Of a stretch of DNA of 64,000 bases, positions 1 to 64,000 are shown one piece after another. The notes beneath the pieces are model-generated. The model was given only the letters and a program-made list of their open reading frames with translations, did no database searches and had not been told where the DNA came from. The stretch covers positions 1-64,000 of the forward strand of contig NZ_BLAE01000030.1 in assembly GCF_009687865.1 (NCBI RefSeq), in the 5' to 3' direction. The position numbers were made by a program, and so were the translations under genes. The stretch is from Acrocarpospora macrocephala (GTDB lineage Bacteria > Actinomycetota > Actinomycetes > Streptosporangiales > Streptosporangiaceae). Each line of letters begins with the position of its first letter. Positions within the stretch are counted from its first letter, which is position 1.

Positions 1-303
1 TTTGGGGATGGCGGCGAAGATACCGCCGACCGGACGCCGTCTTCCGCGTTCGAGAATGCGATCCAGCAGTCCGCGCATCGCCATCAGCTCGAGACTGCGA
101 ATATGCAGACCGACTATGCGGACGAACGAGGCGGGCTCGGTTTCCTTCTCCAGAACGAGTACCCGCACATCGTGCAGCCGCAGTTCGGCGGCCAGCATCG
201 CACCGGTCGGCCCGCACCCGGCAATGATCACATCGAACACGGGGACGTCGCGCTCGACCCTGTCGTTCGACGACGGCTCGGCGGTGACCTGCGGAAAGTT
301 CAT
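1..303 (-). CDS. Rox-like FAD-dependent aromatic hydroxylase/monooxygenase (5' part, runs off left edge)
   Basis: Only the first 101 residues are present; the gene continues beyond the left edge. The FAD Rossmann motif GCGPTG lies at residues 29-34, followed by VLVLEKE (about 48-54) and the block VGLHIRSLELM with RGLLDR and PVGGIFAAI. This arrangement resembles rifampicin monooxygenases (Rox/Iri) of the PheA/TfdB flavoprotein family, which hydroxylate aromatic drugs with NADPH and O2. That substrate is inference: the substrate-binding half is not visible. A weak Shine-Dalgarno (AAAGG) sits 8 nt before the ATG. Both it and the ATG fall in a strong hairpin, preceded by a leader peptide, so expression is probably controlled at translation. 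Confidence 0.75.
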   Translation of the reverse strand, partial: MNFPQVTAEPSSNDRVERDVPVFDVIIAGCGPTGAMLAAELRLHDVRVLVLEKETEPASFVRIVGLHIRSLELMAMRGLLDRILERGRRRPVGGIFAAIPK

Positions 304-358
304 AGGTGTTGCCTTTCGGGAGTGCCTTGTTGGCGAGGCGCTCCCGGCGACACCTACG
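301..358 (-). promoter_or_regulatory. Nested mRNA hairpin burying the rox-like start codon
   Basis: On the minus-strand transcript, bases 358-346 can pair with 313-301, including the AUG itself (A-U, one G.U, C-G), with a single mismatch. Inside this stem a second helix pairs 345-336 with 327-318 (9 of 10) around an 8-nt loop. The GG of the Shine-Dalgarno is in the outer stem. The 5' arm overlaps the stop codon of a 19-residue leader ORF, as in translational attenuators. Pairing is seen directly; the regulatory role is inference. Confidence 0.6.
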
Positions 359-413
359 TCAATCGCCCGACCGTGACGGGAAGGGGGAGCACCCACATCG
401 ATACAGCGTTCAT
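354..413 (-). CDS. Putative 19-residue leader peptide upstream of the rox-like gene
   Basis: ATG at 413, stop TAG at 356-354, product MNAVSMWVLPLPVTVGRLT. It has a much better ribosome-binding site (GAGGAGGT, about 7 nt before the ATG) than the downstream monooxygenase. Its stop codon lies inside the 5' arm of the hairpin that buries the monooxygenase AUG. A ribosome stalled on or terminating at the leader would open or close that stem. A possible minus-strand -10 (TAACTT, 456-451) precedes it. Too short for homology; the case rests on start, SD and position. Confidence 0.5.
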   Translation of the reverse strand: MNAVSMWVLPLPVTVGRLT

Positions 414-468
414 GGGTCTCACCTCCTCGGGCGATGTCTCGGTCAACTGCAAGTTACAAGCCCGGGCA

Positions 469-1458
469 TCACCCCGTCCAACCCTTTCCCAGCCCCGTGA
501 TCACGACTTCCGCGGCGTTGGCGTAGCGGCGGGCCAGGTGTGCGAAGGCGTCCTTGAGCTCGGCCGGGCCGACGACCTCGATGTCGGCGTCGAACCTGCC
601 GATGGTGGCGGCCAGGCCGGGCCAGGACCACGAGCCCAGGACGAGCCGGCAGCGGTCTGGGCCGAGTTCCTCGACGATTCCGTCGCGGATGTAGCGGGAC
701 ACGGCGGCGGCGGGCAGGTCGAGGATCACCTCGCCGCGGCAGGGCCAGGTGCCGGCGCCGTCGGAGCCCCGGAACCTGCTGGCCACGAAGGTGGCCACCG
801 TACCTCCGGGCAGCTCGCGCGGGGTGAAGCGGGGGCCGGTGGGGGTGCGCGGGGTGATCCGGTCGGCGCGGAAGGTGCGCCAGTCCTCGCGGTCGAGGTC
901 CCAGGCGACGAGGTACCAGCGCCCGCCCCAGGTGACGAGGTGATGGGGCTGCACCCGGCGCGGCGGCGTCGGCTCGCCGTTGTCGTAGTCGAAGCGCAGC
1001 ACCTCGCGGGCGTGGACGGCGGCGCTGAGCGCTATGAGCACGCCGCTGTCGACCGGTGGGTCCGTCACGGGCCGCTCGACGGCGGTGACCTGGAGGGTGT
1101 CGATCCGGTGGCGCAGCCGTGCGGGCATGACCTGCCGGACGGTGTTCAGGGCGCGCGCCGCGGCTTCCTCGATGCCGGCGCCGGCGGTGGTGGCGATCTG
1201 GAGCGCGATGGCCAGCGCGACGGCCTGCTCGTCGTCGAACAGCAACGGGGGCAGCTCCGTGCCGGCGTCGAGCCGGTACCCACCGTCGGGCCCCTTGAAG
1301 GCCACGATGGGATAGCCGAGCTCGCGCAGGCGGTCGACATCACGGCGTACGGTGCGCGGGCTGACCTCCAGCCGCTCGGCCAGCAGCGCCCCCGGCCAGT
1401 CCCGGCGCGCCTGAAGCAGCGAGAGCAACGCCAGCAGTCGCGCTGAAGTCTTCGGCAT
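469..1458 (-). CDS. YafY-type transcriptional regulator with WYL domain
   Basis: DNA-binding regulator of about 329 residues. An N-terminal winged helix (residues 1-60: ARLLALLSLLQ, then LEVSPRTVRRDVDRLRELGYPI) is followed by a WYL-type ligand domain (about 130-200, with PHHLVTWGGRWYLVAWD) and a WCX-like C-terminus. ATG at 1458 (MPKTSARLL) is chosen because it matches the usual family N-terminus and has GGGGA just upstream; an in-frame GTG at 1488 is the alternative. It reads toward the rox-like gene 166 bp downstream. Separate promoter features in the gap suggest independent transcription, though it could regulate its neighbour. Ligand unknown. Confidence 0.85.
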   Translation of the reverse strand: MPKTSARLLALLSLLQARRDWPGALLAERLEVSPRTVRRDVDRLRELGYPIVAFKGPDGGYRLDAGTELPPLLFDDEQAVALAIALQIATTAGAGIEEAAARALNTVRQVMPARLRHRIDTLQVTAVERPVTDPPVDSGVLIALSAAVHAREVLRFDYDNGEPTPPRRVQPHHLVTWGGRWYLVAWDLDREDWRTFRADRITPRTPTGPRFTPRELPGGTVATFVASRFRGSDGAGTWPCRGEVILDLPAAAVSRYIRDGIVEELGPDRCRLVLGSWSWPGLAATIGRFDADIEVVGPAELKDAFAHLARRYANAAEVVITGLGKGWTG

Positions 1459-1549
1459 GATCCCCATATTGCCCTGAGAAGCGGCCACTCCCTGTCCGCT
1501 ACTCCTGCGAGTGTTGTCGCGTGCCAGTCAACGACACCAACCCGAAAGG

Positions 1550-1648
1550 CCCGAACGCCGTGACCGCCACGTCATCGCCGAGACTGCCCAGCACGCCGGG
1601 CACGCCGACATCCTGCGCGAGACGCTCGACGGGCAGAAATCAACCTGA
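1550..1648 (+). pseudogene. C-terminal remnant of a DinB/DUF664 family gene
   Basis: The frame ending at TGA 1646-1648 reads HVIAETAQHAGHADILRETL then DGQKST. This is the characteristic C-terminal tail (AETAxHAGHADIxRExxDG) of DUF664/DinB putative thiol-dependent enzymes. No start or N-terminal four-helix part precedes it; only about 30 residues survive. It ends 3 bp before the next gene. I recognise the motif from the family; no search was run. Confidence 0.6.
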
Positions 1649-1651
1649 CCG

Positions 1652-2752
1652 ATGACCGTTCTCGACGCCCGGGCGCTCAACCGCGCCACGCTCGCCCGGC
1701 AGTTGCTGCTCGATCACGCCGACGTGCCGGTCTTCGACGCCGTCGCGCATCTGTGCGGCCTGCAAGCGCAGGAACCGCAGGAACCGTTCGTCGGGCTCTG
1801 GTCACGGCTGCGCGCGTTCGACCCGGCGGTGCTCTCGGACCTGCTGATCCGGCGGAGCGTGGTGCGGACCCACCTCATGCGCCGCACCGTCCACCTGCTC
1901 ACCGCCGACGACGCCCTGGCCTGGCGGGCCCGCCACGATCTCATGCTGCGCCAACGGGTGCTCGGGACCTACCGCCGCGAGCTCGCCGGGGTGGATCTCG
2001 ACGAGCTCGCGACGGCAGGCCGGGCGGTGATGGCCGACAACGAGCCCCGTTCGATGACCGAGCTCGCGCGGGCGCTTGCCGAGCGCTGGCCGGCGCCGGG
2101 CCCGCGGCCACTGGGCGAAATGCTGATCGCCGCCCTCGTCCCGATGGTGCAGCTGCCGCCGCGCGGGCTGTGGCGCACGAGGGCGGGAGTGCGCAACGTC
2201 CCGCTCTCCTCCTGGCTGGGCCGCGAGATCGACCCGCCGGCCCCGGAGGGCTCCGATCCGGTCGGCGAAACGCTGGTACGCCGCTATCTGGCCGCGTACG
2301 GCCCCGCCGCCACGGCCGACCTGCGCGCCTGGTGCGGCCTCGCCGGACTGCCGGCCGCGGTGGCCGCGATACGCGAGGAGCTGGTCACCTTCCGCGACGA
2401 AAGAGGCCGGGAACTGCTGGACCTCCCCCACGCGCCACGCCCCGACCCCGACACACCCGCCCCGGTACGGTTCCTACCGGCGTTCGACAACGCCCTCCTC
2501 GGCTACCACGACCGCAGCCGCATCATCGACACCGCCCACCGCGGCCTCTCGGTCGCCGGCGCTCGCGTCGTCCTGGTCGACGGCCGGGTCGCCGCGACCT
2601 GGACCGTCAAGGCCGACACCGTGATCGTCACCCCGCTACGCCGCTTCTCTCGAACCGACCGCACCACCGTAGCCGAGCAGGGCCAGGCGCTGGCGTCCTT
2701 CCTCTCCGACAACGACAGCCAACGCGTACAGATCACCGCGTCTCCCCCCTGA
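1652..2752 (+). CDS. Winged-helix AlkZ/YcaQ-like protein (HTH_42 family)
   Basis: A 366-residue member of the HTH_42 (PF06224) superfamily, which includes the interstrand-crosslink and alkyl-base DNA glycosylases AlkZ and YcaQ. The QxQ motif that is catalytic in AlkZ is present as QAQ at residues 38-40 (CGLQAQEP). Other family marks are RRTVHLLTADDALAW near 75 and FLPAFDNALLGYHDRSRI near 270. Length is normal for the family. The ATG at 1652 directly follows the DUF664 remnant. A second DNA-glycosylase fold lies 141 bp downstream on the same strand, supporting a base-repair role; repair activity itself is inferred. Confidence 0.85.
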   Translation: MTVLDARALNRATLARQLLLDHADVPVFDAVAHLCGLQAQEPQEPFVGLWSRLRAFDPAVLSDLLIRRSVVRTHLMRRTVHLLTADDALAWRARHDLMLRQRVLGTYRRELAGVDLDELATAGRAVMADNEPRSMTELARALAERWPAPGPRPLGEMLIAALVPMVQLPPRGLWRTRAGVRNVPLSSWLGREIDPPAPEGSDPVGETLVRRYLAAYGPAATADLRAWCGLAGLPAAVAAIREELVTFRDERGRELLDLPHAPRPDPDTPAPVRFLPAFDNALLGYHDRSRIIDTAHRGLSVAGARVVLVDGRVAATWTVKADTVIVTPLRRFSRTDRTTVAEQGQALASFLSDNDSQRVQITASPP

Positions 2753-2893
2753 GCGACCCACCCGCGAGCTGCACGGGATCGGCCAGGCGAACCGGCAGGG
2801 TGACTGGCAGTCGGCACCAGGTCGACCAGGGCGACGAAGAGCTCCAGCAATCGCACGTCATCAACGCTCTGTGCGGGCCCCTACCATACGCGC

Positions 2894-3772
2894 ATGACCA
2901 CGCACGGATTTACGATCATCGCCAAGGGTCCGTTCGATTTCGGGGCCTCGTTGCGCTTTGTGGAGGACTGGCCGGCTACCAGTGCGCTGCCCTCTGATGG
3001 GCGGGTGTTGCGGTTCGCGTACTGTGCGGAGTCTGACTGGCTGCCGATCGGTGTGAGCGTGACGCCCGCGCCAGGTGGAGTGGCGGTTGCCACGACGCGG
3101 GCCGCGGGGGCGGGGATCCGGGGCGAGGTGGCGCGAATTCTGTCCCTTGATGTGGACGGTACGGGGTTCGGTGAGCTTGGTGAGGCCGATCCTGTGATCG
3201 GTGATCTGCAGCGTGCGAGGCCGGGCCTGCGGCCGGTGTGTTTCTGGAGTCCGTGGGAGGCGGCGTGCTGGGCGGTGATCGTGCAGCGCTCGTCGATGCT
3301 CATCGCCTCGCGGCTCAAGCAGCGCATCGCGGAGCGGCACGGGGCGAGGGTCACCGTGGACGGGCGGGAGTGCGCGGCCTTCCCGCCGCCGGTGACGCTG
3401 CTGGAGGCCGGTGGTCTCGGCCTGCCCGCGCAGAAGGAGGAGTGGCTGCGCGGGCTGGCGCGGGCGGCGCTGGACGGGGTGCTCACCACCGAGCACCTGC
3501 GCTCGGCCGGTCCGGAGGAGGCCCTGGCCGAGCTGCGGACGCTGGCCGGCGTGGGGCCGTTCTCCGCGGGGCTGATCCTGATCCGCGGCGCGGGCGCGCC
3601 GGATGCGTTTCCCGGCGACGAGCCGCGCCTGTTCGCGATCCTGCGCGAGGCGTACGGCCTGCCGGAGGACGCGCCACCGGCCGCCTACCGGAAGCTGGCC
3701 GAAGCGTGGCGGCCCTACCGGTCCTGGGCCTCCTTCCTGTTCCGGGCGTCCGCCTATGGCGTCATGGATTAG
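2894..3772 (+). CDS. HhH-GPD DNA glycosylase (3-methyladenine glycosylase 2-like)
   Basis: Protein of 292 residues with a C-terminal helix-hairpin-helix (about 213-233, LRTLAGVGPFSAGLILI) followed by GAPDAFPGDEPRL. The Asp near 242 is the expected catalytic residue of HhH-GPD glycosylases such as AlkA. The N-terminal part (SPWEAACWAVIVQRSS about 115-130) matches the AlkA-type helical core. It would excise alkylated bases. ATG at 2894; the stop overlaps by 4 bp the convergent ABC fragment. It pairs with the upstream AlkZ-like gene. Confidence 0.85.
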   Translation: MTTHGFTIIAKGPFDFGASLRFVEDWPATSALPSDGRVLRFAYCAESDWLPIGVSVTPAPGGVAVATTRAAGAGIRGEVARILSLDVDGTGFGELGEADPVIGDLQRARPGLRPVCFWSPWEAACWAVIVQRSSMLIASRLKQRIAERHGARVTVDGRECAAFPPPVTLLEAGGLGLPAQKEEWLRGLARAALDGVLTTEHLRSAGPEEALAELRTLAGVGPFSAGLILIRGAGAPDAFPGDEPRLFAILREAYGLPEDAPPAAYRKLAEAWRPYRSWASFLFRASAYGVMD

Positions 3773-4239
3773 GCGCGGATGCAGGGCACGACGTGCTGCT
3801 CGCCGATCGGGACCAGCGGCGGGTCGGTGATCGCGCACTCCGTTGTCGCGATCGGGCAGCGGGTGCGGAAGCGGCAGCCGGATGGCAGGTCGATCGGGCT
3901 CGGCGGATCACCGGTCAGCACGATGCGGGTGCCGCGGCGCGGGGTCATCGGGTCCGGCTCCGGCACCGCGGACAGCAGCGCCTGGGTGTAGGGGTGCCGG
4001 GGCTCGCTGATCAGGTCGCCGACGGTTCCCTCTTCGACCACGCGGCCGAGATACATCACGGCCACGCGGTGCGACAGGTGCTTGATCGTCGTGACGTCGT
4101 GCGAGATGAGGATCATCGCCTGGCCGGCGTCCTCCTGGAGCCGCAGCAGCAGGTTGAGGATCTCCGAGCGGGTCGACAGGTCGAGCGCCGAGGTCGGCTC
4201 GTCCGCGACCAGGAGCTTGGGCTCCAGCGGCCGGGCCTC
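3769..4239 (-). pseudogene. 3' fragment of an oligopeptide ABC transporter ATPase (Opp/DppF type)
   Basis: The reading frame holds only the C-terminal half of the ATPase: Walker B LLVADEPTSALD, the H-loop SHDVTTIKHLSHRV, HPYTQALLSAVPEPDP, and the oligo_HPY tail with CRFRTRCP and VPCIRA. The Walker A, Q-loop and signature are missing. Upstream the homology ends about 4239 (ARPLEPK instead of ARALALEPK) and the sequence runs into the 3' end of the questin oxidase gene. No partner permease is nearby, so it is a truncated relic. Confidence 0.85.
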
Positions 4240-4271
4240 TCTCCCCCCGAGCGGCCCGGCGGCTCCCTCGT

Positions 4272-5321
4272 TCAAGGGCCGATGAGGGCGGCCGCGTGCA
4301 AGGACGCGGCCAGCGCGCCCGGGTGGCCGGTGCGGGTGTAGACCTCGGCCGCGGTGTCGGTGAACTTGATGACGTGCTCGTCGCCGTGCGCGACGGCCCG
4401 GTCCAGCACGTCGGCGACCGGGTCGGAGCCGGACGGCGCGGCGGGCAGCGTCTCCGCCGGGGCGGGCTCCGGCGGCGCGTACCCGGAGAAGATCGCGGCC
4501 GTGGTGGTCCAGATCGCCGTCAGGCTGGGCGCCCACAGCTCCTGCGGGAGCGCGGGCAGGGCGTGCAGCACCGCGTTGGGCGCCGTCGCGGTGTGCACCA
4601 GCAGGACGGGCGAACCGTGCCCATGGCTGAGGTATCGCAGCGTGGCCGCGGCCACCAGATCCGCCAGCCGGGTCCGGATCTCCTCCGGCGTGGCGGCGGG
4701 CCGCAACCCGGTCACCGTCGCCTCCCAGCCGGGCAGCCCGGACAGCTGGCCGAGCCGGCTGGCCACATTGCCGACCTGCTCGGGCACGCGGGGCAGCGCG
4801 TCCATCGCCAGGTGCGGGTCGAGCGCGCCGCCGGGGTCACCCGCCATCGGCACGGCCCGCGACCTGGCCGCCCAGAAGGCCAGCCCGTGCGCCAGCTCGG
4901 TCAGCGTGGCCGGGCTCTCCGCCCCGGCCAGGAGCGCCCGCACCACATGCCCCACCCTGATCACCCCGTGGGTGGTGCCGGCCAGCACGCCGGGCAGCAG
5001 GCGCGCCCACCAGACGGCCAGCACCCGCCGCCACGGCTCCTCGGCCAGCCGCCGGGCGAAGAAGGCGGCCCAGTCGCCGACCCGCCGCCCGTCGCCGAGC
5101 GCCTCCGCCCAGTTCGCCTCGCCGATCTCGCCCGTACGGCCCGGCAGCTCGTCGAGCCGCCGGAGATAGCCCGCCACCCAGCCGTCCACCCGATCGGCGT
5201 GACCGCGGCGAACCAGCACCTCCACCGCCATCGGGCCGTGGTTGGTCAGCTGGTCCTCCCCCCACTCCGGTCCCGTGCGGTGGAAGCGCTCGTACGCCTC
5301 GTTCAGGATTCCACCGGCCAC
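4272..5321 (-). CDS. Questin oxidase family protein (DUF4243)
   Basis: Complete 349-residue member of the questin oxidase-like family (PF14027), known from fungal Baeyer-Villiger enzymes of anthraquinone and aflatoxin pathways and widespread in actinomycetes. Diagnostic N-terminus: AYERFHRTGPEWGEDQLTNH (residues 9-28) and HGPMAVE. GTG start at 5321 with GAGGTGA 8 nt upstream. It is divergent from a LuxR/ATPase regulator 101 bp away, which may control it. Substrate unknown; the oxidative ring-cleavage role is from family knowledge only. Confidence 0.8.
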   Translation of the reverse strand: MAGGILNEAYERFHRTGPEWGEDQLTNHGPMAVEVLVRRGHADRVDGWVAGYLRRLDELPGRTGEIGEANWAEALGDGRRVGDWAAFFARRLAEEPWRRVLAVWWARLLPGVLAGTTHGVIRVGHVVRALLAGAESPATLTELAHGLAFWAARSRAVPMAGDPGGALDPHLAMDALPRVPEQVGNVASRLGQLSGLPGWEATVTGLRPAATPEEIRTRLADLVAAATLRYLSHGHGSPVLLVHTATAPNAVLHALPALPQELWAPSLTAIWTTTAAIFSGYAPPEPAPAETLPAAPSGSDPVADVLDRAVAHGDEHVIKFTDTAAEVYTRTGHPGALAASLHAAALIGP

Positions 5322-5422
5322 CGGTGATCACCTCATCCCTGTCCGTCCTGGCGATCAGCATGCTCTGGACCCTCCGCAGGGGGCATCCGTGCTGACCACT
5401 CATTTGTGGTCAGATATGTCGG

Positions 5423-7712
5423 GTGAGCCTGGAGTCGGTGTCGCCGCGCGAAGCAGAGGTCCTGGCCCTGCTGGACGCGCACCTGTCGAACCTCCAGATC
5501 GCCGGCCGCCTGCACATCTCGGTACGCACGGTCGAGAACCACGTCTCCGCCCTGCTCCGCAAATACGGCGTGGCCGACCGCCGGGCGCTGGCCGCCATCG
5601 CCAGGCAGGCGAACCAGCCCCCGGTGACCCAGGCCCCGGCGGCCGCGGGCCGGCTCACCGGCGCGCCCGCCTGGCGCACCGGCTTCGTCGGGCGAGCCCA
5701 CGAACGCGACGCCGTCCTGGCCATGCTGCGGGCCGGGCGGCTGGTGACCCTGGCCGGTCCCGGCGGGGTCGGGAAGACCAGGTTGGCCGCGACCGTCGCC
5801 GCGGCCGCCGCGCCGGGCCTGCCGCTGGGGGCGGCCTTCGCCGACCTCGTCCCGGTCCGCGACGGCCAGGTGGCCGGGGCCGTGGCGAGGGTTCTCGGCG
5901 TGAGCGAGTCGCCGGGGCAGCCGCTGGAGGACGCCGTGCTGGGCGCGCTCGGCCGGGCGCGCCTGCTCCTGGTCCTGGACAACTGCGAGCACGTGTCTCG
6001 ACGGCGCGGCCGCCTTCGCCGACCGGGTGCTGTCCCGGTGCCCGGAGGTCACCGTCCTGGCCACCAGCCGCGAGCGGCTCGGCCTGCCCGGCGAGCGGGT
6101 CGTGCCGATCGCGCCGTTGCCGCTGGCCTCCGACGCGGAGGCGCTGTTCCGGGCTCGGGCCGCCGCCGTCGATCCCGCCTTCACGGCCGAACCGGCGATC
6201 GTCGCCGAGATCTGCGCCCGCCTGGACGGCATGCCGCTCGCCATCGAGCTGGCCGCCGCCCGCGGGCCCTCGCTGGGAGCCGGCGGCCTGCTGGCCGCGC
6301 TGGACGACATGCTCCGGCTGCTGGTGGGCAGCCGCCACCCCGACGAGCGCCACCGTTCCCTGCGCGCGGTGCTCGGCTGGAGCCACGACCTGCTCGGGGA
6401 CGACGAGCGGGCGCTCTTTCCCCGGCTGGCCGTGTTCGCCGGCGCGTTCGACCTGGACGCCGCCCGCCAGGTCGCCGCATGCTCGCCCGACGTCTTCCAG
6501 GAGGCGGCCCGCCGTGCCCCGACCGCCTCGGCCGCCGCCGCGGACCTGCGCACCGCGGCCCAGGCCGTCTTCGCGGTGGGACCGGCCGGCGGCGCGTTCG
6601 ACCTGCTCCTGGACTCCGCCACGCACGCGCGGGCCGCGGGCGACCCCGACGCCCACACGCTGGCCCTCGCCCAAGCCGTCCTCACGGCTGGCAGGTTCAC
6701 CTCGGGCTTTCCCGAGCCCGTTCCCAGCGCTCGCTTGCGGGAGTTGCTGGACCAGGCCGCCGCGAACGGCTCCCGCGACCCCGTGGTGGCCGCTCACCTG
6801 GCCGCCGCCACCGCCTGGTGCCCCACCCCCGACCCCGCCCTGGCCGAAACGGCTGTCGCGGCGGCCCGCGCCACCGGCGACCCCGTGCTGCTCAGCGCCG
6901 CCCTGGACGCCTCCGGCACGCTGGCGATGCGCGCGGGCCGCTTCCGCCAGGCGCACCTGGTGGCCGGGGAACGGCTGGCGCAGATCGACCTGATGGACCG
7001 CCGCCACCCCGCCTCGGCGGCGGAGATCCTGGACTCCTTCCACAACGCCTGGCTCTGCGCCCTCGCCACCGGCGACCTGTCCGCGGCCCTGGCCACAGCC
7101 GAGCGGATCGCCCGCGACGACCTGCTCGGCGCCCATCCGTACCGCGCCGCGAGCAAGCTGATCCCGCCGCTGGTCCTGGTCGGGCGCTTCGAGGAGGCGG
7201 TGGAACACGCCGAGCCCATGTGGCACGCCTGGCAGCGCTCCGCCGCTCCGATCGCCGCCTGGCTGTCCCCCGCCGCCTCGGCCGTCGCGCTCGCCCACGG
7301 CCTGCGGGGGGACCGGAGCGCGTACCGCCTCTGGCGTTCCCGTGCCGGACAGACCGTGGGCGCGCTCGACCCCATGGTCTTCGCCACCTTCGTGGACGCC
7401 CGCGTCGCCGTACACACGGGCGCGGTCGAGAACGCGCCGGCGCTGGTCTCCCGGGCCTTCACCGCGACCGGCTGGGCCGCCGCCTACGCGCGCGCCGCCA
7501 CGGCTGAACTGGCCGTACTGGCCGATCTGCCCGACGCGGGCCACTGGCTGGCCGTCGCGGCCGAGACAACCGGGGAGAACGACTGGGCCGTCGCCTGCCT
7601 GGCCCGCGCTCATGGCCGCTCAACCGGCACCGCCGCCTTGCGGGACTCGCTCCTGGGGTGGAGCCGCATTCACGCGCGGTTCGAGCACGAGCGAACCGCA
7701 CTCCTCATGTGA
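5423..7712 (+). pseudogene. Frameshifted LuxR-HTH / NB-ARC ATPase / TPR regulator
   Basis: The first frame, from GTG 5423, encodes a LuxR-type HTH (residues 4-58, SPREAEVLALL and RTVENHVSALLRKYGV). A STAND ATPase follows, with Walker A GPGGVGKT and Walker B LLLVLDNCEH. At 5996 one extra T breaks the frame. Removing it restores LDGAAAFADRVLSRCPEV and continues through TSRERLGLPGERV, GLPLAIELAAARG-like sequence and a helical repeat region to TGA 7712, giving about 762 residues. The N-terminal HTH with a C-terminal TPR is like AfsR-family regulators without the BTAD domain. The segment after the ATPase (about 6480) also looks shortened. Real mutation or sequencing error cannot be told apart. It overlaps the convergent Clp_N gene by 8 bp. 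Confidence 0.75.
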
Positions 7713-8178
7713 TGCTCCCGATCCGGGTCTGCACGGCGGCGCGGTCCACGCCCAGGTGGTCGATCAGCTCGGCCACCGGGTCGGGCCGCCGTTCGGCCAG
7801 CAGCGCGAGCAGGAGCTGCACGGGCGCCTGAGTGGCCCTGTTCTTGCGCGTGGTGGTTTTGATCGCCTGATTGACGGCGGCTCTGGCGCCGCTGGTGAGC
7901 GCGGTGGCCGCGATCGGCGGATGCCGGCGCGGCCTGGACCGCGGCGCCTGGCCGACCGCCAGCCCGATCGCGCGCAGTGCCCGCGCGTCCAGTTCGGCCA
8001 GCGCGGCGCGCACGGTGGACAGGTCCACGCCGAGCGCGCGGGCGCTGGCGGCGCCGGGGTCGCGCAGCAGGCCGAGCAGGAGGTGCTCGGTGCCGATGCG
8101 CCGGTCGCCGAGCTGCCTGGCCTCCTCGGCCGCCGCCTTGACGGCCACGGCGAACGGGCTTTTCTCCGAGCCGAACAT
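7705..8178 (-). CDS. Stand-alone Clp N-terminal (Clp_N/ClpR) domain protein
   Basis: A 157-residue protein made of two Clp_N repeats, as in the N-domain of ClpC/ClpA. The first is SPFAVAVKAAAEEARQLGDR with RIGTEHLLLGLLRD; the second, after an Arg/Pro linker, is TSGARAAVNQAIKTT with PVQLLLALL. There is no AAA+ ATPase module, so it cannot unfold proteins itself. Such proteins are thought to act as substrate or adaptor partners, or as ligand sensors for a linked regulator. ATG at 8178 with GAGGA upstream, 8 bp after the HTH gene stop: one operon, driven from the dual promoter at 8392-8439. Confidence 0.8.
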   Translation of the reverse strand: MFGSEKSPFAVAVKAAAEEARQLGDRRIGTEHLLLGLLRDPGAASARALGVDLSTVRAALAELDARALRAIGLAVGQAPRSRPRRHPPIAATALTSGARAAVNQAIKTTTRKNRATQAPVQLLLALLAERRPDPVAELIDHLGVDRAAVQTRIGSIT

Positions 8179-8186
8179 CGCGATCC

Positions 8187-8390
8187 TCACTTCCCGTATT
8201 TGGCGTGCACGGACTGCCGTGACATGCCGAGCGCGTCGCCGATCTGCTCCCAGGTCCACCCCTGCTCCCTGGCCAGCGCCACCGAGACGGCCTCGACCTG
8301 TTCGGCCAGCCGCTGCAGGGCACCCACCGCGCGCAGCCCCACCGCGGGGTCGTTCGACCTGATTCGTTCGGACAGTTCTTCCAGTTCCAC
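8187..8390 (-). CDS. Small helix-turn-helix protein paired with the Clp_N protein
   Basis: A 67-residue HTH protein with a helical N-terminus (ELEELSERI) and an HTH in the C-terminal third (WTWEQIGDALGMSRQSVHAKYG). GTG at 8390 sits exactly where a transcript from the symmetrical promoter would begin, so the mRNA is probably leaderless. First gene of the HTH/Clp_N operon and divergent from a flavin monooxygenase. It is the obvious candidate to bind the 19-bp inverted repeat and to autoregulate; this is inference. Confidence 0.8.
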   Translation of the reverse strand: MELEELSERIRSNDPAVGLRAVGALQRLAEQVEAVSVALAREQGWTWEQIGDALGMSRQSVHAKYGK

Positions 8391-8391
8391 G

Positions 8392-8439
8392 CTGTCAGGC
8401 TAGATTGACAGCGCTTTCTTTGTCAATCTAGCCTGACAG
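8392..8439. promoter_or_regulatory. Perfect 19-bp inverted repeat carrying two mirror-image promoters
   Basis: CTGTCAGGCTAGATTGACA (8392-8410) is followed by a 10-nt spacer and its exact reverse complement (8421-8439). Each arm carries a TTGACA -35 for one direction and, in the other arm 18 bp on, a TAGCCT (TANNNT) -10. Plus: 8405-8410 and 8429-8434. Minus: 8426-8421 and 8402-8397. Expected start sites coincide with the ATG at 8442 and the GTG at 8390, so both mRNAs would be leaderless. One bound repressor would shut both genes. Confidence 0.8.
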
Positions 8440-8441
8440 GC

Positions 8442-9887
8442 ATGGACGATGTGGTGATCATAGGTGCGGGCCCGGTGGGGCTCCTGCTGGCATGCGAGCT
8501 GAGCCTGACCGGCGTCCTGCCGGTCGTACTCGACAAGCGGACGGAGCCGGGCGACGCGCCCAAGGCCAACGGGCTGGGCGGGCAGATCGTCGAGCTGCTG
8601 GACCACCGCGGGCTGCTGGAGCGCCTGAGCGCCGGCAGTCCCTTCTTCGGCACCCCGCCGGGGTTCCCCTTCGGCTCGGTTCCGCTGCGCTTCGCCGGGG
8701 TGCAGGACATCCCGCTGCGCATGCTGATGATCCAGCAGCCGCGGCTGGAGCGGCTGCTGGCCGAGCGCGCGGCCGAGCTGGGCGTGCGGATCCGGTGGGG
8801 CCACGAGCTGACCGGGCTCGCCCAGGACGAGACCGGGGTGCGGCTCGAAGGCGAGGGATTCCGGCTGCACGCCCGCTACGCGGTGGGCTGCGACGGCGGG
8901 CACAGCCGGGTCCGGGAGCTGGCCGGGATCGGCTTCCCCGGCACGACCGACGACGAGGTGCTGCGGCTGGGGCACTTCACCACCGGCACCGAGACCGGCG
9001 TCTTCGACCACGCGCAGGTCGCCGGGCTGCAGCCGGGCTGGAACCGCACCCGGGGCGGGCGCCTGCTGCTCACCTCGCTCCAGCCCGGCGTCCACATCGT
9101 GGGCGTACGGGAGAAGGGGACCCGCACGGCGGGCCCGGTCACGCTGCCGGAGTTCCAGGCGGCCGTCGCCAGGGTGCTCGGCGGGGACCTGCCGCTGGGC
9201 GAGCCGATCTGGCTGTCGAGCACGGTCTCCCAGGCACGCCTCGCCGAACGCTACCGGGCCGACCGGGTGTTCGTGGCCGGCGACGCCGCCCACCTGTTCC
9301 CCGCGGGCGGCTCGGCGCTCAACGTCGGCATGATGGACGCGGCCAACCTCGGCTGGAAACTCTCCGCCCGGCTGCGCGCCCGAGGGCCGGACGGCCTGCT
9401 GGACACCTACGACTCCGAACGCCGCCCCGTCGCCGAACGCGCCCTCATGCAGACCCGCGCCCAAGCGGCCCTCGACCGCCTGGACGGCGAGGAGGGCGCC
9501 GCCCTGCGAACACTGCTCACCGAGGTCTTCGCCTACGACCAGCCGCTGCGCCACCTCGCCGACCTGCTCCAGGGCTCCGACCCGCCGTACGGCACGGCGG
9601 ACCACCCCCTGGTCGGCCGCCCGGTCCCCGACCTCCGCCTGACCACCGGCACCGGTGACCAGCGCGTGGCCGAACTCCTGCGCCATGGCCGCCCCGTCCT
9701 GCTCGACCTGGGCGGCGATCCCGTCCCCCGGATCGACAGCACCTGGATCGACGTGGTCCGGGCCCGCTGCCACGCCCTTCCGACCGACGCCCTGCTGATC
9801 CGCCCGGACGGCTACGTGGCCTGGGCGGGCGCCGACGGGCTCACCGAGGCGATCGAGACGTGGTTCACCCCGGTTAAGGCCGGATGA
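8442..9887 (+). CDS. FAD-dependent aromatic-ring monooxygenase (PheA/TfdB family)
   Basis: A 481-residue class A flavoprotein hydroxylase, complete. FAD motif GAGPVG at residues 8-13, the DG-type motif CDGGHSRVRELAGI about 150, and the FAD-ribityl motif VAGDAAHLFPAGGSALNVG about 280. The C-terminal thioredoxin-like extension (VAELLRHGRPVLLDLG ... DALLIRPDGYVAW) is typical of large aromatic hydroxylases including Rox. It should hydroxylate an aromatic compound or drug with NAD(P)H and O2. Divergent from the HTH/Clp_N operon and sharing its palindromic control site, so it is probably induced by its own substrate. Its 3' end overlaps the convergent dehydrogenase by 14 bp. Confidence 0.9.
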   Translation: MDDVVIIGAGPVGLLLACELSLTGVLPVVLDKRTEPGDAPKANGLGGQIVELLDHRGLLERLSAGSPFFGTPPGFPFGSVPLRFAGVQDIPLRMLMIQQPRLERLLAERAAELGVRIRWGHELTGLAQDETGVRLEGEGFRLHARYAVGCDGGHSRVRELAGIGFPGTTDDEVLRLGHFTTGTETGVFDHAQVAGLQPGWNRTRGGRLLLTSLQPGVHIVGVREKGTRTAGPVTLPEFQAAVARVLGGDLPLGEPIWLSSTVSQARLAERYRADRVFVAGDAAHLFPAGGSALNVGMMDAANLGWKLSARLRARGPDGLLDTYDSERRPVAERALMQTRAQAALDRLDGEEGAALRTLLTEVFAYDQPLRHLADLLQGSDPPYGTADHPLVGRPVPDLRLTTGTGDQRVAELLRHGRPVLLDLGGDPVPRIDSTWIDVVRARCHALPTDALLIRPDGYVAWAGADGLTEAIETWFTPVKAG

Positions 9888-10911
9888 GGACCTTGAGCGC
9901 TTCGCGCCGGTCCATGGCGCGGTATCCGCCGGGGACTTCGTCGAGGTCGATGGTGAGGTCGAAGACCTTGCCCGGCTGGACGGCGCCCTCCAGCACGCCC
10001 GGCAGCAGTTCCTCGATGTAGGCGCGGACGGGGGCAGGGCCACCGGTCAAGGTGATGTTCGGCCCGAACAGGCTGGGAAACCCGACCGGCGCGTCGTCAT
10101 ACTGCGGCACCCCGACCCGGGAGATCACACCGCCGGGACGCACGATGCCGACGGCCTGCTCGTAGGCGGGCATGTGCCCCACCGCCTCCAGCACCTTGGC
10201 GGCGCCGTGGCCGCCGGTGAGCTCGCGCACCTTGGCGATACCCTCCTGGCCGCGTTCGGCGACCACGTCGGTCGCGCCGAACTCCCGGCCCAGGTCGGTA
10301 CGGTCCTTGTGGCGGCCCATCAAGACGATCCGCTCGGCGCCCAGTTGCCTGGCCGACAGCACGGCCAGCAGGCCGACCGCCCCGTCGCCGATCACGACGA
10401 CGGTGTCACCCGGGCCGACGTTGGCGCGTCTGGCGGCGTGGTACCCCGTCCCGTACACATCCGAGAGGGTCAGCAGCCCCGGCAGCAGCGCCGAGTCCTC
10501 GGCCACCGGGACCTTGACGAGCGTCCCGTCGGCCAGCGGAACGCGCACGCCCTCGGCCTGGCCCCCGCCGATCCCGCCCGTGGCCCAGAAACCGCCGTGC
10601 GTGCAGGAGGTCTGCAAACCCTCCCGGCAGAACTCGCAGGTGCCGTCCGACCAGGCGAACGGGGCGATCACGAAGTCGCCCCGGCGCAGCGTGGCGACCT
10701 GGGAGCCGACACCCTCGACCACCCCGACGAACTCGTGGCCCATCGGGCGGCCTTCGGCCGTGGCGGGCATGGAGTGGTACGGGTGCAGATCCGAACCGCA
10801 GACACAGGCGCGCACGACCCGCACCAGCGCATCGGTCGGCTCCTGGAGCACCGGATCGGGGACCTCCTCGACCCGCACGTCACCGGCCCCGTACATGAAC
10901 GTCGCTCGCAT
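9874..10911 (-). CDS. Zinc-dependent alcohol dehydrogenase (MDR family)
   Basis: A 345-residue medium-chain dehydrogenase. Catalytic zinc ligands CGSDLHPYH (about 36-44) and GHEFVG (about 56), structural-zinc-type region with CEFCREGLQTSC (about 90-101; three Cys visible), and NAD(P) motif GDGAVG about 171. ATG at 10911 (MRATFMYGAGDVRVEEVPDP) with GGAGAG upstream; sequence further upstream does not look coding. It oxidises or reduces an alcohol/aldehyde; substrate unknown. A 9-bp GC hairpin lies about 35 nt before the start. Confidence 0.88.
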   Translation of the reverse strand: MRATFMYGAGDVRVEEVPDPVLQEPTDALVRVVRACVCGSDLHPYHSMPATAEGRPMGHEFVGVVEGVGSQVATLRRGDFVIAPFAWSDGTCEFCREGLQTSCTHGGFWATGGIGGGQAEGVRVPLADGTLVKVPVAEDSALLPGLLTLSDVYGTGYHAARRANVGPGDTVVVIGDGAVGLLAVLSARQLGAERIVLMGRHKDRTDLGREFGATDVVAERGQEGIAKVRELTGGHGAAKVLEAVGHMPAYEQAVGIVRPGGVISRVGVPQYDDAPVGFPSLFGPNITLTGGPAPVRAYIEELLPGVLEGAVQPGKVFDLTIDLDEVPGGYRAMDRREALKVLIRP

Positions 10912-10945
10912 ATCTCTCCAGCTGAATAATGTCGAAATGCTCCGG

Positions 10946-10966
10946 CCCGGACGCTGGGCGTCCGGG
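10946..10966. other. Perfect 9-bp hairpin with 3-nt loop upstream of the alcohol dehydrogenase
   Basis: CCCGGACGC (10946-10954), loop TGG, GCGTCCGGG (10958-10966). It lies in the leader of the minus-strand dehydrogenase. It could be an operator or an mRNA leader stem; nothing else decides. Confidence 0.5.
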
Positions 10967-11095
10967 AACTCCAGCAAACGTTCTTTCGCCAACCGGCGGG
11001 AGTCACTGCCATTCCAGGTAACGGCAGTACCTGTCTGGCCGTCGGCGCGCATCTCCTCGCCCATTCAGCTCGATCAGGGGCCGCACGCCGAAGCA

Positions 11096-11135
11096 CCGGC
11101 GGGGACGGGTGCCCGCAGGCAACCGTCCCCGCCGG
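11096..11135 (-). terminator. Strong GC hairpin terminator after the SGNH/FG-GAP gene
   Basis: CCGGCGGGGACGG (11096-11108) pairs perfectly with CCGTCCCCGCCGG (11123-11135) over a 14-nt loop. It starts 8 bp past the stop of the large secreted-protein gene. No U-tract, as is common for actinobacterial hairpin terminators. Confidence 0.7.
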
Positions 11136-11143
11136 GCCACCTA

Positions 11144-14100
11144 CTACAGGGCGGCCTGGTTGCCGCCCGCGTTCAGCCACGCCTCCGTGGCTCCCGAGCG
11201 CGGGTCGACGATCAGGTAGTCGTCAAGGCCGTCACCGGAGAGGTCGGCCAGCTGGATCTCGGCCTCGTAACCGACGGCCACCCCCCAGGCGACCTTCTTC
11301 GGCGCGGCCCAGCGGTTCGCGAACCCGTCCAGGTTCGTCCAGCCGGTCAACATGTTGCTCCGGGTGGGATCCCGGAGCACGTAGTCCGCCCAGCGGTCGC
11401 AGGTGAGGTTCGCGAACATCGTCTTCTCGTTGACGCTCGCCGCCGGCTTGGCGATTTGGCCCTTGGACGCCCATCCGCCCCCTCCCGGGGCGTTCGTGCC
11501 GTCGTTGCGCCACGCGGTGACCGAGTGGTCCGACGCCACGACGAGGTAGTCGTCGTCTCCGTCACCGTCGAGGTCGGCGAACTGGATCTCGCCCTGGTTC
11601 GGCGTGCCGCGCGCGATCGTGCCCACCTCCTTCCAGGCGCTGCCGCCGTTGGCGAAGACGTCGTCGTTGCGCCAGGCCCGCACCACACCGGCACCGGTCA
11701 CGACGAGGTAGTCGTCGTCTCCGTCACCGTCGAAGTCGGCGAAGGCCACCCGTTCCGATGAGGACATCGAGACGCCCTTGGCGATCCTGCCGAGCTGGGA
11801 CCACCCTTTGCCGCCCACCTTGTCGACGTTGTCGTTGCGCCACGCGTCGACGACGCCCCCCGGGCCGACGACGAGGTAGTCGGCGTCCTTGTCGCCGTCG
11901 AGGTCCGCGAAGCGCACCGTCCCGGAGACGTTGAGGTCCCGGACGTGCAGGCCCTTCTCGGCCCAGCCGCTGCCGCCCACCTCGGCGACGTCGTTGTTCT
12001 GCCAGAGGCTGACCTCGCCGCGTTCGCCGATCACGAGGTAGTCGGCGTCCCGGTCGGTGTCGACGTCGGCGAACTGCACCTTGGACCCGCCGCCCAACGC
12101 GGTGCCCTTGGCGATCTGGCCCCGTGACTTCCAGCCCTCGCCGCCCACCTCGGCGACGTCGTCGTTGCGCCAGAAGTCGACCGCGCCGTTGTCGTGCACG
12201 ACCAGATAGTCGGCGTCCTTGTCGCCGTCGATGTCCGCGAAGCGCACCTTCGACCCAGGATTACCGGTGCCCTCGGCGATCTGACCCAGTGACTTCCAGC
12301 CCTCGCCGCCGTCCATGTCGACGTCGTCGTTGCGCCACGCGTCGACCGCGCCGTTGTCGTGCATCACCAGGTAGTCGTCGTCCAGGTCGCCGTCGATGTC
12401 CGCGAAGCGCACCTTCGACCCGGGATTACCGGTACCCTCGGCGATCTGGCCCCACGGGTGCCATCCGCTAGGGCCGAGGACGTAGACGCCGTCGTTGCGC
12501 CAGGCGTCGACCGATCCGTTGTCGTGCACGACCAGGTAGTCGTCGTCGTGGTCGCCGTCGAGGTCGGCGAAGCGCACCTTCGACCCGGGATTGCCCGTAC
12601 CCGGGGCGATCTGGCCGCGGCGGTCCCAGCCACCGGTGATCTTGGTCCACGCGTCGACCGCGCCGTTGTCCTTGAGGAGCAGGTAGTCGGTCAGGCCGTT
12701 GCCGTCGATGTCCGCGAACCGTACCGCACCGCTGACACGGGACACCCCACCCGTGGCGATCTTGCCGCGGTCGACCCAGCCGCCGCCCACGGTCGGGCAG
12801 AAGCTGTCGTCGGGGCCGCCGACGTTCGGATCGGTGACCCCGCCCTGCGGCTCCTCTACCCAGCCGCGGGACATCATGGCTTCCGTCGTCTCCGCGAACT
12901 CCCGGGCTATGAAGGCGTACCCGATGTCGTTGGGGTGCAGCCGGTCGAACATCATGTCGTCGGTCATGGGCCCCATCTCCGCGAGCATGACCTTCTGCCC
13001 CCGGTCCTGGTACCTCTCGACCAACGCGCGGACCTCCGTGTTGTACGCGTTGCGCCGGGCCTGCGCCGGCGCGTCGCCCACCACCGGCACCAGCGTCGCC
13101 ACGGCGATCGCCACCTCCGGCGAGCCCTCGCGCACCTGATCGATCAGGCGGCCCAGGCGCGCGGGGGCGTTCGACACGTCCACGCCGCGCTGGATGTCGT
13201 TCGTCCCCGCCATGAGCGTCACGACGTTCGGGCGCATGTTGGCAGCGTCGCGGCCCGCGGGTCCGGCGATCTGGTCGATCTCCCGGCCCGGATATCCGTT
13301 GTGGTCGTCGTCCATCATGCTGCCCGAGCTGTTCGAGCCCACGAAGTCCAGGCCGGAACTGACCTCGCGCAGCCTGTCCCACAGCCCGTCCCGGTATCCG
13401 TTGCCGTCGGAGCTGCCGACGCCATAGGTGATCGAGTCACCCGCCGGCATCACCCGCAGCGCGCTCCGAGCCCTGACCCGTGAGACCGCGTCGGCGAGGT
13501 TCCTGCCGACCTCCCGGAGGAACTCGCCCGCGGTCGCGCAGCCCTCCTTGAAGGTTGTCCACCCGGCGGACAGCCGGTCACCCAGCCGGACGAGCGCCTG
13601 CCCCAGTCGGTCGATGTGACCGGGCAGCACCTCCTTGGACCAGCGGCTGACGCCGCCCTCCCAGGCGGCCCCCCCTGCGGCCAGGAGGAGCGACTGGGCG
13701 AGCGTCTCGGCCCACGCCTTGCCGTCCTTGAGGGTGCCGTCGATGGCCTGGATGATGATCCCCCGCGTCATGCCGCCGAAGAAGTTGCCGATGACGACAC
13801 ACATCACGGCCGCCTCGGGGGCGAAGCCGATACAGATGGACCGCAGCACCAGCCCGGTCAGCACGCCCGCGGCCGCGGCCAGAATGTTGGCCCAAAACGA
13901 GGCGTTCGTGAGCGGCTGATCGGAGTCGACGCGTATCGCGATGCCGGTATCCGTGATCGACAGTTGCCCGTCGAAGTCGGGCCAGTCGTCGGGGTCCTCG
14001 CCGCCCCCCGGCATGCCGTTCGTATGCTCCTCGAAGTCCTCGCGAATGGTGTCGCTGAGGCGCGGGTTACGGCTCTGCGTCTCCTGGAGAAACTCGCGCA

Positions 14101-14305
14101 TCTGGTCCCGGTCGAAGCCGGACGCGTCCAGCTCCAGGGTGACGGACTCCTCCGCCACAACCACGGAGAAATTCCCGACGGAGCCACTCGGCACGGCGAA
14201 CCGCGGCCCCGCCGCCGCTGTCGCCGGCGGCGTCAGGCCCAGTAACAGAGCCACCACGATGGACATGGTCAAAGCCACACGGCCAGTCGTTCTTCGCGTA
14301 TTCAC
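11144..14305 (-). CDS. Secreted SGNH/GDSL hydrolase with about ten FG-GAP/VCBS repeats
   Basis: A 1053-residue exported protein. Sec signal peptide at 1-30 (RRTTGRVALTMSIVVALLLG, cleavage near ATA-AAG). A helical, partly hydrophobic region about 150-220 is of unknown role. The SGNH hydrolase domain spans about 280-470: block I PAGDSITYG (Ser about 288), block III AGTNDI (about 367), block V DRLHPND (about 455), giving Ser/Gly/Asn/His. About ten FG-GAP-type repeats follow to the C-terminus, each with a Ca-binding-like DxDGDxDxDYLV loop and a xAWRND ending, probably a beta-propeller for polymer or surface binding. GTG at 14305 has GGAGG 5 nt upstream. Likely an extracellular esterase on a polysaccharide; substrate is inference. 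Confidence 0.88.
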   Translation of the reverse strand: MNTRRTTGRVALTMSIVVALLLGLTPPATAAAGPRFAVPSGSVGNFSVVVAEESVTLELDASGFDRDQMREFLQETQSRNPRLSDTIREDFEEHTNGMPGGGEDPDDWPDFDGQLSITDTGIAIRVDSDQPLTNASFWANILAAAAGVLTGLVLRSICIGFAPEAAVMCVVIGNFFGGMTRGIIIQAIDGTLKDGKAWAETLAQSLLLAAGGAAWEGGVSRWSKEVLPGHIDRLGQALVRLGDRLSAGWTTFKEGCATAGEFLREVGRNLADAVSRVRARSALRVMPAGDSITYGVGSSDGNGYRDGLWDRLREVSSGLDFVGSNSSGSMMDDDHNGYPGREIDQIAGPAGRDAANMRPNVVTLMAGTNDIQRGVDVSNAPARLGRLIDQVREGSPEVAIAVATLVPVVGDAPAQARRNAYNTEVRALVERYQDRGQKVMLAEMGPMTDDMMFDRLHPNDIGYAFIAREFAETTEAMMSRGWVEEPQGGVTDPNVGGPDDSFCPTVGGGWVDRGKIATGGVSRVSGAVRFADIDGNGLTDYLLLKDNGAVDAWTKITGGWDRRGQIAPGTGNPGSKVRFADLDGDHDDDYLVVHDNGSVDAWRNDGVYVLGPSGWHPWGQIAEGTGNPGSKVRFADIDGDLDDDYLVMHDNGAVDAWRNDDVDMDGGEGWKSLGQIAEGTGNPGSKVRFADIDGDKDADYLVVHDNGAVDFWRNDDVAEVGGEGWKSRGQIAKGTALGGGSKVQFADVDTDRDADYLVIGERGEVSLWQNNDVAEVGGSGWAEKGLHVRDLNVSGTVRFADLDGDKDADYLVVGPGGVVDAWRNDNVDKVGGKGWSQLGRIAKGVSMSSSERVAFADFDGDGDDDYLVVTGAGVVRAWRNDDVFANGGSAWKEVGTIARGTPNQGEIQFADLDGDGDDDYLVVASDHSVTAWRNDGTNAPGGGGWASKGQIAKPAASVNEKTMFANLTCDRWADYVLRDPTRSNMLTGWTNLDGFANRWAAPKKVAWGVAVGYEAEIQLADLSGDGLDDYLIVDPRSGATEAWLNAGGNQAAL

Positions 14306-14467
14306 GCACACCTCCGCATTCGCGGGAAGATCATCTCCAACCCACACAAGATCGAGGTGAATCGCCTATTAACACTCGCGGGTGGTTATGACGAATTGCA
14401 GTGGCCCCACCCGGGCGGCTTGGGGGCGTGCGCTCAGATCGAGCGTGCCGCCATGCAGCCGGGCCCC

Positions 14468-15304
14468 TCAGCCCTTCACTCCGGTCAAGGTGACGCCCTC
14501 GATGAAAACCCGCTGGGCGAGGAAGAACACGATGATGACCGGCGCCATGACCAGCAGGGTGGCCGCCATGGTGAGATTCCACTGGACGCTGTGCAGCGCC
14601 TTGAACGACGCCAGCCCGAGAGACAAGGTCCAATTGTCGAGATTCGTCGAGGCGTACAGGAGGGGTCCGTAGTAGTCGTTCCAGCAGTAGAAGAACTGGA
14701 ACAGGGCCACTGCGGCGACCGCGGGGCGGGCCATCGGCAGGATCACCCGGAGCAGCGTGCGCAGGTCCGAGCAGCCGTCCACGCGGGCCGCCTCGACGTA
14801 CTCCTTGGGGATGGTCAGCAGGAACTGCCGGAGCAGGAAGATCGAGAAGGCGTCGCCGAGCAGCATCGGCAGGATCAGCGGCCACAGCGTGCCGGTCAGC
14901 CCGGCCCTGGCCCAGATCAGGTAGACGGGCACGGCGACCACCTGCGGCGGCAACATCATCATCGTGATGACCAGCAGGAAGGCCACCCGCCGCCCGGGAA
15001 AGCGGAACCGGGCCAGCGCGTACGCCACCGGGATCGACGACAGCAGCATGGCGGCGGTGCCGAGCACCGCGTACAGCAGGGTGTTGCCCAGCCAGCGCAG
15101 CAGCGGCGAGCGTTCGAACACCTCGGCGAAGTTGTCCCAGTTCCAGCTGTGCGGCCAGAGCTGGCTGGTCAGCGCCTGCTGGTCGGTCATCAGCGCGGTC
15201 AGCCCGACGAACACCAGCGGGCCCAGGAACATCGCCGCCAGCGCCAGGGCCAGCGCGTGGGTGGCGATCCAGTACAGCGCCCTGCGGCGGCGCGTGCCCC
15301 TCAC
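14468..15304 (-). CDS. Sugar ABC transporter permease 2 (MalG type)
   Basis: A 278-residue inner-membrane permease of a CUT1-type carbohydrate importer with six predicted membrane helices. The EAA loop that docks the ATPase is EYVEAARVDGCSDLRTLLRV (about 183). GTG at 15304 overlaps the stop of the upstream permease (GTGA), which fixes the start. Last gene of the operon binding protein, permease 1, permease 2. No ATPase gene is present; CUT1 systems of actinomycetes usually share one (MsiK) encoded elsewhere. Confidence 0.92.
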   Translation of the reverse strand: MRGTRRRRALYWIATHALALALAAMFLGPLVFVGLTALMTDQQALTSQLWPHSWNWDNFAEVFERSPLLRWLGNTLLYAVLGTAAMLLSSIPVAYALARFRFPGRRVAFLLVITMMMLPPQVVAVPVYLIWARAGLTGTLWPLILPMLLGDAFSIFLLRQFLLTIPKEYVEAARVDGCSDLRTLLRVILPMARPAVAAVALFQFFYCWNDYYGPLLYASTNLDNWTLSLGLASFKALHSVQWNLTMAATLLVMAPVIIVFFLAQRVFIEGVTLTGVKG

Positions 15305-16245
15305 CGCAGGCCCCCTTCCTCGTCCAGGCCGCGGAAACGGCGCAGCAGGACCAGCGTGAACGCCATGGACGCGGCGAACAGCAGCAGCGCGAGCACGCAG
15401 GCGTAGCCCATGGAGTAGTCCCGGAAGCCCGCGTAGAAGAGCCACTGCGGCAGGGTGAGCGTGGACATCTCCGGGTAGCCGGGGACGAAGGTGGTCCCAG
15501 GGGAGTCCGTGCTGCCGGAGGCCACCCGGGCGGCGATCATCGCCTGGGTGAAGTACTGCAGGGCGTAGATCACCCCCGTGACCGCGGAGAACATCAGCAC
15601 CGGCGAGATCAGCGGCAGCGTGATGCTGCGGAAGCACCGCCACGCGCCCGCGCCGTCGATCTCGGCCGCCTCGTACAGGTGCCGGGGCACGTCCAGCAGA
15701 GCGGCCAGGAAGATCACCATGACGTTGCCGATCCCCCACATGCCCAGCAGGGTCAGGCTCGGCTTGGACCAGGCCGGGTCGCCGAACCAGTCAGGACCGG
15801 AGACGCCGATCAGCCGCAGCGCCTGGTTGAGCGGCCCGGTGGCCGGGTTGAGCAGGAAGACGAAGGAGACCGTCCCGGCCACCAGCGGCACCAGCGAGGG
15901 GAGATAGAAGACGGTTCGGAAGAACCCGGCGCCCGCCTTCAGCCGGGTGACCAGCTGGGCCAGCCCCAGCGCGAAGACCAGCTGGACCGGGACCATGAAG
16001 ACCACCAGCCAGAGCGTGTTCTGGATCGCGACCAGGGCGCGCGGATCGCGCAGCAGGTACCGGTAGTTGTCCAGGCCGATGAACTCCAGCGTGAACAGGT
16101 CGTACCGGTGGAAGGAGAAGTAGACCGTGGCCAGCAGCGGATAGAGGAAGAACACCGCGAAACCGGTCAGCCACGGCGACAGCCAGAGGAGGGCGCGCAG
16201 GCCCTCACGGCGCCGCCACCGCGGCGCCGTGCGGGTGAGGCTCAT
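15301..16245 (-). CDS. Sugar ABC transporter permease 1 (MalF type)
   Basis: A 314-residue permease with an N-terminal basic stretch and six hydrophobic segments, beginning LLWLSPWLTGFAVFFLYPLL. EAA motif LYEAAEIDGAGAWRCFRSIT near 195. It forms the transmembrane channel together with the next gene. The ATG at 16245 lies 4 bp after the binding-protein stop. Confidence 0.92.
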   Translation of the reverse strand: MSLTRTAPRWRRREGLRALLWLSPWLTGFAVFFLYPLLATVYFSFHRYDLFTLEFIGLDNYRYLLRDPRALVAIQNTLWLVVFMVPVQLVFALGLAQLVTRLKAGAGFFRTVFYLPSLVPLVAGTVSFVFLLNPATGPLNQALRLIGVSGPDWFGDPAWSKPSLTLLGMWGIGNVMVIFLAALLDVPRHLYEAAEIDGAGAWRCFRSITLPLISPVLMFSAVTGVIYALQYFTQAMIAARVASGSTDSPGTTFVPGYPEMSTLTLPQWLFYAGFRDYSMGYACVLALLLFAASMAFTLVLLRRFRGLDEEGGLR

Positions 16246-16249
16246 CCCC

Positions 16250-17587
16250 TCAGCCCCCGGACAGCTTGAGCTTGTCGTTGATCTCCTTGTCGACCTTGGC
16301 CAGGCCCGCGTCCAGGTCCTTGACCCGGCCCGCCTCCCATTCGAGCACGAAGGTGGAGAACGCCTCCTGGTTGAAGACGCTGTTGACGTTGGACGGCAGG
16401 GTGGTCGTCTTCGGGTGCTCGAAGATCTGCAGGAAGGTGGCGAAGTTGGCGTCCTTGGCCAGCGCCGGGGACTCCATCGCCGCCTTGGTGGTCGGCACGT
16501 TGCGCAGCGCGTTGGAGAGGGTGACCAGGCCGTCGGTGTCGGTGGTCAGGTATTTCACCAGTTCCCAGGCGGCCTGCGGGTTCTTGGCGCCTCTGGGCAC
16601 GCCGATCACGGTGCCCGCGGTGAAGCCGGAGCCGTACAGGTCGGGCTTGGCGTCGGCGACCGGGAGCGGGGCGGTGCCGTAGTCCATGGACTTGGCGTCC
16701 TCGTCGGCGGCGATCATGGCGTTCCGCCACTCGCCGTCCAGGACCATGGCGACCTTGCCCTGGAAGAACGGGTGCTCGGCGCCCCACTCGTCGCCCAGGG
16801 ACTTGCGGAAGGTCTCCAGGTTGGCGTAGCCGTACCAGTCGAGGAGCTCCTTCTGCCAGGTCAGCAGCTGCTTCCAGGCGGGGTCGGAGCCGATCGCCGA
16901 GGTGCCGTCGGGGTTGTACCAGGTGGCGCCGACCATCGGGCCGAGGTGGGAGAGGGAGTTCTCGTAGTACTGGGTGCTCGGGATGAACCCGGCCACCTTG
17001 ATCGTGCCGTCCGGGTCCCGGACGGTGAGCTCCTTGGCCAGCCTGGTCAGCTCCGACAGCGTCCTGGGCGGCTCGTTGCCCTTCATCAGAGCCTTGTTGT
17101 AGTAGAGGCCGTACGCGTCGGCCAGCAGCGGCATGGTGCAGCGTTTGCCCTCGAACTCGGTGTAGGCGCGGGCCGCCGCCGGCAGCACCGACAGGTCGAT
17201 GCCGTCCTGCTTGATCACCTGGGTGAGGTCCTGGAAGACCCCGCTGCGGCACCACTGCGCCACGTTGTCGGTGGTGAAGGAGGACGCCACGTCCGGCGCG
17301 TTGCCGCCGCGGACCGCCTGGGTGATGTGCTCGTCCTGTACGCCCTTGACCATCTTCACGCTGATCTGCGGGAACTTCTTGTTGAACCCGGCGATGGCGT
17401 CGGTGAACGCCTTGACCTCCGAGTCGGCCGCGAAGCCGTGCCACAGTTCGATGGTGGCCGCCGGGAGGGACGCCGATCCGGACGGTTTGGGCTGGGAGCC
17501 GAGGGTGGGGGCGTCGGTGCCGGCCGTACAGGCGGTGGAGACGGCCAGCGCGGCCAGCGCGGCCACGGCGAGAACGGTTCGATGCAC
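16250..17587 (-). CDS. Sugar ABC transporter substrate-binding lipoprotein
   Basis: A 445-residue extracellular solute-binding protein (family 1). GTG at 17587 has AGGAGG just upstream and gives a signal peptide with lipobox AVSTAC, so the mature protein is anchored by lipidated Cys about 20. Typical features are IELWHGF near 45, APDVASSF, and VPRGAKNPQAAWELVKYLT in the C-terminal lobe. It delivers an oligosaccharide to the two permeases. Two palindromic operators lie 46-96 bp upstream. Confidence 0.92.
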   Translation of the reverse strand: MHRTVLAVAALAALAVSTACTAGTDAPTLGSQPKPSGSASLPAATIELWHGFAADSEVKAFTDAIAGFNKKFPQISVKMVKGVQDEHITQAVRGGNAPDVASSFTTDNVAQWCRSGVFQDLTQVIKQDGIDLSVLPAAARAYTEFEGKRCTMPLLADAYGLYYNKALMKGNEPPRTLSELTRLAKELTVRDPDGTIKVAGFIPSTQYYENSLSHLGPMVGATWYNPDGTSAIGSDPAWKQLLTWQKELLDWYGYANLETFRKSLGDEWGAEHPFFQGKVAMVLDGEWRNAMIAADEDAKSMDYGTAPLPVADAKPDLYGSGFTAGTVIGVPRGAKNPQAAWELVKYLTTDTDGLVTLSNALRNVPTTKAAMESPALAKDANFATFLQIFEHPKTTTLPSNVNSVFNQEAFSTFVLEWEAGRVKDLDAGLAKVDKEINDKLKLSGG

Positions 17588-17632
17588 GGGGGCCTCCTGC
17601 GCGCGGTGGTGCTGGGTGAAGAACATTCAACA

Positions 17633-17683
17633 TTAGGAAAGAAAGTTTCCTAACGAATCTTGAAAGTAAGGAAACTTTCCGAA
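17633..17683. promoter_or_regulatory. Two palindromic operators of the sugar ABC operon
   Basis: Operator 1: TTAGGAAA (17633-17640), spacer GAAAG, TTTCCTAA (17646-17653). Operator 2: TAAGGAAA (17667-17674), C, TTTCCGAA (17676-17683). The shared half-site is TWAGGAAA. Placement just before the operon and symmetry suggest a sugar-responsive repressor, perhaps of the ROK or LacI type, which is not encoded in the window. The family assignment is a guess. Confidence 0.6.
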
Positions 17684-17856
17684 CTCGTCAAGCGCGGGGA
17701 AGCTCTTGCAACCGACTCGTGACCGCGGCGTTGCAATCAGGCCATGGCCGATCGGCGCGACCCGTTTCGCCTGCACCCGGCTCTCCTGTGCCGCGGTGGC
17801 ACATGCCGAACAGACAACCACTTGCCAATTCGGCAACCATGTTCCATTCTGGAGAC

Positions 17857-18294
17857 ATGGCAGAAGAGATGTCACCTGAGCAGGCACGTGACGCCCTCGA
17901 ACACACCGACCGGCTGTCTCGTCGTGTGCGCGCACGCGCGTACACCATGCGGCTGTATCTGGTGGTGTGCGCGGCGGGCAACAGCGTGGCGCTGCTCGTG
18001 ATCGGCTTGGTCGAGCCCATCGTGCTGAAGAACGTGCTGGCCCTGGCCACCACGATCCTGCCGTTCGCCGCGATCACCCTGTGGTACCGCCGGCTGCCCG
18101 TGCTCGCCCGCACGCCGCCACCACCCCGCTGGGGCGCCTACCCCTACGCCTGGGGGACCTGGCTGCTGTGGTGCGCCGCGGCCGGGTTCGGCACCCTCAC
18201 CGGCCTGGACGGCCGGCCGGAGTACTGGATCCCCGCGGCGCTGGTGGTCGCCGCGCCGCTGACGTTCGCCGCGCTGAAGGAACCGCGCCCGTGA
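17857..18294 (+). CDS. Small four-helix membrane protein of unknown function
   Basis: A 145-residue protein with about four hydrophobic helices: LYLVVCAAGNSVALLVIG, VLALATTILPFAAITLW, WGTWLLWCAAAGFGTLTG and IPAALVVAAPLTFAAL. ATG at 17857 with GGAGA upstream; an in-frame ATG at 17839 is possible. Its stop overlaps the next GTG (GTGA), so it is translationally coupled to a winged-helix regulator, a pairing common in actinomycetes. An imperfect dyad (TTGCC-AATTC-GGCAA, 17822-17836) lies just upstream and may be the regulator's site. Confidence 0.75.
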   Translation: MAEEMSPEQARDALEHTDRLSRRVRARAYTMRLYLVVCAAGNSVALLVIGLVEPIVLKNVLALATTILPFAAITLWYRRLPVLARTPPPPRWGAYPYAWGTWLLWCAAAGFGTLTGLDGRPEYWIPAALVVAAPLTFAALKEPRP

Positions 18295-18623
18295 CCGAGC
18301 CGGGAAACCGTCGCACCCACCCCCGCCACGACCTGGACGACCTGCTGACCCACGCGGTCCGCCTGTCCATCGTCGCGGCACTCGCCGACGTCGACCGCGC
18401 CGAGTTCGCCCTGGTACGCGATAGCGTGGAGATCACCGACCCGATGCTGTCCAAACAGGTCGCCCTACTCGAACAGGCCGGCTACGTCGGCGTCCACAAG
18501 GGCAGGGTAGCCCGCCGCACCCGCACCTGGCTCACCCTCACCCCCAACGGCCAGGCCGCCTACCGCCGCCACATCCACGCCCTCCAGGCGATCGCCGGCC
18601 TGACATCAAACGACGCAGACTGA
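18291..18623 (+). CDS. Winged-helix transcriptional regulator (HTH_34, MarR-like)
   Basis: A 110-residue single-domain regulator: LDDLLTHAVRLSIVAALADV, LSKQVALLEQAGYVGVHKG (recognition helix and wing) and TWLTLTPNGQAAYRRH. This is the PF13601 pattern. GTG 18291 overlaps the upstream stop. Probably an autoregulator of this two-gene operon. Confidence 0.85.
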   Translation: MTEPGNRRTHPRHDLDDLLTHAVRLSIVAALADVDRAEFALVRDSVEITDPMLSKQVALLEQAGYVGVHKGRVARRTRTWLTLTPNGQAAYRRHIHALQAIAGLTSNDAD

Positions 18624-18626
18624 CCT

Positions 18627-18641
18627 GTTGCTCCCAGCAAC
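18627..18641. terminator. Small hairpin between convergent regulator genes
   Basis: GTTGCT, loop CCC, AGCAAC, placed 4 bp after the plus-strand stop and 15 bp before the minus-strand stop. Short stem without U-run, so only a plausible bidirectional terminator. Confidence 0.4.
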
Positions 18642-18655
18642 CCCGACGCCTCGGA

Positions 18656-19180
18656 TCAAGACACGCAGCGGTCCGAGGCGGACGGTGATGTCCTGCAGCG
18701 TGCGATGATCTCGGCCATCGTGCTGCGGAAGCGCTCGCGGTCGCTGTCCGTGAGCGGTGCGATGAGACGGCTGAGCTCCGCGCTCACCTCGGCGTAAAAG
18801 GCGGTCGCCGCCTGGTGGCCGGCGTCGGTCAGGGTTGCCTGCAGGGCGCGCCGATCACCCGGCACGGATGATCGCTGGGCGAGCCCGCGCCGCTCCGCCC
18901 GGTCCATCAGCCCGGTGAGCGCCGCCTTCTCCACACCGAAGCACTGCGCGAGGTCGGCCATGCCTCGGGGGCCGCCAAGCAGGACGCACAGGAGCTTGGC
19001 CTGGACGGGGGTCAGGTCATGGCGTTCGGAGACGCGGGCGTAGACGCCCTGCACCAGAGCGGTGAGCTGGACCAGTCCGGTGGCGACGTCCAGGTCCGGG
19101 TCGCCCGCGCCCTGCGTGTCGGTAGCGCAGCCGAGCCCTGCTGCGGGGTCGGTGGACGTGCTCGGTTGCCCCGTTTTGGC
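18656..19180 (-). CDS. MarR family transcriptional regulator
   Basis: A 174-residue MarR protein: winged helix with LTPVQAKLLCVLLGGPRGMADL, KAALTGLMDRAERRGLAQR and the wing VPGDRRALQATLTDAG. The flanking helices form the dimer interface. ATG at 19180 is taken; ATGs at 19198 and 19219 are in frame. Divergent, across 92 bp, from a deleted PPOX gene and an F420-type nitroreductase gene. It is probably a repressor released by a small ligand. Confidence 0.85.
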   Translation of the reverse strand, partial: AKTGQPSTSTDPAAGLGCATDTQGAGDPDLDVATGLVQLTALVQGVYARVSERHDLTPVQAKLLCVLLGGPRGMADLAQCFGVEKAALTGLMDRAERRGLAQRSSVPGDRRALQATLTDAGHQAATAFYAEVSAELSRLIAPLTDSDRERFRSTMAEIIARCRTSPSASDRCVS

Positions 19181-19218
19181 CATGACACTATGGTACATGC
19201 CACATATAGTTAATATCA

Positions 19219-19229
19219 CGTACAGTACG
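19219..19229. promoter_or_regulatory. Palindrome in the marR/PPOX divergent region
   Basis: CGTACAGTACG is symmetric about its central A. It is the best dyad between the divergent genes and a candidate MarR operator. A looser dyad, ACTAT/ATAGT, lies at 19187-19210. Confidence 0.4.
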
Positions 19230-19272
19230 CGTCATTAACGGTATGCGCCCTGACGACCAAGGAGGTCCGGAC

Positions 19273-19407
19273 GTGTCTTTCAGCAACGAAGAGATCGCCT
19301 ACATGCGCACGCTGTCGTGGAGCTTCAACCTGGAAGGCCTGCCGTTCACCCACGACCGCGAGGTCAAGGTCAGGCGCACCGTCCATGATTCGGCGCCCGG
19401 CGCGTAG
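19273..19407 (+). pseudogene. Internally deleted PPOX-class F420-dependent oxidoreductase (44 residues)
   Basis: A near-perfect SD (AAGGAGGT) and GTG start open a 44-residue frame. Its N-terminus (SFSNEEIAYMRT) matches the start of PPOX-class F420-dependent enzymes. Its C-terminus (LSWSFNLEGLPF ... VRRTVH) matches their last 25 residues. About 90 central residues, including the flavin-binding barrel, are gone without breaking the frame. It stands before an F420-type nitroreductase gene and under MarR control. Probably inactive, but still transcribed and translated. Confidence 0.65.
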
Positions 19408-19449
19408 CCGTTCGTTTCATCAGACCCTGTGAATCGCGGAAGGACTCAC

Positions 19450-19929
19450 ATGAGCTTCGACACACCTGCTGGAACCCGCGGCACCCACCAGCCCTCCGGG
19501 CGGGCGTTCCGCTGGGTGAACAAGCTGATGGCCAGGCGCATCCGCCGCAAGGGCGGCGGCACTTTCATGGGCTTCAACGCCCTGGTCATGACGACCGTCG
19601 GCCGCAAAAGCGGCGCCGAACGCACCACACCGGTCGGCTGGTTCCCCGGCCCGGACGGCAGCTACCTGATCGTGGCCTCAGCGGCCGGAGCGTCGGGAAA
19701 CCCGGCCTGGTACTACAACATCGCCGCCCACCCCGACCAGGTCCGGATCGAGGTCGAGGGCCGCACGATCGCCGTGACCGCCGAGCAGCTCCACGGGACC
19801 GAACGCGAACAGGCCTGGCAGCAGATCACCACCGCCGCCCCCCGCTTCGCCTCCTACCAGGACAAGACCGACCGGGAACTGCCGATCATCCGCCTGACGC
19901 CCCGACCCGGCCAGGAACTCCCCCTGTGA
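19450..19929 (+). CDS. Deazaflavin (F420)-dependent nitroreductase family protein
   Basis: A 159-residue member of the Ddn/DUF385 family (PF04075). Marks are TTVGRKSGAERTTPVGWFP (about 51-69), NPAWYYNIAAHPDQVRIEV (about 83-101) and a C-terminal PIIRLTPR. These small beta-barrel enzymes use F420H2 to reduce quinones or nitro compounds. ATG at 19450 with GAAGGA upstream. It follows the deleted PPOX gene by 42 bp, presumably in one transcript under the divergent MarR regulator. Confidence 0.85.
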   Translation: MSFDTPAGTRGTHQPSGRAFRWVNKLMARRIRRKGGGTFMGFNALVMTTVGRKSGAERTTPVGWFPGPDGSYLIVASAAGASGNPAWYYNIAAHPDQVRIEVEGRTIAVTAEQLHGTEREQAWQQITTAAPRFASYQDKTDRELPIIRLTPRPGQELPL

Positions 19930-20086
19930 GTGATGTTGTCCGAGACCGGACTGCGGCCCCTGGGTCAGCTAGGCAACCGCGATCACGCGTGCGTCCGGGC
20001 CCACCAGGGCCGGACGCCGTGGTGCGGCCACCCGGTTCCGGCACACCGGACCGGCGGCTCGCCGCGTTTCTTTAAGCTCGGAGCGA

Positions 20087-20135
20087 TCTCCGTACTCGCC
20101 TGCCAGATCGACTGGCCGTAACCCCACTTTGAAGG
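20087..20135 (-). other. Possible scrap of a resolvase C-terminus
   Basis: The minus strand here reads VDLAGEYGDRSELK. Its core matches the DLAGEYSVGRS turn of the resolvase at 24932-25519, and the DNA between about 20092 and 20113 is nearly identical to 24990-25011. It may be a relic of an older Tn3-type event next to the esterase gene. The match is short. Otherwise the stretch 19930-20204 shows no gene. Confidence 0.3.
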
Positions 20136-20204
20136 TACGCCCTCGTCAACAGCCGGAAATACAGCCAAAGTTTATACAAAAGGTTCAACGATACAGTCAA
20201 AGGC

Positions 20205-21389
20205 ATGACAGCCCCGATCCGGGATGCCGCCCGTCCCTTCAGCGGCGGCGCTCTCACCGCGCTCCTGTCCCCCGCCACCCGCCTGCTCGGCCTCGGCGAG
20301 CCCACCCACGGCGTCGACGCCTTCCTCGAACTGCGCAACGAGCTCTTCCGCCACCTCGTCGAACACGAGGGCTACCGCTCGATCACGATTGAGAGCGACT
20401 GCCTGCTGGCCCTGGCCGCCGACGCGTACGTCACCGACGGCACCGGGACCCTCGACAACGCGATGAACCGCGGCTTCAGCCACGGCTTCGGCGCCTCACC
20501 CGCCAACCGCGAGCTCCTACGCTGGATGCGCGCCTACAACGAGGAGCGTCCCCCGCACGAGCGGCTCCGCTTCTACGGCTTCGACGGTCCCCTGGAGATA
20601 TCCGGCCCCGCCAGCCCCCGCCCAGCCCTGACCGCCCCGCACGACTACCTAGCCGCCCACCTCGACCTGGCCTGGAGTCGCGAGACCCTCGAGGAACTAC
20701 TCGGCCCCGACGAGCGCTGGACCAACCCGGCCGCCCTCATGGATCCCACCCAGTCCGTCGGCCGCACCCCCGAGGCCAAGGAACTGCGCCTGATCGCCGA
20801 CGACCTGCGCGCACTGCTCACCTCGCACGCCCCCCACCTGACGGCCGCCACCTCCCCCGACGACTGGTGGCGCGCCGACCTGCACGCCCGCACCGCCGCC
20901 GGGCTCCTGCGCTACCACGCCGGCATGGCCGACACCGCGCCCACCCGCATGGGCACGCTCATGTGCCTGCGCGATGCGATGATGGCCGACAACCTCGACG
21001 CCATCGTCCGCCGCGAGGCCCGTCGTGGCCCCACCCTCGCCTTCGCCCACAACCGCCACCTGCAGCGCGACAAGAGTCACCTGCAGTTCGCCGGCCTGCC
21101 GCTCCAGTGGTGGAGCGCGGGCGCCATCATCGGCACCCACCTCGGCGACCAGTACGCCTACGCCGCCACCACCTTCGGCACCCGCGGCTCCGACACCCCC
21201 CATCCCGACACCCTCGAAGGACTCCTCTCGACCCTCCCCCACGCCCGTACCGTCATCGATCCCGCCCACCTCGCCGCGACCCTCGACCGGAAGCTGACGC
21301 CCCGCGTCCCAGGCGACCACACATACTTCTCCCTCGACCCGGCCACTATCGACCAGATCGACGCCATCGCCTTCCTCACCGAAATCTGA
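20205..21389 (+). CDS. Erythromycin esterase family protein
   Basis: A 394-residue protein of the EreA/EreB superfamily (PF05139). The signature GEPTHGVDAFLELRNELFRH lies near 31-50 with the conserved His, ITIESD near 65-70 supplies the acidic residue, and AHNRHLQRDK near 284 carries the second His cluster. Members hydrolyse the macrolactone ester of erythromycin-like drugs, but many homologues have other substrates, so resistance is not proven. ATG at 20205; a TACAGT -10-like box at 20192-20197 would make the mRNA nearly leaderless. Confidence 0.85.
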   Translation: MTAPIRDAARPFSGGALTALLSPATRLLGLGEPTHGVDAFLELRNELFRHLVEHEGYRSITIESDCLLALAADAYVTDGTGTLDNAMNRGFSHGFGASPANRELLRWMRAYNEERPPHERLRFYGFDGPLEISGPASPRPALTAPHDYLAAHLDLAWSRETLEELLGPDERWTNPAALMDPTQSVGRTPEAKELRLIADDLRALLTSHAPHLTAATSPDDWWRADLHARTAAGLLRYHAGMADTAPTRMGTLMCLRDAMMADNLDAIVRREARRGPTLAFAHNRHLQRDKSHLQFAGLPLQWWSAGAIIGTHLGDQYAYAATTFGTRGSDTPHPDTLEGLLSTLPHARTVIDPAHLAATLDRKLTPRVPGDHTYFSLDPATIDQIDAIAFLTEI

Positions 21390-21450
21390 GCCACCCATGG
21401 GGTCAACGGCCAGCCGCGTGCCGATACTCTCCTGCACGCGGAGCCGCTCA

Positions 21451-21681
21451 CGCTGCTGAGGGTTTTGTGTTTGTAGGTAAATTGGCGCCCTTAAGCCGCC
21501 GCCTTTACAAAGTAGAGTACGGAGTCGCTTTATCCACCAGGGCATCGCCGCGTCAACACCGTGATCGACAACGGCTGCCCGATCCCCGTCCCGAACATCA
21601 GTAACCCCTGCGCGTCACCCACCTGCCGCCGCCCCGCGCTCAGCACCAACTCCCCCACCCGCGGCCCGCTCCCCCTAGTAC
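21451..21681. repeat. Dispersed repeat, copy A
   Basis: About 230 bp resembling 30643-30852, with blocks such as CGCCTTTACAAAGTAGAGTA, TCCACCAGGGCA, GTCAACACCGTGATCGACAA and CCCCGCGCTCAGCACC in the same order. No gene is seen here; the gap 21390-21972 (583 bp) otherwise shows nothing I can support. The copies differ by small indels, and the sequence could be the relic of a mobile element. Confidence 0.75.
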
Positions 21682-21980
21682 GGGTGCCACACTGGCGACC
21701 TCGCGTAATCAACTGTCGCCTGTTCGGCGCAGCTGTGTCCTTCGCGGTCACGGTGAGTTGTCGTCGCCTGGGCGTACCAACTCCAGGCGCTGGCGACGAA
21801 ACGGGCCGCCGGGCACGCCAGCGCCTGCTGCCGGACACCGCTGGCGGCACGACGAATTGTCGTACCCGTGGAGCAGGATGGGCGGCATGACGGAGGACTG
21901 GAGCACTGACTTCGCGGCCAGGACCGCCAACATAAAACGGCCCTCCTTGGTGCCCAGGTCAAAGTTCTCGTTCGGCCTTC

Positions 21981-22018
21981 GGGGAAGCTAGGTACGGAAA
22001 TTAGCGGTAGTTGGTGGA
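21981..22018 (+). repeat. Tn3-type terminal inverted repeat, left
   Basis: A 38-bp end starting GGGGAAGCTAGGTACGG and including GGAAATTAGCGGTAG. It matches the right end at 31 of 38 positions. The 8 bp outside it (CGGCCTTC, 21973-21980) are also mirrored at the right end. Confidence 0.85.
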
Positions 22019-22080
22019 TCTTCGTTGCGGTTCGGCGACGCGTCAGGTTTGCCCTGGTCGGGGGTCTTATGTTCCCCGTC

Positions 22081-22760
22081 ATGCCGTTTGAGTTTCTGTC
22101 TGATGAGCAGGTGGCCCGCTATGGCCGGTTCCTTGGGGAGCCGTCGGTGGCGGAGCTGGAGGAGTTCTTCCGTCTGGATCGCCAGGCGCTGGTCCGGGTC
22201 GCGGCCCGGCGTCGTGCGGAGACCCGGTTGGGGTGGGCGGTGCAGTGGGGCACGGTCCGAATGCTCGGGGTGTTTTTGACCGAGGATCCGACGGCGGTGC
22301 CGGTGGGGGTGGTGGAGTTCGTGGCCGGGCCCACTATGGACGGATCTTCAAGACCCTGCACCTGCTGCAGTACATCTCCGACACCGGCTACCGGCGCATG
22401 ATCGGCACCCAGCTCAACGTTCAAGAAGGCCGCGATCGCCTCGCCCGCAAAATCGCCTTCGGCAACCGCGGCCAGCTGCGCCAGCGCTACCGCGATGGCC
22501 TGGAGGACCAGCTCGGCGCACTCGGTCTCGCTCTCAACGCGGTGGTGTGGTGGAACACCCTCTACCTGGACGCTGCCGTCAGCCGGCTGCGCGCCGACGG
22601 GTTCCCCGCGACGCAGGAGATGTGCGCGCGGCTGTCGCCGATCGCCTACGACCACATCAACTTCCTCGGCCGCTACGCCTTCTCCCGAGCCGACCTCGCC
22701 GCGGGGCTACGCCCCTTCCATGACGGCACGATCGACGCCGCGCCCGCACCGGCGCTCTGA
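22081..22760 (+). pseudogene. tnpA: Tn3 transposase with large internal deletion
   Basis: From ATG 22081 the frame encodes the N-terminal DUF4158 region of Tn3 transposases (PFEFLSDEQVARYGRFLG, RLGWAVQWGTVRMLGVFL). Near 22329 it jumps frame into the C-terminal DDE region (HYGRIFKTLHLLQYISD, LARKIAFGNRGQLRQRYRDG, LGALGLALNAVVWWNT, LSPIAYDHINFLGRYAF) ending at TGA 22760. Only about 83 plus 143 residues remain of a roughly 1000-residue protein. The first catalytic Asp residues must be lost. Confidence 0.9.
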
Positions 22761-22794
22761 CGTGCCGAAGCGGGCGGCGCGGCCGGCCGGGGTT

Positions 22795-23775
<981 letters not shown>

Positions 23776-24019
23776 CAGCTGACTCCTTCGTCGCAGTTTC
23801 ACCCTTGCGGCCGAACACGGCTCCCGTTCGGACCGTGCCCGCTCGATGCCAGGCGCTCGCCACAGCTTGACCAAGCGCGAGGAAAACGACGCCTCGGCCA
23901 GGTGACCAGCGGCATCTGCAGACCATGCAACCCGCTGCCCGAGCTGGGGAGAAGTCACTGCTGGAAGGTGTACCACCAGCCCACTCCTCGGCCTGCGACA
24001 CTCGCCTAACCTGGGAAAA

Positions 24020-24916
24020 GTGGACAACCGCGAAGAGGTCAAGACCTTCCTCACCTCCCGCCGCGCCAAGATCAGTCCCGGGGAGGCCGGGCTGATCGAC
24101 TCCGGGCGCCGCAGGGTGCCCGGCCTGCGCCGCAGCGAGGTCGCCGACCTGGCCGGGGTCAGCGTGGAGTACTACGCCCAACTGGAACGCGGACACCTAG
24201 CCGGGGTCTCCGACAGCGTCCTGGACGCCGTAGCCCGCGCACTACGCCTAGACGAGGCCGAACGCGCCCACCTGGCCGACCTCGCCCGTACCGCCGGCCC
24301 CGCGGCCCGCCCGCACCGCCGTCGGCCCGCCCAGCAGATCCGCCCCAGCCTCACCCGCATCCTGGACGGCATGACCACGATCCCGGCCATGGTCAACAAC
24401 GGCCGCCTGGACGCCCTGACCGCCAACCCCCTCGGCATGGCCCTGTTCGCCCCCGTGTTCGCCGACCCCGCCCGGCCCGCCGGTCAGATCGCCAACCACG
24501 CCCGCTTCACCTTCCTCCACCCGCGCGCCCACGTCTTCTGGCCCGACTGGGACCGCGCCGCCGACGACGCCGTCGCCGCCCTGCGCACCGAAGCCGGCCG
24601 CGACCCCTACGACAAGCACCTCACCGACCTGGTCGGCGAACTGTCCACCCGCAGCGACGCCTTCCGCACCCGCTGGGCCGCCCACGACGTCCGCCTGCAC
24701 CGCACCGGCACCAAACACCTCCACCACCCCGTCGTCGGCGACCTCCACCTGACCTACGAGGTCCTCGACCTGGCCGCCGACCCCGGCCTGTCCCTCATCG
24801 CCTTCACCGCACCCCCCGGCACCCCCGACGACGACGCCCTCAAACTCCTCGCCAGCTGGGCCGCCACCCACACCCCCGCCGACGCCCTCACACCACCCGA
24901 CCGGACCGCAACGTAG
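24020..24916 (+). CDS. XRE/MmyB-like transcriptional regulator
   Basis: A 298-residue protein with an N-terminal XRE HTH (about 36-62: [23 protein letters not shown]) and a C-terminal MmyB-like ligand domain (about 105-275: [29 protein letters not shown]-like block and [18 protein letters not shown]). MmyB-type domains bind acyl or fatty ligands. GTG 24020. Divergent from the aldo/keto reductase across 244 bp, a frequent actinomycete pairing in which the regulator controls the reductase. Confidence 0.88.
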
Positions 24917-24931
24917 GCAGTAACCCGCGTT

Positions 24932-25519
24932 CTACCTGGGGGTTTCTGGGAGTCCGTGGATGATGCGGTGGATGGTGGAGCGCCCGACGCTGTACTCGCC
25001 TGCCAAATCGGCGAGGGAGGCCTCGCCTTCGGCGTAGCGGCGGCGGATGGAGCGGCGCGCCGGTTCGGGCAGCTTGGGCTGCTTGCCCTTGAGCTTGCCG
25101 TTCTTCTTCGCCAGGGCCATGCCCTCGCGGGTGCGCTGGTGCCCGATGTTGGCCTCGAACTCCGCAACCATGGCGAGGGTCTGCAGAAACAGCCGGCCGA
25201 ACGGATCGTTCCAGTCGTAGACCGAGCCGCCTGGCCCGAACAGCACGCCTCGGTCGGACAGGCCGGTGAGGATCTCGTTGGCCTCGGCCATGTTGCGGGC
25301 GAACCGGTCGAACTTGGTGACGGCGAACACCGACCCGTCCCACACGGCGGCCAGCGCCTGGTCGAGGCCGGCGCGGTTGTGGCGGGTGGTGCCGGAAAAG
25401 CCGCGGTCGATGTAGATGCGTTCTTCGGGAACGCCAAGGGCCAGAAGCTGCTCGGTCTGGATCACGACATCTTGCTCGTCGGTGGAACAGCGCGCGTAGC
25501 CGACTCGGGTCCCGTTCAC
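24932..25519 (-). CDS. tnpR: Tn3-type serine resolvase
   Basis: A 195-residue serine recombinase. The nucleophile is in GYARCSTDEQD (Ser12). Other marks are YIDRGFSGTTRHNRAGLDQAL, KFDRFARNMAEANEIL, LAMVAEFEANIGHQRTREGM and a C-terminal HTH (YAEGEASLADLAGEYSVGRS). Full length and apparently functional. GTG 25519. It resolves cointegrates at the adjacent res site. Confidence 0.93.
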   Translation of the reverse strand: MNGTRVGYARCSTDEQDVVIQTEQLLALGVPEERIYIDRGFSGTTRHNRAGLDQALAAVWDGSVFAVTKFDRFARNMAEANEILTGLSDRGVLFGPGGSVYDWNDPFGRLFLQTLAMVAEFEANIGHQRTREGMALAKKNGKLKGKQPKLPEPARRSIRRRYAEGEASLADLAGEYSVGRSTIHRIIHGLPETPR

Positions 25520-25528
25520 GCGACCAAG

Positions 25529-25621
25529 TGTTCCGTATAGGGGGCCTTCACCGGAACAGCGTGACCTGGGGATCTGATCCGGCTGGACGGTGTTCCGTTG
25601 GGGGACCCCCTACGGAACACC
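25529..25621. other. Resolvase recombination (res) site
   Basis: Two dyads sharing TGTTCCG/CGGAACA ends lie between the resolvase start and the right transposon end. Subsite 1 spans 25529-25558. Subsite 2 spans 25589-25621, where GGTGTTCCGT mirrors ACGGAACACC around GGGGG-A-CCCCC. Position and spacing suit a Tn3 res region; a third subsite is not clear. Confidence 0.65.
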
Positions 25622-25635
25622 CGGACTGATCACCC

Positions 25636-25673
25636 TCCGTCGGCTACCGCTAATTTCCGCACCCAACTTCCCC
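25636..25673 (-). repeat. Tn3-type terminal inverted repeat, right
   Basis: Read from the outside in it starts GGGGAAGTTGGGTGCGG and includes GGAAATTAGCGGTAG. It matches the left end at 31 of 38 positions, with 8 more mirrored bases outside (25674-25681). Confidence 0.85.
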
Positions 25674-25760
25674 GAAGGCCGTTCCGTGACCAATTCGTCG
25701 TAACCGCTGGCCGCCAGGGCGTCGAGCGGGAGCTGTGGATTCTGATCCCGCGTCCATCCA

Positions 25761-26846
25761 TCACCGAAGGCGCGGCGTATAGGGTGCGAGAGCAGCGGTG
25801 TCCACGTCCGTATCGGGCCAGCGGCGGCGTAGCACCTCGGCCAGGCGCTGACACAGGCCCGTCAGCTGCGGCAGAGCATGATGTTCCCGGGCGGTAGAAG
25901 CGGCAGCTTCAACAGTCGAGACGAGCTGGGCACGGCTGTCGTCACCCGCTGTACGCCTATCCAGTATCTGCAAACGCCAGAGGCGGACCAACGCGAACGC
26001 CACACACGCCGCCGCCAAGGCCATTCCATAGAGCCGCTCATCCTCGGCCTGCGGCACCCCGACCGCCAGAGCACGCCGGTAGACCTCGCCAACCTGTGGC
26101 AGAGGCTCGGAACCTGCAGCCCCCGCATTCGTACTCACCTGCATCCAGGCCGGACCGGGAACATGCAGGCAGACAGCATCGTGCAGGGCGTGGGTGAAGC
26201 CGGCGAACTCGAAGTCGATCAGACGCGCATCGGGCGGCCCGTCCGCACAGACCAGGGCATTGTTGGTCTCCGGATCGCCGTTGCTCAGCGTCAAGAACGG
26301 CCCTGGTTCGGCTAGCTCCGCCAAAGCGAGGGCGAACTCGCGCTCCACCGCCCCGGTGATCGGCACTCCCAGCACCTTGGCCTGCGACAGCCCTTCTCGG
26401 CGCAGCCGGGCGACGCGGCCAAGTCGATCGGCCTCCGGATCGACCTGCCCGAGGCGCTCTCGCCGCCGGTAGTACAGCTCCGCCTGTCCCGCAGTGACCG
26501 CGCCGAGCTCGCCACGGGCACGAGCGAAAGCCTCCAGGCGTACGGCATGCGCGAAGACACCATCGCGGCGTAACAGTCCGTCCAGCGCAACCCGCGGCGC
26601 TAGATCCTCGAGAATGATGCGCCCCGCGAGAAGATCCTCCCCAAAAACGCGTGGCGCTAGATCGACTCTGAGATCCTCTGTCAGAAACCGCAACGCGCCT
26701 AACTCTGTGCGTAACCGCCATTCCTCGGTGTGCCTGCCGTCCGCATGAGGGCCCGTCCACTTGACGATCACGGACTCACCGCGGTCGGTACGCGCACGGG
26801 CGACCCGCCACGGCTCCAGCCGGGTCCACTCCACCACGTTGATCAT
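25761..26846 (-). CDS. Aminoglycoside phosphotransferase-fold kinase-like protein
   Basis: A 361-residue APH/choline-kinase-like protein. The Brenner-type catalytic loop is LSNGDPETNNALV (about 200), where the usual His is Asn but the catalytic Asp and the downstream Asn remain. The Mg-binding DFG equivalent is ARLIDFEFAGF (about 221). ESVIVKWTG (about 24-32) supplies the ATP-binding Lys. It might phosphorylate a small molecule; neither a drug nor another substrate can be named. ATG at 26846. It lies just outside the right transposon end. Confidence 0.75.
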   Translation of the reverse strand: MINVVEWTRLEPWRVARARTDRGESVIVKWTGPHADGRHTEEWRLRTELGALRFLTEDLRVDLAPRVFGEDLLAGRIILEDLAPRVALDGLLRRDGVFAHAVRLEAFARARGELGAVTAGQAELYYRRRERLGQVDPEADRLGRVARLRREGLSQAKVLGVPITGAVEREFALALAELAEPGPFLTLSNGDPETNNALVCADGPPDARLIDFEFAGFTHALHDAVCLHVPGPAWMQVSTNAGAAGSEPLPQVGEVYRRALAVGVPQAEDERLYGMALAAACVAFALVRLWRLQILDRRTAGDDSRAQLVSTVEAAASTAREHHALPQLTGLCQRLAEVLRRRWPDTDVDTAALAPYTPRLR

Positions 26847-26899
26847 CGGTACAACCTAGAACGACGCAGGCGAACACGGTCCGAGCTGCATTTATGGGA

Positions 26900-26949
26900 G
26901 GTGAATTAGTGTCTTCAAGCCGACGCCTTTACATACAGAGTCGCTTTTG
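26900..26949. repeat. Dispersed repeat, partial copy C
   Basis: GGTGAATTAGTGTCTTCAAG through CCGACGCCTTTACA matches copy B (30667-30707) nearly exactly, then decays. The rest of 26847-27023 shows no gene. Confidence 0.7.
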
Positions 26950-27023
26950 GGAAGCCATCCCTTGATCGGTTGATCGTGTGGTTGAGCGGTCGGTCAGTTC
27001 AGGAGACCGGGTTCCGGGGCCCA

Positions 27024-27860
27024 TTAGGCCAAGGCGAGAAGGCTGACGGCGACGGCGGCTGCGCCCAGGCCGGCGAGCTGGCCGCGGCCGATGCGTTCGG
27101 CGAGCACGCCGCGCGCGAGCAGGACCGTGCCGGCCGGGTAGAGGGCGGTGATCACCGCGACGACGGCGAGATCCCCGCTACGGGCGGCGAGCAGGAACAG
27201 CAGGTTCGCGATCGAGTCCAGTACCCCGGCGGTGGCCGAGATCGCGTAGGCGGGGCGCTCGGGACCCAGCCTGCGGCGCATCAGGGCGGCCGCGGTCAGG
27301 GTGATGGCCGAGGCCACCGCCCGGCCCACGATCAGGGGAGCGACTCCGCTGTCGTACGGCGCCTGGTGCAGGAAGACCAGCTGCAGAGCGATGGCGGCTC
27401 CGGCGCCGAAGGCAAGCAGCAGCGCGGCGGGCGAGGGACGAGCCGAGCCCACGCTGTGCCCGGCGCTGACCAGCACCACCGCCACCAGCGCGAGCGGCAG
27501 CCCCACCAGGGCGGCGACGCCCAGGTGCTCGCCCTGTAGCAGGCCCACACCGACCGGCAACGCGGCCGACACCAGCGCGGTCACCGGCGAGAGCACATTC
27601 ATTGGGCCGATCGCCAGAGTGCGGTACAGCAACGCGAACGCCGCGGCCGACGCGACCCCCGAGGCCGCGCCCCAGCCGAGCGCCCCAGGGCTGAACGAGG
27701 CGCCCAGCAGCGGCCACAGCAGCAGCTCGACCACGAGACTGGCCGGCGCCGCGACCATAACGGTCCGCAGCACATGCGCCTTGCGAGCGCCGAGCCCACC
27801 CAGGAAATCGGCGCACCCATAGGCGAGCGAGCTGCCCAGAGCCAGCAGCAAAGCGATCAC
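27024..27860 (-). CDS. EamA/DMT family transporter
   Basis: A 278-residue membrane protein with about ten hydrophobic helices in two EamA repeats, e.g. VIALLLALGSSLAYGCADFL at the start and AAGVLDSIANLLFLLA-like sequence in the second half. It exports or exchanges a metabolite. GTG 27860 is preferred, preceded by a GGGGG tract; longer in-frame extensions overlap the regulator's operator region. Divergent from an XRE-cupin regulator that probably controls it. Confidence 0.88.
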   Translation of the reverse strand: MIALLLALGSSLAYGCADFLGGLGARKAHVLRTVMVAAPASLVVELLLWPLLGASFSPGALGWGAASGVASAAAFALLYRTLAIGPMNVLSPVTALVSAALPVGVGLLQGEHLGVAALVGLPLALVAVVLVSAGHSVGSARPSPAALLLAFGAGAAIALQLVFLHQAPYDSGVAPLIVGRAVASAITLTAAALMRRRLGPERPAYAISATAGVLDSIANLLFLLAARSGDLAVVAVITALYPAGTVLLARGVLAERIGRGQLAGLGAAAVAVSLLALA

Positions 27861-27883
27861 GGCACCCCCGTCATTGCTCAATG

Positions 27884-27932
27884 AAATGACCACAGAGTAC
27901 ATCAAAATGACCGAGCCACCAATAAAACGACC
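27884..27932. promoter_or_regulatory. Three phased direct repeats between eamA and the XRE-cupin gene
   Basis: AAATGACC at 27884-27891 and 27905-27912, and AAACGACC at 27925-27932, spaced 21 and 20 bp, i.e. two helical turns. They lie on one DNA face in the divergent promoter region and are likely binding sites for the XRE regulator. Confidence 0.55.
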
Positions 27933-27975
27933 GGGCGATACATTGGAATGGTTCATCGCGAGGGAGTGTGATCAG

Positions 27976-28554
27976 ATGGCCGAGAACGACGCAACCCTGC
28001 GGACGGTCGCGCACAACGTCCGGGTGGCCCGCCTCCACGCGGGCCTGTCTCTGGAAGAACTCAGCCGGCGCGCCCAGGTCTCCAAGGGCGCCCTGGCCGC
28101 GCTGGAGAAGGCCCAGGGCAACCCCAACCTGGGCACCCTGGTGCGGGTGGCCGACACCCTCGGCATCTCCGTGCCTACCCTGATGCAAGGGCCACCGGAA
28201 GAACGCGTCGTCCGCATCGTCACCGCTGACACCATCGCGCCGCTATGGACCGGCGACCAGGGCGGCGAGGCCCGGCTCATGCTGGTGACCTCGGGTCCCG
28301 CCCCGGTCGAGGTGTGGCGGTGGCGGCTGGAGCCTGGCGAAGAGTACCCCAGCCAGCCCCACCAGGCCGGAGTCGTGGAAACCGTCAGCGTCACCTCCGG
28401 CCAGATGACCCTGATCATCGACGGCACCGAACACACCGTCGACGCCGGACAAAGCGCCACCTTCGACGGCGACGTCCCCCACGCCTACCGCGGCTCGGGC
28501 ACCGAAACCTGCCACCTGATCATGACCGTCCATCTGCCCCCCACCTCGGCCTGA
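27976..28554 (+). CDS. XRE family regulator with C-terminal cupin domain
   Basis: A 192-residue protein: HTH_3 at about 10-65 (VRVARLHAGLSLEELSRRAQ, KGALAALEKAQGNPNLGTL) and a cupin barrel at about 100-185 (EEYPSQPHQAGVVETVSVTS, LIIDGTEHTVDAGQSATFDG, VPHAY). The cupin likely senses a small molecule. ATG 27976 with an AGGGAG 10-11 nt upstream; a TTG at 27874 would give a longer form across the operator region and is less likely. Divergent regulator of the EamA exporter. Confidence 0.88.
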   Translation: MAENDATLRTVAHNVRVARLHAGLSLEELSRRAQVSKGALAALEKAQGNPNLGTLVRVADTLGISVPTLMQGPPEERVVRIVTADTIAPLWTGDQGGEARLMLVTSGPAPVEVWRWRLEPGEEYPSQPHQAGVVETVSVTSGQMTLIIDGTEHTVDAGQSATFDGDVPHAYRGSGTETCHLIMTVHLPPTSA

Positions 28555-28557
28555 ACA

Positions 28558-29098
28558 CTGTCCGGCGGCACCACGGGCGTCCCCAAGGTCATCCCGAGGT
28601 TGCACGCCGAGTACTGGTACAACGCAAGGTCCTACGCCGAAGCAGGCGGCTGGTCTCACCGTACGACGAGTTCCGGGTGCTCGAGCCGGGCACGGAAACC
28701 GAGGTGCCGGATGGCACTGTCGGAGAGCTCGCCTGTCGCGGGCCCTACACCATCCGGGGCTACTTCGACGCCCCCGACATCAACTCCTCGGCGTTCACCT
28801 CCGACGGTTTCTACCGCACCGGCGACCTCGTCGCGGTCCGGACCGTGGGCGGCGAGCGCAGCATCAGCGTTGAGGGCAGACTGAAGGACCTCATCAACCG
28901 CGGTGGGGAGAAGGTGAGCGCCGAGGAAGTCGAGACGCTGCTGATGCGCCACCCACGCATCGTCGCTGCGGCGGTCGTGGCGATGCCCGACGAGAGGCTG
29001 GGTGAGCGCGCCTGTGCCTATCTCGTCACCGCGGGCGAGCCTTTGACCATGTCTGAGGTGCAGGACCACCTCAGCTCGCTGTCGCTTGCGAAGAAGAA
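28558..29098 (+). pseudogene. Wrecked 2,3-dihydroxybenzoate-AMP ligase (EntE/DhbE-like)
   Basis: Two pieces of a catechol-siderophore adenylation enzyme. The first (28558-28653) reads LSGGTTGVPKVIPRLHAEYW, the P-loop and A3 core. After a deletion and frame change at about 28653 comes VSPYDEFRV with RGPYTIRGYFDAPD, FYRTGDLV, EGRLKDLINRGGEKV (A7-A8 cores) to about 29098. The terminal A10 Lys region is missing. No start codon. A relic of a lost siderophore or aryl-acid cluster. Confidence 0.8.
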
Positions 29099-29151
29099 CT
29101 GCCCCCACTGGGACACTCCCCTCACACCGCCGTCCGCAAGGGAGCATCGCG

Positions 29152-29361
29152 GTGACCGGCCTGGGACGGCTGAACGGCAAGGTCGCCATTGTCACGGGAG
29201 CGGCGCGCGGGATGGGAGCGGCCGAAGCCGCCTTGTTCGTCGACGAGGGTGCGTTCGTGGTGCTGACCGACGTCAGGGACGAGGAGGGCAACGCGCTAGC
29301 GGAGGCGCTCGGTGACCACGCCGAGTACGTGCATCACGACGTCGGCGACGAGGCTCGCTGA
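29152..29361 (+). pseudogene. N-terminal fragment of an SDR oxidoreductase
   Basis: GTG 29152, with GGGAG upstream, opens a 69-residue frame with the SDR cofactor motif TGAARGMG and LTDVRDEEG, then stops at 29361. The catalytic Ser-Tyr-Lys part is absent. It follows the wrecked adenylation gene, so a whole operon was eroded. The remainder to 29587 holds only a hairpin. Confidence 0.75.
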
Positions 29362-29400
29362 CCGCCCGTAGGCCGCGGAGGTGGAGCGATCACTGCAGGG

Positions 29401-29427
29401 TTGGGGAACGACCGCCGTTCCCCCCAA
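29401..29427 (+). terminator. Hairpin after the SDR fragment
   Basis: TTGGGGAACG (29401-29410) pairs with CGTTCCCCCCAA (29416-29427) with two extra C bases. Probable terminator of the eroded operon. Confidence 0.5.
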
Positions 29428-29587
29428 TGACGGAAGTGCCCGAGCCGTCCGTCACGCTCGGCCTGGTCGACGCACTTGAGGACCGCGCGGGTGCACGGCC
29501 TGGATGAGGCCCGGTTCAGCCCTGCGGTGATCCGCTGATCGCAAATTGTCGGCGGAATTTCACCACTTGGCGCGAAAAAATGGCGTT

Positions 29588-30610
29588 ATGAGAATTCTGG
29601 TAATCGGTGGGTCGGTGTTCCTGGGGCGGGCGATCGTGGCGGACGCTCTGCGCCGGGGGCACCAGGTGACGACGTTCAACCGGGGGGTGAGCAGCCCGGA
29701 CCTGTCCGGGGTGACGGCCGTGCACGGGAACCGCGAGGTTCCGGCCGACCTCGACCGGCTGGTCGAGGGGCGGGAGTGGGACGCGGTCATCGACGTCTGC
29801 GGCTTCACCCCAGCCGTCGTCCTGGACGGGGTGCGGCGGCTGAACGGCCACGTCCCGCACTACACGTTCATCTCCAGCATCTCCGCCTTTCCGGGGTACC
29901 CGAGCGTGATCGGGCTGGACGAGAGCGCCCCCCGGCACGAGTGCCCGCCGGACGCCGACGCGAGCTTCGGCGAATACGGGGTGCTCAAGGCCGGCTGCGA
30001 GCGCGCGGTCGAGGAGTTCTTCGAGGGCAAGGCGCTCGTCATCGAGCCGGGGCCGATCCTCGGCCCGCACGAGAACCTCGACCGCCTGTCCTGGTGGCTG
30101 ACCCGGATCGAGCGCGGCGGCCGGGTGCTGGCGCCCGGCGTCCCTGACCTGCCGATGCAGGTCATCGACGCGCGCGACATCGCCGCCTTCACCCTGGACC
30201 AGGCCGAACGCGGCGCGACCGGGCGGTACTTCACCACCGGCGAGCCGGGCAAGATCACGTTCGGGGAGTGGCTGGGGCTGTGCGTGGCGGAGACCGGCTC
30301 CGACGCCGAACTGGTCTGGGTGGAGGACGAGTTCCTGGTTGCCCACAGTGTGAAGCCGTGGACCGAACTGCCGCTCTGGCTGCCGCGGGGGCCGATGACC
30401 TCCGGGATCTGGACGCCCTCCTCCGCCAAGGCCGTCGCCGAAGGGCTGGCCTGCCGGCCGGTGGCGGAGACCGTACGGGACACCTGGGCCTGGCTGCGGG
30501 AGATCCCGGTGGCCGAGCGGTCGTTCGGCGGACGGCTCCTGCGGCACGGCATCGACCCAGAGAAGGAAGCCAGGATTCTGGAGCAGTGGGACCATCACAT
30601 TAGCGGATGA
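29588..30610 (+). CDS. NAD-dependent epimerase/dehydratase family protein
   Basis: A 340-residue extended SDR. The N-terminal cofactor motif is VIGGSVFLG (residues 4-12, GGxxFLG), then TTFNRG near 29. SSISAFPGY (about 96) and an EYGVLKAGCER block (Tyr-x-x-x-Lys) supply the catalytic centre. Related to the RNA-binding/isoflavone-reductase-like epimerases. ATG 29588 matches the MRILVIGG family start. Substrate unknown. Dispersed repeat copy B follows. Confidence 0.85.
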   Translation: MRILVIGGSVFLGRAIVADALRRGHQVTTFNRGVSSPDLSGVTAVHGNREVPADLDRLVEGREWDAVIDVCGFTPAVVLDGVRRLNGHVPHYTFISSISAFPGYPSVIGLDESAPRHECPPDADASFGEYGVLKAGCERAVEEFFEGKALVIEPGPILGPHENLDRLSWWLTRIERGGRVLAPGVPDLPMQVIDARDIAAFTLDQAERGATGRYFTTGEPGKITFGEWLGLCVAETGSDAELVWVEDEFLVAHSVKPWTELPLWLPRGPMTSGIWTPSSAKAVAEGLACRPVAETVRDTWAWLREIPVAERSFGGRLLRHGIDPEKEARILEQWDHHISG

Positions 30611-30642
30611 ATTGATCCCCACCTGACGACGGCAAGCCGTTC

Positions 30643-30852
30643 GTGCTGCTGAGGCTTGTGGCTGTGGGTGAATTAGTGCCTTCAAGCCGACGCCTTTACA
30701 AAGTAGAGTAAGGGATCGATTCGTCCACCAGGGCACCGTTGCGTCAACACCGTGATCGACAACGCCCGTCCGCGAACATCAGCCGCTGTAACCCACCTGC
30801 CGCCCCGCGCTCAGCACCGGCTCCCCCACCCGCAACGCGCTCCCCCAAGTAC
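30643..30852. repeat. Dispersed repeat, copy B
   Basis: About 210 bp matching copy A in order and in long identical blocks (for example CGCCTTTACAAAGTAGAGTA, then GTCAACACCGTGATCGACAA). It fills the gap before the DUF1707 gene. No open reading frame is conserved between copies. Confidence 0.75.
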
Positions 30853-30892
30853 AGACGGTCGTACTTTTCGCGTATCTCCGTACCATTGAGGT

Positions 30893-31489
30893 ATGACCGC
30901 TGGGCTTCCGGAACCTGTGCGCCGTGGTGAGATGCGCGTCTCGCATGAGGAGCGCGAGGCGGTGGTGGAGCGGCTGAGTACGGCGGCGGCCGAGGGCCGG
31001 ATCGACCTCAGTGAGCTGGATGTGCGGCTGGACCTGGCGTTGAACGCCAAGACTTATGCCGATCTGGAGTCCCTTACTGCCGATCTGCCGCCGGATGTTC
31101 CGGTGGATCAGGGGCCGCTGGTCCTCAGAGGAGGCATGAACGGCGCGTCACGTTCCGGACGCTGGCTGGTGCCTGCGCGGATTGCCGTGTACGGCGGCAT
31201 GGGTGCCGTCAAGCTCGATTTCACCCAGACCGAATGCCGGCTGCCCGAGATCGAGATAGAAGCGCACGGGCAGATGGGCGGCGTCACGATCATCATCCCT
31301 GACGGGTGGGTGGCGGGGACCGCCGGGATGGAGCCCGGCCTCGGTGGTTTCACGGACAAGACCACGTCGCAGCGGCTCCCCAGGACACCGCTGATCCGCC
31401 TCACCGGCACCGGCGGCGCGGGAGGCGTGGTCATCCGCCACCCCAACAGCTGGGAACGCCGAACGCAGCGGCGCGCTCAGAGCGCTTGA
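30893..31489 (+). CDS. DUF1707 / LiaF-like domain protein
   Basis: A 198-residue protein. The DUF1707 domain is at about 15-65 (MRVSHEEREAVVERLSTAAA, GRIDLSELDVRLDLAL). A C-terminal beta-rich LiaF/YvqF-like region runs about 100-185 (YGGMGAVKLDFTQ, GQMGGVTIIIPDGW). DUF1707 proteins are typical of actinomycetes and linked to cell-envelope stress; no membrane helices are present here. ATG 30893; TACCAT (30881-30886) 7 nt upstream suggests a leaderless mRNA. Confidence 0.85.
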   Translation: MTAGLPEPVRRGEMRVSHEEREAVVERLSTAAAEGRIDLSELDVRLDLALNAKTYADLESLTADLPPDVPVDQGPLVLRGGMNGASRSGRWLVPARIAVYGGMGAVKLDFTQTECRLPEIEIEAHGQMGGVTIIIPDGWVAGTAGMEPGLGGFTDKTTSQRLPRTPLIRLTGTGGAGGVVIRHPNSWERRTQRRAQSA

Positions 31490-31514
31490 GCGACTACAGC
31501 TGTAGCACGCGCTC
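31490..31514. terminator. Possible bidirectional terminator between convergent genes
   Basis: CTACAGCTGTAG (31494-31505) is a perfect palindrome flanked by GCG/CGC bases. It lies between the DUF1707 gene and the convergent monooxygenase gene. It has no proper loop, so the call is weak. Confidence 0.35.
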
Positions 31515-31574
31515 CGTGATCCCAGGCCAGTTACGTGGACCGGCTAGCCTGATTCGCTTCGCGGACCAAACCGT

Positions 31575-32723
31575 CTAGGCGTGCCAGATGGCGGCGAGTT
31601 GCCGGGTGGCGAGCCGGGGCGGTATCGCGCGCAGCAGGGCGTCGCGTAGCCATGCCGCGGCGCCGGTCTGCGACGTCAGCCGCGACTGCCGGGACGACGC
31701 CAGCATCAGGCGGTTGGCGCGGGGCCGGCGCTCCGCGTCGTAGTGGAGGAGCCGCTGGATGGCATCGGCCGGGTCGGCGTCGGTCAGGTGCTGGGTCACG
31801 GCGGCCGCGTCCTCGAAGGCCTGGCTGGCGCCCTGGCCGAGATCGGGGGTCATGGCGTGCGCGGCGTCGCCGAGGAGCGCGACCCTGCCGGCCGCGAACG
31901 AAGGGAGCGGTTCGGCCAGGCAGGCGATCGGATCGACGTAGATGTCGGCGGGCGGGGTGGCCTCGATCAGTGCCGGGACGGCCGGGTGCCAGTCGGCCAT
32001 CAGGGACAGCATCTGCCGGCGCGCCTCATCCGGCCCGGGTGGTGTCGCGGGCAGCGCGGAGTCGGTGAACCAGTACAGGCCCTTCTCGCCGACGGGGAAC
32101 AGGCCGAACATCGCCCCGCTGCGGCGGTCGATCATGATGCTGGCCATCAGGCCGGTCACGTCCAGGCCCGGTGGATTGGGCAGCAGGCCGCGCAGGTCCA
32201 TCCGGCCGATCCGCCGCAACCCGGGGTGGCCGGGGAAGAGCTGACCGCGCAGCCCGCTGCCGATCCCGTCGGCCACGATCACCGCGTCCGCCCTCGTGAG
32301 GGGATGGCCGTCGCTGATCACCGTCACCCCGGTGGGGTCGGGCTCCAGGCGCTCGACCGGCGTCGCGGTTCGCACCAGTTCGGCGGGCAGCGGGGCGCGC
32401 AGCGCCCGGTGCAGCTCCGCCCGGTCGACGACGACCGTCGCCCCGACCTCCCGCTGCGCCTGGACGGCGTCGGTGACCAGCAACGCCCGCCCCCGCCAGT
32501 CCCGCAGTCCCCCGCTGACGGCAGGCGTGGCCTGCTCGCGAACGTAGTCGGCCAGCCCCAGCGCGGCCAGCGCCCGGACTCCATTCGGCATGATCACAAC
32601 CCCGGTGCCCGACTCCCGAAGCTCGGCGCCCCGTTCGCAGAGCATCACCTCATGACCCGAACGATGCAGCCCCACCGCGGCCGCCACTCCACCCAGACCG
32701 GCACCGACCACCACAACTCTCAC
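31575..32723 (-). CDS. FAD-dependent monooxygenase (salicylate/kynurenine hydroxylase-like)
   Basis: A 382-residue class A flavin hydroxylase. GAGLGG at 7-12, DRAELHRALR near 100 (Arg), a DG motif VADGIGSGLRGQL near 150, and the GD motif LLGDAAHAMTPDLGQGASQA near 283. It oxidises a small aromatic or similar substrate with NAD(P)H. GTG 32723. Divergent from a TetR regulator across 54 bp containing a perfect palindrome: a simple drug- or metabolite-inducible pair. Confidence 0.9.
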   Translation of the reverse strand: MRVVVVGAGLGGVAAAVGLHRSGHEVMLCERGAELRESGTGVVIMPNGVRALAALGLADYVREQATPAVSGGLRDWRGRALLVTDAVQAQREVGATVVVDRAELHRALRAPLPAELVRTATPVERLEPDPTGVTVISDGHPLTRADAVIVADGIGSGLRGQLFPGHPGLRRIGRMDLRGLLPNPPGLDVTGLMASIMIDRRSGAMFGLFPVGEKGLYWFTDSALPATPPGPDEARRQMLSLMADWHPAVPALIEATPPADIYVDPIACLAEPLPSFAAGRVALLGDAAHAMTPDLGQGASQAFEDAAAVTQHLTDADPADAIQRLLHYDAERRPRANRLMLASSRQSRLTSQTGAAAWLRDALLRAIPPRLATRQLAAIWHA

Positions 32724-32743
32724 GAGGCTCCAATCACTACGAT

Positions 32744-32755
32744 CGTACTAGTACG
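32744..32755. promoter_or_regulatory. TetR operator candidate
   Basis: CGTACTAGTACG is a perfect 12-bp palindrome in the 54-bp gap between the divergent monooxygenase and TetR genes. Confidence 0.6.
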
Positions 32756-32777
32756 GATATTGGCATAGCATAGCCGC

Positions 32778-33380
32778 GTGCCGCCGACCAACCAAGCCCG
32801 TCGCCGGGCCTTGACCGATGCCGCCATCGAGCTCCTGGCGACGGCGGGAGTGCATGGATTGACCCACCTCGCGGTGGAGAAGGAAGCCGGGCTTCCGCGG
32901 GGCACGGCCTCGAACTACTTCCGCAGCCGGGAAGCGCTGCTGGTGGCCGCCGCGGAGCGCATCGTCGAGTTGCAGCATGCCGACATGGACCGGGCCGCTG
33001 AGCAGCACAAGTCGGCCGAGAGCGTGCTATTGGTCGAGCTGCTCACGGAATCGTTGCTCGCGGCGGCCACCACGTGGCGTAACCGGTATCTGGCGATCTT
33101 CGAACTTCAACTGGAGGCGGTGCGGCGACCGGTGCTGGCCTCGGCTCTCGCGGGCCTGCAGGACACGTCGACGCAATTCACCGCCGGGCACCACGACCAG
33201 CTTGGCCTCGCCATCCCGCGCGAGAAGATTCCCGCCCTGATCGCCCTCTACGGTGGCGCACTGTTCACCCTGGTCACCGCGCCGCCCGAGAGCGTCAGCA
33301 GGAACGTCGTCCAGGGTGTCGTGCACGCCATCGTGTATGGCTCCGCAGTACCGGATCGGGGACGGCCGCCACGGTCGTGA
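32778..33380 (+). CDS. TetR family transcriptional regulator
   Basis: A 200-residue TetR protein with the HTH at about 10-50 (RRALTDAAIELLATAGVHGL, LTHLAVEKEAGLPRGTASNY, FRSREAL) and a helical ligand domain. GTG 32778. It is expected to repress both itself and the divergent flavin monooxygenase. Confidence 0.9.
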   Translation: MPPTNQARRRALTDAAIELLATAGVHGLTHLAVEKEAGLPRGTASNYFRSREALLVAAAERIVELQHADMDRAAEQHKSAESVLLVELLTESLLAAATTWRNRYLAIFELQLEAVRRPVLASALAGLQDTSTQFTAGHHDQLGLAIPREKIPALIALYGGALFTLVTAPPESVSRNVVQGVVHAIVYGSAVPDRGRPPRS

Positions 33381-33389
33381 AGAGGCCCG

Positions 33390-34112
33390 CTAGCGGGGGG
33401 TCAGCACGCAGAACTCATTGCCATCGGGATCGGCCATCATCACCCGGCCGGCCCCGTGCAGGCCGATGTCGATTCGAGTCGCTCCGAGGGAGACGAGACG
33501 GTCGACCTCCGCTTGCTGATCACCGTGCGCAGGTGGAGCGAGGTCGAAGTGCAGCCGGTTCTTCCCGATCTTCGGCATCAGGGGCGGACCGCCCCAGGTG
33601 ATCTTCGGACCGCCGTGCGGCGAGCGGATCGCGGTCTCCTGGTCCTGGTCCCAGACCAGCGGCCAGCCCAGCGCTTCGCTCCAGAAGTACCCGACCTCCT
33701 GCGAACCGTCGCACGAGAGCGCTCCGATGAATCCGCAGTCGGCAAGGAATTTGTTGTCCGGCCCGATGACGCAGAACTCATTGCCTTCGGGGTCGGCGAG
33801 CACCACATGATCCTCTTCCGGGCGTTGCCCGATGTCGATGTGCCGCGCACCGAGTTCGAGCGACCTCGCCACCGTCCGCCGCTGGTCCTCGAGGGACGTG
33901 CTCGTCAGATCGAAGTGGATCTGGTTCTGGCCGGTCTTCTGCTCCTGGGTCGGAAGACATCGGATCTGGAACCCGGTGTCATCGCTCGGCAGGAGCGTGA
34001 TGCCATCGTGGGGGTCGTCGGCCATCTCCCAGCTCAAGACTCCGGCCCAGAAGCGCGCGAGACCGAGCGGGTCGTTCGCATCGAAGCAGAGCGCGACGAG
34101 CTGAGCAGCCAT
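33390..34112 (-). CDS. Two-domain VOC/glyoxalase-like protein
   Basis: A 240-residue protein of two tandem vicinal-oxygen-chelate domains. The first ends VVLADPEGNEFCVIGP (about 120) and the second ends VMMADPDGNEFCVLTPR (C-terminus). Both contain a xxHFDL strand (IHFDL, LHFDL). Such proteins bind drugs such as bleomycin or act as dioxygenase/lyase enzymes; no function can be named. ATG 34112 with GGAG upstream. Confidence 0.85.
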   Translation of the reverse strand: MAAQLVALCFDANDPLGLARFWAGVLSWEMADDPHDGITLLPSDDTGFQIRCLPTQEQKTGQNQIHFDLTSTSLEDQRRTVARSLELGARHIDIGQRPEEDHVVLADPEGNEFCVIGPDNKFLADCGFIGALSCDGSQEVGYFWSEALGWPLVWDQDQETAIRSPHGGPKITWGGPPLMPKIGKNRLHFDLAPPAHGDQQAEVDRLVSLGATRIDIGLHGAGRVMMADPDGNEFCVLTPR

Positions 34113-34198
34113 CCCGCGTCTCCAATCTGCCGGGCACGTCCTCCAGGCGCATGACCGAAGCGACGCTAGCCCACTCGATGACTGCGACGCCAACGCAT

Positions 34199-34675
34199 TT
34201 ATGCGACGCTTCCGGGGCACGATCCGCGTACGATCGCGCGCCGGATGGGTTCATAGCCGGTGCAGCGGCAGATGTTGGATTCGACCAGGGCGCGGACCCG
34301 ATCCGGATCCTCGCCGATCGTGGGGTCGGCCGCCAGGGCGCCCGCCGCGACCATCAGGAAGCCCGGTGTGCAGAAACCGCACTGCAGGGCGTGTTCAGCG
34401 GAGAAGGCCCGCTGCAGCGGATGGGGCTCGCCGCCGGGTCCGCGCAGGCCTTCCACGGTGCGTACCGACCTGCCGTCGCACTGCACCGCGAGCATGAGGC
34501 ACGACCGGACGGCCCTGCCGTCCACCAGCACCGTGCAGGCCCCGCAGACGCCGTGCTCGCAGCCCAGGTGCGTGCCCGTCAGCCGGCAGTCCTCGCGCAG
34601 CACGTCGGCCAGGACGCGCCGCGGCTCCACCTCCAGCGGATGGACCTCGTCGTTGACCGTGAGCGTGATCTTCAT
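34199..34675 (-). CDS. Molybdenum hydroxylase small subunit, 2x[2Fe-2S] (CoxS-like)
   Basis: A 158-residue iron-sulfur subunit of a xanthine-oxidase-family enzyme. The plant-type ferredoxin cluster ligands are CEHGVCGAC with a later Cys (about 39-59). The second cluster is CGFCTPG and CRCTGY (about 99-139). It passes electrons from the Mo centre to FAD. The ATG overlaps the preceding stop (ATGA). Last gene of a large-medium-small operon. Confidence 0.93.
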   Translation of the reverse strand: MKITLTVNDEVHPLEVEPRRVLADVLREDCRLTGTHLGCEHGVCGACTVLVDGRAVRSCLMLAVQCDGRSVRTVEGLRGPGGEPHPLQRAFSAEHALQCGFCTPGFLMVAAGALAADPTIGEDPDRVRALVESNICRCTGYEPIRRAIVRGSCPGSVA

Positions 34676-35544
34676 TGCCGGGCTCCTTCCGCCGCTTGAC
34701 GCAGCGTCCTGCCGACCAGCACCGCGATGGCGTGCCGCCGGTACTCCACGTCGGCGTACGGCTCAGCCAGCGGAGCGGCGTCCTGATCCGCCGCGACGCG
34801 CCCCGCGCGGGCGAACAGGGTCGAGCCGATCTCGGCGCCGACCAGCGCCTGCTCGGCGGCACGCGCCCGCACCGGCCGATCGGCGCAGTTGGCCAGCCCG
34901 ATCCGCGCCTCGACGACCACCCCGTCGCGTACGGTCAGCGCGGCGGCCACGCCCACCTGCGCGAAGCTGAAGTGCGTACGCCGGTGCTCGATGAAACCCA
35001 CGCCGGTGCCCTCACCGAGCAGCGGAAGCCGTACGGAAGTGAGAAGCTCGCCAGGCCGGCGCGCAGTCTCGAACGGACCACGAAACCAGTCACGGGCGGG
35101 GACCTCACGGGCGCCCTCGGGACCCCGCAGCCGGATGACGGCGTCCAGGGCTGCGGCGATGGCGCACCACTCCGACGCGGGGTGGGCCCAGGCCAGACTG
35201 CCCACCATGGTGCCAAGGGCGCGGATCGGCGGATGCGCGATGTTCGGGGCGGCGAGCGAGAGCAGCGTGCCGAGCGGTCCAGGCACGGCCCACGGTGAGT
35301 CGAAGACCTCATGGCGGACCAGCGCGCCGACCTCGACCATGCCGTCGTCCACGCCCAGCCGGTCCAGCCCGGCGATCCGGTTGATGTCGACCAGCAGGTC
35401 GGGGCGCAGGCGTTGCAGGCGCATCTCCAGCAGCAGGCTCTGTCCCCCGGCCAGCACCCGCACGTCGCGTCCGGTGTCGGCGAGGGCCGCCAGCGCCTCC
35501 GGCACCGTCCGCGGCGCCGTGTACTCGAACCGGGCGGGCTTCAC
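34672..35544 (-). CDS. Molybdenum hydroxylase FAD-binding subunit (CoxM-like)
   Basis: A 290-residue FAD subunit. FAD loops LAGGQSLLLEMRLQ (about 31-44) and IRALGTMVGSLAWAHPASEW (about 106-125, TxGG-type loop altered to TMVGSL). The C-terminal CO_deh_flav domain follows. GTG 35544 overlaps the stop of the large subunit and its own stop overlaps the small subunit, so the three proteins are made together. Confidence 0.92.
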   Translation of the reverse strand: MKPARFEYTAPRTVPEALAALADTGRDVRVLAGGQSLLLEMRLQRLRPDLLVDINRIAGLDRLGVDDGMVEVGALVRHEVFDSPWAVPGPLGTLLSLAAPNIAHPPIRALGTMVGSLAWAHPASEWCAIAAALDAVIRLRGPEGAREVPARDWFRGPFETARRPGELLTSVRLPLLGEGTGVGFIEHRRTHFSFAQVGVAAALTVRDGVVVEARIGLANCADRPVRARAAEQALVGAEIGSTLFARAGRVAADQDAAPLAEPYADVEYRRHAIAVLVGRTLRQAAEGARQ

Positions 35545-37781
35545 CGGGCCGCCCGCCAGACCACGTCGGGAGTGAGCGGCATCCGCAGCACGCCGGGGTC
35601 GGCGAGGCGCAGCGCGTCGGCCACGGCGTTGACGATCGCCGCCGGGGTGCCGATGCATCCCGACTCCCCCGCTCCCTTGGCGCCCAGCGGCGTGCCCGGG
35701 CTCGGCGTGCAGGTGTCCTTGACCGTGATCGGCGGGATCTCGGCGGCGGTGGGCACCAGATAGTCCAGCAGCCCGTTGGCCAGCCGCGGCACACCGTCGT
35801 CGTCGAACGGGATGCCCTCGTACAGAGCCTGCCCGAGGCCCTGGACGGCCGACCCGAACGCCTGACCCTTGACGATCATCGGGTTGAGCACGACCCCGCA
35901 GTCGTCCACGGCGACCAGGCGCAGCACGCGCACCGTGCCCAGCTCCGGGTCGACCTCGGCCACCGCGGCATGGGCGCCGAACGGGAATCCCATGTCCGAC
36001 TCGAACCTGTCCTCCACCCGCAGCGGCCCGGTCGCCTTCACCAGTTCACCCAGGTCCATCGCCGCACCGCCCCGCGCGGGCGACACCGCTCCCCCGGACC
36101 AGGCCACCTCCGCCACCGGTAGCCCCCACAGCCCGGCCGCGCGGGCCCGGGCCTCCTGGACGAGCAGCTCGCACGCCTGCCGCAGCGCCGCACCGGCCAC
36201 CTGCGCCGACCGGCTGGCGAAGGAGCCGACCCCATCGGGCAGCTCGTCCGTGTCCCCCTCCACCAGTTCCACCCGTACCTGATCCACCCCGAGCTCCTCG
36301 GCGACCAGCGCCGAGAAGGTCGTCTCGTGGCCCTGGCCGCTGGAGGCCGACCCGCACCGGGCGATGACCGTGCCGTCCTCCCGCGCCTCGACACCGGCGA
36401 ACTCGTGCAGCCCGCCCGGCTCGCCGCCGGACCGTTCCACGTAACAGGACAGCCCGATGCCCAGCGGCAGCGCCGATGGGTCGCCACGGCGCCGGGCCTG
36501 CTCGGCCCGCCAGCCCGCGTAGTCGAGGGTCTCCAGCGCCAGGTCGAGCGCCGCGCCGTAGTCGCCGCTGTCGTACACCCGCCCGGTGGGGGTACGGTAC
36601 GGAAAGCTCTCAGGCGGGAGGAGATTACGCCGCCGCAGCTCCGCCGGGTCGATGCGCAACCGGCGCGCCAGGGCGTCCATCGACCGCTCCAGCGCGATCG
36701 TCGCCTCCGGCCGGCCCGCCCCCCGATACGGGTAGGTCGCCATCGTGTTGGTGAGCACCGAGCGGACGGTGGCGTACACCCGGGGCGTGCGGTACGGCCC
36801 CGTCGCCATCCGGGCGGTCTGCATGGGCAGGCCCGCCCCCAGGTGCGGGTAGGCGCCCACATCGGCGTCGATGGTCAGCTCGTACGCGAGCAGCTGCCCG
36901 TCGGCGTCGGCGGCGAGACGGACCCGCTGGTCCTGGCCGCGCCCCCGGGTGGCGGTCAGCATCGACTCCATGCGGTCCTCGATCCACCGCACCGGCCGCC
37001 CGAGAAGCACCGCCAGGAAGACCACCACCACGTACTCGGGGAAGATCGCGCTCTTGGACCCGAACGCGCCCCCCGTGTCCGGCGCCACGACCCGGATCCG
37101 GTCGACCGGCCACCCCAGCAGGGCGGCCAGCTGCCCGCGCAGCCGGTGGGGCGCCTGATGCCCCGACCACACCGTCAGCCGGTCCCCGCCGGGCACGGCG
37201 AGGATGGTCCTGCATTCCATCGGCGTGGGCATCAGCAGCTGCTGGCGGTACTCGGCCTCCACCACCACCGCCGCGCGCCGCCACACCGACTCCTCGATCG
37301 GCTCCCCCGCCGCGCCCTGGAACGCCACATTGCTCAGACCGTCGAACAGGCGCACCGAGTCGTCCGCGGCGGCTCGCGGCGTCACCACGGCGGGCAGCGG
37401 GCCGACCTGGAACGCGACCTCGGCCGCCCCGTCCTCCGCCCGGTAGCGATCCTCCCCGACGACCACCGCGACGGCCTCACCCGGATACCGCACCCGCTCC
37501 TTGACCAGCGCCGGCCACTCCCGCCCCGCCACCGCCTCCTCCGCCGACAACCCGGCGGACGGCGTGTACGGAACGTGCAGGCCAGAGGGGAAATCCGCGG
37601 CGGACCAGGCCCCCACCACACCCGCCACCCGGCGGGCTTCGGAACAGTCCACCGCGCTCAGCACGCCGTGGGCGACCCCGCTTCGCACGAACACAGCGTC
37701 CAGGCACCCCGGCACCACCAAGTCGGCGACATACCGCCCGCCACCGGTCAGCAGCCGCTCATCCTCACGTCTGCTCCACAT
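35541..37781 (-). CDS. Molybdenum hydroxylase large subunit (CoxL/aldehyde oxidase-like)
   Basis: A 746-residue Mo-molybdopterin-cytosine-dinucleotide-type subunit. The loop where form-I CO dehydrogenases carry AYRCSFR instead reads YPYRGAGRPEA (about 360), so carbon monoxide is unlikely. The catalytic Glu is in KGAGESGC (about 705). Other marks are GGAFGSKSAIFPEYV and SSGQGHETTFSALVAEELG. It hydroxylates an aldehyde or N-heterocycle. ATG 37781 after AGGGG. First gene of the operon. Confidence 0.92.
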   Translation of the reverse strand: MWSRREDERLLTGGGRYVADLVVPGCLDAVFVRSGVAHGVLSAVDCSEARRVAGVVGAWSAADFPSGLHVPYTPSAGLSAEEAVAGREWPALVKERVRYPGEAVAVVVGEDRYRAEDGAAEVAFQVGPLPAVVTPRAAADDSVRLFDGLSNVAFQGAAGEPIEESVWRRAAVVVEAEYRQQLLMPTPMECRTILAVPGGDRLTVWSGHQAPHRLRGQLAALLGWPVDRIRVVAPDTGGAFGSKSAIFPEYVVVVFLAVLLGRPVRWIEDRMESMLTATRGRGQDQRVRLAADADGQLLAYELTIDADVGAYPHLGAGLPMQTARMATGPYRTPRVYATVRSVLTNTMATYPYRGAGRPEATIALERSMDALARRLRIDPAELRRRNLLPPESFPYRTPTGRVYDSGDYGAALDLALETLDYAGWRAEQARRRGDPSALPLGIGLSCYVERSGGEPGGLHEFAGVEAREDGTVIARCGSASSGQGHETTFSALVAEELGVDQVRVELVEGDTDELPDGVGSFASRSAQVAGAALRQACELLVQEARARAAGLWGLPVAEVAWSGGAVSPARGGAAMDLGELVKATGPLRVEDRFESDMGFPFGAHAAVAEVDPELGTVRVLRLVAVDDCGVVLNPMIVKGQAFGSAVQGLGQALYEGIPFDDDGVPRLANGLLDYLVPTAAEIPPITVKDTCTPSPGTPLGAKGAGESGCIGTPAAIVNAVADALRLADPGVLRMPLTPDVVWRAAR

Positions 37782-37917
37782 GTAATCCCCTAGACCACAC
37801 TATTTGGCCGAGTCCATAGAGAGTCCCTTGGTTTTACGCGGGGACGTCATCTTGACGGCCCGCCAAGGCATGAGGACCTCAGGCTGCGGCAAGGGGAACT
37901 TCAGCTCGTCAGACAAA

Positions 37918-39213
37918 CTATGCGGGCCGCTCCGGATGGCGTTGCCGTACGGGCGTGGCGAGGGCGATGACGGCGAGCAGGAGGCAGCTGACGCCGGCGA
38001 AGACGAACACCGGGGTGCTGCCGAAGCGGGCGGCGCCCCAGGTGAGCGCGGCCGCGCCGACCGGGCCCAGCGCGAAGTGGATGGTCCAGAACGCGGAGGT
38101 GACGCGGCCGAGCAGGTGGTCGGGGGTGACCTGCTGGCGCAGGGACATCGAGCAGATGCCCGCCACGCTCACGCACGCCAGGTAGCAGGCCATGATGGCG
38201 GCCACGCCCCAGACCGAACCGGCGAACCCGACGCCGACGATGGCCAGCCCGGCGAGGGCGTGCGCGCCGATCCACGCGGGGCCGAAGCCCAGCCTCCGGC
38301 GTACGCGCGCGACCACGAGGGCGCCGAGCATGGTGCCGACCGCCCCCACGCCGAGGACCACGCCGACGACACTGTCCGGTTGCTCCAGATCGTGCTTGAG
38401 GCGATAGATCACGATGTCGGTGAGGCCGAGCGTCATGAAGATGAAGACCGACAGCAGGATGGTCAGGACGCGCAGCACGGGCTGCCGCCATAAGAACACG
38501 GCACCGGCCACGAGTTCGCGCCAGGGCCGGTCGCGCTCCGCCGCCGGGGCGGGCGCGTGCTTGGACAGCCGGATCAGCGAGATCCCGATCGCCGACACGG
38601 CGAAGCTGACCGCGTTGATAGCGATCGCCGCGGTCAGCCCGACCCAGCCCGCCACCACTCCGGCCAGCATCGGGCCGAGGATGCCCGCCGCCGCGGCGGT
38701 CGCGTAAAGCTTGCCGTTGGCCTCGGTGACCCGCTCCTCACCGACCAGGCCGCGTACGGCGGTTACATACGTCACCTGGAAGACCATGCCGACCGCCTCG
38801 GCCAGCGGGAGCACCACGTACAGCAGCCAGATCCGGGGACCGGCCAGCCAGGCCAGCGGGATCACCGCGTACAGCGCGAACCGCGCGAGGTCGCAGGCGA
38901 TGAGCAGGGTACGCCGGTCGAACCGGTCCACCAGGACGCCCGCGAACACTCCGGCCGTGACCGAGGCCGCGCCGGACACGCCGGTCAGCAGGCCCATCTG
39001 GGCGACGGATCCGGTCGCGTGCAGGATGAGCAGGGGAACCGCGATGAGGGCGAACGAGTCGCCCGCCACGGAGAGCGTCTGCGCGCCCCAGAAGATGCCA
39101 AAGGCACGATCGCGCCGCAGCGGGCGGGGGTTGACCGACTCCGAGGCCGCTATCGTTCTCCCCCTCCACCGTGACCGGCGACGAAGTCTATGCCAAGGCA
39201 GCCAAAAGATCAC
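37918..39213 (-). CDS. MFS transporter
   Basis: A 12-helix major facilitator of about 431 residues (MFS_3-like). Marks are FWGAQTLSVAGDSFALIAVP, VFAGVLVDRFDRRTLLIACD (the conserved loop 2-3) and LLGRVTSAFWTIHFALGPVG. The start is uncertain: TTG at 39222 or GTG at 39213, both touching the stop of the acyl-CoA ligase gene, so translation is coupled. Last gene of the operon acyl-CoA dehydrogenase, ligase, MFS. It may move the acid substrate or a product. Confidence 0.82.
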   Translation of the reverse strand: MIFWLPWHRLRRRSRWRGRTIAASESVNPRPLRRDRAFGIFWGAQTLSVAGDSFALIAVPLLILHATGSVAQMGLLTGVSGAASVTAGVFAGVLVDRFDRRTLLIACDLARFALYAVIPLAWLAGPRIWLLYVVLPLAEAVGMVFQVTYVTAVRGLVGEERVTEANGKLYATAAAAGILGPMLAGVVAGWVGLTAAIAINAVSFAVSAIGISLIRLSKHAPAPAAERDRPWRELVAGAVFLWRQPVLRVLTILLSVFIFMTLGLTDIVIYRLKHDLEQPDSVVGVVLGVGAVGTMLGALVVARVRRRLGFGPAWIGAHALAGLAIVGVGFAGSVWGVAAIMACYLACVSVAGICSMSLRQQVTPDHLLGRVTSAFWTIHFALGPVGAAALTWGAARFGSTPVFVFAGVSCLLLAVIALATPVRQRHPERPA

Positions 39214-39223
39214 CCCCGCCAAT

Positions 39224-40780
39224 TCAGTTCCGTGGCAGTGCGGGCCGCATGGTGTGCTTGTTTCGTAGTTCCTTCTTGAGGACCTTTCCGGTCGCGCTGA
39301 TCGGCAGGGCGGCCACGAACTCCACCGATCGCGGCTTCTTGTAGGAGCTCAGGCGTTCGGCCGCGAAGGCGATGAGCTCCCGCTCGGTGAGGGTGCTCCC
39401 GGCCGCGCGGGACACGACCGCGTGGATCGCCTCGCCCCAGCGCGGATGCGGGACTCCGATCACGGCCACCTGCTGGACGTCGGGGTGCTGTTCCAGGGCG
39501 CGCTCCACCTCGACGCTGAAGACGTTGATGCCGCCGGTGATGATCATGTCCTTCAGCCGGTCGACGATCGTGATGAAGCCGTCGGAGTCGATGACCGCGA
39601 GATCGCCGGTCTTGAACCAGTCGCCTTCGCGGCTGCGCTCGGTCTCCTCCGGCATCTGGAAGTAGCCCGGGGAGATCGACGGGCCGGACAGCCAGATCTC
39701 GCCGGCGGTGCTGCCGTCGTGGGGCACGTCGCCGCCCTCCGGGTCGACGACGCGGACGTTCACCAGCGTCTCGGGCTTGCCGATCGAGGACAGTCGCTGC
39801 CGGCTTCCCTCGGTGTGCAGGTTCTGTGGCCGGAGGATGGTGCCGCAGGAGTAGCTTTCCGCCATGCCGTAGATGGGGTGGAACACGTCGCCCATCAGCG
39901 CGCGTGCCCGTTCGAGGACGGGGGCCGGAAACGGCGATCCGCCGGACATGATGCCGCGCAGCGAGGACAGGTCGTACTCGCTGGCCGCCGGGTTGGACAC
40001 GACCATCTGCACCATGGTCGGCACGATGATGGTGTGGGTGACCTGGTATTCCTGCACCAGCTTGGGGAACTCCGCCGGGTCGAACGCGGGCGGGATGATC
40101 GTCCGCCCGCCCTTCATCAGGACCGGGTGCAGGCCCGCCGGGCCTCCCGGGTTGAAGAAGAAAGGGATGCTCTGCAGCGCCGTGCCGAGTTCCGGGACGT
40201 CCAGTTCGGCCAGCCAGGTGAGGATCGCGGCGATGGCGTTCCTGTGGGTGAGGATGGCGGCCTTGGGTATGCCCGTGGTGCCGCTCGTCGCGCCCAGCTG
40301 GTAGATGTCGTCCTCGTGGATCGCCGCGCCCACCTCGCCGGCGCCGCCGGACGCGATCAGATCCTCGAGATCGAGGTCCAGCCCGTGTCCGGCCCCGAAT
40401 CCGATGACGTGCCTGATCGACCGGACGTCCGCCAGCCAGGGCGCGCTCGCGAGCAGGTCCGCGTGCACCAGGACCGCGGCCGGCTCCACATAGGACAGGT
40501 ACGAGCTCGTCTCATAGGGCGCGAGCCTGGTGTTCACCGGCACGCCGATCACACCGGACTTGGCACAGGCGAAGAAGAAATCCAGGTACTCGCCGCAGTT
40601 CGGCGCGAACACCGCCAGGCGGTCCCCCTTCGCCAGGCCCATGCCGAGCAGGGCGTTGGCGAAGCGGTTGGTCCGCGCGTCCAGCTCCTGCCAGGTCCGG
40701 TGCGCGCCCTGGGGAACGATGACGGCGTCCCGGTCGGGGAAGAACCGCGCGTTGCGCCGGATGATGTCGCTGACCAGCAT
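39224..40780 (-). CDS. Acyl-CoA synthetase (AMP-forming), FadD type
   Basis: A 518-residue ANL-superfamily ligase. A3 P-loop ATSGTTGIPKAA (about 164), A5 YGMAES, A7 KTGDLAVID, A8 DRLKDMIITGGINVFSVEVE, A10 ISATGKVLKKEL with the catalytic Lys. It activates a carboxylic acid to its CoA thioester. ATG 40780, 27 bp after the acyl-CoA dehydrogenase stop. Part of the island controlled by the TTTACGTTCAACGTAAA-type operator. Confidence 0.92.
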   Translation of the reverse strand: MLVSDIIRRNARFFPDRDAVIVPQGAHRTWQELDARTNRFANALLGMGLAKGDRLAVFAPNCGEYLDFFFACAKSGVIGVPVNTRLAPYETSSYLSYVEPAAVLVHADLLASAPWLADVRSIRHVIGFGAGHGLDLDLEDLIASGGAGEVGAAIHEDDIYQLGATSGTTGIPKAAILTHRNAIAAILTWLAELDVPELGTALQSIPFFFNPGGPAGLHPVLMKGGRTIIPPAFDPAEFPKLVQEYQVTHTIIVPTMVQMVVSNPAASEYDLSSLRGIMSGGSPFPAPVLERARALMGDVFHPIYGMAESYSCGTILRPQNLHTEGSRQRLSSIGKPETLVNVRVVDPEGGDVPHDGSTAGEIWLSGPSISPGYFQMPEETERSREGDWFKTGDLAVIDSDGFITIVDRLKDMIITGGINVFSVEVERALEQHPDVQQVAVIGVPHPRWGEAIHAVVSRAAGSTLTERELIAFAAERLSSYKKPRSVEFVAALPISATGKVLKKELRNKHTMRPALPRN

Positions 40781-40807
40781 CGTTTGTCATACCTCTGGCA
40801 GTAGTGG

Positions 40808-41953
40808 TCAGGAACGGCCCAGGTGCTTGGCGATCACGTTGCGCATGATCTGGTTCGTCCCGCCGGCGATCTCGTACAGCTTGGTCTCGCGCCAGTAGCG
40901 TTCCATGCCGTACTCGACCATGTAGCTGTAGCCGCCCAGGATCTGCATGCCGCGCGCCGCGCATCTGGTGCCGGCCTCGGAGCCGTGGACCTTGGCCATG
41001 GACGCCTCCAAGGTGCAGTCAAGGCCCTGGTCCAGCCGCCAGGCCGCCTGCCAGGTGATCAGCCGGGCGGTCTGCACGTCCATCGCCATGTCGGCGAGCA
41101 TGTGCCCGACCGCCTGGTGCTCGATGATCGGCTTGCCGAACTGCACGCGCTCCTTGGCGTACTTCAGCGCGAGGTCCAGCGCGCCCTGGCCGAGGCCGGT
41201 GCCCTGGGCGCCGACGTAGATCCGCTCGGCGTCCAGCAGCTCGAAGATGATCGAGAGGCCGCCGCCGAGCTCGCCGACGAGGTTCTCCTTGGGCACCCGG
41301 ACGTCGTTGAGGAAGACCTCGCAGGTGTGGGTCGACTGCCCGGCCAGCTTGCGCAGCGGCCGGATGGTCAGGCCCTCGGCCCCGGTGGGCACGAGCAGGA
41401 CGGACATGCCCCTGGACGCCGGGGCGTCGGGGTCGGTCCGGACGAAGGCGAAGATGTAGCCGGCGGTGTCGGCGCCGGTGGTGAAGACCTTCTGGCCCCG
41501 GATGACGAAGTCGTCGCCGTCGCGTACGGCCCGGGTGGACAGGTGGGTGAGGTCAGACCCGGCCTCCGGCTCGGTCAGGCCCATGGCCAGGCGCAGGGTG
41601 CCGGCCGCGACCTGGGGCAGGATCTCCTTCTTCTGCTCCTCCGTGCCGAACCGGTAGACGCCCTTGGCGCAGAACGTGGCCGTGGGCAGCCAGGCGTACG
41701 CGAGGGCGGCGCTGGCCCTGGCGATCTCCTCGACGGCGATGCAGATGGAGATCTGGTCCGCGTCGCTTCCCCCGTACTGCTCGCCGAAGGCCAGGCCGGA
41801 GAGCCCGAGCCGGGCCGCCTTGAGGTAGAGCTCGGAGTTGAACTCCTCGTCCCGGTCGAAGCGGGCGATCACGTCGACCGGCGCCTCGGCCTCGAAGAAC
41901 TCCCGCAGCGTCCGCCGCAGCTGCTGGTGTTCCGCGCTGAGCGTGAAGTCCAT
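40808..41953 (-). CDS. Acyl-CoA dehydrogenase
   Basis: A 381-residue FAD enzyme. Signature 1 is LRLAMGLTEPEAGSDLTHLS (about 120). Signature 2 region: QILGGYSYMVEYGMERYWRE (about 335). The catalytic base is the Glu in LYEIAGGTNQIMRN (about 363). It introduces the alpha-beta double bond of an acyl-CoA. ATG 41953; first gene of its operon, with operator A 49 bp upstream. Confidence 0.93.
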   Translation of the reverse strand: MDFTLSAEHQQLRRTLREFFEAEAPVDVIARFDRDEEFNSELYLKAARLGLSGLAFGEQYGGSDADQISICIAVEEIARASAALAYAWLPTATFCAKGVYRFGTEEQKKEILPQVAAGTLRLAMGLTEPEAGSDLTHLSTRAVRDGDDFVIRGQKVFTTGADTAGYIFAFVRTDPDAPASRGMSVLLVPTGAEGLTIRPLRKLAGQSTHTCEVFLNDVRVPKENLVGELGGGLSIIFELLDAERIYVGAQGTGLGQGALDLALKYAKERVQFGKPIIEHQAVGHMLADMAMDVQTARLITWQAAWRLDQGLDCTLEASMAKVHGSEAGTRCAARGMQILGGYSYMVEYGMERYWRETKLYEIAGGTNQIMRNVIAKHLGRS

Positions 41954-42001
41954 GTCGCGCGCTCCCTTCTGGCACTCCCGGCCCGCCCACTGTAACGTGA
42001 C

Positions 42002-42017
42002 TTAACGCTGTACGTAA
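42002..42017. promoter_or_regulatory. Island operator, site A
   Basis: TTAACGCTGTACGTAA, between the acyl-CoA dehydrogenase operon (minus) and the acyl-CoA synthetase (plus). It matches site F3 (TTAACGTTGTACGTTA) at 14 of 16. A half-site (TAACGTGA) lies at 41993. Confidence 0.65.
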
Positions 42018-42043
42018 TATGCCGATCTGATTTGCGAGGTCAG

Positions 42044-43534
42044 ATGCGTCACCTCGATCTGGTGCGGGGCCCCGCGACCCGGTTCGGCGCCAAGACCGCC
42101 GTGGTCGAGGGCGACCGGAGGGTCACCTTCGCCGAGCTGGACGACCGGGTGGGACGGCTGGGCGCGGCCTTGCGCGCCAGGGGCCTGGCGCCGGGCGACC
42201 GGGTCGCCCTGCTGGCCGCCAACGAGCTGGAATACCTGGAGATCCAGGCCGCGTGCCTGCGCTCGGGGTTCGCGCTGGTTCCGCTGAACACCCGGCTCGC
42301 CCAGCGGGAGTTGGGCTTCATCCTCTCCGACAGCGCCCCGGCCCTGCTGATCGCGGGGCGCGGCGAGGAGGAGCGGGCGGCCGGGACCGGAATACCCCAC
42401 CTGCTGAGCCTGGGCGCGCCACGGGGCATCCCGTCCTATGACGCCGCGCTCGCGGACGCGATCCCGGACTCGGGCGCCGATCCCGGCGACGCGGAACTCC
42501 CCGCCACCATCCTCTACACCTCCGGCACCACCGGCTCGCCCAAGGGCGCGGTCGTGGACCGGCTCGGCTTCACCGCGCGCGTGATGATCAACGCCGTCGA
42601 GATGGAGGTCCGGGCGGGCGACGTGCACCAGGCGAGCCTGCCGATGTTCCACATCGCCGCGTTCCTGTCCTACGCGCACACCGCCGTCGGCGCCACCTTG
42701 GTGATGCTGCCGGAGTTCGCCCCGGAGCGGGCGCTGGACACCCTGGCACGGGAGCGGGTCACCACCACCGTCCTGGTCCCCACGATCATCGCCCTGCTGC
42801 TGGAGAGCCCGCTCATCGACCAGGTCGACCTGTCCGCCCTGCGCCTGATCGTCTACGGCGGCTCGTCCATCGAGCCGGGGCCGCTGCGGCGCGCCCTGGC
42901 CCGCTTCGGCTGCGGGTTCCACCAGCAGTACGGCATGACCGAGACCGGCGGCCAGACCATCCTGCGCCCCGGCGACCACGATCCGGCCGACACCGTACGG
43001 CTGGCCTCGGCGGGAACCGAGGCGATCGGCCTGGAGGTGAGGGTCGTCGGCGACGGGGACAAGCCGGTGGCCCAGGGCGAGGTCGGCGAGATCGTCTGCC
43101 GGGGGCCTTCGGTGATGCGCCGCTACTGGAACCGGCCGGAGGCCACCGCGGCCGCGCTGCGCGGCGGCTGGATGCACACCGGCGACCTGGGATACCGGGA
43201 CGAGGGCGGCTACCTGCACATCACCGACCGGCGCAACGACATGATCATCACAGGCGGGGAGAACGTCTACCCGCGCGAGGTGGAGGCGGTGCTGTCCGAG
43301 CATCCCGGCATCGCCGAGGTGGCCGTGGTGGGCGCCCCGGACCCCGTGTGGGGGCAGGTGGTCACCGCAGTCGTGGTGGGGGACGCGCACTTCGACGGGG
43401 AGTTGACCGCCTGGGCCAGGGAGCGGCTGGCCGGTTACAAGGTTCCCCGCCGCTGGATCAGGGCCGAGAGCCTTCCCCGCAATGTCACGGGGAAGGTGCT
43501 CAAGCACCGCCTGCGAGCCATGCTTTCCGGCTGA
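42044..43534 (+). CDS. Acyl-CoA synthetase (AMP-forming), second copy in the island
   Basis: A 496-residue ANL ligase. A3 LYTSGTTGSPKGAVVD (about 158), QQYGMTETGGQ (A5, about 300), HTGDLGYRDEGGYLHITDRR (A7-A8), MIITGGENVYPREVE, and NVTGKVLKHRL with the catalytic Lys. ATG 42044 with GAGG upstream; TTG 42032 is a weaker start. Only about family-level similar to the ligase at 39224, so they probably activate different acids. Divergent operator A. Confidence 0.9.
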   Translation: MRHLDLVRGPATRFGAKTAVVEGDRRVTFAELDDRVGRLGAALRARGLAPGDRVALLAANELEYLEIQAACLRSGFALVPLNTRLAQRELGFILSDSAPALLIAGRGEEERAAGTGIPHLLSLGAPRGIPSYDAALADAIPDSGADPGDAELPATILYTSGTTGSPKGAVVDRLGFTARVMINAVEMEVRAGDVHQASLPMFHIAAFLSYAHTAVGATLVMLPEFAPERALDTLARERVTTTVLVPTIIALLLESPLIDQVDLSALRLIVYGGSSIEPGPLRRALARFGCGFHQQYGMTETGGQTILRPGDHDPADTVRLASAGTEAIGLEVRVVGDGDKPVAQGEVGEIVCRGPSVMRRYWNRPEATAAALRGGWMHTGDLGYRDEGGYLHITDRRNDMIITGGENVYPREVEAVLSEHPGIAEVAVVGAPDPVWGQVVTAVVVGDAHFDGELTAWARERLAGYKVPRRWIRAESLPRNVTGKVLKHRLRAMLSG

Positions 43535-43540
43535 TCCGGC

Positions 43541-44320
43541 TCACTCGCCGCGGAAATCCGGGGCGCGCCGCTCGAGGAAGGCCCGGATGCCTTCAGTGAA
43601 GTCATGGGTCTTCCAGAGTTCCGCGACCCGCTCCTGCTCCAGATCCAGCTGCTCCGCCAGGCCTTGCGCGCTCGCCCGGTCCACCAGTTCCCGCACCCGC
43701 AGCAGGGCCAGCGGCGGACCGGCCGCGAGCGTGGCCGCCAGCTCCTGGGCGGCGGCCAGCGCCGACCCGTCCGGCACCGGCGGCTCGGCCAGGCCGAGCG
43801 CCGCCGCCTCCGCCGCGCGGACCGGCCGGTTGCGCAGCAGCAGGGACAGGGCGCGGGCCGAGCCCAGCATCCGGGTCAGGAAGTAGGACACGCCGCCGTC
43901 CGGGGAGGAGCCGATGCCCAGGTAGCCGGGGACGAGCCGGGCGCCCTCGGCCAGGATCCGCAGGTCGGCGCAGAGCGCGAGCCCCATCCCCGCCCCCACG
44001 GCGGGCCCTTCGACGGCGGCGATCAGCGGCACCGGCAGGAGGCGCAGCCGCTTGAGCGTGCCGTGCAGCCCTTCGACCAGCGGGGTGAGCACCTCGGCGG
44101 GTTCCCCGGCCAGGGCCTGGCCGACCAGGGTGAGGTCGGCTCCGGCGCAGAACGCGGGGCCGCGCCCAGTCAGGACCAGGGCGCGGGCGCCCCGCTCGAC
44201 CAGGGACGCCGCCGCCGGGGCCAGATTGCCGACCAGGTCGACGGTGAGCGCGTTCATCTTGTCCGGCCGGTTCAGCTCGATGGTGCCCACCCGGCCGGTG
44301 AGCGATGTCTCCAGGGACAC
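43541..44320 (-). CDS. Crotonase-fold enzyme, PaaG-like (isomerase rather than hydratase)
   Basis: A 259-residue enoyl-CoA hydratase/isomerase. Oxyanion-hole segments FCAGADLTLV (about 60) and VGAGMGLALCADLRI (about 105). Both Glu residues of classical hydratases are absent (Gly at the first site, Gly at the second), while SSPDGGVSYFLTRMLG supplies an Asp as in 2,3-dehydroadipyl-CoA isomerase PaaG. GTG 44320 with GAGGAGGT. It is the last gene of the DUF6285/phosphotransferase operon. Confidence 0.85.
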   Translation of the reverse strand: MSLETSLTGRVGTIELNRPDKMNALTVDLVGNLAPAAASLVERGARALVLTGRGPAFCAGADLTLVGQALAGEPAEVLTPLVEGLHGTLKRLRLLPVPLIAAVEGPAVGAGMGLALCADLRILAEGARLVPGYLGIGSSPDGGVSYFLTRMLGSARALSLLLRNRPVRAAEAAALGLAEPPVPDGSALAAAQELAATLAAGPPLALLRVRELVDRASAQGLAEQLDLEQERVAELWKTHDFTEGIRAFLERRAPDFRGE

Positions 44321-44337
44321 GGGACCTCCTCGCGGGA

Positions 44338-45339
44338 TCAGTAGCCGATGGTGCGCAGACCGTGGTCCATGCACATGTAAGGGACGCCCATACCGAGACG
44401 GACGAAGGTCGCGTCGCGCACGCCGTCCCGGCCGAACCCGCTCACCAGCGGGAAGGAGGTGCAGATGTACTCGGCGTCGATGAAGACGGAGTAGTACCTG
44501 ATCCGCTCCTCGTCGATCCTCGGCCCGCCCGCCTTCTCGTACGCCTCGAACATCTCCTCGCGGGGCAGCAGCGCGTCCGCGCCGCGCCACAGGGCCGAGG
44601 CCCAGTCCTTCATGGGGTCGCCCAGGTGCGCCTGCTCCCAGTCGGTGAGCGCCACCACCTGGTCGCCCTCGTAGATGAAGTTGCCGACGCCCACGTCTCC
44701 CCACACCAGGGAGGTACGCGAGACCTCGGTGGGCACGTTGCGCTTCAGCCAGGAGAACAGGGCCTCCACCACGGGCATGGGCTCGGGTTCCGCGGCCCGG
44801 TAGGCCCGCTCGTAGTGGGCCAGCTCCAGCAGGGCGCAGTCCTCCGGACGTGCCGGCACGGCCATGAAGTCGCCGAGTCCGGCGCGCTCCCAGTCGAGGG
44901 TGTGCACGGCCGCGAGGCGCTCGGCCAGGTGCCTGCCGATCCTGCGCCGCGTCTCCTCCCGGCCCGGGGCGAACAGCTTTCCCGCCGAGGCCGAGCCGGG
45001 CACCGTACGGCGCACGTAGAACGGCGCGCGTCCGATCAGCGATTCGTCGGTCTCGAACCACAGCGCCCGCGCGACCGGCACCTCGGTCGGGCCGAGCGCC
45101 GCGAAGGTGCGGTACTCGCGCTCCAGGCCGACCGGGACCACCGAACCCTCCGGGTGATCGACCCTGATGGTCAGCGCGTCGGTGAACTCCGCGCCGTCCC
45201 TGACGCCGGAGACCTCGGCGAACCAGGTCTGCCTGGACATCCCGCCGACATTGCGTTTCAGGGACACGACCGTGAGATCGTCGGCCTCCAGGCGATCGCG
45301 CAGGTACGCGCCCAGCCGCCCGTCGTCCAGCCCGGTCAC
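44338..45339 (-). CDS. Phosphotransferase family protein (APH fold) of the island
   Basis: A 333-residue APH-like protein. The catalytic loop is SLVWGDVGVGNFIYEG (about 200, Asp and Asn kept, the usual His replaced by Trp), then ALTDWEQAHLGDPMKDWA (DFD equivalent). MSRQTWFAEV near 36 is the nucleotide loop. Such genes recur beside acyl-CoA dehydrogenases in mycobacteria and relatives; ACAD10/11-type fused kinases phosphorylate 4-hydroxyacyl-CoAs, which is a plausible role here. GTG 45339 overlaps the upstream stop. Confidence 0.82.
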   Translation of the reverse strand: MTGLDDGRLGAYLRDRLEADDLTVVSLKRNVGGMSRQTWFAEVSGVRDGAEFTDALTIRVDHPEGSVVPVGLEREYRTFAALGPTEVPVARALWFETDESLIGRAPFYVRRTVPGSASAGKLFAPGREETRRRIGRHLAERLAAVHTLDWERAGLGDFMAVPARPEDCALLELAHYERAYRAAEPEPMPVVEALFSWLKRNVPTEVSRTSLVWGDVGVGNFIYEGDQVVALTDWEQAHLGDPMKDWASALWRGADALLPREEMFEAYEKAGGPRIDEERIRYYSVFIDAEYICTSFPLVSGFGRDGVRDATFVRLGMGVPYMCMDHGLRTIGY

Positions 45340-45815
45340 GACGCCACCGGGCGGAATGACATGAACAGCGGCTCCACCATGGGCTTGGTCCGGTCCACCT
45401 GGCGCCGCACCAGTCGGTAAACCTCGTCCCTCAGATCCTGTACGGCGGGATCCGCCCCCTCGGCCTCGTCCAGCCATCGCATCACCGCCACGATCACGCC
45501 CCGCAACTGCTCGTTGCGCGCGGTCGCGTCCCCCGGCGGGTCGCCCGCCGCCCCCGCGACCAACTCCGCCAAGCTGTCCCATTCCCCGCCCAGGGCAGCG
45601 GCGCTGCCGCCGATCGCCGCGAGGACCGCCAGCATGTCGGCGCTGTCCTCGGCCAGCGCGTCCCCCTCTCCCGCCAGGCGCAGTTTCAGGTGCTGGAGCA
45701 GGAGATCCATCGCGGCGCCGGCATAGCGGGCCCAGCGGTCCTCGACATGGGGCAGCAAGGTCTCGTTGAGGGACAGCCGGAGGCTGTCCAGCAGGTCATC
45801 CGGTGACGGCCGCAC
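45336..45815 (-). CDS. DUF6285 domain protein, partner of the phosphotransferase
   Basis: A 159-residue all-helical protein (RPSPDDLLDSLRLSLNETLL, HVEDRWARYAGAAMDLL) of the small family that accompanies APH-like proteins in acyl-CoA clusters. GTG 45815 is preferred over TTG 45839 because the protein then starts at the conserved RPSxxDLL. No catalytic motif is seen; likely a subunit or regulator of the kinase, since the genes overlap by 4 bp. Confidence 0.7.
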   Translation of the reverse strand: MRPSPDDLLDSLRLSLNETLLPHVEDRWARYAGAAMDLLLQHLKLRLAGEGDALAEDSADMLAVLAAIGGSAAALGGEWDSLAELVAGAAGDPPGDATARNEQLRGVIVAVMRWLDEAEGADPAVQDLRDEVYRLVRRQVDRTKPMVEPLFMSFRPVAS

Positions 45816-45841
45816 AGACGCCTTCTCCCTCGTCCTCAAGA

Positions 45842-45859
45842 TGTGACGTGCAACGTAAA
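45842..45859. promoter_or_regulatory. Island operator, site B
   Basis: TGTGACGTGCAACGTAAA, between the minus-strand DUF6285 operon and the plus-strand DUF7064-type gene. Another half-site (TAACGTGAAA) lies at 45891. Confidence 0.6.
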
Positions 45860-45910
45860 ATTATGTCCGTTACAGTACCGCATAGCTATCTAACGTGAAA
45901 GGTCAGCACG

Positions 45911-46903
45911 ATGGGTATCGCACCGATCCTCGACCAAGACGAGTACATGCACGAACCCACCGACCACCCGCAGTTCAACGAGTCGGCCTACTACAACTTC
46001 GTGGACAACGACTCGGGCTTCGGGGTGCTCATCAGGATGGGCAACCGGGTCAACGAGGGGCACGCCGAGGTCACCGTGCTGCTCTACCTTCCCGGCGGCG
46101 GAGCGGCCATCCGATTCGACCGCGCGCCGATAAACGACAACGACAGGTTCAAGGCGGCCGGGCTGGCGTTCGAGGTCGTGGAGCCGCTGCGGAAGATCAA
46201 GGTCGTCTTCGACGGCACCGCGTACCTGCTGGACAAGGGCACCGCCCTGGAGAACCCCAAGCGGGCCTTCACGACCAGCCCCGTCGTCCCGATCGCGCTC
46301 GAGCTGCTCTACGACAACGTCGTCCCGGTGTACGGGCTCGGCGGGGGCTCCGGCATCCAGGGCGCGGAGGACAGCATCGCGGTCGGCCACTACCAGGGGC
46401 CCTGCGCCGTGCGGGGCTGGGTGGAGATCGACGGCCGGCATCGCCACATCAACGGCCTGGGCTTCCGCGACCACTCCTGGGGGCCGCGCATCTGGCAGGG
46501 TCCCCGGTTCTGGCGCTGGCTCTCCTGCATGGCCGACGAGCGCAACGGTTTCGTCGCCTGGGCGCAGCAGATCGGCGACACCCCCTCGCCCGGCAACGGC
46601 ATGGTCCTGCGCGACGGCGTGGTCGAGCTGGTCAACCGGGTCTCGGTGCAGAGCGAGTACGGCCCGGCCCCCTACTACGCGACCTCCACGCGAGTCTCTA
46701 TGTGGACCGAGTCGGGCGAGCACGTGGCGGCCTCCGGCACGATGTTCCACAACGTCCCCCTGCGCAACCGCCGCGACGGGGAGGTCGCCAGACTGGCCGA
46801 GTACCTGGTCGAGTTCGACTACCTGGGCACGACCGGCTACGGCGTCTGCGAGTTCCACGACCGCATGATCGAGGGCGTCCCCGCGGGGATGCACGTGGCA
46901 TGA
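45911..46903 (+). CDS. DUF7064/DUF7065 lipocalin-like protein
   Basis: A 330-residue beta-rich protein with FNESAYYNFVD near 22 and the signature GLGFRDHSWGPRIW near 185, typical of the DUF7064/7065 proteins related to AttH/CrtC-type folds. These occur in acyl-CoA and steroid catabolism clusters of actinobacteria. Members of the fold include hydratases, but no activity is established. ATG 45911 after AAGG. Its stop overlaps the next ATG. Confidence 0.72.
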   Translation: MGIAPILDQDEYMHEPTDHPQFNESAYYNFVDNDSGFGVLIRMGNRVNEGHAEVTVLLYLPGGGAAIRFDRAPINDNDRFKAAGLAFEVVEPLRKIKVVFDGTAYLLDKGTALENPKRAFTTSPVVPIALELLYDNVVPVYGLGGGSGIQGAEDSIAVGHYQGPCAVRGWVEIDGRHRHINGLGFRDHSWGPRIWQGPRFWRWLSCMADERNGFVAWAQQIGDTPSPGNGMVLRDGVVELVNRVSVQSEYGPAPYYATSTRVSMWTESGEHVAASGTMFHNVPLRNRRDGEVARLAEYLVEFDYLGTTGYGVCEFHDRMIEGVPAGMHVA

Positions 46904-47895
46904 AGGGGCTGCGCTTCGCCCGGCACGGCGGGCCCGAGGTGCTGGGCTGGGACGAGGTCCCGGTGCCGGAGCCCGGTACCGGCGAGCTGCTGATCGAGGT
47001 GCGCGCCTTCGCCGTGAACTGGGCCGACCTGCTGGAACGCGCGGGAAGATATCCGGGCGCGCCCGAACCGCCCTACGTCATGGGCCACGACCTCACCGGC
47101 GTCGTGGTGGCCAGGGGGCCAGGCGCCGAGGGCCCTCCGATCGGCACACGGGTCTTCGGGGTGATCTCCAAGGGCGGCGCGGCGGCCGAGTTCGTCACCG
47201 CGCCCGTGACCCAGGTCTACCCGGCGCCGGCGACGCTCAGCGACGCCCAGGCCGCCGGGGCCGCGGGCCCTTACCTCACCGCCGACGCCGCCATCCTCAC
47301 CATGGGCCGCCTGCGCAAGGGCGAGGACGTGCTGATCCACGCCGCGGCCGGCGCGTACGGCTCGGCCTGCCTGCAGCTGTGCCGGGCGTACGGCGCCGGA
47401 AGGATCATCGCCACCGCCGGTTCCGACGCCAAGGCGGAGCGGATCCGGCAGTGGGGCGCCGACGTGGCGGTCAACTACACCACGCGGGACTTCGCCGAGG
47501 TCGTCCGCGAGGTCACCGGCGGGCGCGGCGTGCCGCTGCTCCTGGAGTCCGTCGGCGGCGAGGTCCTCGACCGCAGCCTCGACTGCCTCTCCCCCGGCGG
47601 CCGCCTGGTCAGCGTGGGGGCCAGCAGCGGCCGGGGCAGCCAGCGGCTCCGGCTGCACACCCTGTTCGAGCTGGGCGTCTCGGTGTCCGGCTTCACCCTC
47701 GGCACCTGGCTGGCCCACAACCCGGAACTGGTACGCCCCTCCGTCGAGCGCGTCCTCCAGCAGTTCGAGAACGGCGGAGCCGCCCCCGTCGTCGCCCGGG
47801 TGTTCCCCGCGGCCGAGGTCGCCGCCGCCCACGAGTTCCTCGCCGCCCGCCGTTCGGTGGGCCGCACGGTCGTCACCGTTGCCGAAGCCCTCTGA
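46900..47895 (+). CDS. NADPH:quinone oxidoreductase-like MDR enzyme
   Basis: A 331-residue zinc-free medium-chain reductase: NWADLLERAGRYPGAPEPPY (about 40), VMGHDLTGVV, and the NADPH motif HAAAGAYGSACLQL (AAxGxxG, about 148). No zinc-ligand Cys is present. It probably reduces an enone or enoyl thioester of the pathway. ATG overlaps the preceding stop (ATGA). Confidence 0.9.
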   Translation: MKGLRFARHGGPEVLGWDEVPVPEPGTGELLIEVRAFAVNWADLLERAGRYPGAPEPPYVMGHDLTGVVVARGPGAEGPPIGTRVFGVISKGGAAAEFVTAPVTQVYPAPATLSDAQAAGAAGPYLTADAAILTMGRLRKGEDVLIHAAAGAYGSACLQLCRAYGAGRIIATAGSDAKAERIRQWGADVAVNYTTRDFAEVVREVTGGRGVPLLLESVGGEVLDRSLDCLSPGGRLVSVGASSGRGSQRLRLHTLFELGVSVSGFTLGTWLAHNPELVRPSVERVLQQFENGGAAPVVARVFPAAEVAAAHEFLAARRSVGRTVVTVAEAL

Positions 47896-47904
47896 CGCGT
47901 ATAG

Positions 47905-47922
47905 TTTACGTTGAACGTCAAA
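47905..47922. promoter_or_regulatory. Island operator, site C
   Basis: TTTACGTTGAACGTCAAA, palindromic at 16 of 18 positions. A -10-like TATAGT (47900-47905) overlaps its edge, so a bound protein would block transcription of the enoyl-CoA hydratase gene that starts 27 bp on. Confidence 0.75.
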
Positions 47923-47948
47923 AAGTAGAGATTGAGGAGCGGCCGCAG

Positions 47949-48737
47949 ATGGCGGACATGGAACGCGTGGACAGGGAGACCCTGTACGTCGAGAAGTACC
48001 CGTCGGACCGGTACGCGGTGGTCACCCTGCACCGGCCCGACGTGCTCAACGCCGGCAGCCCGGCCCTCTTCGGGGAGCTGGCCGACACCATCGCCTCGTT
48101 CGAGACCGACGACCAGGTCCGCGCCATCGTGCTGACCGGCAACGGCCGGGCCTTCTCGGCCGGCGCCGACCTGGGCGGCATGACCTTCGACAGCATGGGC
48201 GACTGCCGCAGGTTCATCCGGCTGGCCCACGCGCCGTTCGAGGCGATCGAGCGCCTGGGCAAGATCGTGATCGCCGCGGTCAACGGCTACGCCTTCGGCT
48301 TCGGCACCGAGATCGCCCTGGCCTGCGACCTGGTCCTGGCCTCGGAGAAGGCCCGCTTCGGCCTGCGCGAGATGAACCACGGCCTGGTCCCCGCGGTCAC
48401 CATCACCCGCGGCGTCGACATGATCGGCCGCCGCCGGGTGGCCTGGATGGCCTACACCTCCGACGACATCTCCGCCGAGGAGGCCAGGGAGCTCGGCTTC
48501 GTCAACAGGGTCGTCGCGCCCGAGTCGCTGGCGCAGGCCTACACCGAGCTGGCCGTGCGGATGGCCAAGCGGGCCCCGCTGGCCGTCGCCGCCACCAAGT
48601 GGGCCCTGAACAAGCAGGCCGGCGGCCACTACCGCGAGGGCGAGAACCTGATGCCCGCGATCTTCGCGTCGGCCGACGTGGCCGAGGGCCGCCGGGCGTT
48701 CGAGGAGCGCCGCGAGCCCGTCTTCCGCGGCGAATGA
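47949..48737 (+). CDS. Enoyl-CoA hydratase
   Basis: A 262-residue crotonase. Oxyanion-hole segments RAFSAGADLGGM (about 70) and NGYAFGFGTEIALACDLVLA (about 110). Both hydratase glutamates look present: Glu in FGTEIALACD and Glu in FGLREMNHGLVP. It adds water to an enoyl-CoA. ATG 47949 with GAGGAG 9 nt upstream. Same transcript as the SDR that follows. Confidence 0.9.
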   Translation: MADMERVDRETLYVEKYPSDRYAVVTLHRPDVLNAGSPALFGELADTIASFETDDQVRAIVLTGNGRAFSAGADLGGMTFDSMGDCRRFIRLAHAPFEAIERLGKIVIAAVNGYAFGFGTEIALACDLVLASEKARFGLREMNHGLVPAVTITRGVDMIGRRRVAWMAYTSDDISAEEARELGFVNRVVAPESLAQAYTELAVRMAKRAPLAVAATKWALNKQAGGHYREGENLMPAIFASADVAEGRRAFEERREPVFRGE

Positions 48738-48763
48738 CCCAAGCGAGAGAGGAGAGAACCGCG

Positions 48764-49540
48764 ATGAGCGTGCTGGACCAGTTCAGACTCGACGGCAAGG
48801 TGGCCATCGTCACCGGCGCCTCCTCCGGGCTCGGCGTCGGTTTCGCCGAGGCGCTCGCCGACGCGGGGGCCGACGTGGTCCTGGGGGCGCGGCGGGTGGA
48901 CCGCCTGCACGAGGTCAAGGGCAAGATCACCGCGGCCGGGCGCCGGTGCGTGGCCGTCCGGACCGACGTCTCCCAGGTGGCGGACTGCGAGGCCCTGGTG
49001 GCGGCCGCGGTCGAGCAGCTCGGCGACGTGCACATCCTGGTCAACAACGCCGGGGTCGGCCACGCCGCTCCGGCCCACAAGGAGAAACCGGAGGACTTCG
49101 CCCGGGTCGTGGGCGTCAACCTGGTCGGCGCGTACTACATGGCCCAGGCCTTCGGCCGCGCCTGCATCAAGGCGAAGCACGGCGGCTCGGTGGTCAACAT
49201 CTCCTCGGCGCTGGGCATCAGCGGCGGCGACATCCCCCAGGTGGCCTACTCCTCCTCCAAGGCGGGCATGAACGGCATGACCCGCGACCTGGCCATGCAG
49301 TGGTCGGCCAGGTACGGCATCCGCGTCAACTCCCTGGCCCCGAGCTTCTTCTCCTCCGAACTGACCGATCCGCTGCTGGCGTCCGAGGTGGGCGTGGGCA
49401 AGGTACTGGCGCGCACTCCCCTGGGCCGCATCGGGGAGACGCACGAGCTCTACGGGGCGCTGCTGCTGCTGGCCTCCGACGCCGGGTCGTACATCACGGG
49501 CGTCACGCTGCCGGTCGACGGCGGCTGGAGCCTCCACTAG
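48764..49540 (+). CDS. SDR family oxidoreductase
   Basis: A 258-residue classical SDR: TGASSGLG (17-24), NNAGVG (about 92), Ser in NISSALG, YSSSKAG (Tyr-x-x-x-Lys about 158), PVDGGWSLH end. ATG 48764 with GAGAGGAGAG. Very similar to the SDR at 59501 (both begin MSVLDxFRLDGKVAI), so the island holds two paralogues. Likely a 3-hydroxyacyl-CoA dehydrogenase step. Confidence 0.92.
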   Translation: MSVLDQFRLDGKVAIVTGASSGLGVGFAEALADAGADVVLGARRVDRLHEVKGKITAAGRRCVAVRTDVSQVADCEALVAAAVEQLGDVHILVNNAGVGHAAPAHKEKPEDFARVVGVNLVGAYYMAQAFGRACIKAKHGGSVVNISSALGISGGDIPQVAYSSSKAGMNGMTRDLAMQWSARYGIRVNSLAPSFFSSELTDPLLASEVGVGKVLARTPLGRIGETHELYGALLLLASDAGSYITGVTLPVDGGWSLH

Positions 49541-49639
49541 AGCGGCGCACCTGCGCGGGAGGGGCGTTCGATGGCCCTCCCGCGTACAGCCATGACCTCG
49601 TTCTTTGCCGTGTATCAGTCGTGTTACGGCCTTGTTTCC

Positions 49640-49655
49640 TTCCGTTCAACGTGAA
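49640..49655. promoter_or_regulatory. Island operator, site D
   Basis: TTCCGTTCAACGTGAA, 55 bp before the start of the ABC binding-protein gene. The core CGTTCAACG is shared with sites E, F1, G and H. Confidence 0.7.
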
Positions 49656-49709
49656 AAACTCACCCGGCAATGGAGGCCCGCGCGGAGGCCTTGCTCATGG
49701 AGGTTCGCA

Positions 49710-50747
49710 GTGCGCAATACAACCCAGATTCGCATCGCTCTCGCCTCGACCGCCCTGCTGGTCGCCGTCGCCACCGCCTGCGGTGGTGACTCGGGCGAAT
49801 CGCCCACGGCTCAGGGCGGCGGGGGCGCTGAAACCGTCCGCGTCATGATGTACCCGGCGCAGTCCTACCGCCTGCCGGTGATGATCGCGCAGCAGCAGGG
49901 CCTGTTCGAGAAGCGGGGGATCACGCTCGACGTCGCCGAGCAGCCGGCCAACCTGCAGGGCATGCAGGGCCTGAGCGCCACCAAGTCCGACATCGGCATC
50001 GTCACCGTCGGCACGCTCGGCCAGGGCTGGCAGGCCGGATCCAAGGGCGCCTTCTTCTGCGGCGGCATCAAGGTCCTGCAGACGACGCTGATGGCCCCGG
50101 TGGGCAGCACGCTGCCCTCCACCCAGGACGGCGCCACCTGGCAGGAGGTGCTCAAGTCCCTGGCGGGCAAGAAGATCGGCATCCAGACCCCGATCGGGTC
50201 CGGGCTCCAGCTGATCTTCGCGGCCGCGCTCAAGGAGGCGGGCGTCACCGACGTCACCTACGTCAACCTCGGCGGCGGCAGCAGCGCCGCCATCGCGGCG
50301 CTCGGCAACGGCAGCGTCGACGTCGCCCAGTTCAACCCGACGGGCACCCAGTTCATCCTCAACGCCAAGACCGGCAAGCCGTTGCTGTACATGCCCGAGG
50401 GCCCCGCCGCCTACAAGGACTACTACGGCAGCGCCTGGGTGGGCACCGGCGACTTCCTCCAGCAGCGGCCCGCCGCCGCCAAGGCGTTCTGCGAGGCCGT
50501 GACGGAGGCGCTGCGGTTCGTCGCCGAGCCCGCCAACCGCCAGACCGCGCTGGACACGCTGGTGAAGGACACCGGCGTCGAAGCCCCGGTCGCCGAGCTG
50601 GTCCTGGACCAGACCTACGGCGACTTCTCCACCGAACTCGACAAGGCCAGGCTCACAGCCACCTTCGACGCCTACGTCGGCCTGGGCATCCTCAAGGCCG
50701 ATCCGAAGCCGACGTACGAGTCGCTGGTGGTCATCCCGCAAGGCTGA
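49710..50747 (+). CDS. ABC transporter substrate-binding lipoprotein (NMT1/SsuA type)
   Basis: A 345-residue binding protein. Signal peptide with lipobox VATAC (Cys about 24), then VRVMMYPAQSYRLPVMIAQQ and GLFEKRGITLDVAEQPANLQ, typical of the taurine/nitrate/thiamine-precursor binding family. GTG 49710 has GGAGGT 5 nt upstream. It works with the ATPase and permease at 51148-52868; operator D in front places it in the island regulon. The ligand is probably the carboxylic acid fed to the pathway. Confidence 0.88.
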   Translation: MRNTTQIRIALASTALLVAVATACGGDSGESPTAQGGGGAETVRVMMYPAQSYRLPVMIAQQQGLFEKRGITLDVAEQPANLQGMQGLSATKSDIGIVTVGTLGQGWQAGSKGAFFCGGIKVLQTTLMAPVGSTLPSTQDGATWQEVLKSLAGKKIGIQTPIGSGLQLIFAAALKEAGVTDVTYVNLGGGSSAAIAALGNGSVDVAQFNPTGTQFILNAKTGKPLLYMPEGPAAYKDYYGSAWVGTGDFLQQRPAAAKAFCEAVTEALRFVAEPANRQTALDTLVKDTGVEAPVAELVLDQTYGDFSTELDKARLTATFDAYVGLGILKADPKPTYESLVVIPQG

Positions 50748-50753
50748 CGGAAC

Positions 50754-50786
50754 GGCGCGGCGGCGGGCCGTGTCCGCCGCCGTGCC
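50754..50786 (+). terminator. GC hairpin after the binding-protein gene
   Basis: GGCGCGGCGGCGG (50754-50766) pairs with CCGCCGCCGTGCC (50774-50786), one G.T, 7-nt loop, starting 7 bp past the stop. Confidence 0.65.
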
Positions 50787-50810
50787 AGAGCGAGGGAGAG
50801 GACGCGGGAG

Positions 50811-50980
50811 ATGAGCGCCGAACGGCTGTCCGTCCAAGACCGATTCGACATCGCCGACCTGCTGGCCAGGCGCCCGACGGCTGGCGTATCGCCGAGCGCG
50901 ACCTGACCCACACCTGGACGCGGGGCAACCTGGCTGTGCTCGCCTCGAACCATAGGTTCGTAGACCAGGGTGACCTTTAA
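50811..50980 (+). pseudogene. Deleted SnoaL-like (NTF2 fold) gene
   Basis: ATG 50811, with GGGAG just upstream, begins MSAERLSVQDRFDIADLLAR, the usual N-terminus of SnoaL-like proteins. After a deletion the frame shifts and resumes DGWRIAERDLTHTWTRGNLA, their usual C-terminus, to TAA 50980. About 80 central residues are lost. It sits between the binding protein and the ABC ATPase, so a pathway enzyme was probably discarded here. The gap 50748-51147 holds otherwise only a terminator and operator E. Confidence 0.7.
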
Positions 50981-51056
50981 CTGCCAATATCCCCGATATG
51001 GGACGAGCAGCACCATCGCATGTTAACGGGCGATTACGCGTTCCATGCTTGCCATC

Positions 51057-51073
51057 TTGCGTTCAACGTGAGA
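51057..51073. promoter_or_regulatory. Island operator, site E
   Basis: TTGCGTTCAACGTGAGA, upstream of the ABC ATPase gene; a -10-like TATAGC follows at 51082-51087, so the site covers the -35 region. Confidence 0.7.
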
Positions 51074-51147
51074 TTTTTCTGTATAGCTACCGCGAGAGAC
51101 GCCGGGACCTCTGACTGACTTGTGCAGGTACCGAGGGAGATGGAACG

Positions 51148-52044
51148 TTGGCAACCAGAACCGAGAACGGACCGGCCGCAACGGCCGAGCCCTCCGCCCC
51201 ATCTCCGCTGATCTCGTTCAAAGACGTCCACCAGGTGTTCCGGCTCCAGAGCGCCAAGGACGAGAACGGCGCCGGCGGGACCCGTGACCTCGTGGCCCTC
51301 CAGGGCATCGACGTGGAGATCCATTCCGGGCAGTTCGTCGCCCTGGTCGGCGCGAGCGGCTGCGGCAAGACCACGATGCTCAACATGCTGGCTGGACTCG
51401 TGCACCCCACCAGCGGCGAGGTCGTCCTCGACGGCACGGCACCCGAGCTGCCCAACATGGACATCGGCTACATGTTCGCCAGAGACGCCCTGCTCCCGTG
51501 GCGTACGGCGCGCAAGAACGTGGAGCTGCCGCTGGAGACGCGCGGCTGGAACCGCCGGGAGCGCCAGGACCGGGCCCGCGAGATGCTGGAGCTGGTCGGC
51601 CTGAAGGGCCGCGAGTCGCAGTACCGGCTGCAGCTGTCCCAGGGCATGCGCCAGCGGGTGGCGCTGGCGCGCACGCTGGCCGCCGACCCCTCGCTCCTGC
51701 TGATGGACGAGCCCTTCGCCGCCCTGGACGCCCGCACCAAGCTCACCCTGCAGGCCGAGTTCCTGCGCATCTGGGAGCAGCACCAGGGCGGCGACCGCCG
51801 CAAGACGGTCGTCTTCGTCACCCACGACCTCCAGGAGGCCGTGCTGCTGGCCGACCGCGTCATCGTGATGCTGCCGCACCCGGGCAGGATCGCCGAGGAC
51901 CGGGTCATCGACCTGCCGCGCCCCCGCGCCGAGGACCTGGGCGAGATCCAGTTCACCGACGAGTTCCAGCGCATCACCCACGACCTCTTCGAGCGCCTCG
52001 AAGGCGCCATCGGATCGCGCGCTGAGGGGCGGGCACCTCGATGA
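51148..52044 (+). CDS. ABC transporter ATPase (SsuB/TauB type)
   Basis: A 298-residue ATPase: Walker A GASGCGKTT (about 67), signature LSQGMRQRVALART (about 165), Walker B LLLMDEPFAALD (about 187), H-loop FVTHDLQEAV. TTG 51148 is accepted because it follows GAGGGAG and no better in-frame start is seen. Overlaps the permease gene by 4 bp. Confidence 0.92.
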   Translation: MATRTENGPAATAEPSAPSPLISFKDVHQVFRLQSAKDENGAGGTRDLVALQGIDVEIHSGQFVALVGASGCGKTTMLNMLAGLVHPTSGEVVLDGTAPELPNMDIGYMFARDALLPWRTARKNVELPLETRGWNRRERQDRAREMLELVGLKGRESQYRLQLSQGMRQRVALARTLAADPSLLLMDEPFAALDARTKLTLQAEFLRIWEQHQGGDRRKTVVFVTHDLQEAVLLADRVIVMLPHPGRIAEDRVIDLPRPRAEDLGEIQFTDEFQRITHDLFERLEGAIGSRAEGRAPR

Positions 52045-52868
52045 CCATCAGCACCATGCGACCGGCCCCGGCCGCCACGCCTGCGGGGAATATCGCGCGG
52101 CCCCGCGCCTGGCAGTCCAGGACGTTCATCAACGCCGCGCGCGTCCTGATCTGCGTGGCCTTCCTGGCCCTGTGGGAGATCGCCTCCCGGCAGGGCTGGG
52201 TGGAGGAGACCCTGTTCGGGCGGCCCAGCGGCGTCTGGACCTCGATGCTGGAGTACCTGCCCTCGGAGCGCAGCCTGGAGTCGCTGCGGGCCACCGGCGC
52301 GGCCGTCGGGGTGTCTTTCGTCATCGGCTCGATCTCCGGCACCCTCGCCGGGCTGATCCTGGGCCTGAGCCCCACCCTGAACTCGATCTTCGGGCCGTTC
52401 CTTGCCCCGATCAACAGCGTGCCCCGCATCGCGCTGGCCCCGCTGTTCATCGCCTGGTTCGGGCTGACCATGACGGCCAAGGTGGTCCTGGCCGTCAGCA
52501 TCGTCTTCTTCATCCTGACCGAGAACGCCCGCTCGGCCGTGCGGTCGGTGGACGCGGACCTGATGACCATGGCCCGCGTGGTCGGCCTGAAGCGCGCCTC
52601 GCTCCTGCTGAAGGTGGTGCTCCCCTCGGCGGTGCCCACGATGTTCGCCGGCCTGCGGCTGACCTTCGTCTACGCCCTGCTCGGCGTGGTGGCCTCGGAG
52701 ATGGTCGCCGCCACCGGCGGTCTCGGCCAGGACATCGTGCTGTACTCCTCCTCCTACCAGATCAACACGGTCTTCGCGATCCTGGTGGAGCTGATGGCCG
52801 TCGCCATCGTCATGAACTGGCTCTTCAACGCCGCCGAGCGCCGCCTGCTGGTGTGGCAGGTCAGCTGA
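52041..52868 (+). CDS. ABC transporter permease (SsuC/TauC type)
   Basis: A 275-residue permease with six hydrophobic helices; the coupling region is RSVDADLMTMARVVGLKRAS and LLKVVLPSAVPTMFAGLR. ATG 52041 overlaps the ATPase stop. It overlaps by 8 bp the convergent SDR gene. Confidence 0.92.
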   Translation: MTISTMRPAPAATPAGNIARPRAWQSRTFINAARVLICVAFLALWEIASRQGWVEETLFGRPSGVWTSMLEYLPSERSLESLRATGAAVGVSFVIGSISGTLAGLILGLSPTLNSIFGPFLAPINSVPRIALAPLFIAWFGLTMTAKVVLAVSIVFFILTENARSAVRSVDADLMTMARVVGLKRASLLLKVVLPSAVPTMFAGLRLTFVYALLGVVASEMVAATGGLGQDIVLYSSSYQINTVFAILVELMAVAIVMNWLFNAAERRLLVWQVS

Positions 52869-53676
52869 CCCGGCCGGGCAGCTCGTCGAGGAACTCGTAC
52901 AGGCCCTTGGACAGATGGTGGCCGCCGTCGATGGTGAGCACCTCGCCGACCACGTAGGAGGCGTCGTCGGACAGGAGGTAGGCGGTCGCCCGTGCCGTCT
53001 CCTCGGCTCTCAGCAGGCGACCGGCCGGGATGGCCTCGATCAGGCGGCGGCGCACCCGCGGGTCGCCCGCCAGGAAGTCGGTGCCGCCCACCGGCATCCA
53101 TCCTGGAGCCACCGCGTTCACGCGCACCCCCCGCCCGGCCCACTCCGCGCCCAGGGTGCGGGTCATGGCCAGGACGCCGCCCTTGGCCGAGGCGTTGTGC
53201 ACGATGCCGGGCGCGCCCATCCAGGCGTAGGGGGTCAGCACGTTGACCACCGCTCCCCCTCGACCGGCTCGCAGCCAGCGGCCGGCCACCTCGGCGGTAC
53301 AGTGCCAGGTGCCGTTGAGGACGATCTTGATGACCGAGTCGAAGCCGTTGGGGGTCAGCTCCTCCGCCTTGACGGGGAACAGGCCGGAGGCGTTGTTGAC
53401 CAGCCCGTCCACCGCGCCGAGAAGCTCGGTGGCCCGGTCGGCCATGGCCGCCACCGAGGCGGGGTCGCGGACGTCCACGGTGACCGCGAACGCCCGGCCG
53501 TCGCCCAGCTCGGCACCGATCGCCTCGGCCACCTGGCCGAGAGTCTCCTCGGTGCGCCCGCAGACCACCACCCGGGCGCCGAGACGGCACAGCTCCGCCG
53601 CCATGGCCGAGCCGAGCCCGCCGCCGCCCCCGGTGACGATGATCCCCTTGCCGTCCACTCCGGACAGAGTTGCCAC
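52861..53676 (-). CDS. SDR, 2,4-dienoyl-CoA reductase-like
   Basis: A 271-residue SDR: TGGGGGLG (15-22), NNASGLF (about 96) and WMGAPGIVHNASAKGG, where the usual catalytic Tyr is replaced (HNASAK keeps the Lys). This is the pattern of the FadH/DECR dienoyl-CoA reductases. GTG 53676 after AGGAAAGGGG. Last gene of the MeaB/mutase operon; it could reduce an unsaturated acyl-CoA before or after the rearrangement. Confidence 0.85.
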   Translation of the reverse strand: MATLSGVDGKGIIVTGGGGGLGSAMAAELCRLGARVVVCGRTEETLGQVAEAIGAELGDGRAFAVTVDVRDPASVAAMADRATELLGAVDGLVNNASGLFPVKAEELTPNGFDSVIKIVLNGTWHCTAEVAGRWLRAGRGGAVVNVLTPYAWMGAPGIVHNASAKGGVLAMTRTLGAEWAGRGVRVNAVAPGWMPVGGTDFLAGDPRVRRRLIEAIPAGRLLRAEETARATAYLLSDDASYVVGEVLTIDGGHHLSKGLYEFLDELPGRVS

Positions 53677-53688
53677 AATGCCCCTTTC

Positions 53689-54096
53689 CTAGACCAGGCT
53701 GGCCTTGCCGACGTTCTCCCTGATGTACTCGGCGACCACGCCGCCGGGCAGCCCCGGCGGGAAGGAGCGGTGCACGCCCAGCGCCCGGAGCGGCTCGAAG
53801 TCCACCTCGGGGATGATGCCACCCATGATCACCAGGACCTGGGTCATGCCGCGTTCCTTGAGCGCGGGGATCAGGTCGCGGGCGATCTGCAGCTGCCCGC
53901 TGGTCATCACGCTGACGGCGACCACGTCGGCGTTCTCCTGCAGGGCCGCCTCAGCGATCTCCGCCACGACGCCGAACCGGAAGTAGACGACCTCCATGCC
54001 GGCGTCGCGCAGCTCCCTGGCGATCAGCTTGCTGCCGCGCCCGTGGACGTCGATCTTCTTCTTGGCCAGCAAGACCTTGATGTGCTCTCCGGACAC
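53689..54096 (-). CDS. Acyl-CoA mutase small subunit (B12-binding)
   Basis: A 135-residue cobalamin-binding Rossmann protein. The base-off motif DxHxxG appears as IDVHGRGSKLIARELRDAG (His supplies the lower cobalt ligand), with SVMTSGQLQI and VIMGGIIPEVDF completing the site. GTG 54096 is chosen over GTG 54105, which would overlap the AAGGAG ribosome-binding site. Together with the large subunit it forms a heteromeric mutase as in isobutyryl- or 2-hydroxyisobutyryl-CoA mutases. Confidence 0.92.
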   Translation of the reverse strand: MSGEHIKVLLAKKKIDVHGRGSKLIARELRDAGMEVVYFRFGVVAEIAEAALQENADVVAVSVMTSGQLQIARDLIPALKERGMTQVLVIMGGIIPEVDFEPLRALGVHRSFPPGLPGGVVAEYIRENVGKASLV

Positions 54097-54134
54097 GGGG
54101 TCCACTCCTTATTCGATGCGCGATATGCGACGGT

Positions 54135-55802
54135 TCACTCGCTGACGTACCAGCCGAACGCTTCGCGCATCGGCACCATCATCTCGCCGTTGGTCACGCC
54201 CTTGCGCGCCGCGTCCACGAGCGCGGGCATCAGCGGTCCGGTGCCGTCCTTGAGGTTCTGGCAGGCTCGCCTGACGTCCTCGATCGCCGCGTCCACCGCG
54301 GCCTGGTCCCGCTTGGCGCGGTAGGCCTCCAGCCGGGCCCTGGCCTTGACCTCGATCGTCTCGTCGATGCGGAACGGCTCGTAGTTCTCCTGCTCCTGCG
54401 AGACGTAGCGGTTGACGCCGACGATCGGCAGGTCGCCGCTGTTGATCATCTTCTTCATCTCGTACGAGGAGTTGTCGATGTTCCGCTTGACCTCGCCGGT
54501 CTCGATGCCGCGCAGGTAGCCGCCGGAGGCCTCGATCTCGTCGAAGATCTCCCAGGCGGCGGCCTCCATCTCGTCGGTGAGCTTCTCGATGAAGTAGGAG
54601 CCGCCCAGCGGGTCGGCCACGTCCCGCAGCCCGCTCTCCCACATCAGGATCTGCTGGGTGCGCAGGGCGGTGCGGTGCGACTGCTCGGTCGGCACGCCCA
54701 CGGCCTCGTCGTAGGAGCAGGTGTGGATCGACTGCACGCCGCCGAGCACCGCGGCCAGCGTCTGCAGGGTGATCCTGGCGTTGTTGTTCATCAGCTGCTG
54801 CTGGGTGAGCACGTAGCCGCTGGTGTGCACGTGCACGCGGGCGAACATGCCGGACGGCTTGGTGACCCCGGCGTCCTTGCAGAGCCTGGCCCACATCCTG
54901 CGGTGCGCCCGGAACTTGGCGACCTCCTCGAAGACGTTCACCGTGCAGCCGATCTGGAAGGACAGCCGGCCGATGAAGTCGTCGGGCTCGAGACCCGCGG
55001 CCAGGCCCGCGTCGATGATCGACTTACCCCAGGCCAGGCCGTAGGCGAGCTCCTGTACGGGGGTGGCGCCGGCCTCCGACAGGCCGTACATGAAGATGTT
55101 GGCCGGGTTCCAGTCCGGCGCGTTCGCCCTGGCCCACCTGATCAGGTCGATCATCAGGGCGTAGCCCCAGCGCGGCTCCCAGGAGGGGACGTCCTGGACA
55201 GCGATGCGCGGATACCAGTTCATCGAGTTGCCGTGCATCTTGCCGACCGGCTCGCCGCGCCGTTCGACGGCGGCGGCCAGCAGGGCCAGCGCGGGCAGGC
55301 AGTTGTCCCCGGTGATCATGGAGAAGTTGGTGGTCTCCAGGTCCCAGTCGCGGATCAGCTCGTCGTAGTCGTCGCCGGTGCTCATGTGCACGCCGCACTG
55401 GCCGATGTTGCCGACGGCCTCGGGGTGGTCGGCGTCGATGCCGTACATGCAGGGGACGTCGTAGACGGTGTTGAAGACCTTGTGGCCGAAGTAGCCCTCC
55501 ATGCCTTCGGCGACCATCTTCTCCATCTTCCGCCGGGTCTCCTCGATGGTCCCGTACCCGAAGACCATCTGCTGCATCCACGGCGTGAGGGCGTAGCCGT
55601 CGGGGTGCAGGCCCCGGGTGAACGGGTAGACGCCGGGCATCTCCGCCAGGTCGGAGGCGGTGGTGTCGTCGGGGGTGTAGACGGTCTTCAAGGGCAGGCC
55701 GGAGAGGGTCCTGGCCGGGCGCAGCTTCGCGGCGTAGCGGGCCCGGCGCTCGGCCCACGCCCGCTTGGCGGCTTCGAACTTGGCGCTGGTGAGGGATGTC
55801 AC
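54135..55802 (-). CDS. B12-dependent acyl-CoA mutase large subunit
   Basis: A 555-residue TIM-barrel mutase: VYPFTRGLHPDGYALTPWMQ (about 58-77), GLSEAGATPVQELAYGLAWG (about 243), TSGYVLTQQQLMNNNARITL, CSYDEAVGVPTEQSHRTALR, ADPLGGSYFIE. It lacks methylmalonyl-CoA mutase features: by my manual alignment Tyr89 becomes Val, Arg82 becomes Thr, and Arg207 becomes Ala, so a free carboxylate cannot be held. It is therefore expected to rearrange a non-dicarboxylic acyl-CoA. Upstream gene overlap (ATGA) with MeaB; the small subunit follows. Confidence 0.9.
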   Translation of the reverse strand: MTSLTSAKFEAAKRAWAERRARYAAKLRPARTLSGLPLKTVYTPDDTTASDLAEMPGVYPFTRGLHPDGYALTPWMQQMVFGYGTIEETRRKMEKMVAEGMEGYFGHKVFNTVYDVPCMYGIDADHPEAVGNIGQCGVHMSTGDDYDELIRDWDLETTNFSMITGDNCLPALALLAAAVERRGEPVGKMHGNSMNWYPRIAVQDVPSWEPRWGYALMIDLIRWARANAPDWNPANIFMYGLSEAGATPVQELAYGLAWGKSIIDAGLAAGLEPDDFIGRLSFQIGCTVNVFEEVAKFRAHRRMWARLCKDAGVTKPSGMFARVHVHTSGYVLTQQQLMNNNARITLQTLAAVLGGVQSIHTCSYDEAVGVPTEQSHRTALRTQQILMWESGLRDVADPLGGSYFIEKLTDEMEAAAWEIFDEIEASGGYLRGIETGEVKRNIDNSSYEMKKMINSGDLPIVGVNRYVSQEQENYEPFRIDETIEVKARARLEAYRAKRDQAAVDAAIEDVRRACQNLKDGTGPLMPALVDAARKGVTNGEMMVPMREAFGWYVSE

Positions 55803-56788
55803 TTCTGCTCCGTTCCTGGGATGTCCGCGCTGAGCGTGCGGTGGGCGTTCAGCAGCGCGCCGACGTAGGCTTCGGCGGCGCCGTACGGGTCGGCCGGCCG
55901 CGTGTCGCCGAGGGTCTCCTCGGCGGCCTTCAGCAGCTCCCCGCGGAGCCGGTCGGCGACGAACGCGGTGAATCTGGACCGCCCGCGGGCGCGTTCCGCG
56001 GCGGCCCGCCAGGCGGTGGCGCCGGTGAAGGCGTGGTGCTCGTCCACGGCGGCGGCCAGTTCGGCGACGCCCTCCCCGCGCAGGGCCGACACCGTGAGCA
56101 CCGGGACCTTCCAGCGCTCGGCCCCGTCGGGGCCGGTCCGCTCGAAACCCTGCGCGGCCAGGTCCTTGGCGGTCTGGTCCGCGCCGGGGGCGTCGCCCTT
56201 GTTGACGGCCACCACGTCGGCGATCTCGGTGATGCCGGCCTTCATCGCCTGCAGGGCGTCGCCGTAGCCGGGGACCAGCACCAGGACGACGGTGTGGGCG
56301 ATCCTGGCGATGTCGAACTCGCCCTGCCCGACCCCGACGGTCTCGATGAGGACCACGTCCTTGCCCATGGCGTCCATGACGTCGACGGTGTCGTTGACGG
56401 CGGCGGCCAGGCCGCCGGAGGCCCCCCGGGAGGCGACCGAGCGGATGAACACGCCCGGGTCCCCGCCGGCGGCCTCCGCCATCCTGTCCCGGTCGCCGAG
56501 CAGGGCTCCCCCGGTGAACGGGCTGGAGGGGTCGACGGCGATCACCCCCACCGTCCGCCCCTGGCCCCGCAGGTGCCTGATGAGCGCGGCGGCCAGGGTG
56601 CTCTTGCCCGCGCCCGGCGGGCCGGTGACGCCCACCAGCTGCGCCCTCCCGCAGTACGGCGCGAGCGCGCGCAGGACCGGCCTGGCCTGGGGGCGGCCGT
56701 TCTCGATCTGGGTGATCAACCGCCCGGCGTGGAGCACGCTTCCGGCGACGACCTCGCCGGCCGGCACTGTCACAGCTTCCACGATCAC
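55799..56788 (-). CDS. meaB: MeaB/ArgK-type G-protein chaperone of the mutase
   Basis: A 329-residue GTPase: P-loop GPPGAGKST (54-62), VDPSSPFTGGALLGDRDRM, ETVGVGQ (switch), VNKGD (guanine recognition) and a C-terminal dimerisation helix. It protects and reloads B12 mutases. GTG 56788 begins the operon meaB, mutase large, small, SDR. Operators F1-F3 lie immediately upstream. Confidence 0.95.
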   Translation of the reverse strand: MIVEAVTVPAGEVVAGSVLHAGRLITQIENGRPQARPVLRALAPYCGRAQLVGVTGPPGAGKSTLAAALIRHLRGQGRTVGVIAVDPSSPFTGGALLGDRDRMAEAAGGDPGVFIRSVASRGASGGLAAAVNDTVDVMDAMGKDVVLIETVGVGQGEFDIARIAHTVVLVLVPGYGDALQAMKAGITEIADVVAVNKGDAPGADQTAKDLAAQGFERTGPDGAERWKVPVLTVSALRGEGVAELAAAVDEHHAFTGATAWRAAAERARGRSRFTAFVADRLRGELLKAAEETLGDTRPADPYGAAEAYVGALLNAHRTLSADIPGTEQK

Positions 56789-56800
56789 CCTCGCGATAAG

Positions 56801-56869
56801 TTTACGTTCAACGTTAGTCTTTCATACGCTTGAACGGTAGCACCACACCGAGATTAACGTTGTACGTTA
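56801..56869. promoter_or_regulatory. Island operator cluster, sites F1, F2, F3
   Basis: F1 TTTACGTTCAACGTTA (56801-56816), F2 ATACGCTTGAACGGTA (56824-56839), F3 TTAACGTTGTACGTTA (56854-56869). They fill the 106-bp gap between the divergent meaB operon and the crotonase gene. F1 and F3 are strong; F2 is degenerate. Centres are 23 and 30 bp apart. Confidence 0.75.
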
Positions 56870-56894
56870 CATAAGACCTGAGGAGCCGAGTAGA

Positions 56895-57686
56895 TTGACC
56901 AGCGAAGACCTGGAGACCCTGGCGGTGGCGGACTCCGGGACCCGCCTCGCCATCACGCTCAACCGCCCGGCGGAGCGCAACGCCCTCACCTTCGGGGCCT
57001 GGGACGACCTCGACCGGGTGATGTCCGAGGTGGAGCTGCGCGACGACCTGCGCGTCGTCACCCTCACCGGCAGCGGCCCCGCCTTCTGCGCCGGGGTGGA
57101 CTTCGGGGCGATCGGGGCCGCCCTGGAGGTGGAGCGGGGCAGCTTCCCCTCCTTCATCCGGCGCTGGGCGAACATCGTCGACCGCTTCGAGCGGGTGCCG
57201 CAGCCCAGCGTCGCCGCGATCAACGGCCCCGCCATCGGCGCGGGCCTCGAGCTGGCCCTGGCCTGCGACATCAGGATCGCCAGCGACCGGGCGATCTTCG
57301 CCATGCCCCAGCTCAGGATGGGCATCGTCCCCGACGTCGGGGGCACCAGCCGCCTGGCGCGGGCGACCGGGGAGGCGTTCGCCAAGGACGTGATCCTCAC
57401 CTCCAGGATCGTCGACGCCGAGGAGGCGCTGCGCGCCGGGATCGTCAGCCGGGTGGTGCCGCACGAGCGGCTCGCGGCGGAGTTGGAGGGCGTCGCCGCC
57501 GCGATCGAGGACCTGCCCTGGCCTTCGGCGTACTTCGCGGGCCTCGCCATCGACGTCGGCCCGCGCCTCGACTCCCGCCGGGCCGCCGACATCGAGGCCA
57601 TGGCCGACCAGGTGATGCTCCGCCAGGAGGAGGTCTGGACGCGGATCTCCCGGTTCATGGAGGGCAAGGGCCTGCGCGGAATCTGA
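56895..57686 (+). CDS. Crotonase-fold enoyl-CoA hydratase/isomerase
   Basis: A 263-residue crotonase: AFCAGVDFGAIG (about 64), NGPAIGAGLELALACDIRIA (about 111, first Glu kept), then MPQLRMGIVPDVGGTSRLAR, where the second hydratase Glu is replaced by Gln and an Asp is present. Isomerase or hydratase cannot be decided. TTG 56895 is preceded by GAGGAG. Divergent partner of the mutase operon. Confidence 0.85.
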   Translation: MTSEDLETLAVADSGTRLAITLNRPAERNALTFGAWDDLDRVMSEVELRDDLRVVTLTGSGPAFCAGVDFGAIGAALEVERGSFPSFIRRWANIVDRFERVPQPSVAAINGPAIGAGLELALACDIRIASDRAIFAMPQLRMGIVPDVGGTSRLARATGEAFAKDVILTSRIVDAEEALRAGIVSRVVPHERLAAELEGVAAAIEDLPWPSAYFAGLAIDVGPRLDSRRAADIEAMADQVMLRQEEVWTRISRFMEGKGLRGI

Positions 57687-57696
57687 CCTTTACGTA

Positions 57697-57714
57697 TTTA
57701 ACGTTCAACGGTAA
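57697..57714. promoter_or_regulatory. Island operator, site G
   Basis: TTTAACGTTCAACGGTAA, 45 bp before the CoA-transferase genes; TTTACGTA at 57689 adds a partial second half-site. Confidence 0.75.
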
Positions 57715-57759
57715 GTTGCTGCTGCGACGAGGAGGAACCGTGAGAGCTGTGGGAGCACC

Positions 57760-58662
57760 ATGAGCCCGGACAAGGTCAGACCGCTGGAAGCCCTGGGAGA
57801 GCTGGTCCGCGACGGCGACTCGGTGGCCTTCGGAGGCGGCTGGTTCGCCAACCACCCCATGGCGGCGGTCCGCGAGCTGATCCGCGCCGGGCGCAGGGAC
57901 ATCCGCGCCCTCACCGTCGTCGGCTCGGTGGACATGGACCTGATGGCCGCGGCGGGCACGCTGGGCCACCTGTCGTTCTCCATGGTCACGCTGGAGGCGT
58001 TCGGCCTGGCCCCCAGCGTGCGCGGCGCGATCGAGTCCGGCGCGCTGCCGTTCACCGAGTACACCGGTCTTGGGCTGCTGATCGGCCTGGAGGCGCAGGG
58101 ACGCGGCGTGCCGTACCTGCCCTACCGGGGGCCGTTCGGCTCGGACATCCCGGCCCGTTACCCGGAGATCTACGCCACCACCGCCTGCCCGTTCACGGGC
58201 GAGGAGCTCACGGCCGTCCGCGCGATCAGGCCCGACGTCGCGATCGTGCACGCACTGCGCGCCGACGCGGAGGGCAACGCGCAGTGGGACGGCACCTCGG
58301 GGCCCGACGTGGAGATGGCCAAGGCGGCCGGGCGGGTGATCGTGACCTGTGAGGAGATCGTCGACCGTGACGTGATCGTGGCGAACGCGCACATGACCAA
58401 GCTGCCCGGTTACTACGTGGAGGCGGTCATCGAGGCGCCGTTCGGCGCGCACCCCACCTCGCACATTCCGCGTTACGCCATGGACGCCTGGGAGCTCATG
58501 GACTACGCCGCCGCCGTGAGCGGCCCGGCGTTCTCCGACTACCTCGGCCAGATCCGCGGCGAGAGCGAGGCGGAGTACCGGGAGCGCGTGCTCAAGGGGC
58601 GCGACGGCGTGCTGCGGCGGCTGGTGGACGCCGCGGAGATTATCGAGGAGGCGCACGCATGA
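57760..58662 (+). CDS. CoA-transferase alpha subunit, IpdA-like
   Basis: A 300-residue family I CoA-transferase: MAAVRELIRAGRRDIRALTV (about 30-49), VEMAKAAGRVIVTCEEIV (about 188), AHMTKLPGYYVEAVIEAPFG. It resembles both glutaconate CoA-transferase A and IpdA, the alpha subunit of a steroid ring-opening hydrolase. Which reaction it does is not visible. ATG 57760 after GGGAG; overlaps the beta subunit by 4 bp. Confidence 0.85.
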   Translation: MSPDKVRPLEALGELVRDGDSVAFGGGWFANHPMAAVRELIRAGRRDIRALTVVGSVDMDLMAAAGTLGHLSFSMVTLEAFGLAPSVRGAIESGALPFTEYTGLGLLIGLEAQGRGVPYLPYRGPFGSDIPARYPEIYATTACPFTGEELTAVRAIRPDVAIVHALRADAEGNAQWDGTSGPDVEMAKAAGRVIVTCEEIVDRDVIVANAHMTKLPGYYVEAVIEAPFGAHPTSHIPRYAMDAWELMDYAAAVSGPAFSDYLGQIRGESEAEYRERVLKGRDGVLRRLVDAAEIIEEAHA

Positions 58663-59504
58663 CCGACTATGAGATCCACGAGCTGATGACCTGCCGGGTC
58701 GCCGCCGAGGTGGACGAGCGGGGCGTCACCGTGATGGGATCCTTCACTCCCCTCGCGTACGCCTCCTACATGCTGGCCAAGCTGACCCACGCCAGGGACG
58801 CCTACCTGGTCGGCTTCGACGCGGTGGGGATGGCCCCGATCCAGCTCTCCTTCACCGGCGCCGAGGCTTCGGCGTACAAGGGGGCGGCCTGCCGTTGGGG
58901 CATGCTGACGGAGATCAACTCCATCCACCTGGCCGGGCACGGCGGGGTGGAGGCGGTCTCCTCCGCCCAGTTCGACGGGAACGGGGCGATCAACCTGTCG
59001 GCCATCGGGCCGTTCGAGACCCCCAAGGTCCGCCTGCCCGGCGGCGCGGGAGCGGCCGAGGTGATCAAGATGTACCGGAAGATGATCGCCTACTTCGGCA
59101 ACCACAACCCCCGCACGCTGGTGGAGAAGGTCGGATTCGTCACCGGCACCCGGTGGAAGGTCGGCGACCGGGCCCGCCAGGAGGCCGGGCTCCAGCCCGG
59201 GCCGATCATCGTCGTCACCAACCTGGCCGTCCTGATCAAGGACGAGGACGACCGGCCGTTCCGCGTCGAGAGCCTGCACCCCGGCGTGGATGTCGCCACG
59301 GTGGTGGCGAACACCGGTTTCGAGCTGGACGTGCCGGAGCACCTGCCGGCCACGGCCGAGCCGACCGCCGAGCAGCTGGAACTGCTCCGCACGAAGATCG
59401 ACCCGTTCGGCACCGTGAAGTTCGACTTCGTCTCGGGCAAGGACCGGCTGTCCTACCTCAGGGACGTCCTGGACGCCGAGTGGAACCGGGCCACGGCGTC
59501 ATGA
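58659..59504 (+). CDS. CoA-transferase beta subunit, IpdB-like
   Basis: A 281-residue partner: MLAKLTHARDAYLVGFDAVG (about 38-57), GGAGAAEVI, LVEKVGFVTGTRWK (about 152), MKFDFVSG-like KFDFVSGKDRLSYLRDVL end. ATG overlaps the alpha stop, so a fixed heteromer is made. Overlaps the following SDR start too (ATGA). Confidence 0.85.
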   Translation: MTDYEIHELMTCRVAAEVDERGVTVMGSFTPLAYASYMLAKLTHARDAYLVGFDAVGMAPIQLSFTGAEASAYKGAACRWGMLTEINSIHLAGHGGVEAVSSAQFDGNGAINLSAIGPFETPKVRLPGGAGAAEVIKMYRKMIAYFGNHNPRTLVEKVGFVTGTRWKVGDRARQEAGLQPGPIIVVTNLAVLIKDEDDRPFRVESLHPGVDVATVVANTGFELDVPEHLPATAEPTAEQLELLRTKIDPFGTVKFDFVSGKDRLSYLRDVLDAEWNRATAS

Positions 59505-60277
59505 GCGTCCTCGACCGGTTCAGACTGGACGGGAAGGTGGCGATCATCACCGGGGCCTCGTCCGGTCTCGGCGTCACCTTCGCCCTCGCCCTGGCCGAGG
59601 CCGGAGCCGACCTGGCCCTGGGCGCGCGCAGGGTCGAGCTGCTGCGGGACACTCAAGGCAAGGTGGCGGCGCTGGGCCGCCGCTGCGTCGCCGTGCCCAC
59701 CGACGTGGCCGACCCCGACGACTGCGAGCGCCTGGTCGCCGCCGCGCGGGACGAGCTCGGCGACGCGCACGTGCTGGTGAACAACGCGGGCGTGGCCCGG
59801 GTCGCGCCCGCCCACAAGGACGACCCCGCCGAGTTCGCCCGCGTGCTCCAGGTCAACCTCACCGGCGCCTACCAGATGGCGCAGGCCTTCGGCCGGGCCT
59901 GCATCGCCGCCGGTCACGGCGGGTCGATCGTCAACGTCTCCTCGGTGCTCGGCCTGGTGTCGGCCGACGCCCCGCAGGCCGCCTACAGCGCCTCCAAGGC
60001 GGGCCTGCTCGGGATGACCAGGGACCTGGCCCTGCAGTGGACGCTGCGGCGCGGCATCCGCGTCAACGCCCTGGTGCCCGGCCTGATCGTCACCGGCATG
60101 ACCGCCGCGATCCGGGCCAATGAGCAGGCCTCGGCGAGCGCGCTGGCGAGCATCCCGATGCGGCGGCTCGGCGACGCCGACGAGCTCGTGGGGGCCCTGC
60201 TCCTGCTGGCCTCCGACGCGGGCAGCTACATGACCGGCTCCGCCCTGATCGTGGACGGCGGCTGGACGGCGCAGTGA
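59501..60277 (+). CDS. SDR family oxidoreductase, paralogue of the one at 48764
   Basis: A 258-residue SDR: TGASSGLG (17-24), NNAGVARVAP, YSASKAGLLGMTRDLALQWT (Tyr/Lys pair about 158). Highly similar over its length to the SDR at 48764. ATG 59501 overlaps the preceding stop by 4 bp. Probable 3-hydroxyacyl-CoA dehydrogenase of the same pathway. Confidence 0.92.
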   Translation: MSVLDRFRLDGKVAIITGASSGLGVTFALALAEAGADLALGARRVELLRDTQGKVAALGRRCVAVPTDVADPDDCERLVAAARDELGDAHVLVNNAGVARVAPAHKDDPAEFARVLQVNLTGAYQMAQAFGRACIAAGHGGSIVNVSSVLGLVSADAPQAAYSASKAGLLGMTRDLALQWTLRRGIRVNALVPGLIVTGMTAAIRANEQASASALASIPMRRLGDADELVGALLLLASDAGSYMTGSALIVDGGWTAQ

Positions 60278-60321
60278 CAGCCAGCCTTCGGCTGCCGCGA
60301 CATGGGAAAGGCGCGAAGCCT

Positions 60322-61287
60322 ATGTGGGCTAAGAGGATGACCGGCCCCTGTTCCTTCGAGACCGTGGAGATCCCGGCGCCGGTGCCGGATGACCTCGCCG
60401 ACGGCGAGGTGCTCCTCCAGGTGCTGGCAGGCGGGCTGTGCGGGACCGACAGGCCCTACTACCAAGGCTCCGTCAGCACCTGGGCCGAGTCGGACGACCT
60501 GATCCCAGGGTTCCCCATGCATGAGATCGTCGGCGAGGTCGTCGCCGCCAGGACGACGGACCACCAGGTCGGCGACCGGGTTGTCGGCTGGGCGACGCGC
60601 TTGAACGGCCTGCAGGAGCTGATCATCACCGAGGGTTCCTCCGTGCACGCCTACGACTCGTCGCTGCGCCCCGCCGAAGCCATCGCGCTGCAACCCCTCG
60701 CGTGCGTGATCTACGCCGTGGAACGACTCGGCGACGTGTCCGGGCAGCACTGCGCGGTCATCGGCCAGGGCCCGATCGGCGTGCTGTTCAGCCACGTCCT
60801 CAAGAACGCGAGGGCGCGCAAGGTGACCGGCGTCGACCGGATCGACCGGCGTGACATCCTCGGCGACTTCGGCGTCGACGACCCGGTCTTCCTCTCCAGC
60901 GGCCGCTGGGCCGCCGCCCTGACGGATGACGAGGACCGTCCCGACGTCATCGTCGAGGCCGTGGGGCATCAGGTGTCCACCCTCACGCACGCCGTCGCCG
61001 CCGCGCGGCCGCTGGGCCGCATCCTGTACTTCGGCGTCCCCGACGACAGCGTCTACCCGATCGACATGGAGAAGATGGTGCGCAAGCACCTGACCCTCAT
61101 CTCCGGCTCGACGCTGGAGCGCCGCCGGGTGCTGGCCGCGGCCGGCGAGTACGTCAAGGCCCACCCCGACTTGATCAGGACCCTCGTCACCCACGAGTTC
61201 AAGGTCGACGCGACCGCCGAGGCCTACCGCACCGCCTTCACGCCCATGAGCGGCCAGCTCAAGGTCGTCATCACCATGGGCGACTGA
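60322..61287 (+). CDS. Zinc-dependent alcohol dehydrogenase-like MDR protein
   Basis: A 321-residue MDR: GGLCGTDRPYYQ (Zn Cys, about 36), FPMHEIVGEV (His-Glu), QPLACVIYAVERLGDVSGQH, NAD motif IGQGPIGVLF (about 152), ILYFGVPDDS. The structural-zinc Cys quartet is not seen. ATG 60322 fits the family N-terminus; GTG 60274, which overlaps the upstream stop, is also possible. Oxidises an alcohol of the pathway. Confidence 0.85.
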   Translation: MWAKRMTGPCSFETVEIPAPVPDDLADGEVLLQVLAGGLCGTDRPYYQGSVSTWAESDDLIPGFPMHEIVGEVVAARTTDHQVGDRVVGWATRLNGLQELIITEGSSVHAYDSSLRPAEAIALQPLACVIYAVERLGDVSGQHCAVIGQGPIGVLFSHVLKNARARKVTGVDRIDRRDILGDFGVDDPVFLSSGRWAAALTDDEDRPDVIVEAVGHQVSTLTHAVAAARPLGRILYFGVPDDSVYPIDMEKMVRKHLTLISGSTLERRRVLAAAGEYVKAHPDLIRTLVTHEFKVDATAEAYRTAFTPMSGQLKVVITMGD

Positions 61288-61342
61288 CCAGCGCGACCGC
61301 GTCCTCTGACATGGGCATGCCCTCCTCATTTCTTGTCGGATA

Positions 61343-61359
61343 TTGACGTTCAACGTTAA
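61343..61359. promoter_or_regulatory. Island operator, site H
   Basis: TTGACGTTCAACGTTAA. Its first six bases are a good -35, and TAATTT (61366-61371) lies 17 bp downstream as a -10, so binding would exclude RNA polymerase from the LivHM promoter. Confidence 0.75.
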
Positions 61360-61411
61360 AGAGAATAATTTCGCACCCACTCGACCGACAACGCCGGAGG
61401 CGGGACTCCCG

Positions 61412-63358
61412 ATGGCCGTGCTGCAATTCGCCCTGCTGGGACTGGGTCTTGGCGGCGCCTACGCGCTGCTGGCCCTGGGCCTGGTGACGATCTACCGGGG
61501 GACGGGGGTCCTCAACTTCTCCCAGGGCGCGGTCGCCATGATCTGCGCGTACGTGTTCTTCGCGCTCCGCGACGGCCTGCGCCTGTCCACCGCCGGCGCG
61601 GCGCTGCTCGCGGCGGCGTTCGCGGTGGTGCTGGGGCTGGCGTTCTACCTGCTGGTCATGCGGCAGTTGCGCAACTCGCCGGTGCTCGCCAGGATCATCG
61701 CCACGCTGGCGCTGCTCCTGCTGCTCCAGGGCCTGGCGATGCTGCTGTTCGACGTGCAGACCAGGACCCCGGTCTCGGTGGTTCCCGCCACGCCGGTCGA
61801 CCTCCTCGGCATCGCGATACCAATGGATCGCCTCATCCTCGCCGGGGTGGCCGTGGTCCTGGCGGTGGCCCTCTCGCTGGTCTCCCGCCGGACCAGGATC
61901 GGCCTGGCGGTCCGGGCGATCTCCGACAGCGAGAAGGGCGCCTCGCTCAGCGGCCTTTCGCCGGTGCTCATCGGCGCGCTCACCTGGGCGGTGGGCTTCG
62001 TGCTCGCGGCGGTGGCCGGGGTGATGCTGAGCCCCATCGCCGGTCTGGACGCCAAGGCGCTGACGTTGCTGGTGGTGCCCGTCTTCGCCGCCGCCCTGAT
62101 CGCCAGGTTCACCTCCTTCGGGGTGGCGGTCGCGGCCGGTCTCGGTCTCGGCATGGTGGAGTCGGCGCTGCAGCTGGTCACCGATGCCGAGGGCGCCTGG
62201 TACACCTGGCTCTGGACCGGTCCCGGGCGCTCCCAGGCGCTCCCCGCGCTGGTGGTCATCATCGCGATGATCTTCTCTGGCCGCCTGCTGCCCGCCAGGG
62301 GCGAGGTGGTCCGGGGCCGCCTCCCGATCAGCCCTCCCCCGCGTTACCGGGTGGCCGGGCCGATCATCGCCCTGGCGGCGGGCCTGGCGTTCATCTTCTC
62401 CGTCCGCCCCTCCTGGCTGTCGGCCGGGGTGGTGACCCTCGCCGGAGTCATGATCGCCCTGTCGGCGGTGCTGGTGACCGGGTTCATCGGCCAGATCTCC
62501 CTGGCCCAGGTCGCCTTCGCCGGGACCGGCGGCATGCTGACGGCCCTGCTCTCCAGCGCCGGCCTGCCGTTCTTGCTGGTGCTCCCGCTCAGCGGCTTGG
62601 TCGCCGCCCTGCTGGGGCTGCTGGCAGGCCTGCCCTCGCTCCGGGTTCGCGGGCCGAGCCTGGCGCTGGTGACACTGAGCGCCGCGTACATCTGCCAGGT
62701 CGCGGTCTTCTCCGACGGCCGCCTGCTCGGCGGCCAGGGCTACAACCGGGTGGCCTCTCCCGCCCTCTTCGGCCTGGAACTCGGCGGCACCGGGTTCGCC
62801 GTGGTCACCCTGGTGATCGTCATCGTGACGGGCAGCCTGGTCGCGGCGCTGCGGGTCTCCACGTTCGGCAGGCGCGCCCTGGCCGTACGGGAGAACGAGG
62901 CCGCGGCCGCCGCGGCGGGCATCGACATCAAGCGGTTCAAGCTGGCCGCCTTCACCCTGTCGGCGTTCGTGGCCGGCGTCGGCGGCTCCCTGCTGGGCTA
63001 CCAGGCGAACGTCTTCGCCTTCGAACGGTTCACGATCTTCGAGTCGCTGCACGTGATCGCCATGGCCTACATCGGCGGCATCGGCATGGTCAGCGGCGCC
63101 CTGTTCGCCGGTCTCGGCGCCAGCGGAGGCCTGTTCTCCCAGCTGCTCGCGACCTGGGGGGCCGACTCCTACCAGCTGGTCATCGCCGGTGGCGCCCTGC
63201 TGCTGGCCGTCCAGCTGCACCCCGACGGCATGGCCGCCACCCTGCACACCATCCGGGAACGCCGGGGCCGGCGCTCCTCGCCCGCCCCCGCCGCCGCACC
63301 CCCCGACGACGGCAAGGACCGGTCCGCACCGGCCGAGCCGTCGGTACCAGTGAAATGA
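61412..63358 (+). CDS. Branched-chain amino acid-type ABC permease, LivH-LivM fusion
   Basis: A 648-residue permease in which a LivH-like half (to about 310; LLGLGLGGAYALLALGLVTI) is fused to a LivM-like half (FIGQISLAQVAFAGTGGMLT, RRALAVRENEAAAAAAGID, YIGGIGMVSGALFAGLG). ATG 61412 with GGAGG 11 nt upstream. A polar C-terminal tail rich in Ala/Pro follows. LivG and LivF ATPases are not in view. The HAAT-type importer carries aliphatic acids as well as amino acids, so it may supply the pathway. Confidence 0.9.
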   Translation: MAVLQFALLGLGLGGAYALLALGLVTIYRGTGVLNFSQGAVAMICAYVFFALRDGLRLSTAGAALLAAAFAVVLGLAFYLLVMRQLRNSPVLARIIATLALLLLLQGLAMLLFDVQTRTPVSVVPATPVDLLGIAIPMDRLILAGVAVVLAVALSLVSRRTRIGLAVRAISDSEKGASLSGLSPVLIGALTWAVGFVLAAVAGVMLSPIAGLDAKALTLLVVPVFAAALIARFTSFGVAVAAGLGLGMVESALQLVTDAEGAWYTWLWTGPGRSQALPALVVIIAMIFSGRLLPARGEVVRGRLPISPPPRYRVAGPIIALAAGLAFIFSVRPSWLSAGVVTLAGVMIALSAVLVTGFIGQISLAQVAFAGTGGMLTALLSSAGLPFLLVLPLSGLVAALLGLLAGLPSLRVRGPSLALVTLSAAYICQVAVFSDGRLLGGQGYNRVASPALFGLELGGTGFAVVTLVIVIVTGSLVAALRVSTFGRRALAVRENEAAAAAAGIDIKRFKLAAFTLSAFVAGVGGSLLGYQANVFAFERFTIFESLHVIAMAYIGGIGMVSGALFAGLGASGGLFSQLLATWGADSYQLVIAGGALLLAVQLHPDGMAATLHTIRERRGRRSSPAPAAAPPDDGKDRSAPAEPSVPVK

Positions 63359-63374
63359 CAAGGAGCGAAGCCCC

Positions 63375-64000
63375 ATGAGCACGAGAATCCGCCCCAAGGT
63401 CCTCATGGCCGGCACCGCCGTGCTGGCACTCGTCCTGGCCGGGTGTGGCGGTGGGGACTCCGCCGGCACCAGCGCCGGCACCGGCGGTCTCAAAGGCGAC
63501 CCGATCAAGCTCGGGTCCATCCTGACCATCACCAACCCCGCCTGGAGCAACGGTTCGGTGAAGACCGTCAACGAGGCCTGGGCGGCCCACATCAACGGCG
63601 ATCTCGGCGGCATCGGGGGCCGCCCGGTCGTGGTGGAGAGCTGCGACGACCACGGCGACCCGGCCAAGACCTCCCAGTGCCTGAACAACCTGATCGACTC
63701 GGGCGTGGTCGCCCTGGTCAACAACTCCTCGCTGGCCTTCGGCGCCAACGCGCTGCCCGCCATGGAGAAGGCCGGGATCGTCAACATCGGCGGGTGGCCG
63801 GTGACCGCCGACGAGTACCGCAGCCCGTACAACTTCCCGGCCACCCCGGGAGCGGCGGGCTCCTACCCGGGCCTGGCGGTGTACTTCGCCGCCACCGGCG
63901 CCAAGAAGCTCGCGGTCGCCTACAGCAACACCCCCTCCGGGCAGCTGGTCGGCCAGGCCCTGAAGAAGCAGTGGGAGACCCTGGGCGGCACCGGCTACTT
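63375..64000 (+). CDS. ABC substrate-binding lipoprotein, LivK-like (cut by right edge)
   Basis: The first 208 residues of a periplasmic-binding-fold type 1 protein. Signal peptide with lipobox LVLAGC (Cys about 24), then PIKLGSILTITNPAW, INGDLGGIGGRPVVVESCDD, HGDPAKTSQCLNNLIDSG and VAYSNTPSGQLVGQAL. ATG 63375 with AAGGAG; it follows the LivHM fusion by 16 bp and continues past the window. Confidence 0.9.
   Translation, partial: MSTRIRPKVLMAGTAVLALVLAGCGGGDSAGTSAGTGGLKGDPIKLGSILTITNPAWSNGSVKTVNEAWAAHINGDLGGIGGRPVVVESCDDHGDPAKTSQCLNNLIDSGVVALVNNSSLAFGANALPAMEKAGIVNIGGWPVTADEYRSPYNFPATPGAAGSYPGLAVYFAATGAKKLAVAYSNTPSGQLVGQALKKQWETLGGTGY

Follow-up and report, generated by a model that had tools for sequence, protein, structure and literature searches.

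The window, a stretch of 64,000 nucleotides, covers the left three quarters of a catabolic gene cluster of ~32 kb that runs from about 39.2 to 71.7 kb of its contig (C30). The genes and the operator sites that accompany them are collected in Table 1. Judging from this set of enzymes, our guess is that the substrate is an alicyclic or branched carboxylic acid. Only one regulator gene was found in the cluster, and it encodes a MerR-family protein; a scan of 20 further open reading frames, four of the window and 16 of the related genome G320, revealed no regulator.

Table 1. Genes and operator sites of the cluster, with positions in the window unless the contig is named; the three relatives are the Thermobifida-group genomes G317, G318 and G320.
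Feature	Position	Strand	Remarks
AMP-binding acyl-CoA ligase	39224..40780	-	PF00501
Acyl-CoA dehydrogenase	40808..41953	-	PF00441/PF02770/PF02771
Operator TTAACGCTGTACGTAAT	42002..42018		between divergent acyl-CoA dehydrogenase (-) and acyl-CoA ligase (+); 21.7 bits (leave-one-out 17.8); kept in 3/3 relatives
AMP-binding acyl-CoA ligase	42045..43534	+	PF00501; start approximate, from comparison
Crotonase	43541..44317	-	PF00378; 5' end approximate
APH-like phosphotransferase	44338..45582	-	PF01636
Operator GTGACGTGCAACGTAAA	45843..45859		upstream of DUF7064/7065 gene; 22.2 bits; kept in 3/3
Weaker second operator-like site	45890..45906		before DUF7064/7065 gene; 12.2 bits; absent from earlier list; kept in 3/3 (site identity 0.71, flank 0.47)
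DUF7064/DUF7065 protein	45911..46903	+	domain match
Zinc-type alcohol dehydrogenase (adhA)	46900..47895	+	PF00107/PF08240; start is first ATG of domain-bearing part
Operator TTTACGTTGAACGTCAA	47905..47921		upstream of crotonase/SDR; adjoins TATAGT -10-like hexamer; 30.0 bits; kept in G317, G318, G320
Crotonase (echB)	47949..48737	+	PF00378; start by comparison with relatives
Short-chain dehydrogenase	48740..49540	+	PF13561; 5' end approximate
Operator CTTCCGTTCAACGTGAA	49639..49655		upstream of NMT1-type binding protein gene; 23.2 bits; kept in G317, G318, G320
NMT1-type substrate-binding protein	49710..50747	+	PF09084; start approximate, sole in-frame start found in 49650-49720
Operator CTTGCGTTCAACGTGAG	51056..51072		upstream of ABC ATPase/permease genes; 20.1 bits; orthologous place in 3/3 relatives scores 18.8-21.3 bits
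ABC ATPase and permease, importer of NMT1-type binding protein	51148..52868	+	PF00005, PF00528
Short-chain dehydrogenase	52861..53676	-	PF13561 5.6e-50
B12-binding small subunit of mutase	53689..54105	-	TIGR00640
Methylmalonyl-CoA-mutase-type large subunit	54135..55802	-	PF01642; nearest solved chain 4r3u
MeaB-type GTPase	55799..56788	-	PF03308
Operator TTTACGTTCAACGTTAG	56801..56817		between divergent meaB (-) and crotonase (+); 29.7 bits; kept in 3/3, site identity 0.96
Second operator TTAACGTTGTACGTTAC	56854..56870		same meaB/crotonase divergent region; 26.4 bits; counterpart in 0/3 relatives (13/51 positions identical)
Crotonase	56895..57686	+	PF00378
Operator TTAACGTTCAACGGTAA	57698..57714		upstream of CoA-transferase-like pair; 28.7 bits; kept in 3/3
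Two-subunit CoA-transferase-like enzyme	57760..59504	+	PF01144; PDB relatives found
Short-chain dehydrogenase and alcohol dehydrogenase	59501..61287	+	5' end of short-chain dehydrogenase approximate; alcohol dehydrogenase without match in relatives' clusters
Operator TTGACGTTCAACGTTAA	61343..61359		upstream of branched-chain-type ABC importer; TTGACG of left arm can be read as -35; 30.2 bits; kept in 3/3
Permease and binding protein of branched-chain-type ABC importer	61412..64000, on past window	+	PF02653, PF13458; permease start approximate
MerR-family regulator	contig 71199-71717		about 7 kb past window's end, at cluster's right end; PF00376 4.8e-17, PF13411 6.9e-13

A palindrome reported by the earlier note in ten copies is genuine, and nine of the ten are good matches to TTAACGTTNAACGTTAA, with four of the ten coordinates off by one. 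The remaining copy, at 56824, is weak (9.8 bits), has a shifted left half and lacks conservation in relatives, and was rejected as an independent site. The pattern TTTACGTTNAACGTAAA occurs within three mismatches at six places in the window and at none in 100 dinucleotide shuffles. A scoring matrix was built from the nine good sites, which score 16.9 to 29.2 bits when each is left out in turn. Because the cluster extends beyond the window, the initial list was incomplete: further copies lie at 69425 (27.0 bits; left out of the building of the matrix), at 67737 (weak, 16.2 bits) and at 71154 (12.5 bits; arms unchanged, core not). As had been claimed, the good sites stand before transcription units, all nine being upstream of start codons set by comparison with relatives, some of them approximately. 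Through this shared operator, the proposed union of ligases, a dehydrogenase, three crotonases, a B12 mutase, a CoA-transferase-like pair and two ABC importers in one regulon is upheld.

These sites are concentrated in the cluster. Above 17 bits there are none in bases 1-41,900, in line with the earlier statement that the first 41 kb hold no copy, against ten in contig 41,900-71,300 (means of 60 shuffles, 0.05 and 0.00); the highest-scoring place in those 41 kb has 16.6 bits, at 31034. Across the whole 12.1 Mb genome, seven of the nine places within one mismatch fall inside the cluster, so that good matches do not show the random spread suggested earlier as a check, and the corresponding proportions in the three relatives are 7/7, 7/8 and 6/6. 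Four congeners that, by the thresholds applied, have neither the MerR protein nor the CoA-transferase-like subunit hold eight scattered places in total, T. fusca one and genome G052 none. A sequence-only model trained on ten sites of the cluster found, at E <= 10, 4, 5 and 5 places in G317, G318 and G320, every one in-cluster, and no place in T. fusca. With three mismatches allowed the pattern is common genome-wide (498 forward and 523 reverse; control 234 and 235), and places above 17 bits also exist outside the cluster, five of the 14 first-listed being outside it or at lower rank. A genome-wide regulon was considered and is not supported, the same model giving no out-of-cluster place at E <= 10 among the 150 scored of 3616 first-look candidates. 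Confinement of the predicted regulon to one cluster is well supported, and an operator concentrated in this way helps to delimit the gene set of the pathway.

The cluster recurs in the three Thermobifida-group genomes, where 28 of 29 compared genes are matched at 61-89% protein identity. Eight of the ten sites listed earlier have an orthologous site upstream of orthologous genes in all three, within flanking DNA that has diverged, which answers the second check proposed at the outset. Over eleven sites, 478 of 544 positions are identical, compared with 1060 of 2342 in the flanks; adding the unconserved 56854 site gives 491 of 595. Among 341 genomes of the family, the CoA-transferase-like subunit was found in four (E <= 1e-60) and the MerR protein in six (E <= 1e-30), all four being among the six. 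A class-wide search for orthologues in 394 genomes, with the nine best candidates per genome scored, yielded three genomes at E <= 1e-22, each of them previously found. No plasmid copy was found among 72,556 plasmid records, the best CoA-transferase-like match being 44% identical; 74 records had a MerR match, all below 60% identity. Judged by these searches, the catabolic cluster is sparsely distributed.

The earlier note had ascribed the sites to a TetR-type repressor encoded elsewhere. The regulator gene that carries a site is instead that of the MerR protein, and the operator's reader is probably this protein and not a TetR. Its promoter bears the dyad TTAACG-N5-CGTTAA here and in G317, G318 and G320; the T. 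fusca form is TTGACG-N5-CGTTAA. The arms are those of the other sites, and the dyad (71154) scores so low because its core differs from most of theirs. T. fusca lacks most of the cluster, and in the 20 kb read there the close homologues found were the second acyl-CoA dehydrogenase and the MerR protein only.

We consider it likely that the cluster is controlled by its own MerR, acting as a dimer on the shared dyad, mainly as a repressor, and released by an acyl-CoA. The dimer would bind the 17-bp dyad TTAACG(TTNAA)CGTTAA in front of roughly twelve transcription units, as the sites, their concentration and conservation and their co-occurrence with MerR suggest, and would also bind the core-variant dyad before its own gene. 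By analogy with LiuR, it would mainly repress the cluster operons, and an acyl-CoA intermediate of the pathway would free it from DNA. Counted against this model are the strong 56854 site, which is unconserved, and four MerR relatives without good sites: L036-L038, on short contigs and 48-53% identical over part of the protein, show no site above 13 bits, and that of G052, on a short contig and 50% identical, none above 17 bits.

Repression is the more likely role for this MerR; that it is a classical activator re-aligning a 19-20 bp promoter spacer seems rather unlikely. According to PMC5045206, activators of the MerR family occupy the stretch between -35 and -10 boxes that stand 19-20 bp apart. 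By eye, the 51056 site could lie across a promoter whose spacer is 19 bp long. Yet the echB operator lies just downstream of its -10 (TATAGT) and the bcaP operator begins at its -35 (TTGACG), each with a 15-bp spacer. A promoter scan recognised a -35/-10 pair on two of 14 site-promoter sides, neither with the operator inside a 19-20 bp spacer, and with so few recognisable promoters the choice between repressor and activator has a thin footing. The DNA-binding part of the cluster MerR is related to solved chains of the classical activators (MerR, CueR, CadR and SoxR) at E 2e-6 to 2e-11. It differs from them in scoring far under the NCBIfam equivalog cut-offs and in lacking cysteine, which is also absent from nine of 11 aligned relatives (one in T. 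fusca, four in L038).

Each cluster of the Thermobifida group contains two MerR paralogues, against one here, which makes the pairing of paralogue and site ambiguous. The two might divide the sites between them, one reading those with the TTNAA core and the other the merR dyad, whose core is unlike most others, in which case the present cluster would have lost one or never had it. This seems improbable, as the present genome, with just one close MerR, retains the TTNAA-core sites.

Binding by a TetR-type repressor from another part of the genome is a little more doubtful again. A dyad of this length and symmetry suits TetR equally well, and two TetR genes are found in the vicinity, one at 32778-33380 and the other at contig 74564-75208. 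Neither has the site in its own promoter that the earlier note proposed to look for: the 45 best matrix places over 102 kb include none within 400 bp upstream of them. Moreover, the cluster regions of the relatives contain nothing that matches the 74564 TetR at E <= 1e-20, and the cluster proteins scanned for families gave no TetR match. An out-of-cluster TetR would have to be common to the Thermobifida-group genomes, yet the congeners lack any concentration of sites, and the dyad accompanies merR even in T. fusca. Finally, that the sites are chance or compositional repeats, as the three-mismatch counts and single places above 17 bits outside the cluster might suggest, is vanishingly improbable and already refuted by conservation, the sites being clustered, kept against diverged flanks and nearly absent from shuffles.

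Control by the cluster's MerR finds its nearest precedent in LiuR, which in Proteobacteria represses branched-chain amino acid degradation. As described in PMC3223726 and PMC7238569, LiuR is, like the cluster regulator, of the MerR family, with several acyl-CoA catabolic operons under one box that also precedes the regulator's own gene. The word "undescribed" holds for the operator within the literature searched, where no description was found, and not for the type of system, since LiuR already provides a MerR-type repressor that governs acyl-CoA catabolism through a common box. The cluster regulon was not filed as LiuR because its targets are not the liu/ivd degradation genes; the host belongs to the Actinobacteria, and good sites are confined to one sparse cluster. 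No biotin carboxylase or HMG-CoA lyase family match was obtained among the cluster proteins scanned. The KstR and KstR2 cholesterol regulons also place acyl-CoA catabolic genes, including an IpdAB-like pair, under one operator, with the difference that their regulators are TetR proteins. To our knowledge, their motifs bear no resemblance to the cluster operator.

Beyond the locus, we tentatively propose that an actinobacterial, mostly cysteine-free MerR subfamily, marked by an invariant RTIRYYEELGILP segment, may comprise acyl-CoA-responsive regulators on sparse catabolic clusters. The present cluster might then encode a new route, combining an IpdAB-like enzyme that would cleave a ring or chain and lacks the active-site segment of CoA-transferases with a ring-oxidising flavoprotein and a B12 mutase unlike those solved. 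In the preferred model of the locus itself, an orphan operator becomes a testable regulator-operator pair of one protein and one 17-bp probe, and a catabolic regulon of ligases, dehydrogenases, crotonases, a B12 mutase, an IpdAB-like enzyme and two importers is outlined.

As a side observation, MerR relatives in Bacilli have 16-bp TTGACGTTAACGTTAA-like palindromes, with the centre base missing, before their MerR gene. They are suggestive of an operator typical of the family, a hint to which we give little weight. Control by MerR draws further support from relatives of the protein that stand among such sites: an actinomycete MAG with a MerR relative (L035) has two above 17 bits, against none in twelve GC-rich control loci (180 kb). 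The MerR subfamily may also flag other clusters, such as that of Microtetraspora (L039), in which a MerR relative is accompanied by an AMP ligase, crotonases, a dehydrogenase, a mutase and five sites above 17 bits.

The acyl-CoA catabolic genes at about 39.2-71.7 kb of the contig share a 17-bp operator, the dyad TTAACG(TTNAA)CGTTAA, for which the product of a MerR-family gene in the same cluster (merR) is the candidate binding protein. Neither cluster nor operator was found described in the literature searched. Control of acyl-CoA catabolism by a MerR protein through one common box is already known; this regulon would be a case of it, and we do not take it for LiuR itself.

Ten palindrome copies had been listed in the earlier note; nine are good sites, and that at 56824 is not. 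A symmetric 17-bp matrix built from the nine (leave-one-out scores 16.9-29.2 bits) gives ten places above 17 bits in 41,900-71,300 (mean of 60 shuffles 0.00), none in 75,300-102,000 (0.02) and none in 1-41,900 (0.05), bearing out, at this threshold, the statement that the first 41 kb hold no copy. Within the window, bases 1-64,000 of the contig, whose G+C content is 70%, TTTACGTTNAACGTAAA occurs with up to three mismatches at six places, against none in 100 shuffles. Three further operator-like sites lie outside the stretch on which the earlier note was based, the last of them (TTAACGATACCCGTTAA) before merR.

Coordinates of operator sites and genes on the contig
Feature	Position	Location	Score (bits)	Relatives with orthologous site
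Site	42002	window		3/3
Site	45843	window		3/3
Site before echB (crotonase)	47905	window		3/3
Site	49639	window		3/3
Site	51056	window		3/3
Site	56801	window		3/3
Listed copy, not good	56824	window		0/3
Site	56854	window		0/3
Site	57698	window		3/3
Site before bcaP (importer permease)	61343	window		3/3
Operator-like site	67737	beyond window	16.2	3/3
Operator-like site	69425	beyond window	27.0	3/3
Operator-like site before merR	71154	beyond window	12.5	3/3
Molybdopterin/FAD dehydrogenase genes	34672-37781	window
SDR gene	52861-53676	window
Three-gene B12 mutase set	53689-56788	window
CoA-transferase-like pair	57760-59504	window
Alcohol dehydrogenase	60274-61287	window
merR	71199-71717	beyond window

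Across the 12.1-Mb genome (166 contigs, this one of 132,597 bases), TTNACGTTNNACGTNAA within one mismatch occurs at nine places, seven of them inside the cluster. In three Thermobifida-group relatives with the cluster (G317, G318 and G320), 7/7, 7/8 and 6/6 pattern places fall inside it, while four congeners have eight in total, scattered, T. fusca one and G052, a genome with a MerR relative, none. Allowing three mismatches gives 498 forward and 523 reverse places against 234 and 235 for a reversed control; the pattern is then common throughout the genome, and weak matches therefore carry no weight. A sequence-only model built from ten own sites, with the best 150 of 3616 candidates scored, found six own-genome places at E <= 10, all training sites and all in the cluster. 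The relatives' genomes provide an independent test: G317, G318 and G320 gave 4, 5 and 5 places, every one in its own cluster, T. fusca none, and the congeners 1, 1, 0 and 0.

Eight of the ten listed sites are kept in all three relatives. Identity to the Acrocarpospora sequence was 478/544 at site positions vs 1060/2342 in flanks (eleven sites, ten alignments, 51056 left out, the 47905 and 49639 alignments without G317, and T. fusca in the merR alignment only). Columns of 56854 (13/51 identical) were excluded from both counts; including them gives 491/595 for sites. Of 29 cluster genes compared, a set leaving out the SDR gene, 28 matched in the three relatives (best identities 61-89%), the alcohol dehydrogenase being the exception; gene order is partly rearranged and extra genes are present. 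The relatives have no match for the MFS gene that flanks the cluster on its left, nor for the two genes that follow merR on the right.

The earlier note had proposed a TetR-type repressor. MerR is the sole transcription factor found among the cluster ORFs scanned, which cover most but not all small ones; scans of another 16 ORFs from the G320 cluster and four from the window turned up no regulator. The genome has one close MerR, the next relative showing 37% identity (E 5.5e-11). Among 341 family genomes, six match MerR (E <= 1e-30) and four the CoA-transferase-like subunit (E <= 1e-60), all four belonging to the six; the four congeners match neither at these thresholds. Two MerR genes are present in each of G317, G318 and G320, with identities of 53-57% and 74-79% across the matched region; in G320 both lie in the cluster (L122 7794-8291 and 9567-10124), likewise in G317 and G318, whereas the Acrocarpospora cluster has one. 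Five genomes retain the dyad upstream of merR, whose arms, TTAACG or TTGACG and CGTTAA, enclose five bases. In the 20 kb of T. fusca read, the only close homologues of cluster genes found were the second acyl-CoA dehydrogenase (79%) and merR (59%), with a distant ABC ATPase (42%).

Two loci located via MerR alone also carry the operator next to acyl-CoA genes. Five sites exceed 17 bits in a Microtetraspora locus (L039) and two in an actinomycete MAG (L035), where a DUF7064 gene is among the neighbours; twelve G+C-rich control loci (180 kb) have none. Counting against the link, such sites were not found beside the MerR relatives of L036-L038 and G052, whose contigs are short. L039 2350-18750 encodes a ligase, crotonases, a mutase, a P450 and the MerR relative. 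Palindromes of 16 bp and TTGACGTTAACGTTAA type, resembling the cluster operator minus its centre base, lie upstream of the MerR gene in Bacilli loci L041, L044, L049, L051 and L060.

LiuR, a member of the MerR family, is described as repressing the use of branched-chain amino acids (PMC3223726); its box precedes liuR in Rhodospirillum (PMC7238569). MerR activators usually bind within 19-20 bp spacers (PMC5045206). A promoter scan recognised boxes on two of 14 sides, echB and bcaP, leaving 12 without. The operator lies downstream of the -10 at echB and starts at the -35 at bcaP, a placement that suits a repressor, and we favour repression over activation with fair though not strong confidence. 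Since the cluster's MerR contains no cysteine, a cysteine-bound metal ligand is unlikely; a pathway acyl-CoA would be the natural candidate.

The mutase set includes a separate B12 subunit and MeaB, and its large subunit is distantly related to solved mutases, the closest chain being 2-hydroxyisobutyryl-CoA mutase (4r3u, E 4.5e-97), with methylmalonyl-CoA mutase second. The CoA-transferase-like pair resembles solved glutaconate-CoA-transferase-family and probable CoA-transferase entries, some of which we take to be AibAB and IpdAB. The VESG segment of the transferase, presumably the place of the catalytic glutamate, is not retained in the B subunit aligned to 1poi. It is therefore just as likely that the pair acts as a hydrolase or lyase as that it transfers CoA, and it may be such an enzyme of the IpdAB/AibAB type. 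For the pathway substrate, our guess is an acid with a ring or a branched chain.

Left of the cluster, the molybdopterin/FAD dehydrogenase genes (xanthine/CO dehydrogenase type) are without strong sites. Past the window end, the importer's binding protein and two ATPases continue the cluster, followed by a 3-ketosteroid-dehydrogenase-like flavoprotein (its top NCBIfam match, 4-oxocyclohexanecarboxylate 2-dehydrogenase, scores 449 bits where the cut-off is 1000), a thiamine-diphosphate enzyme, a MaoC hydratase, the second acyl-CoA dehydrogenase and merR.
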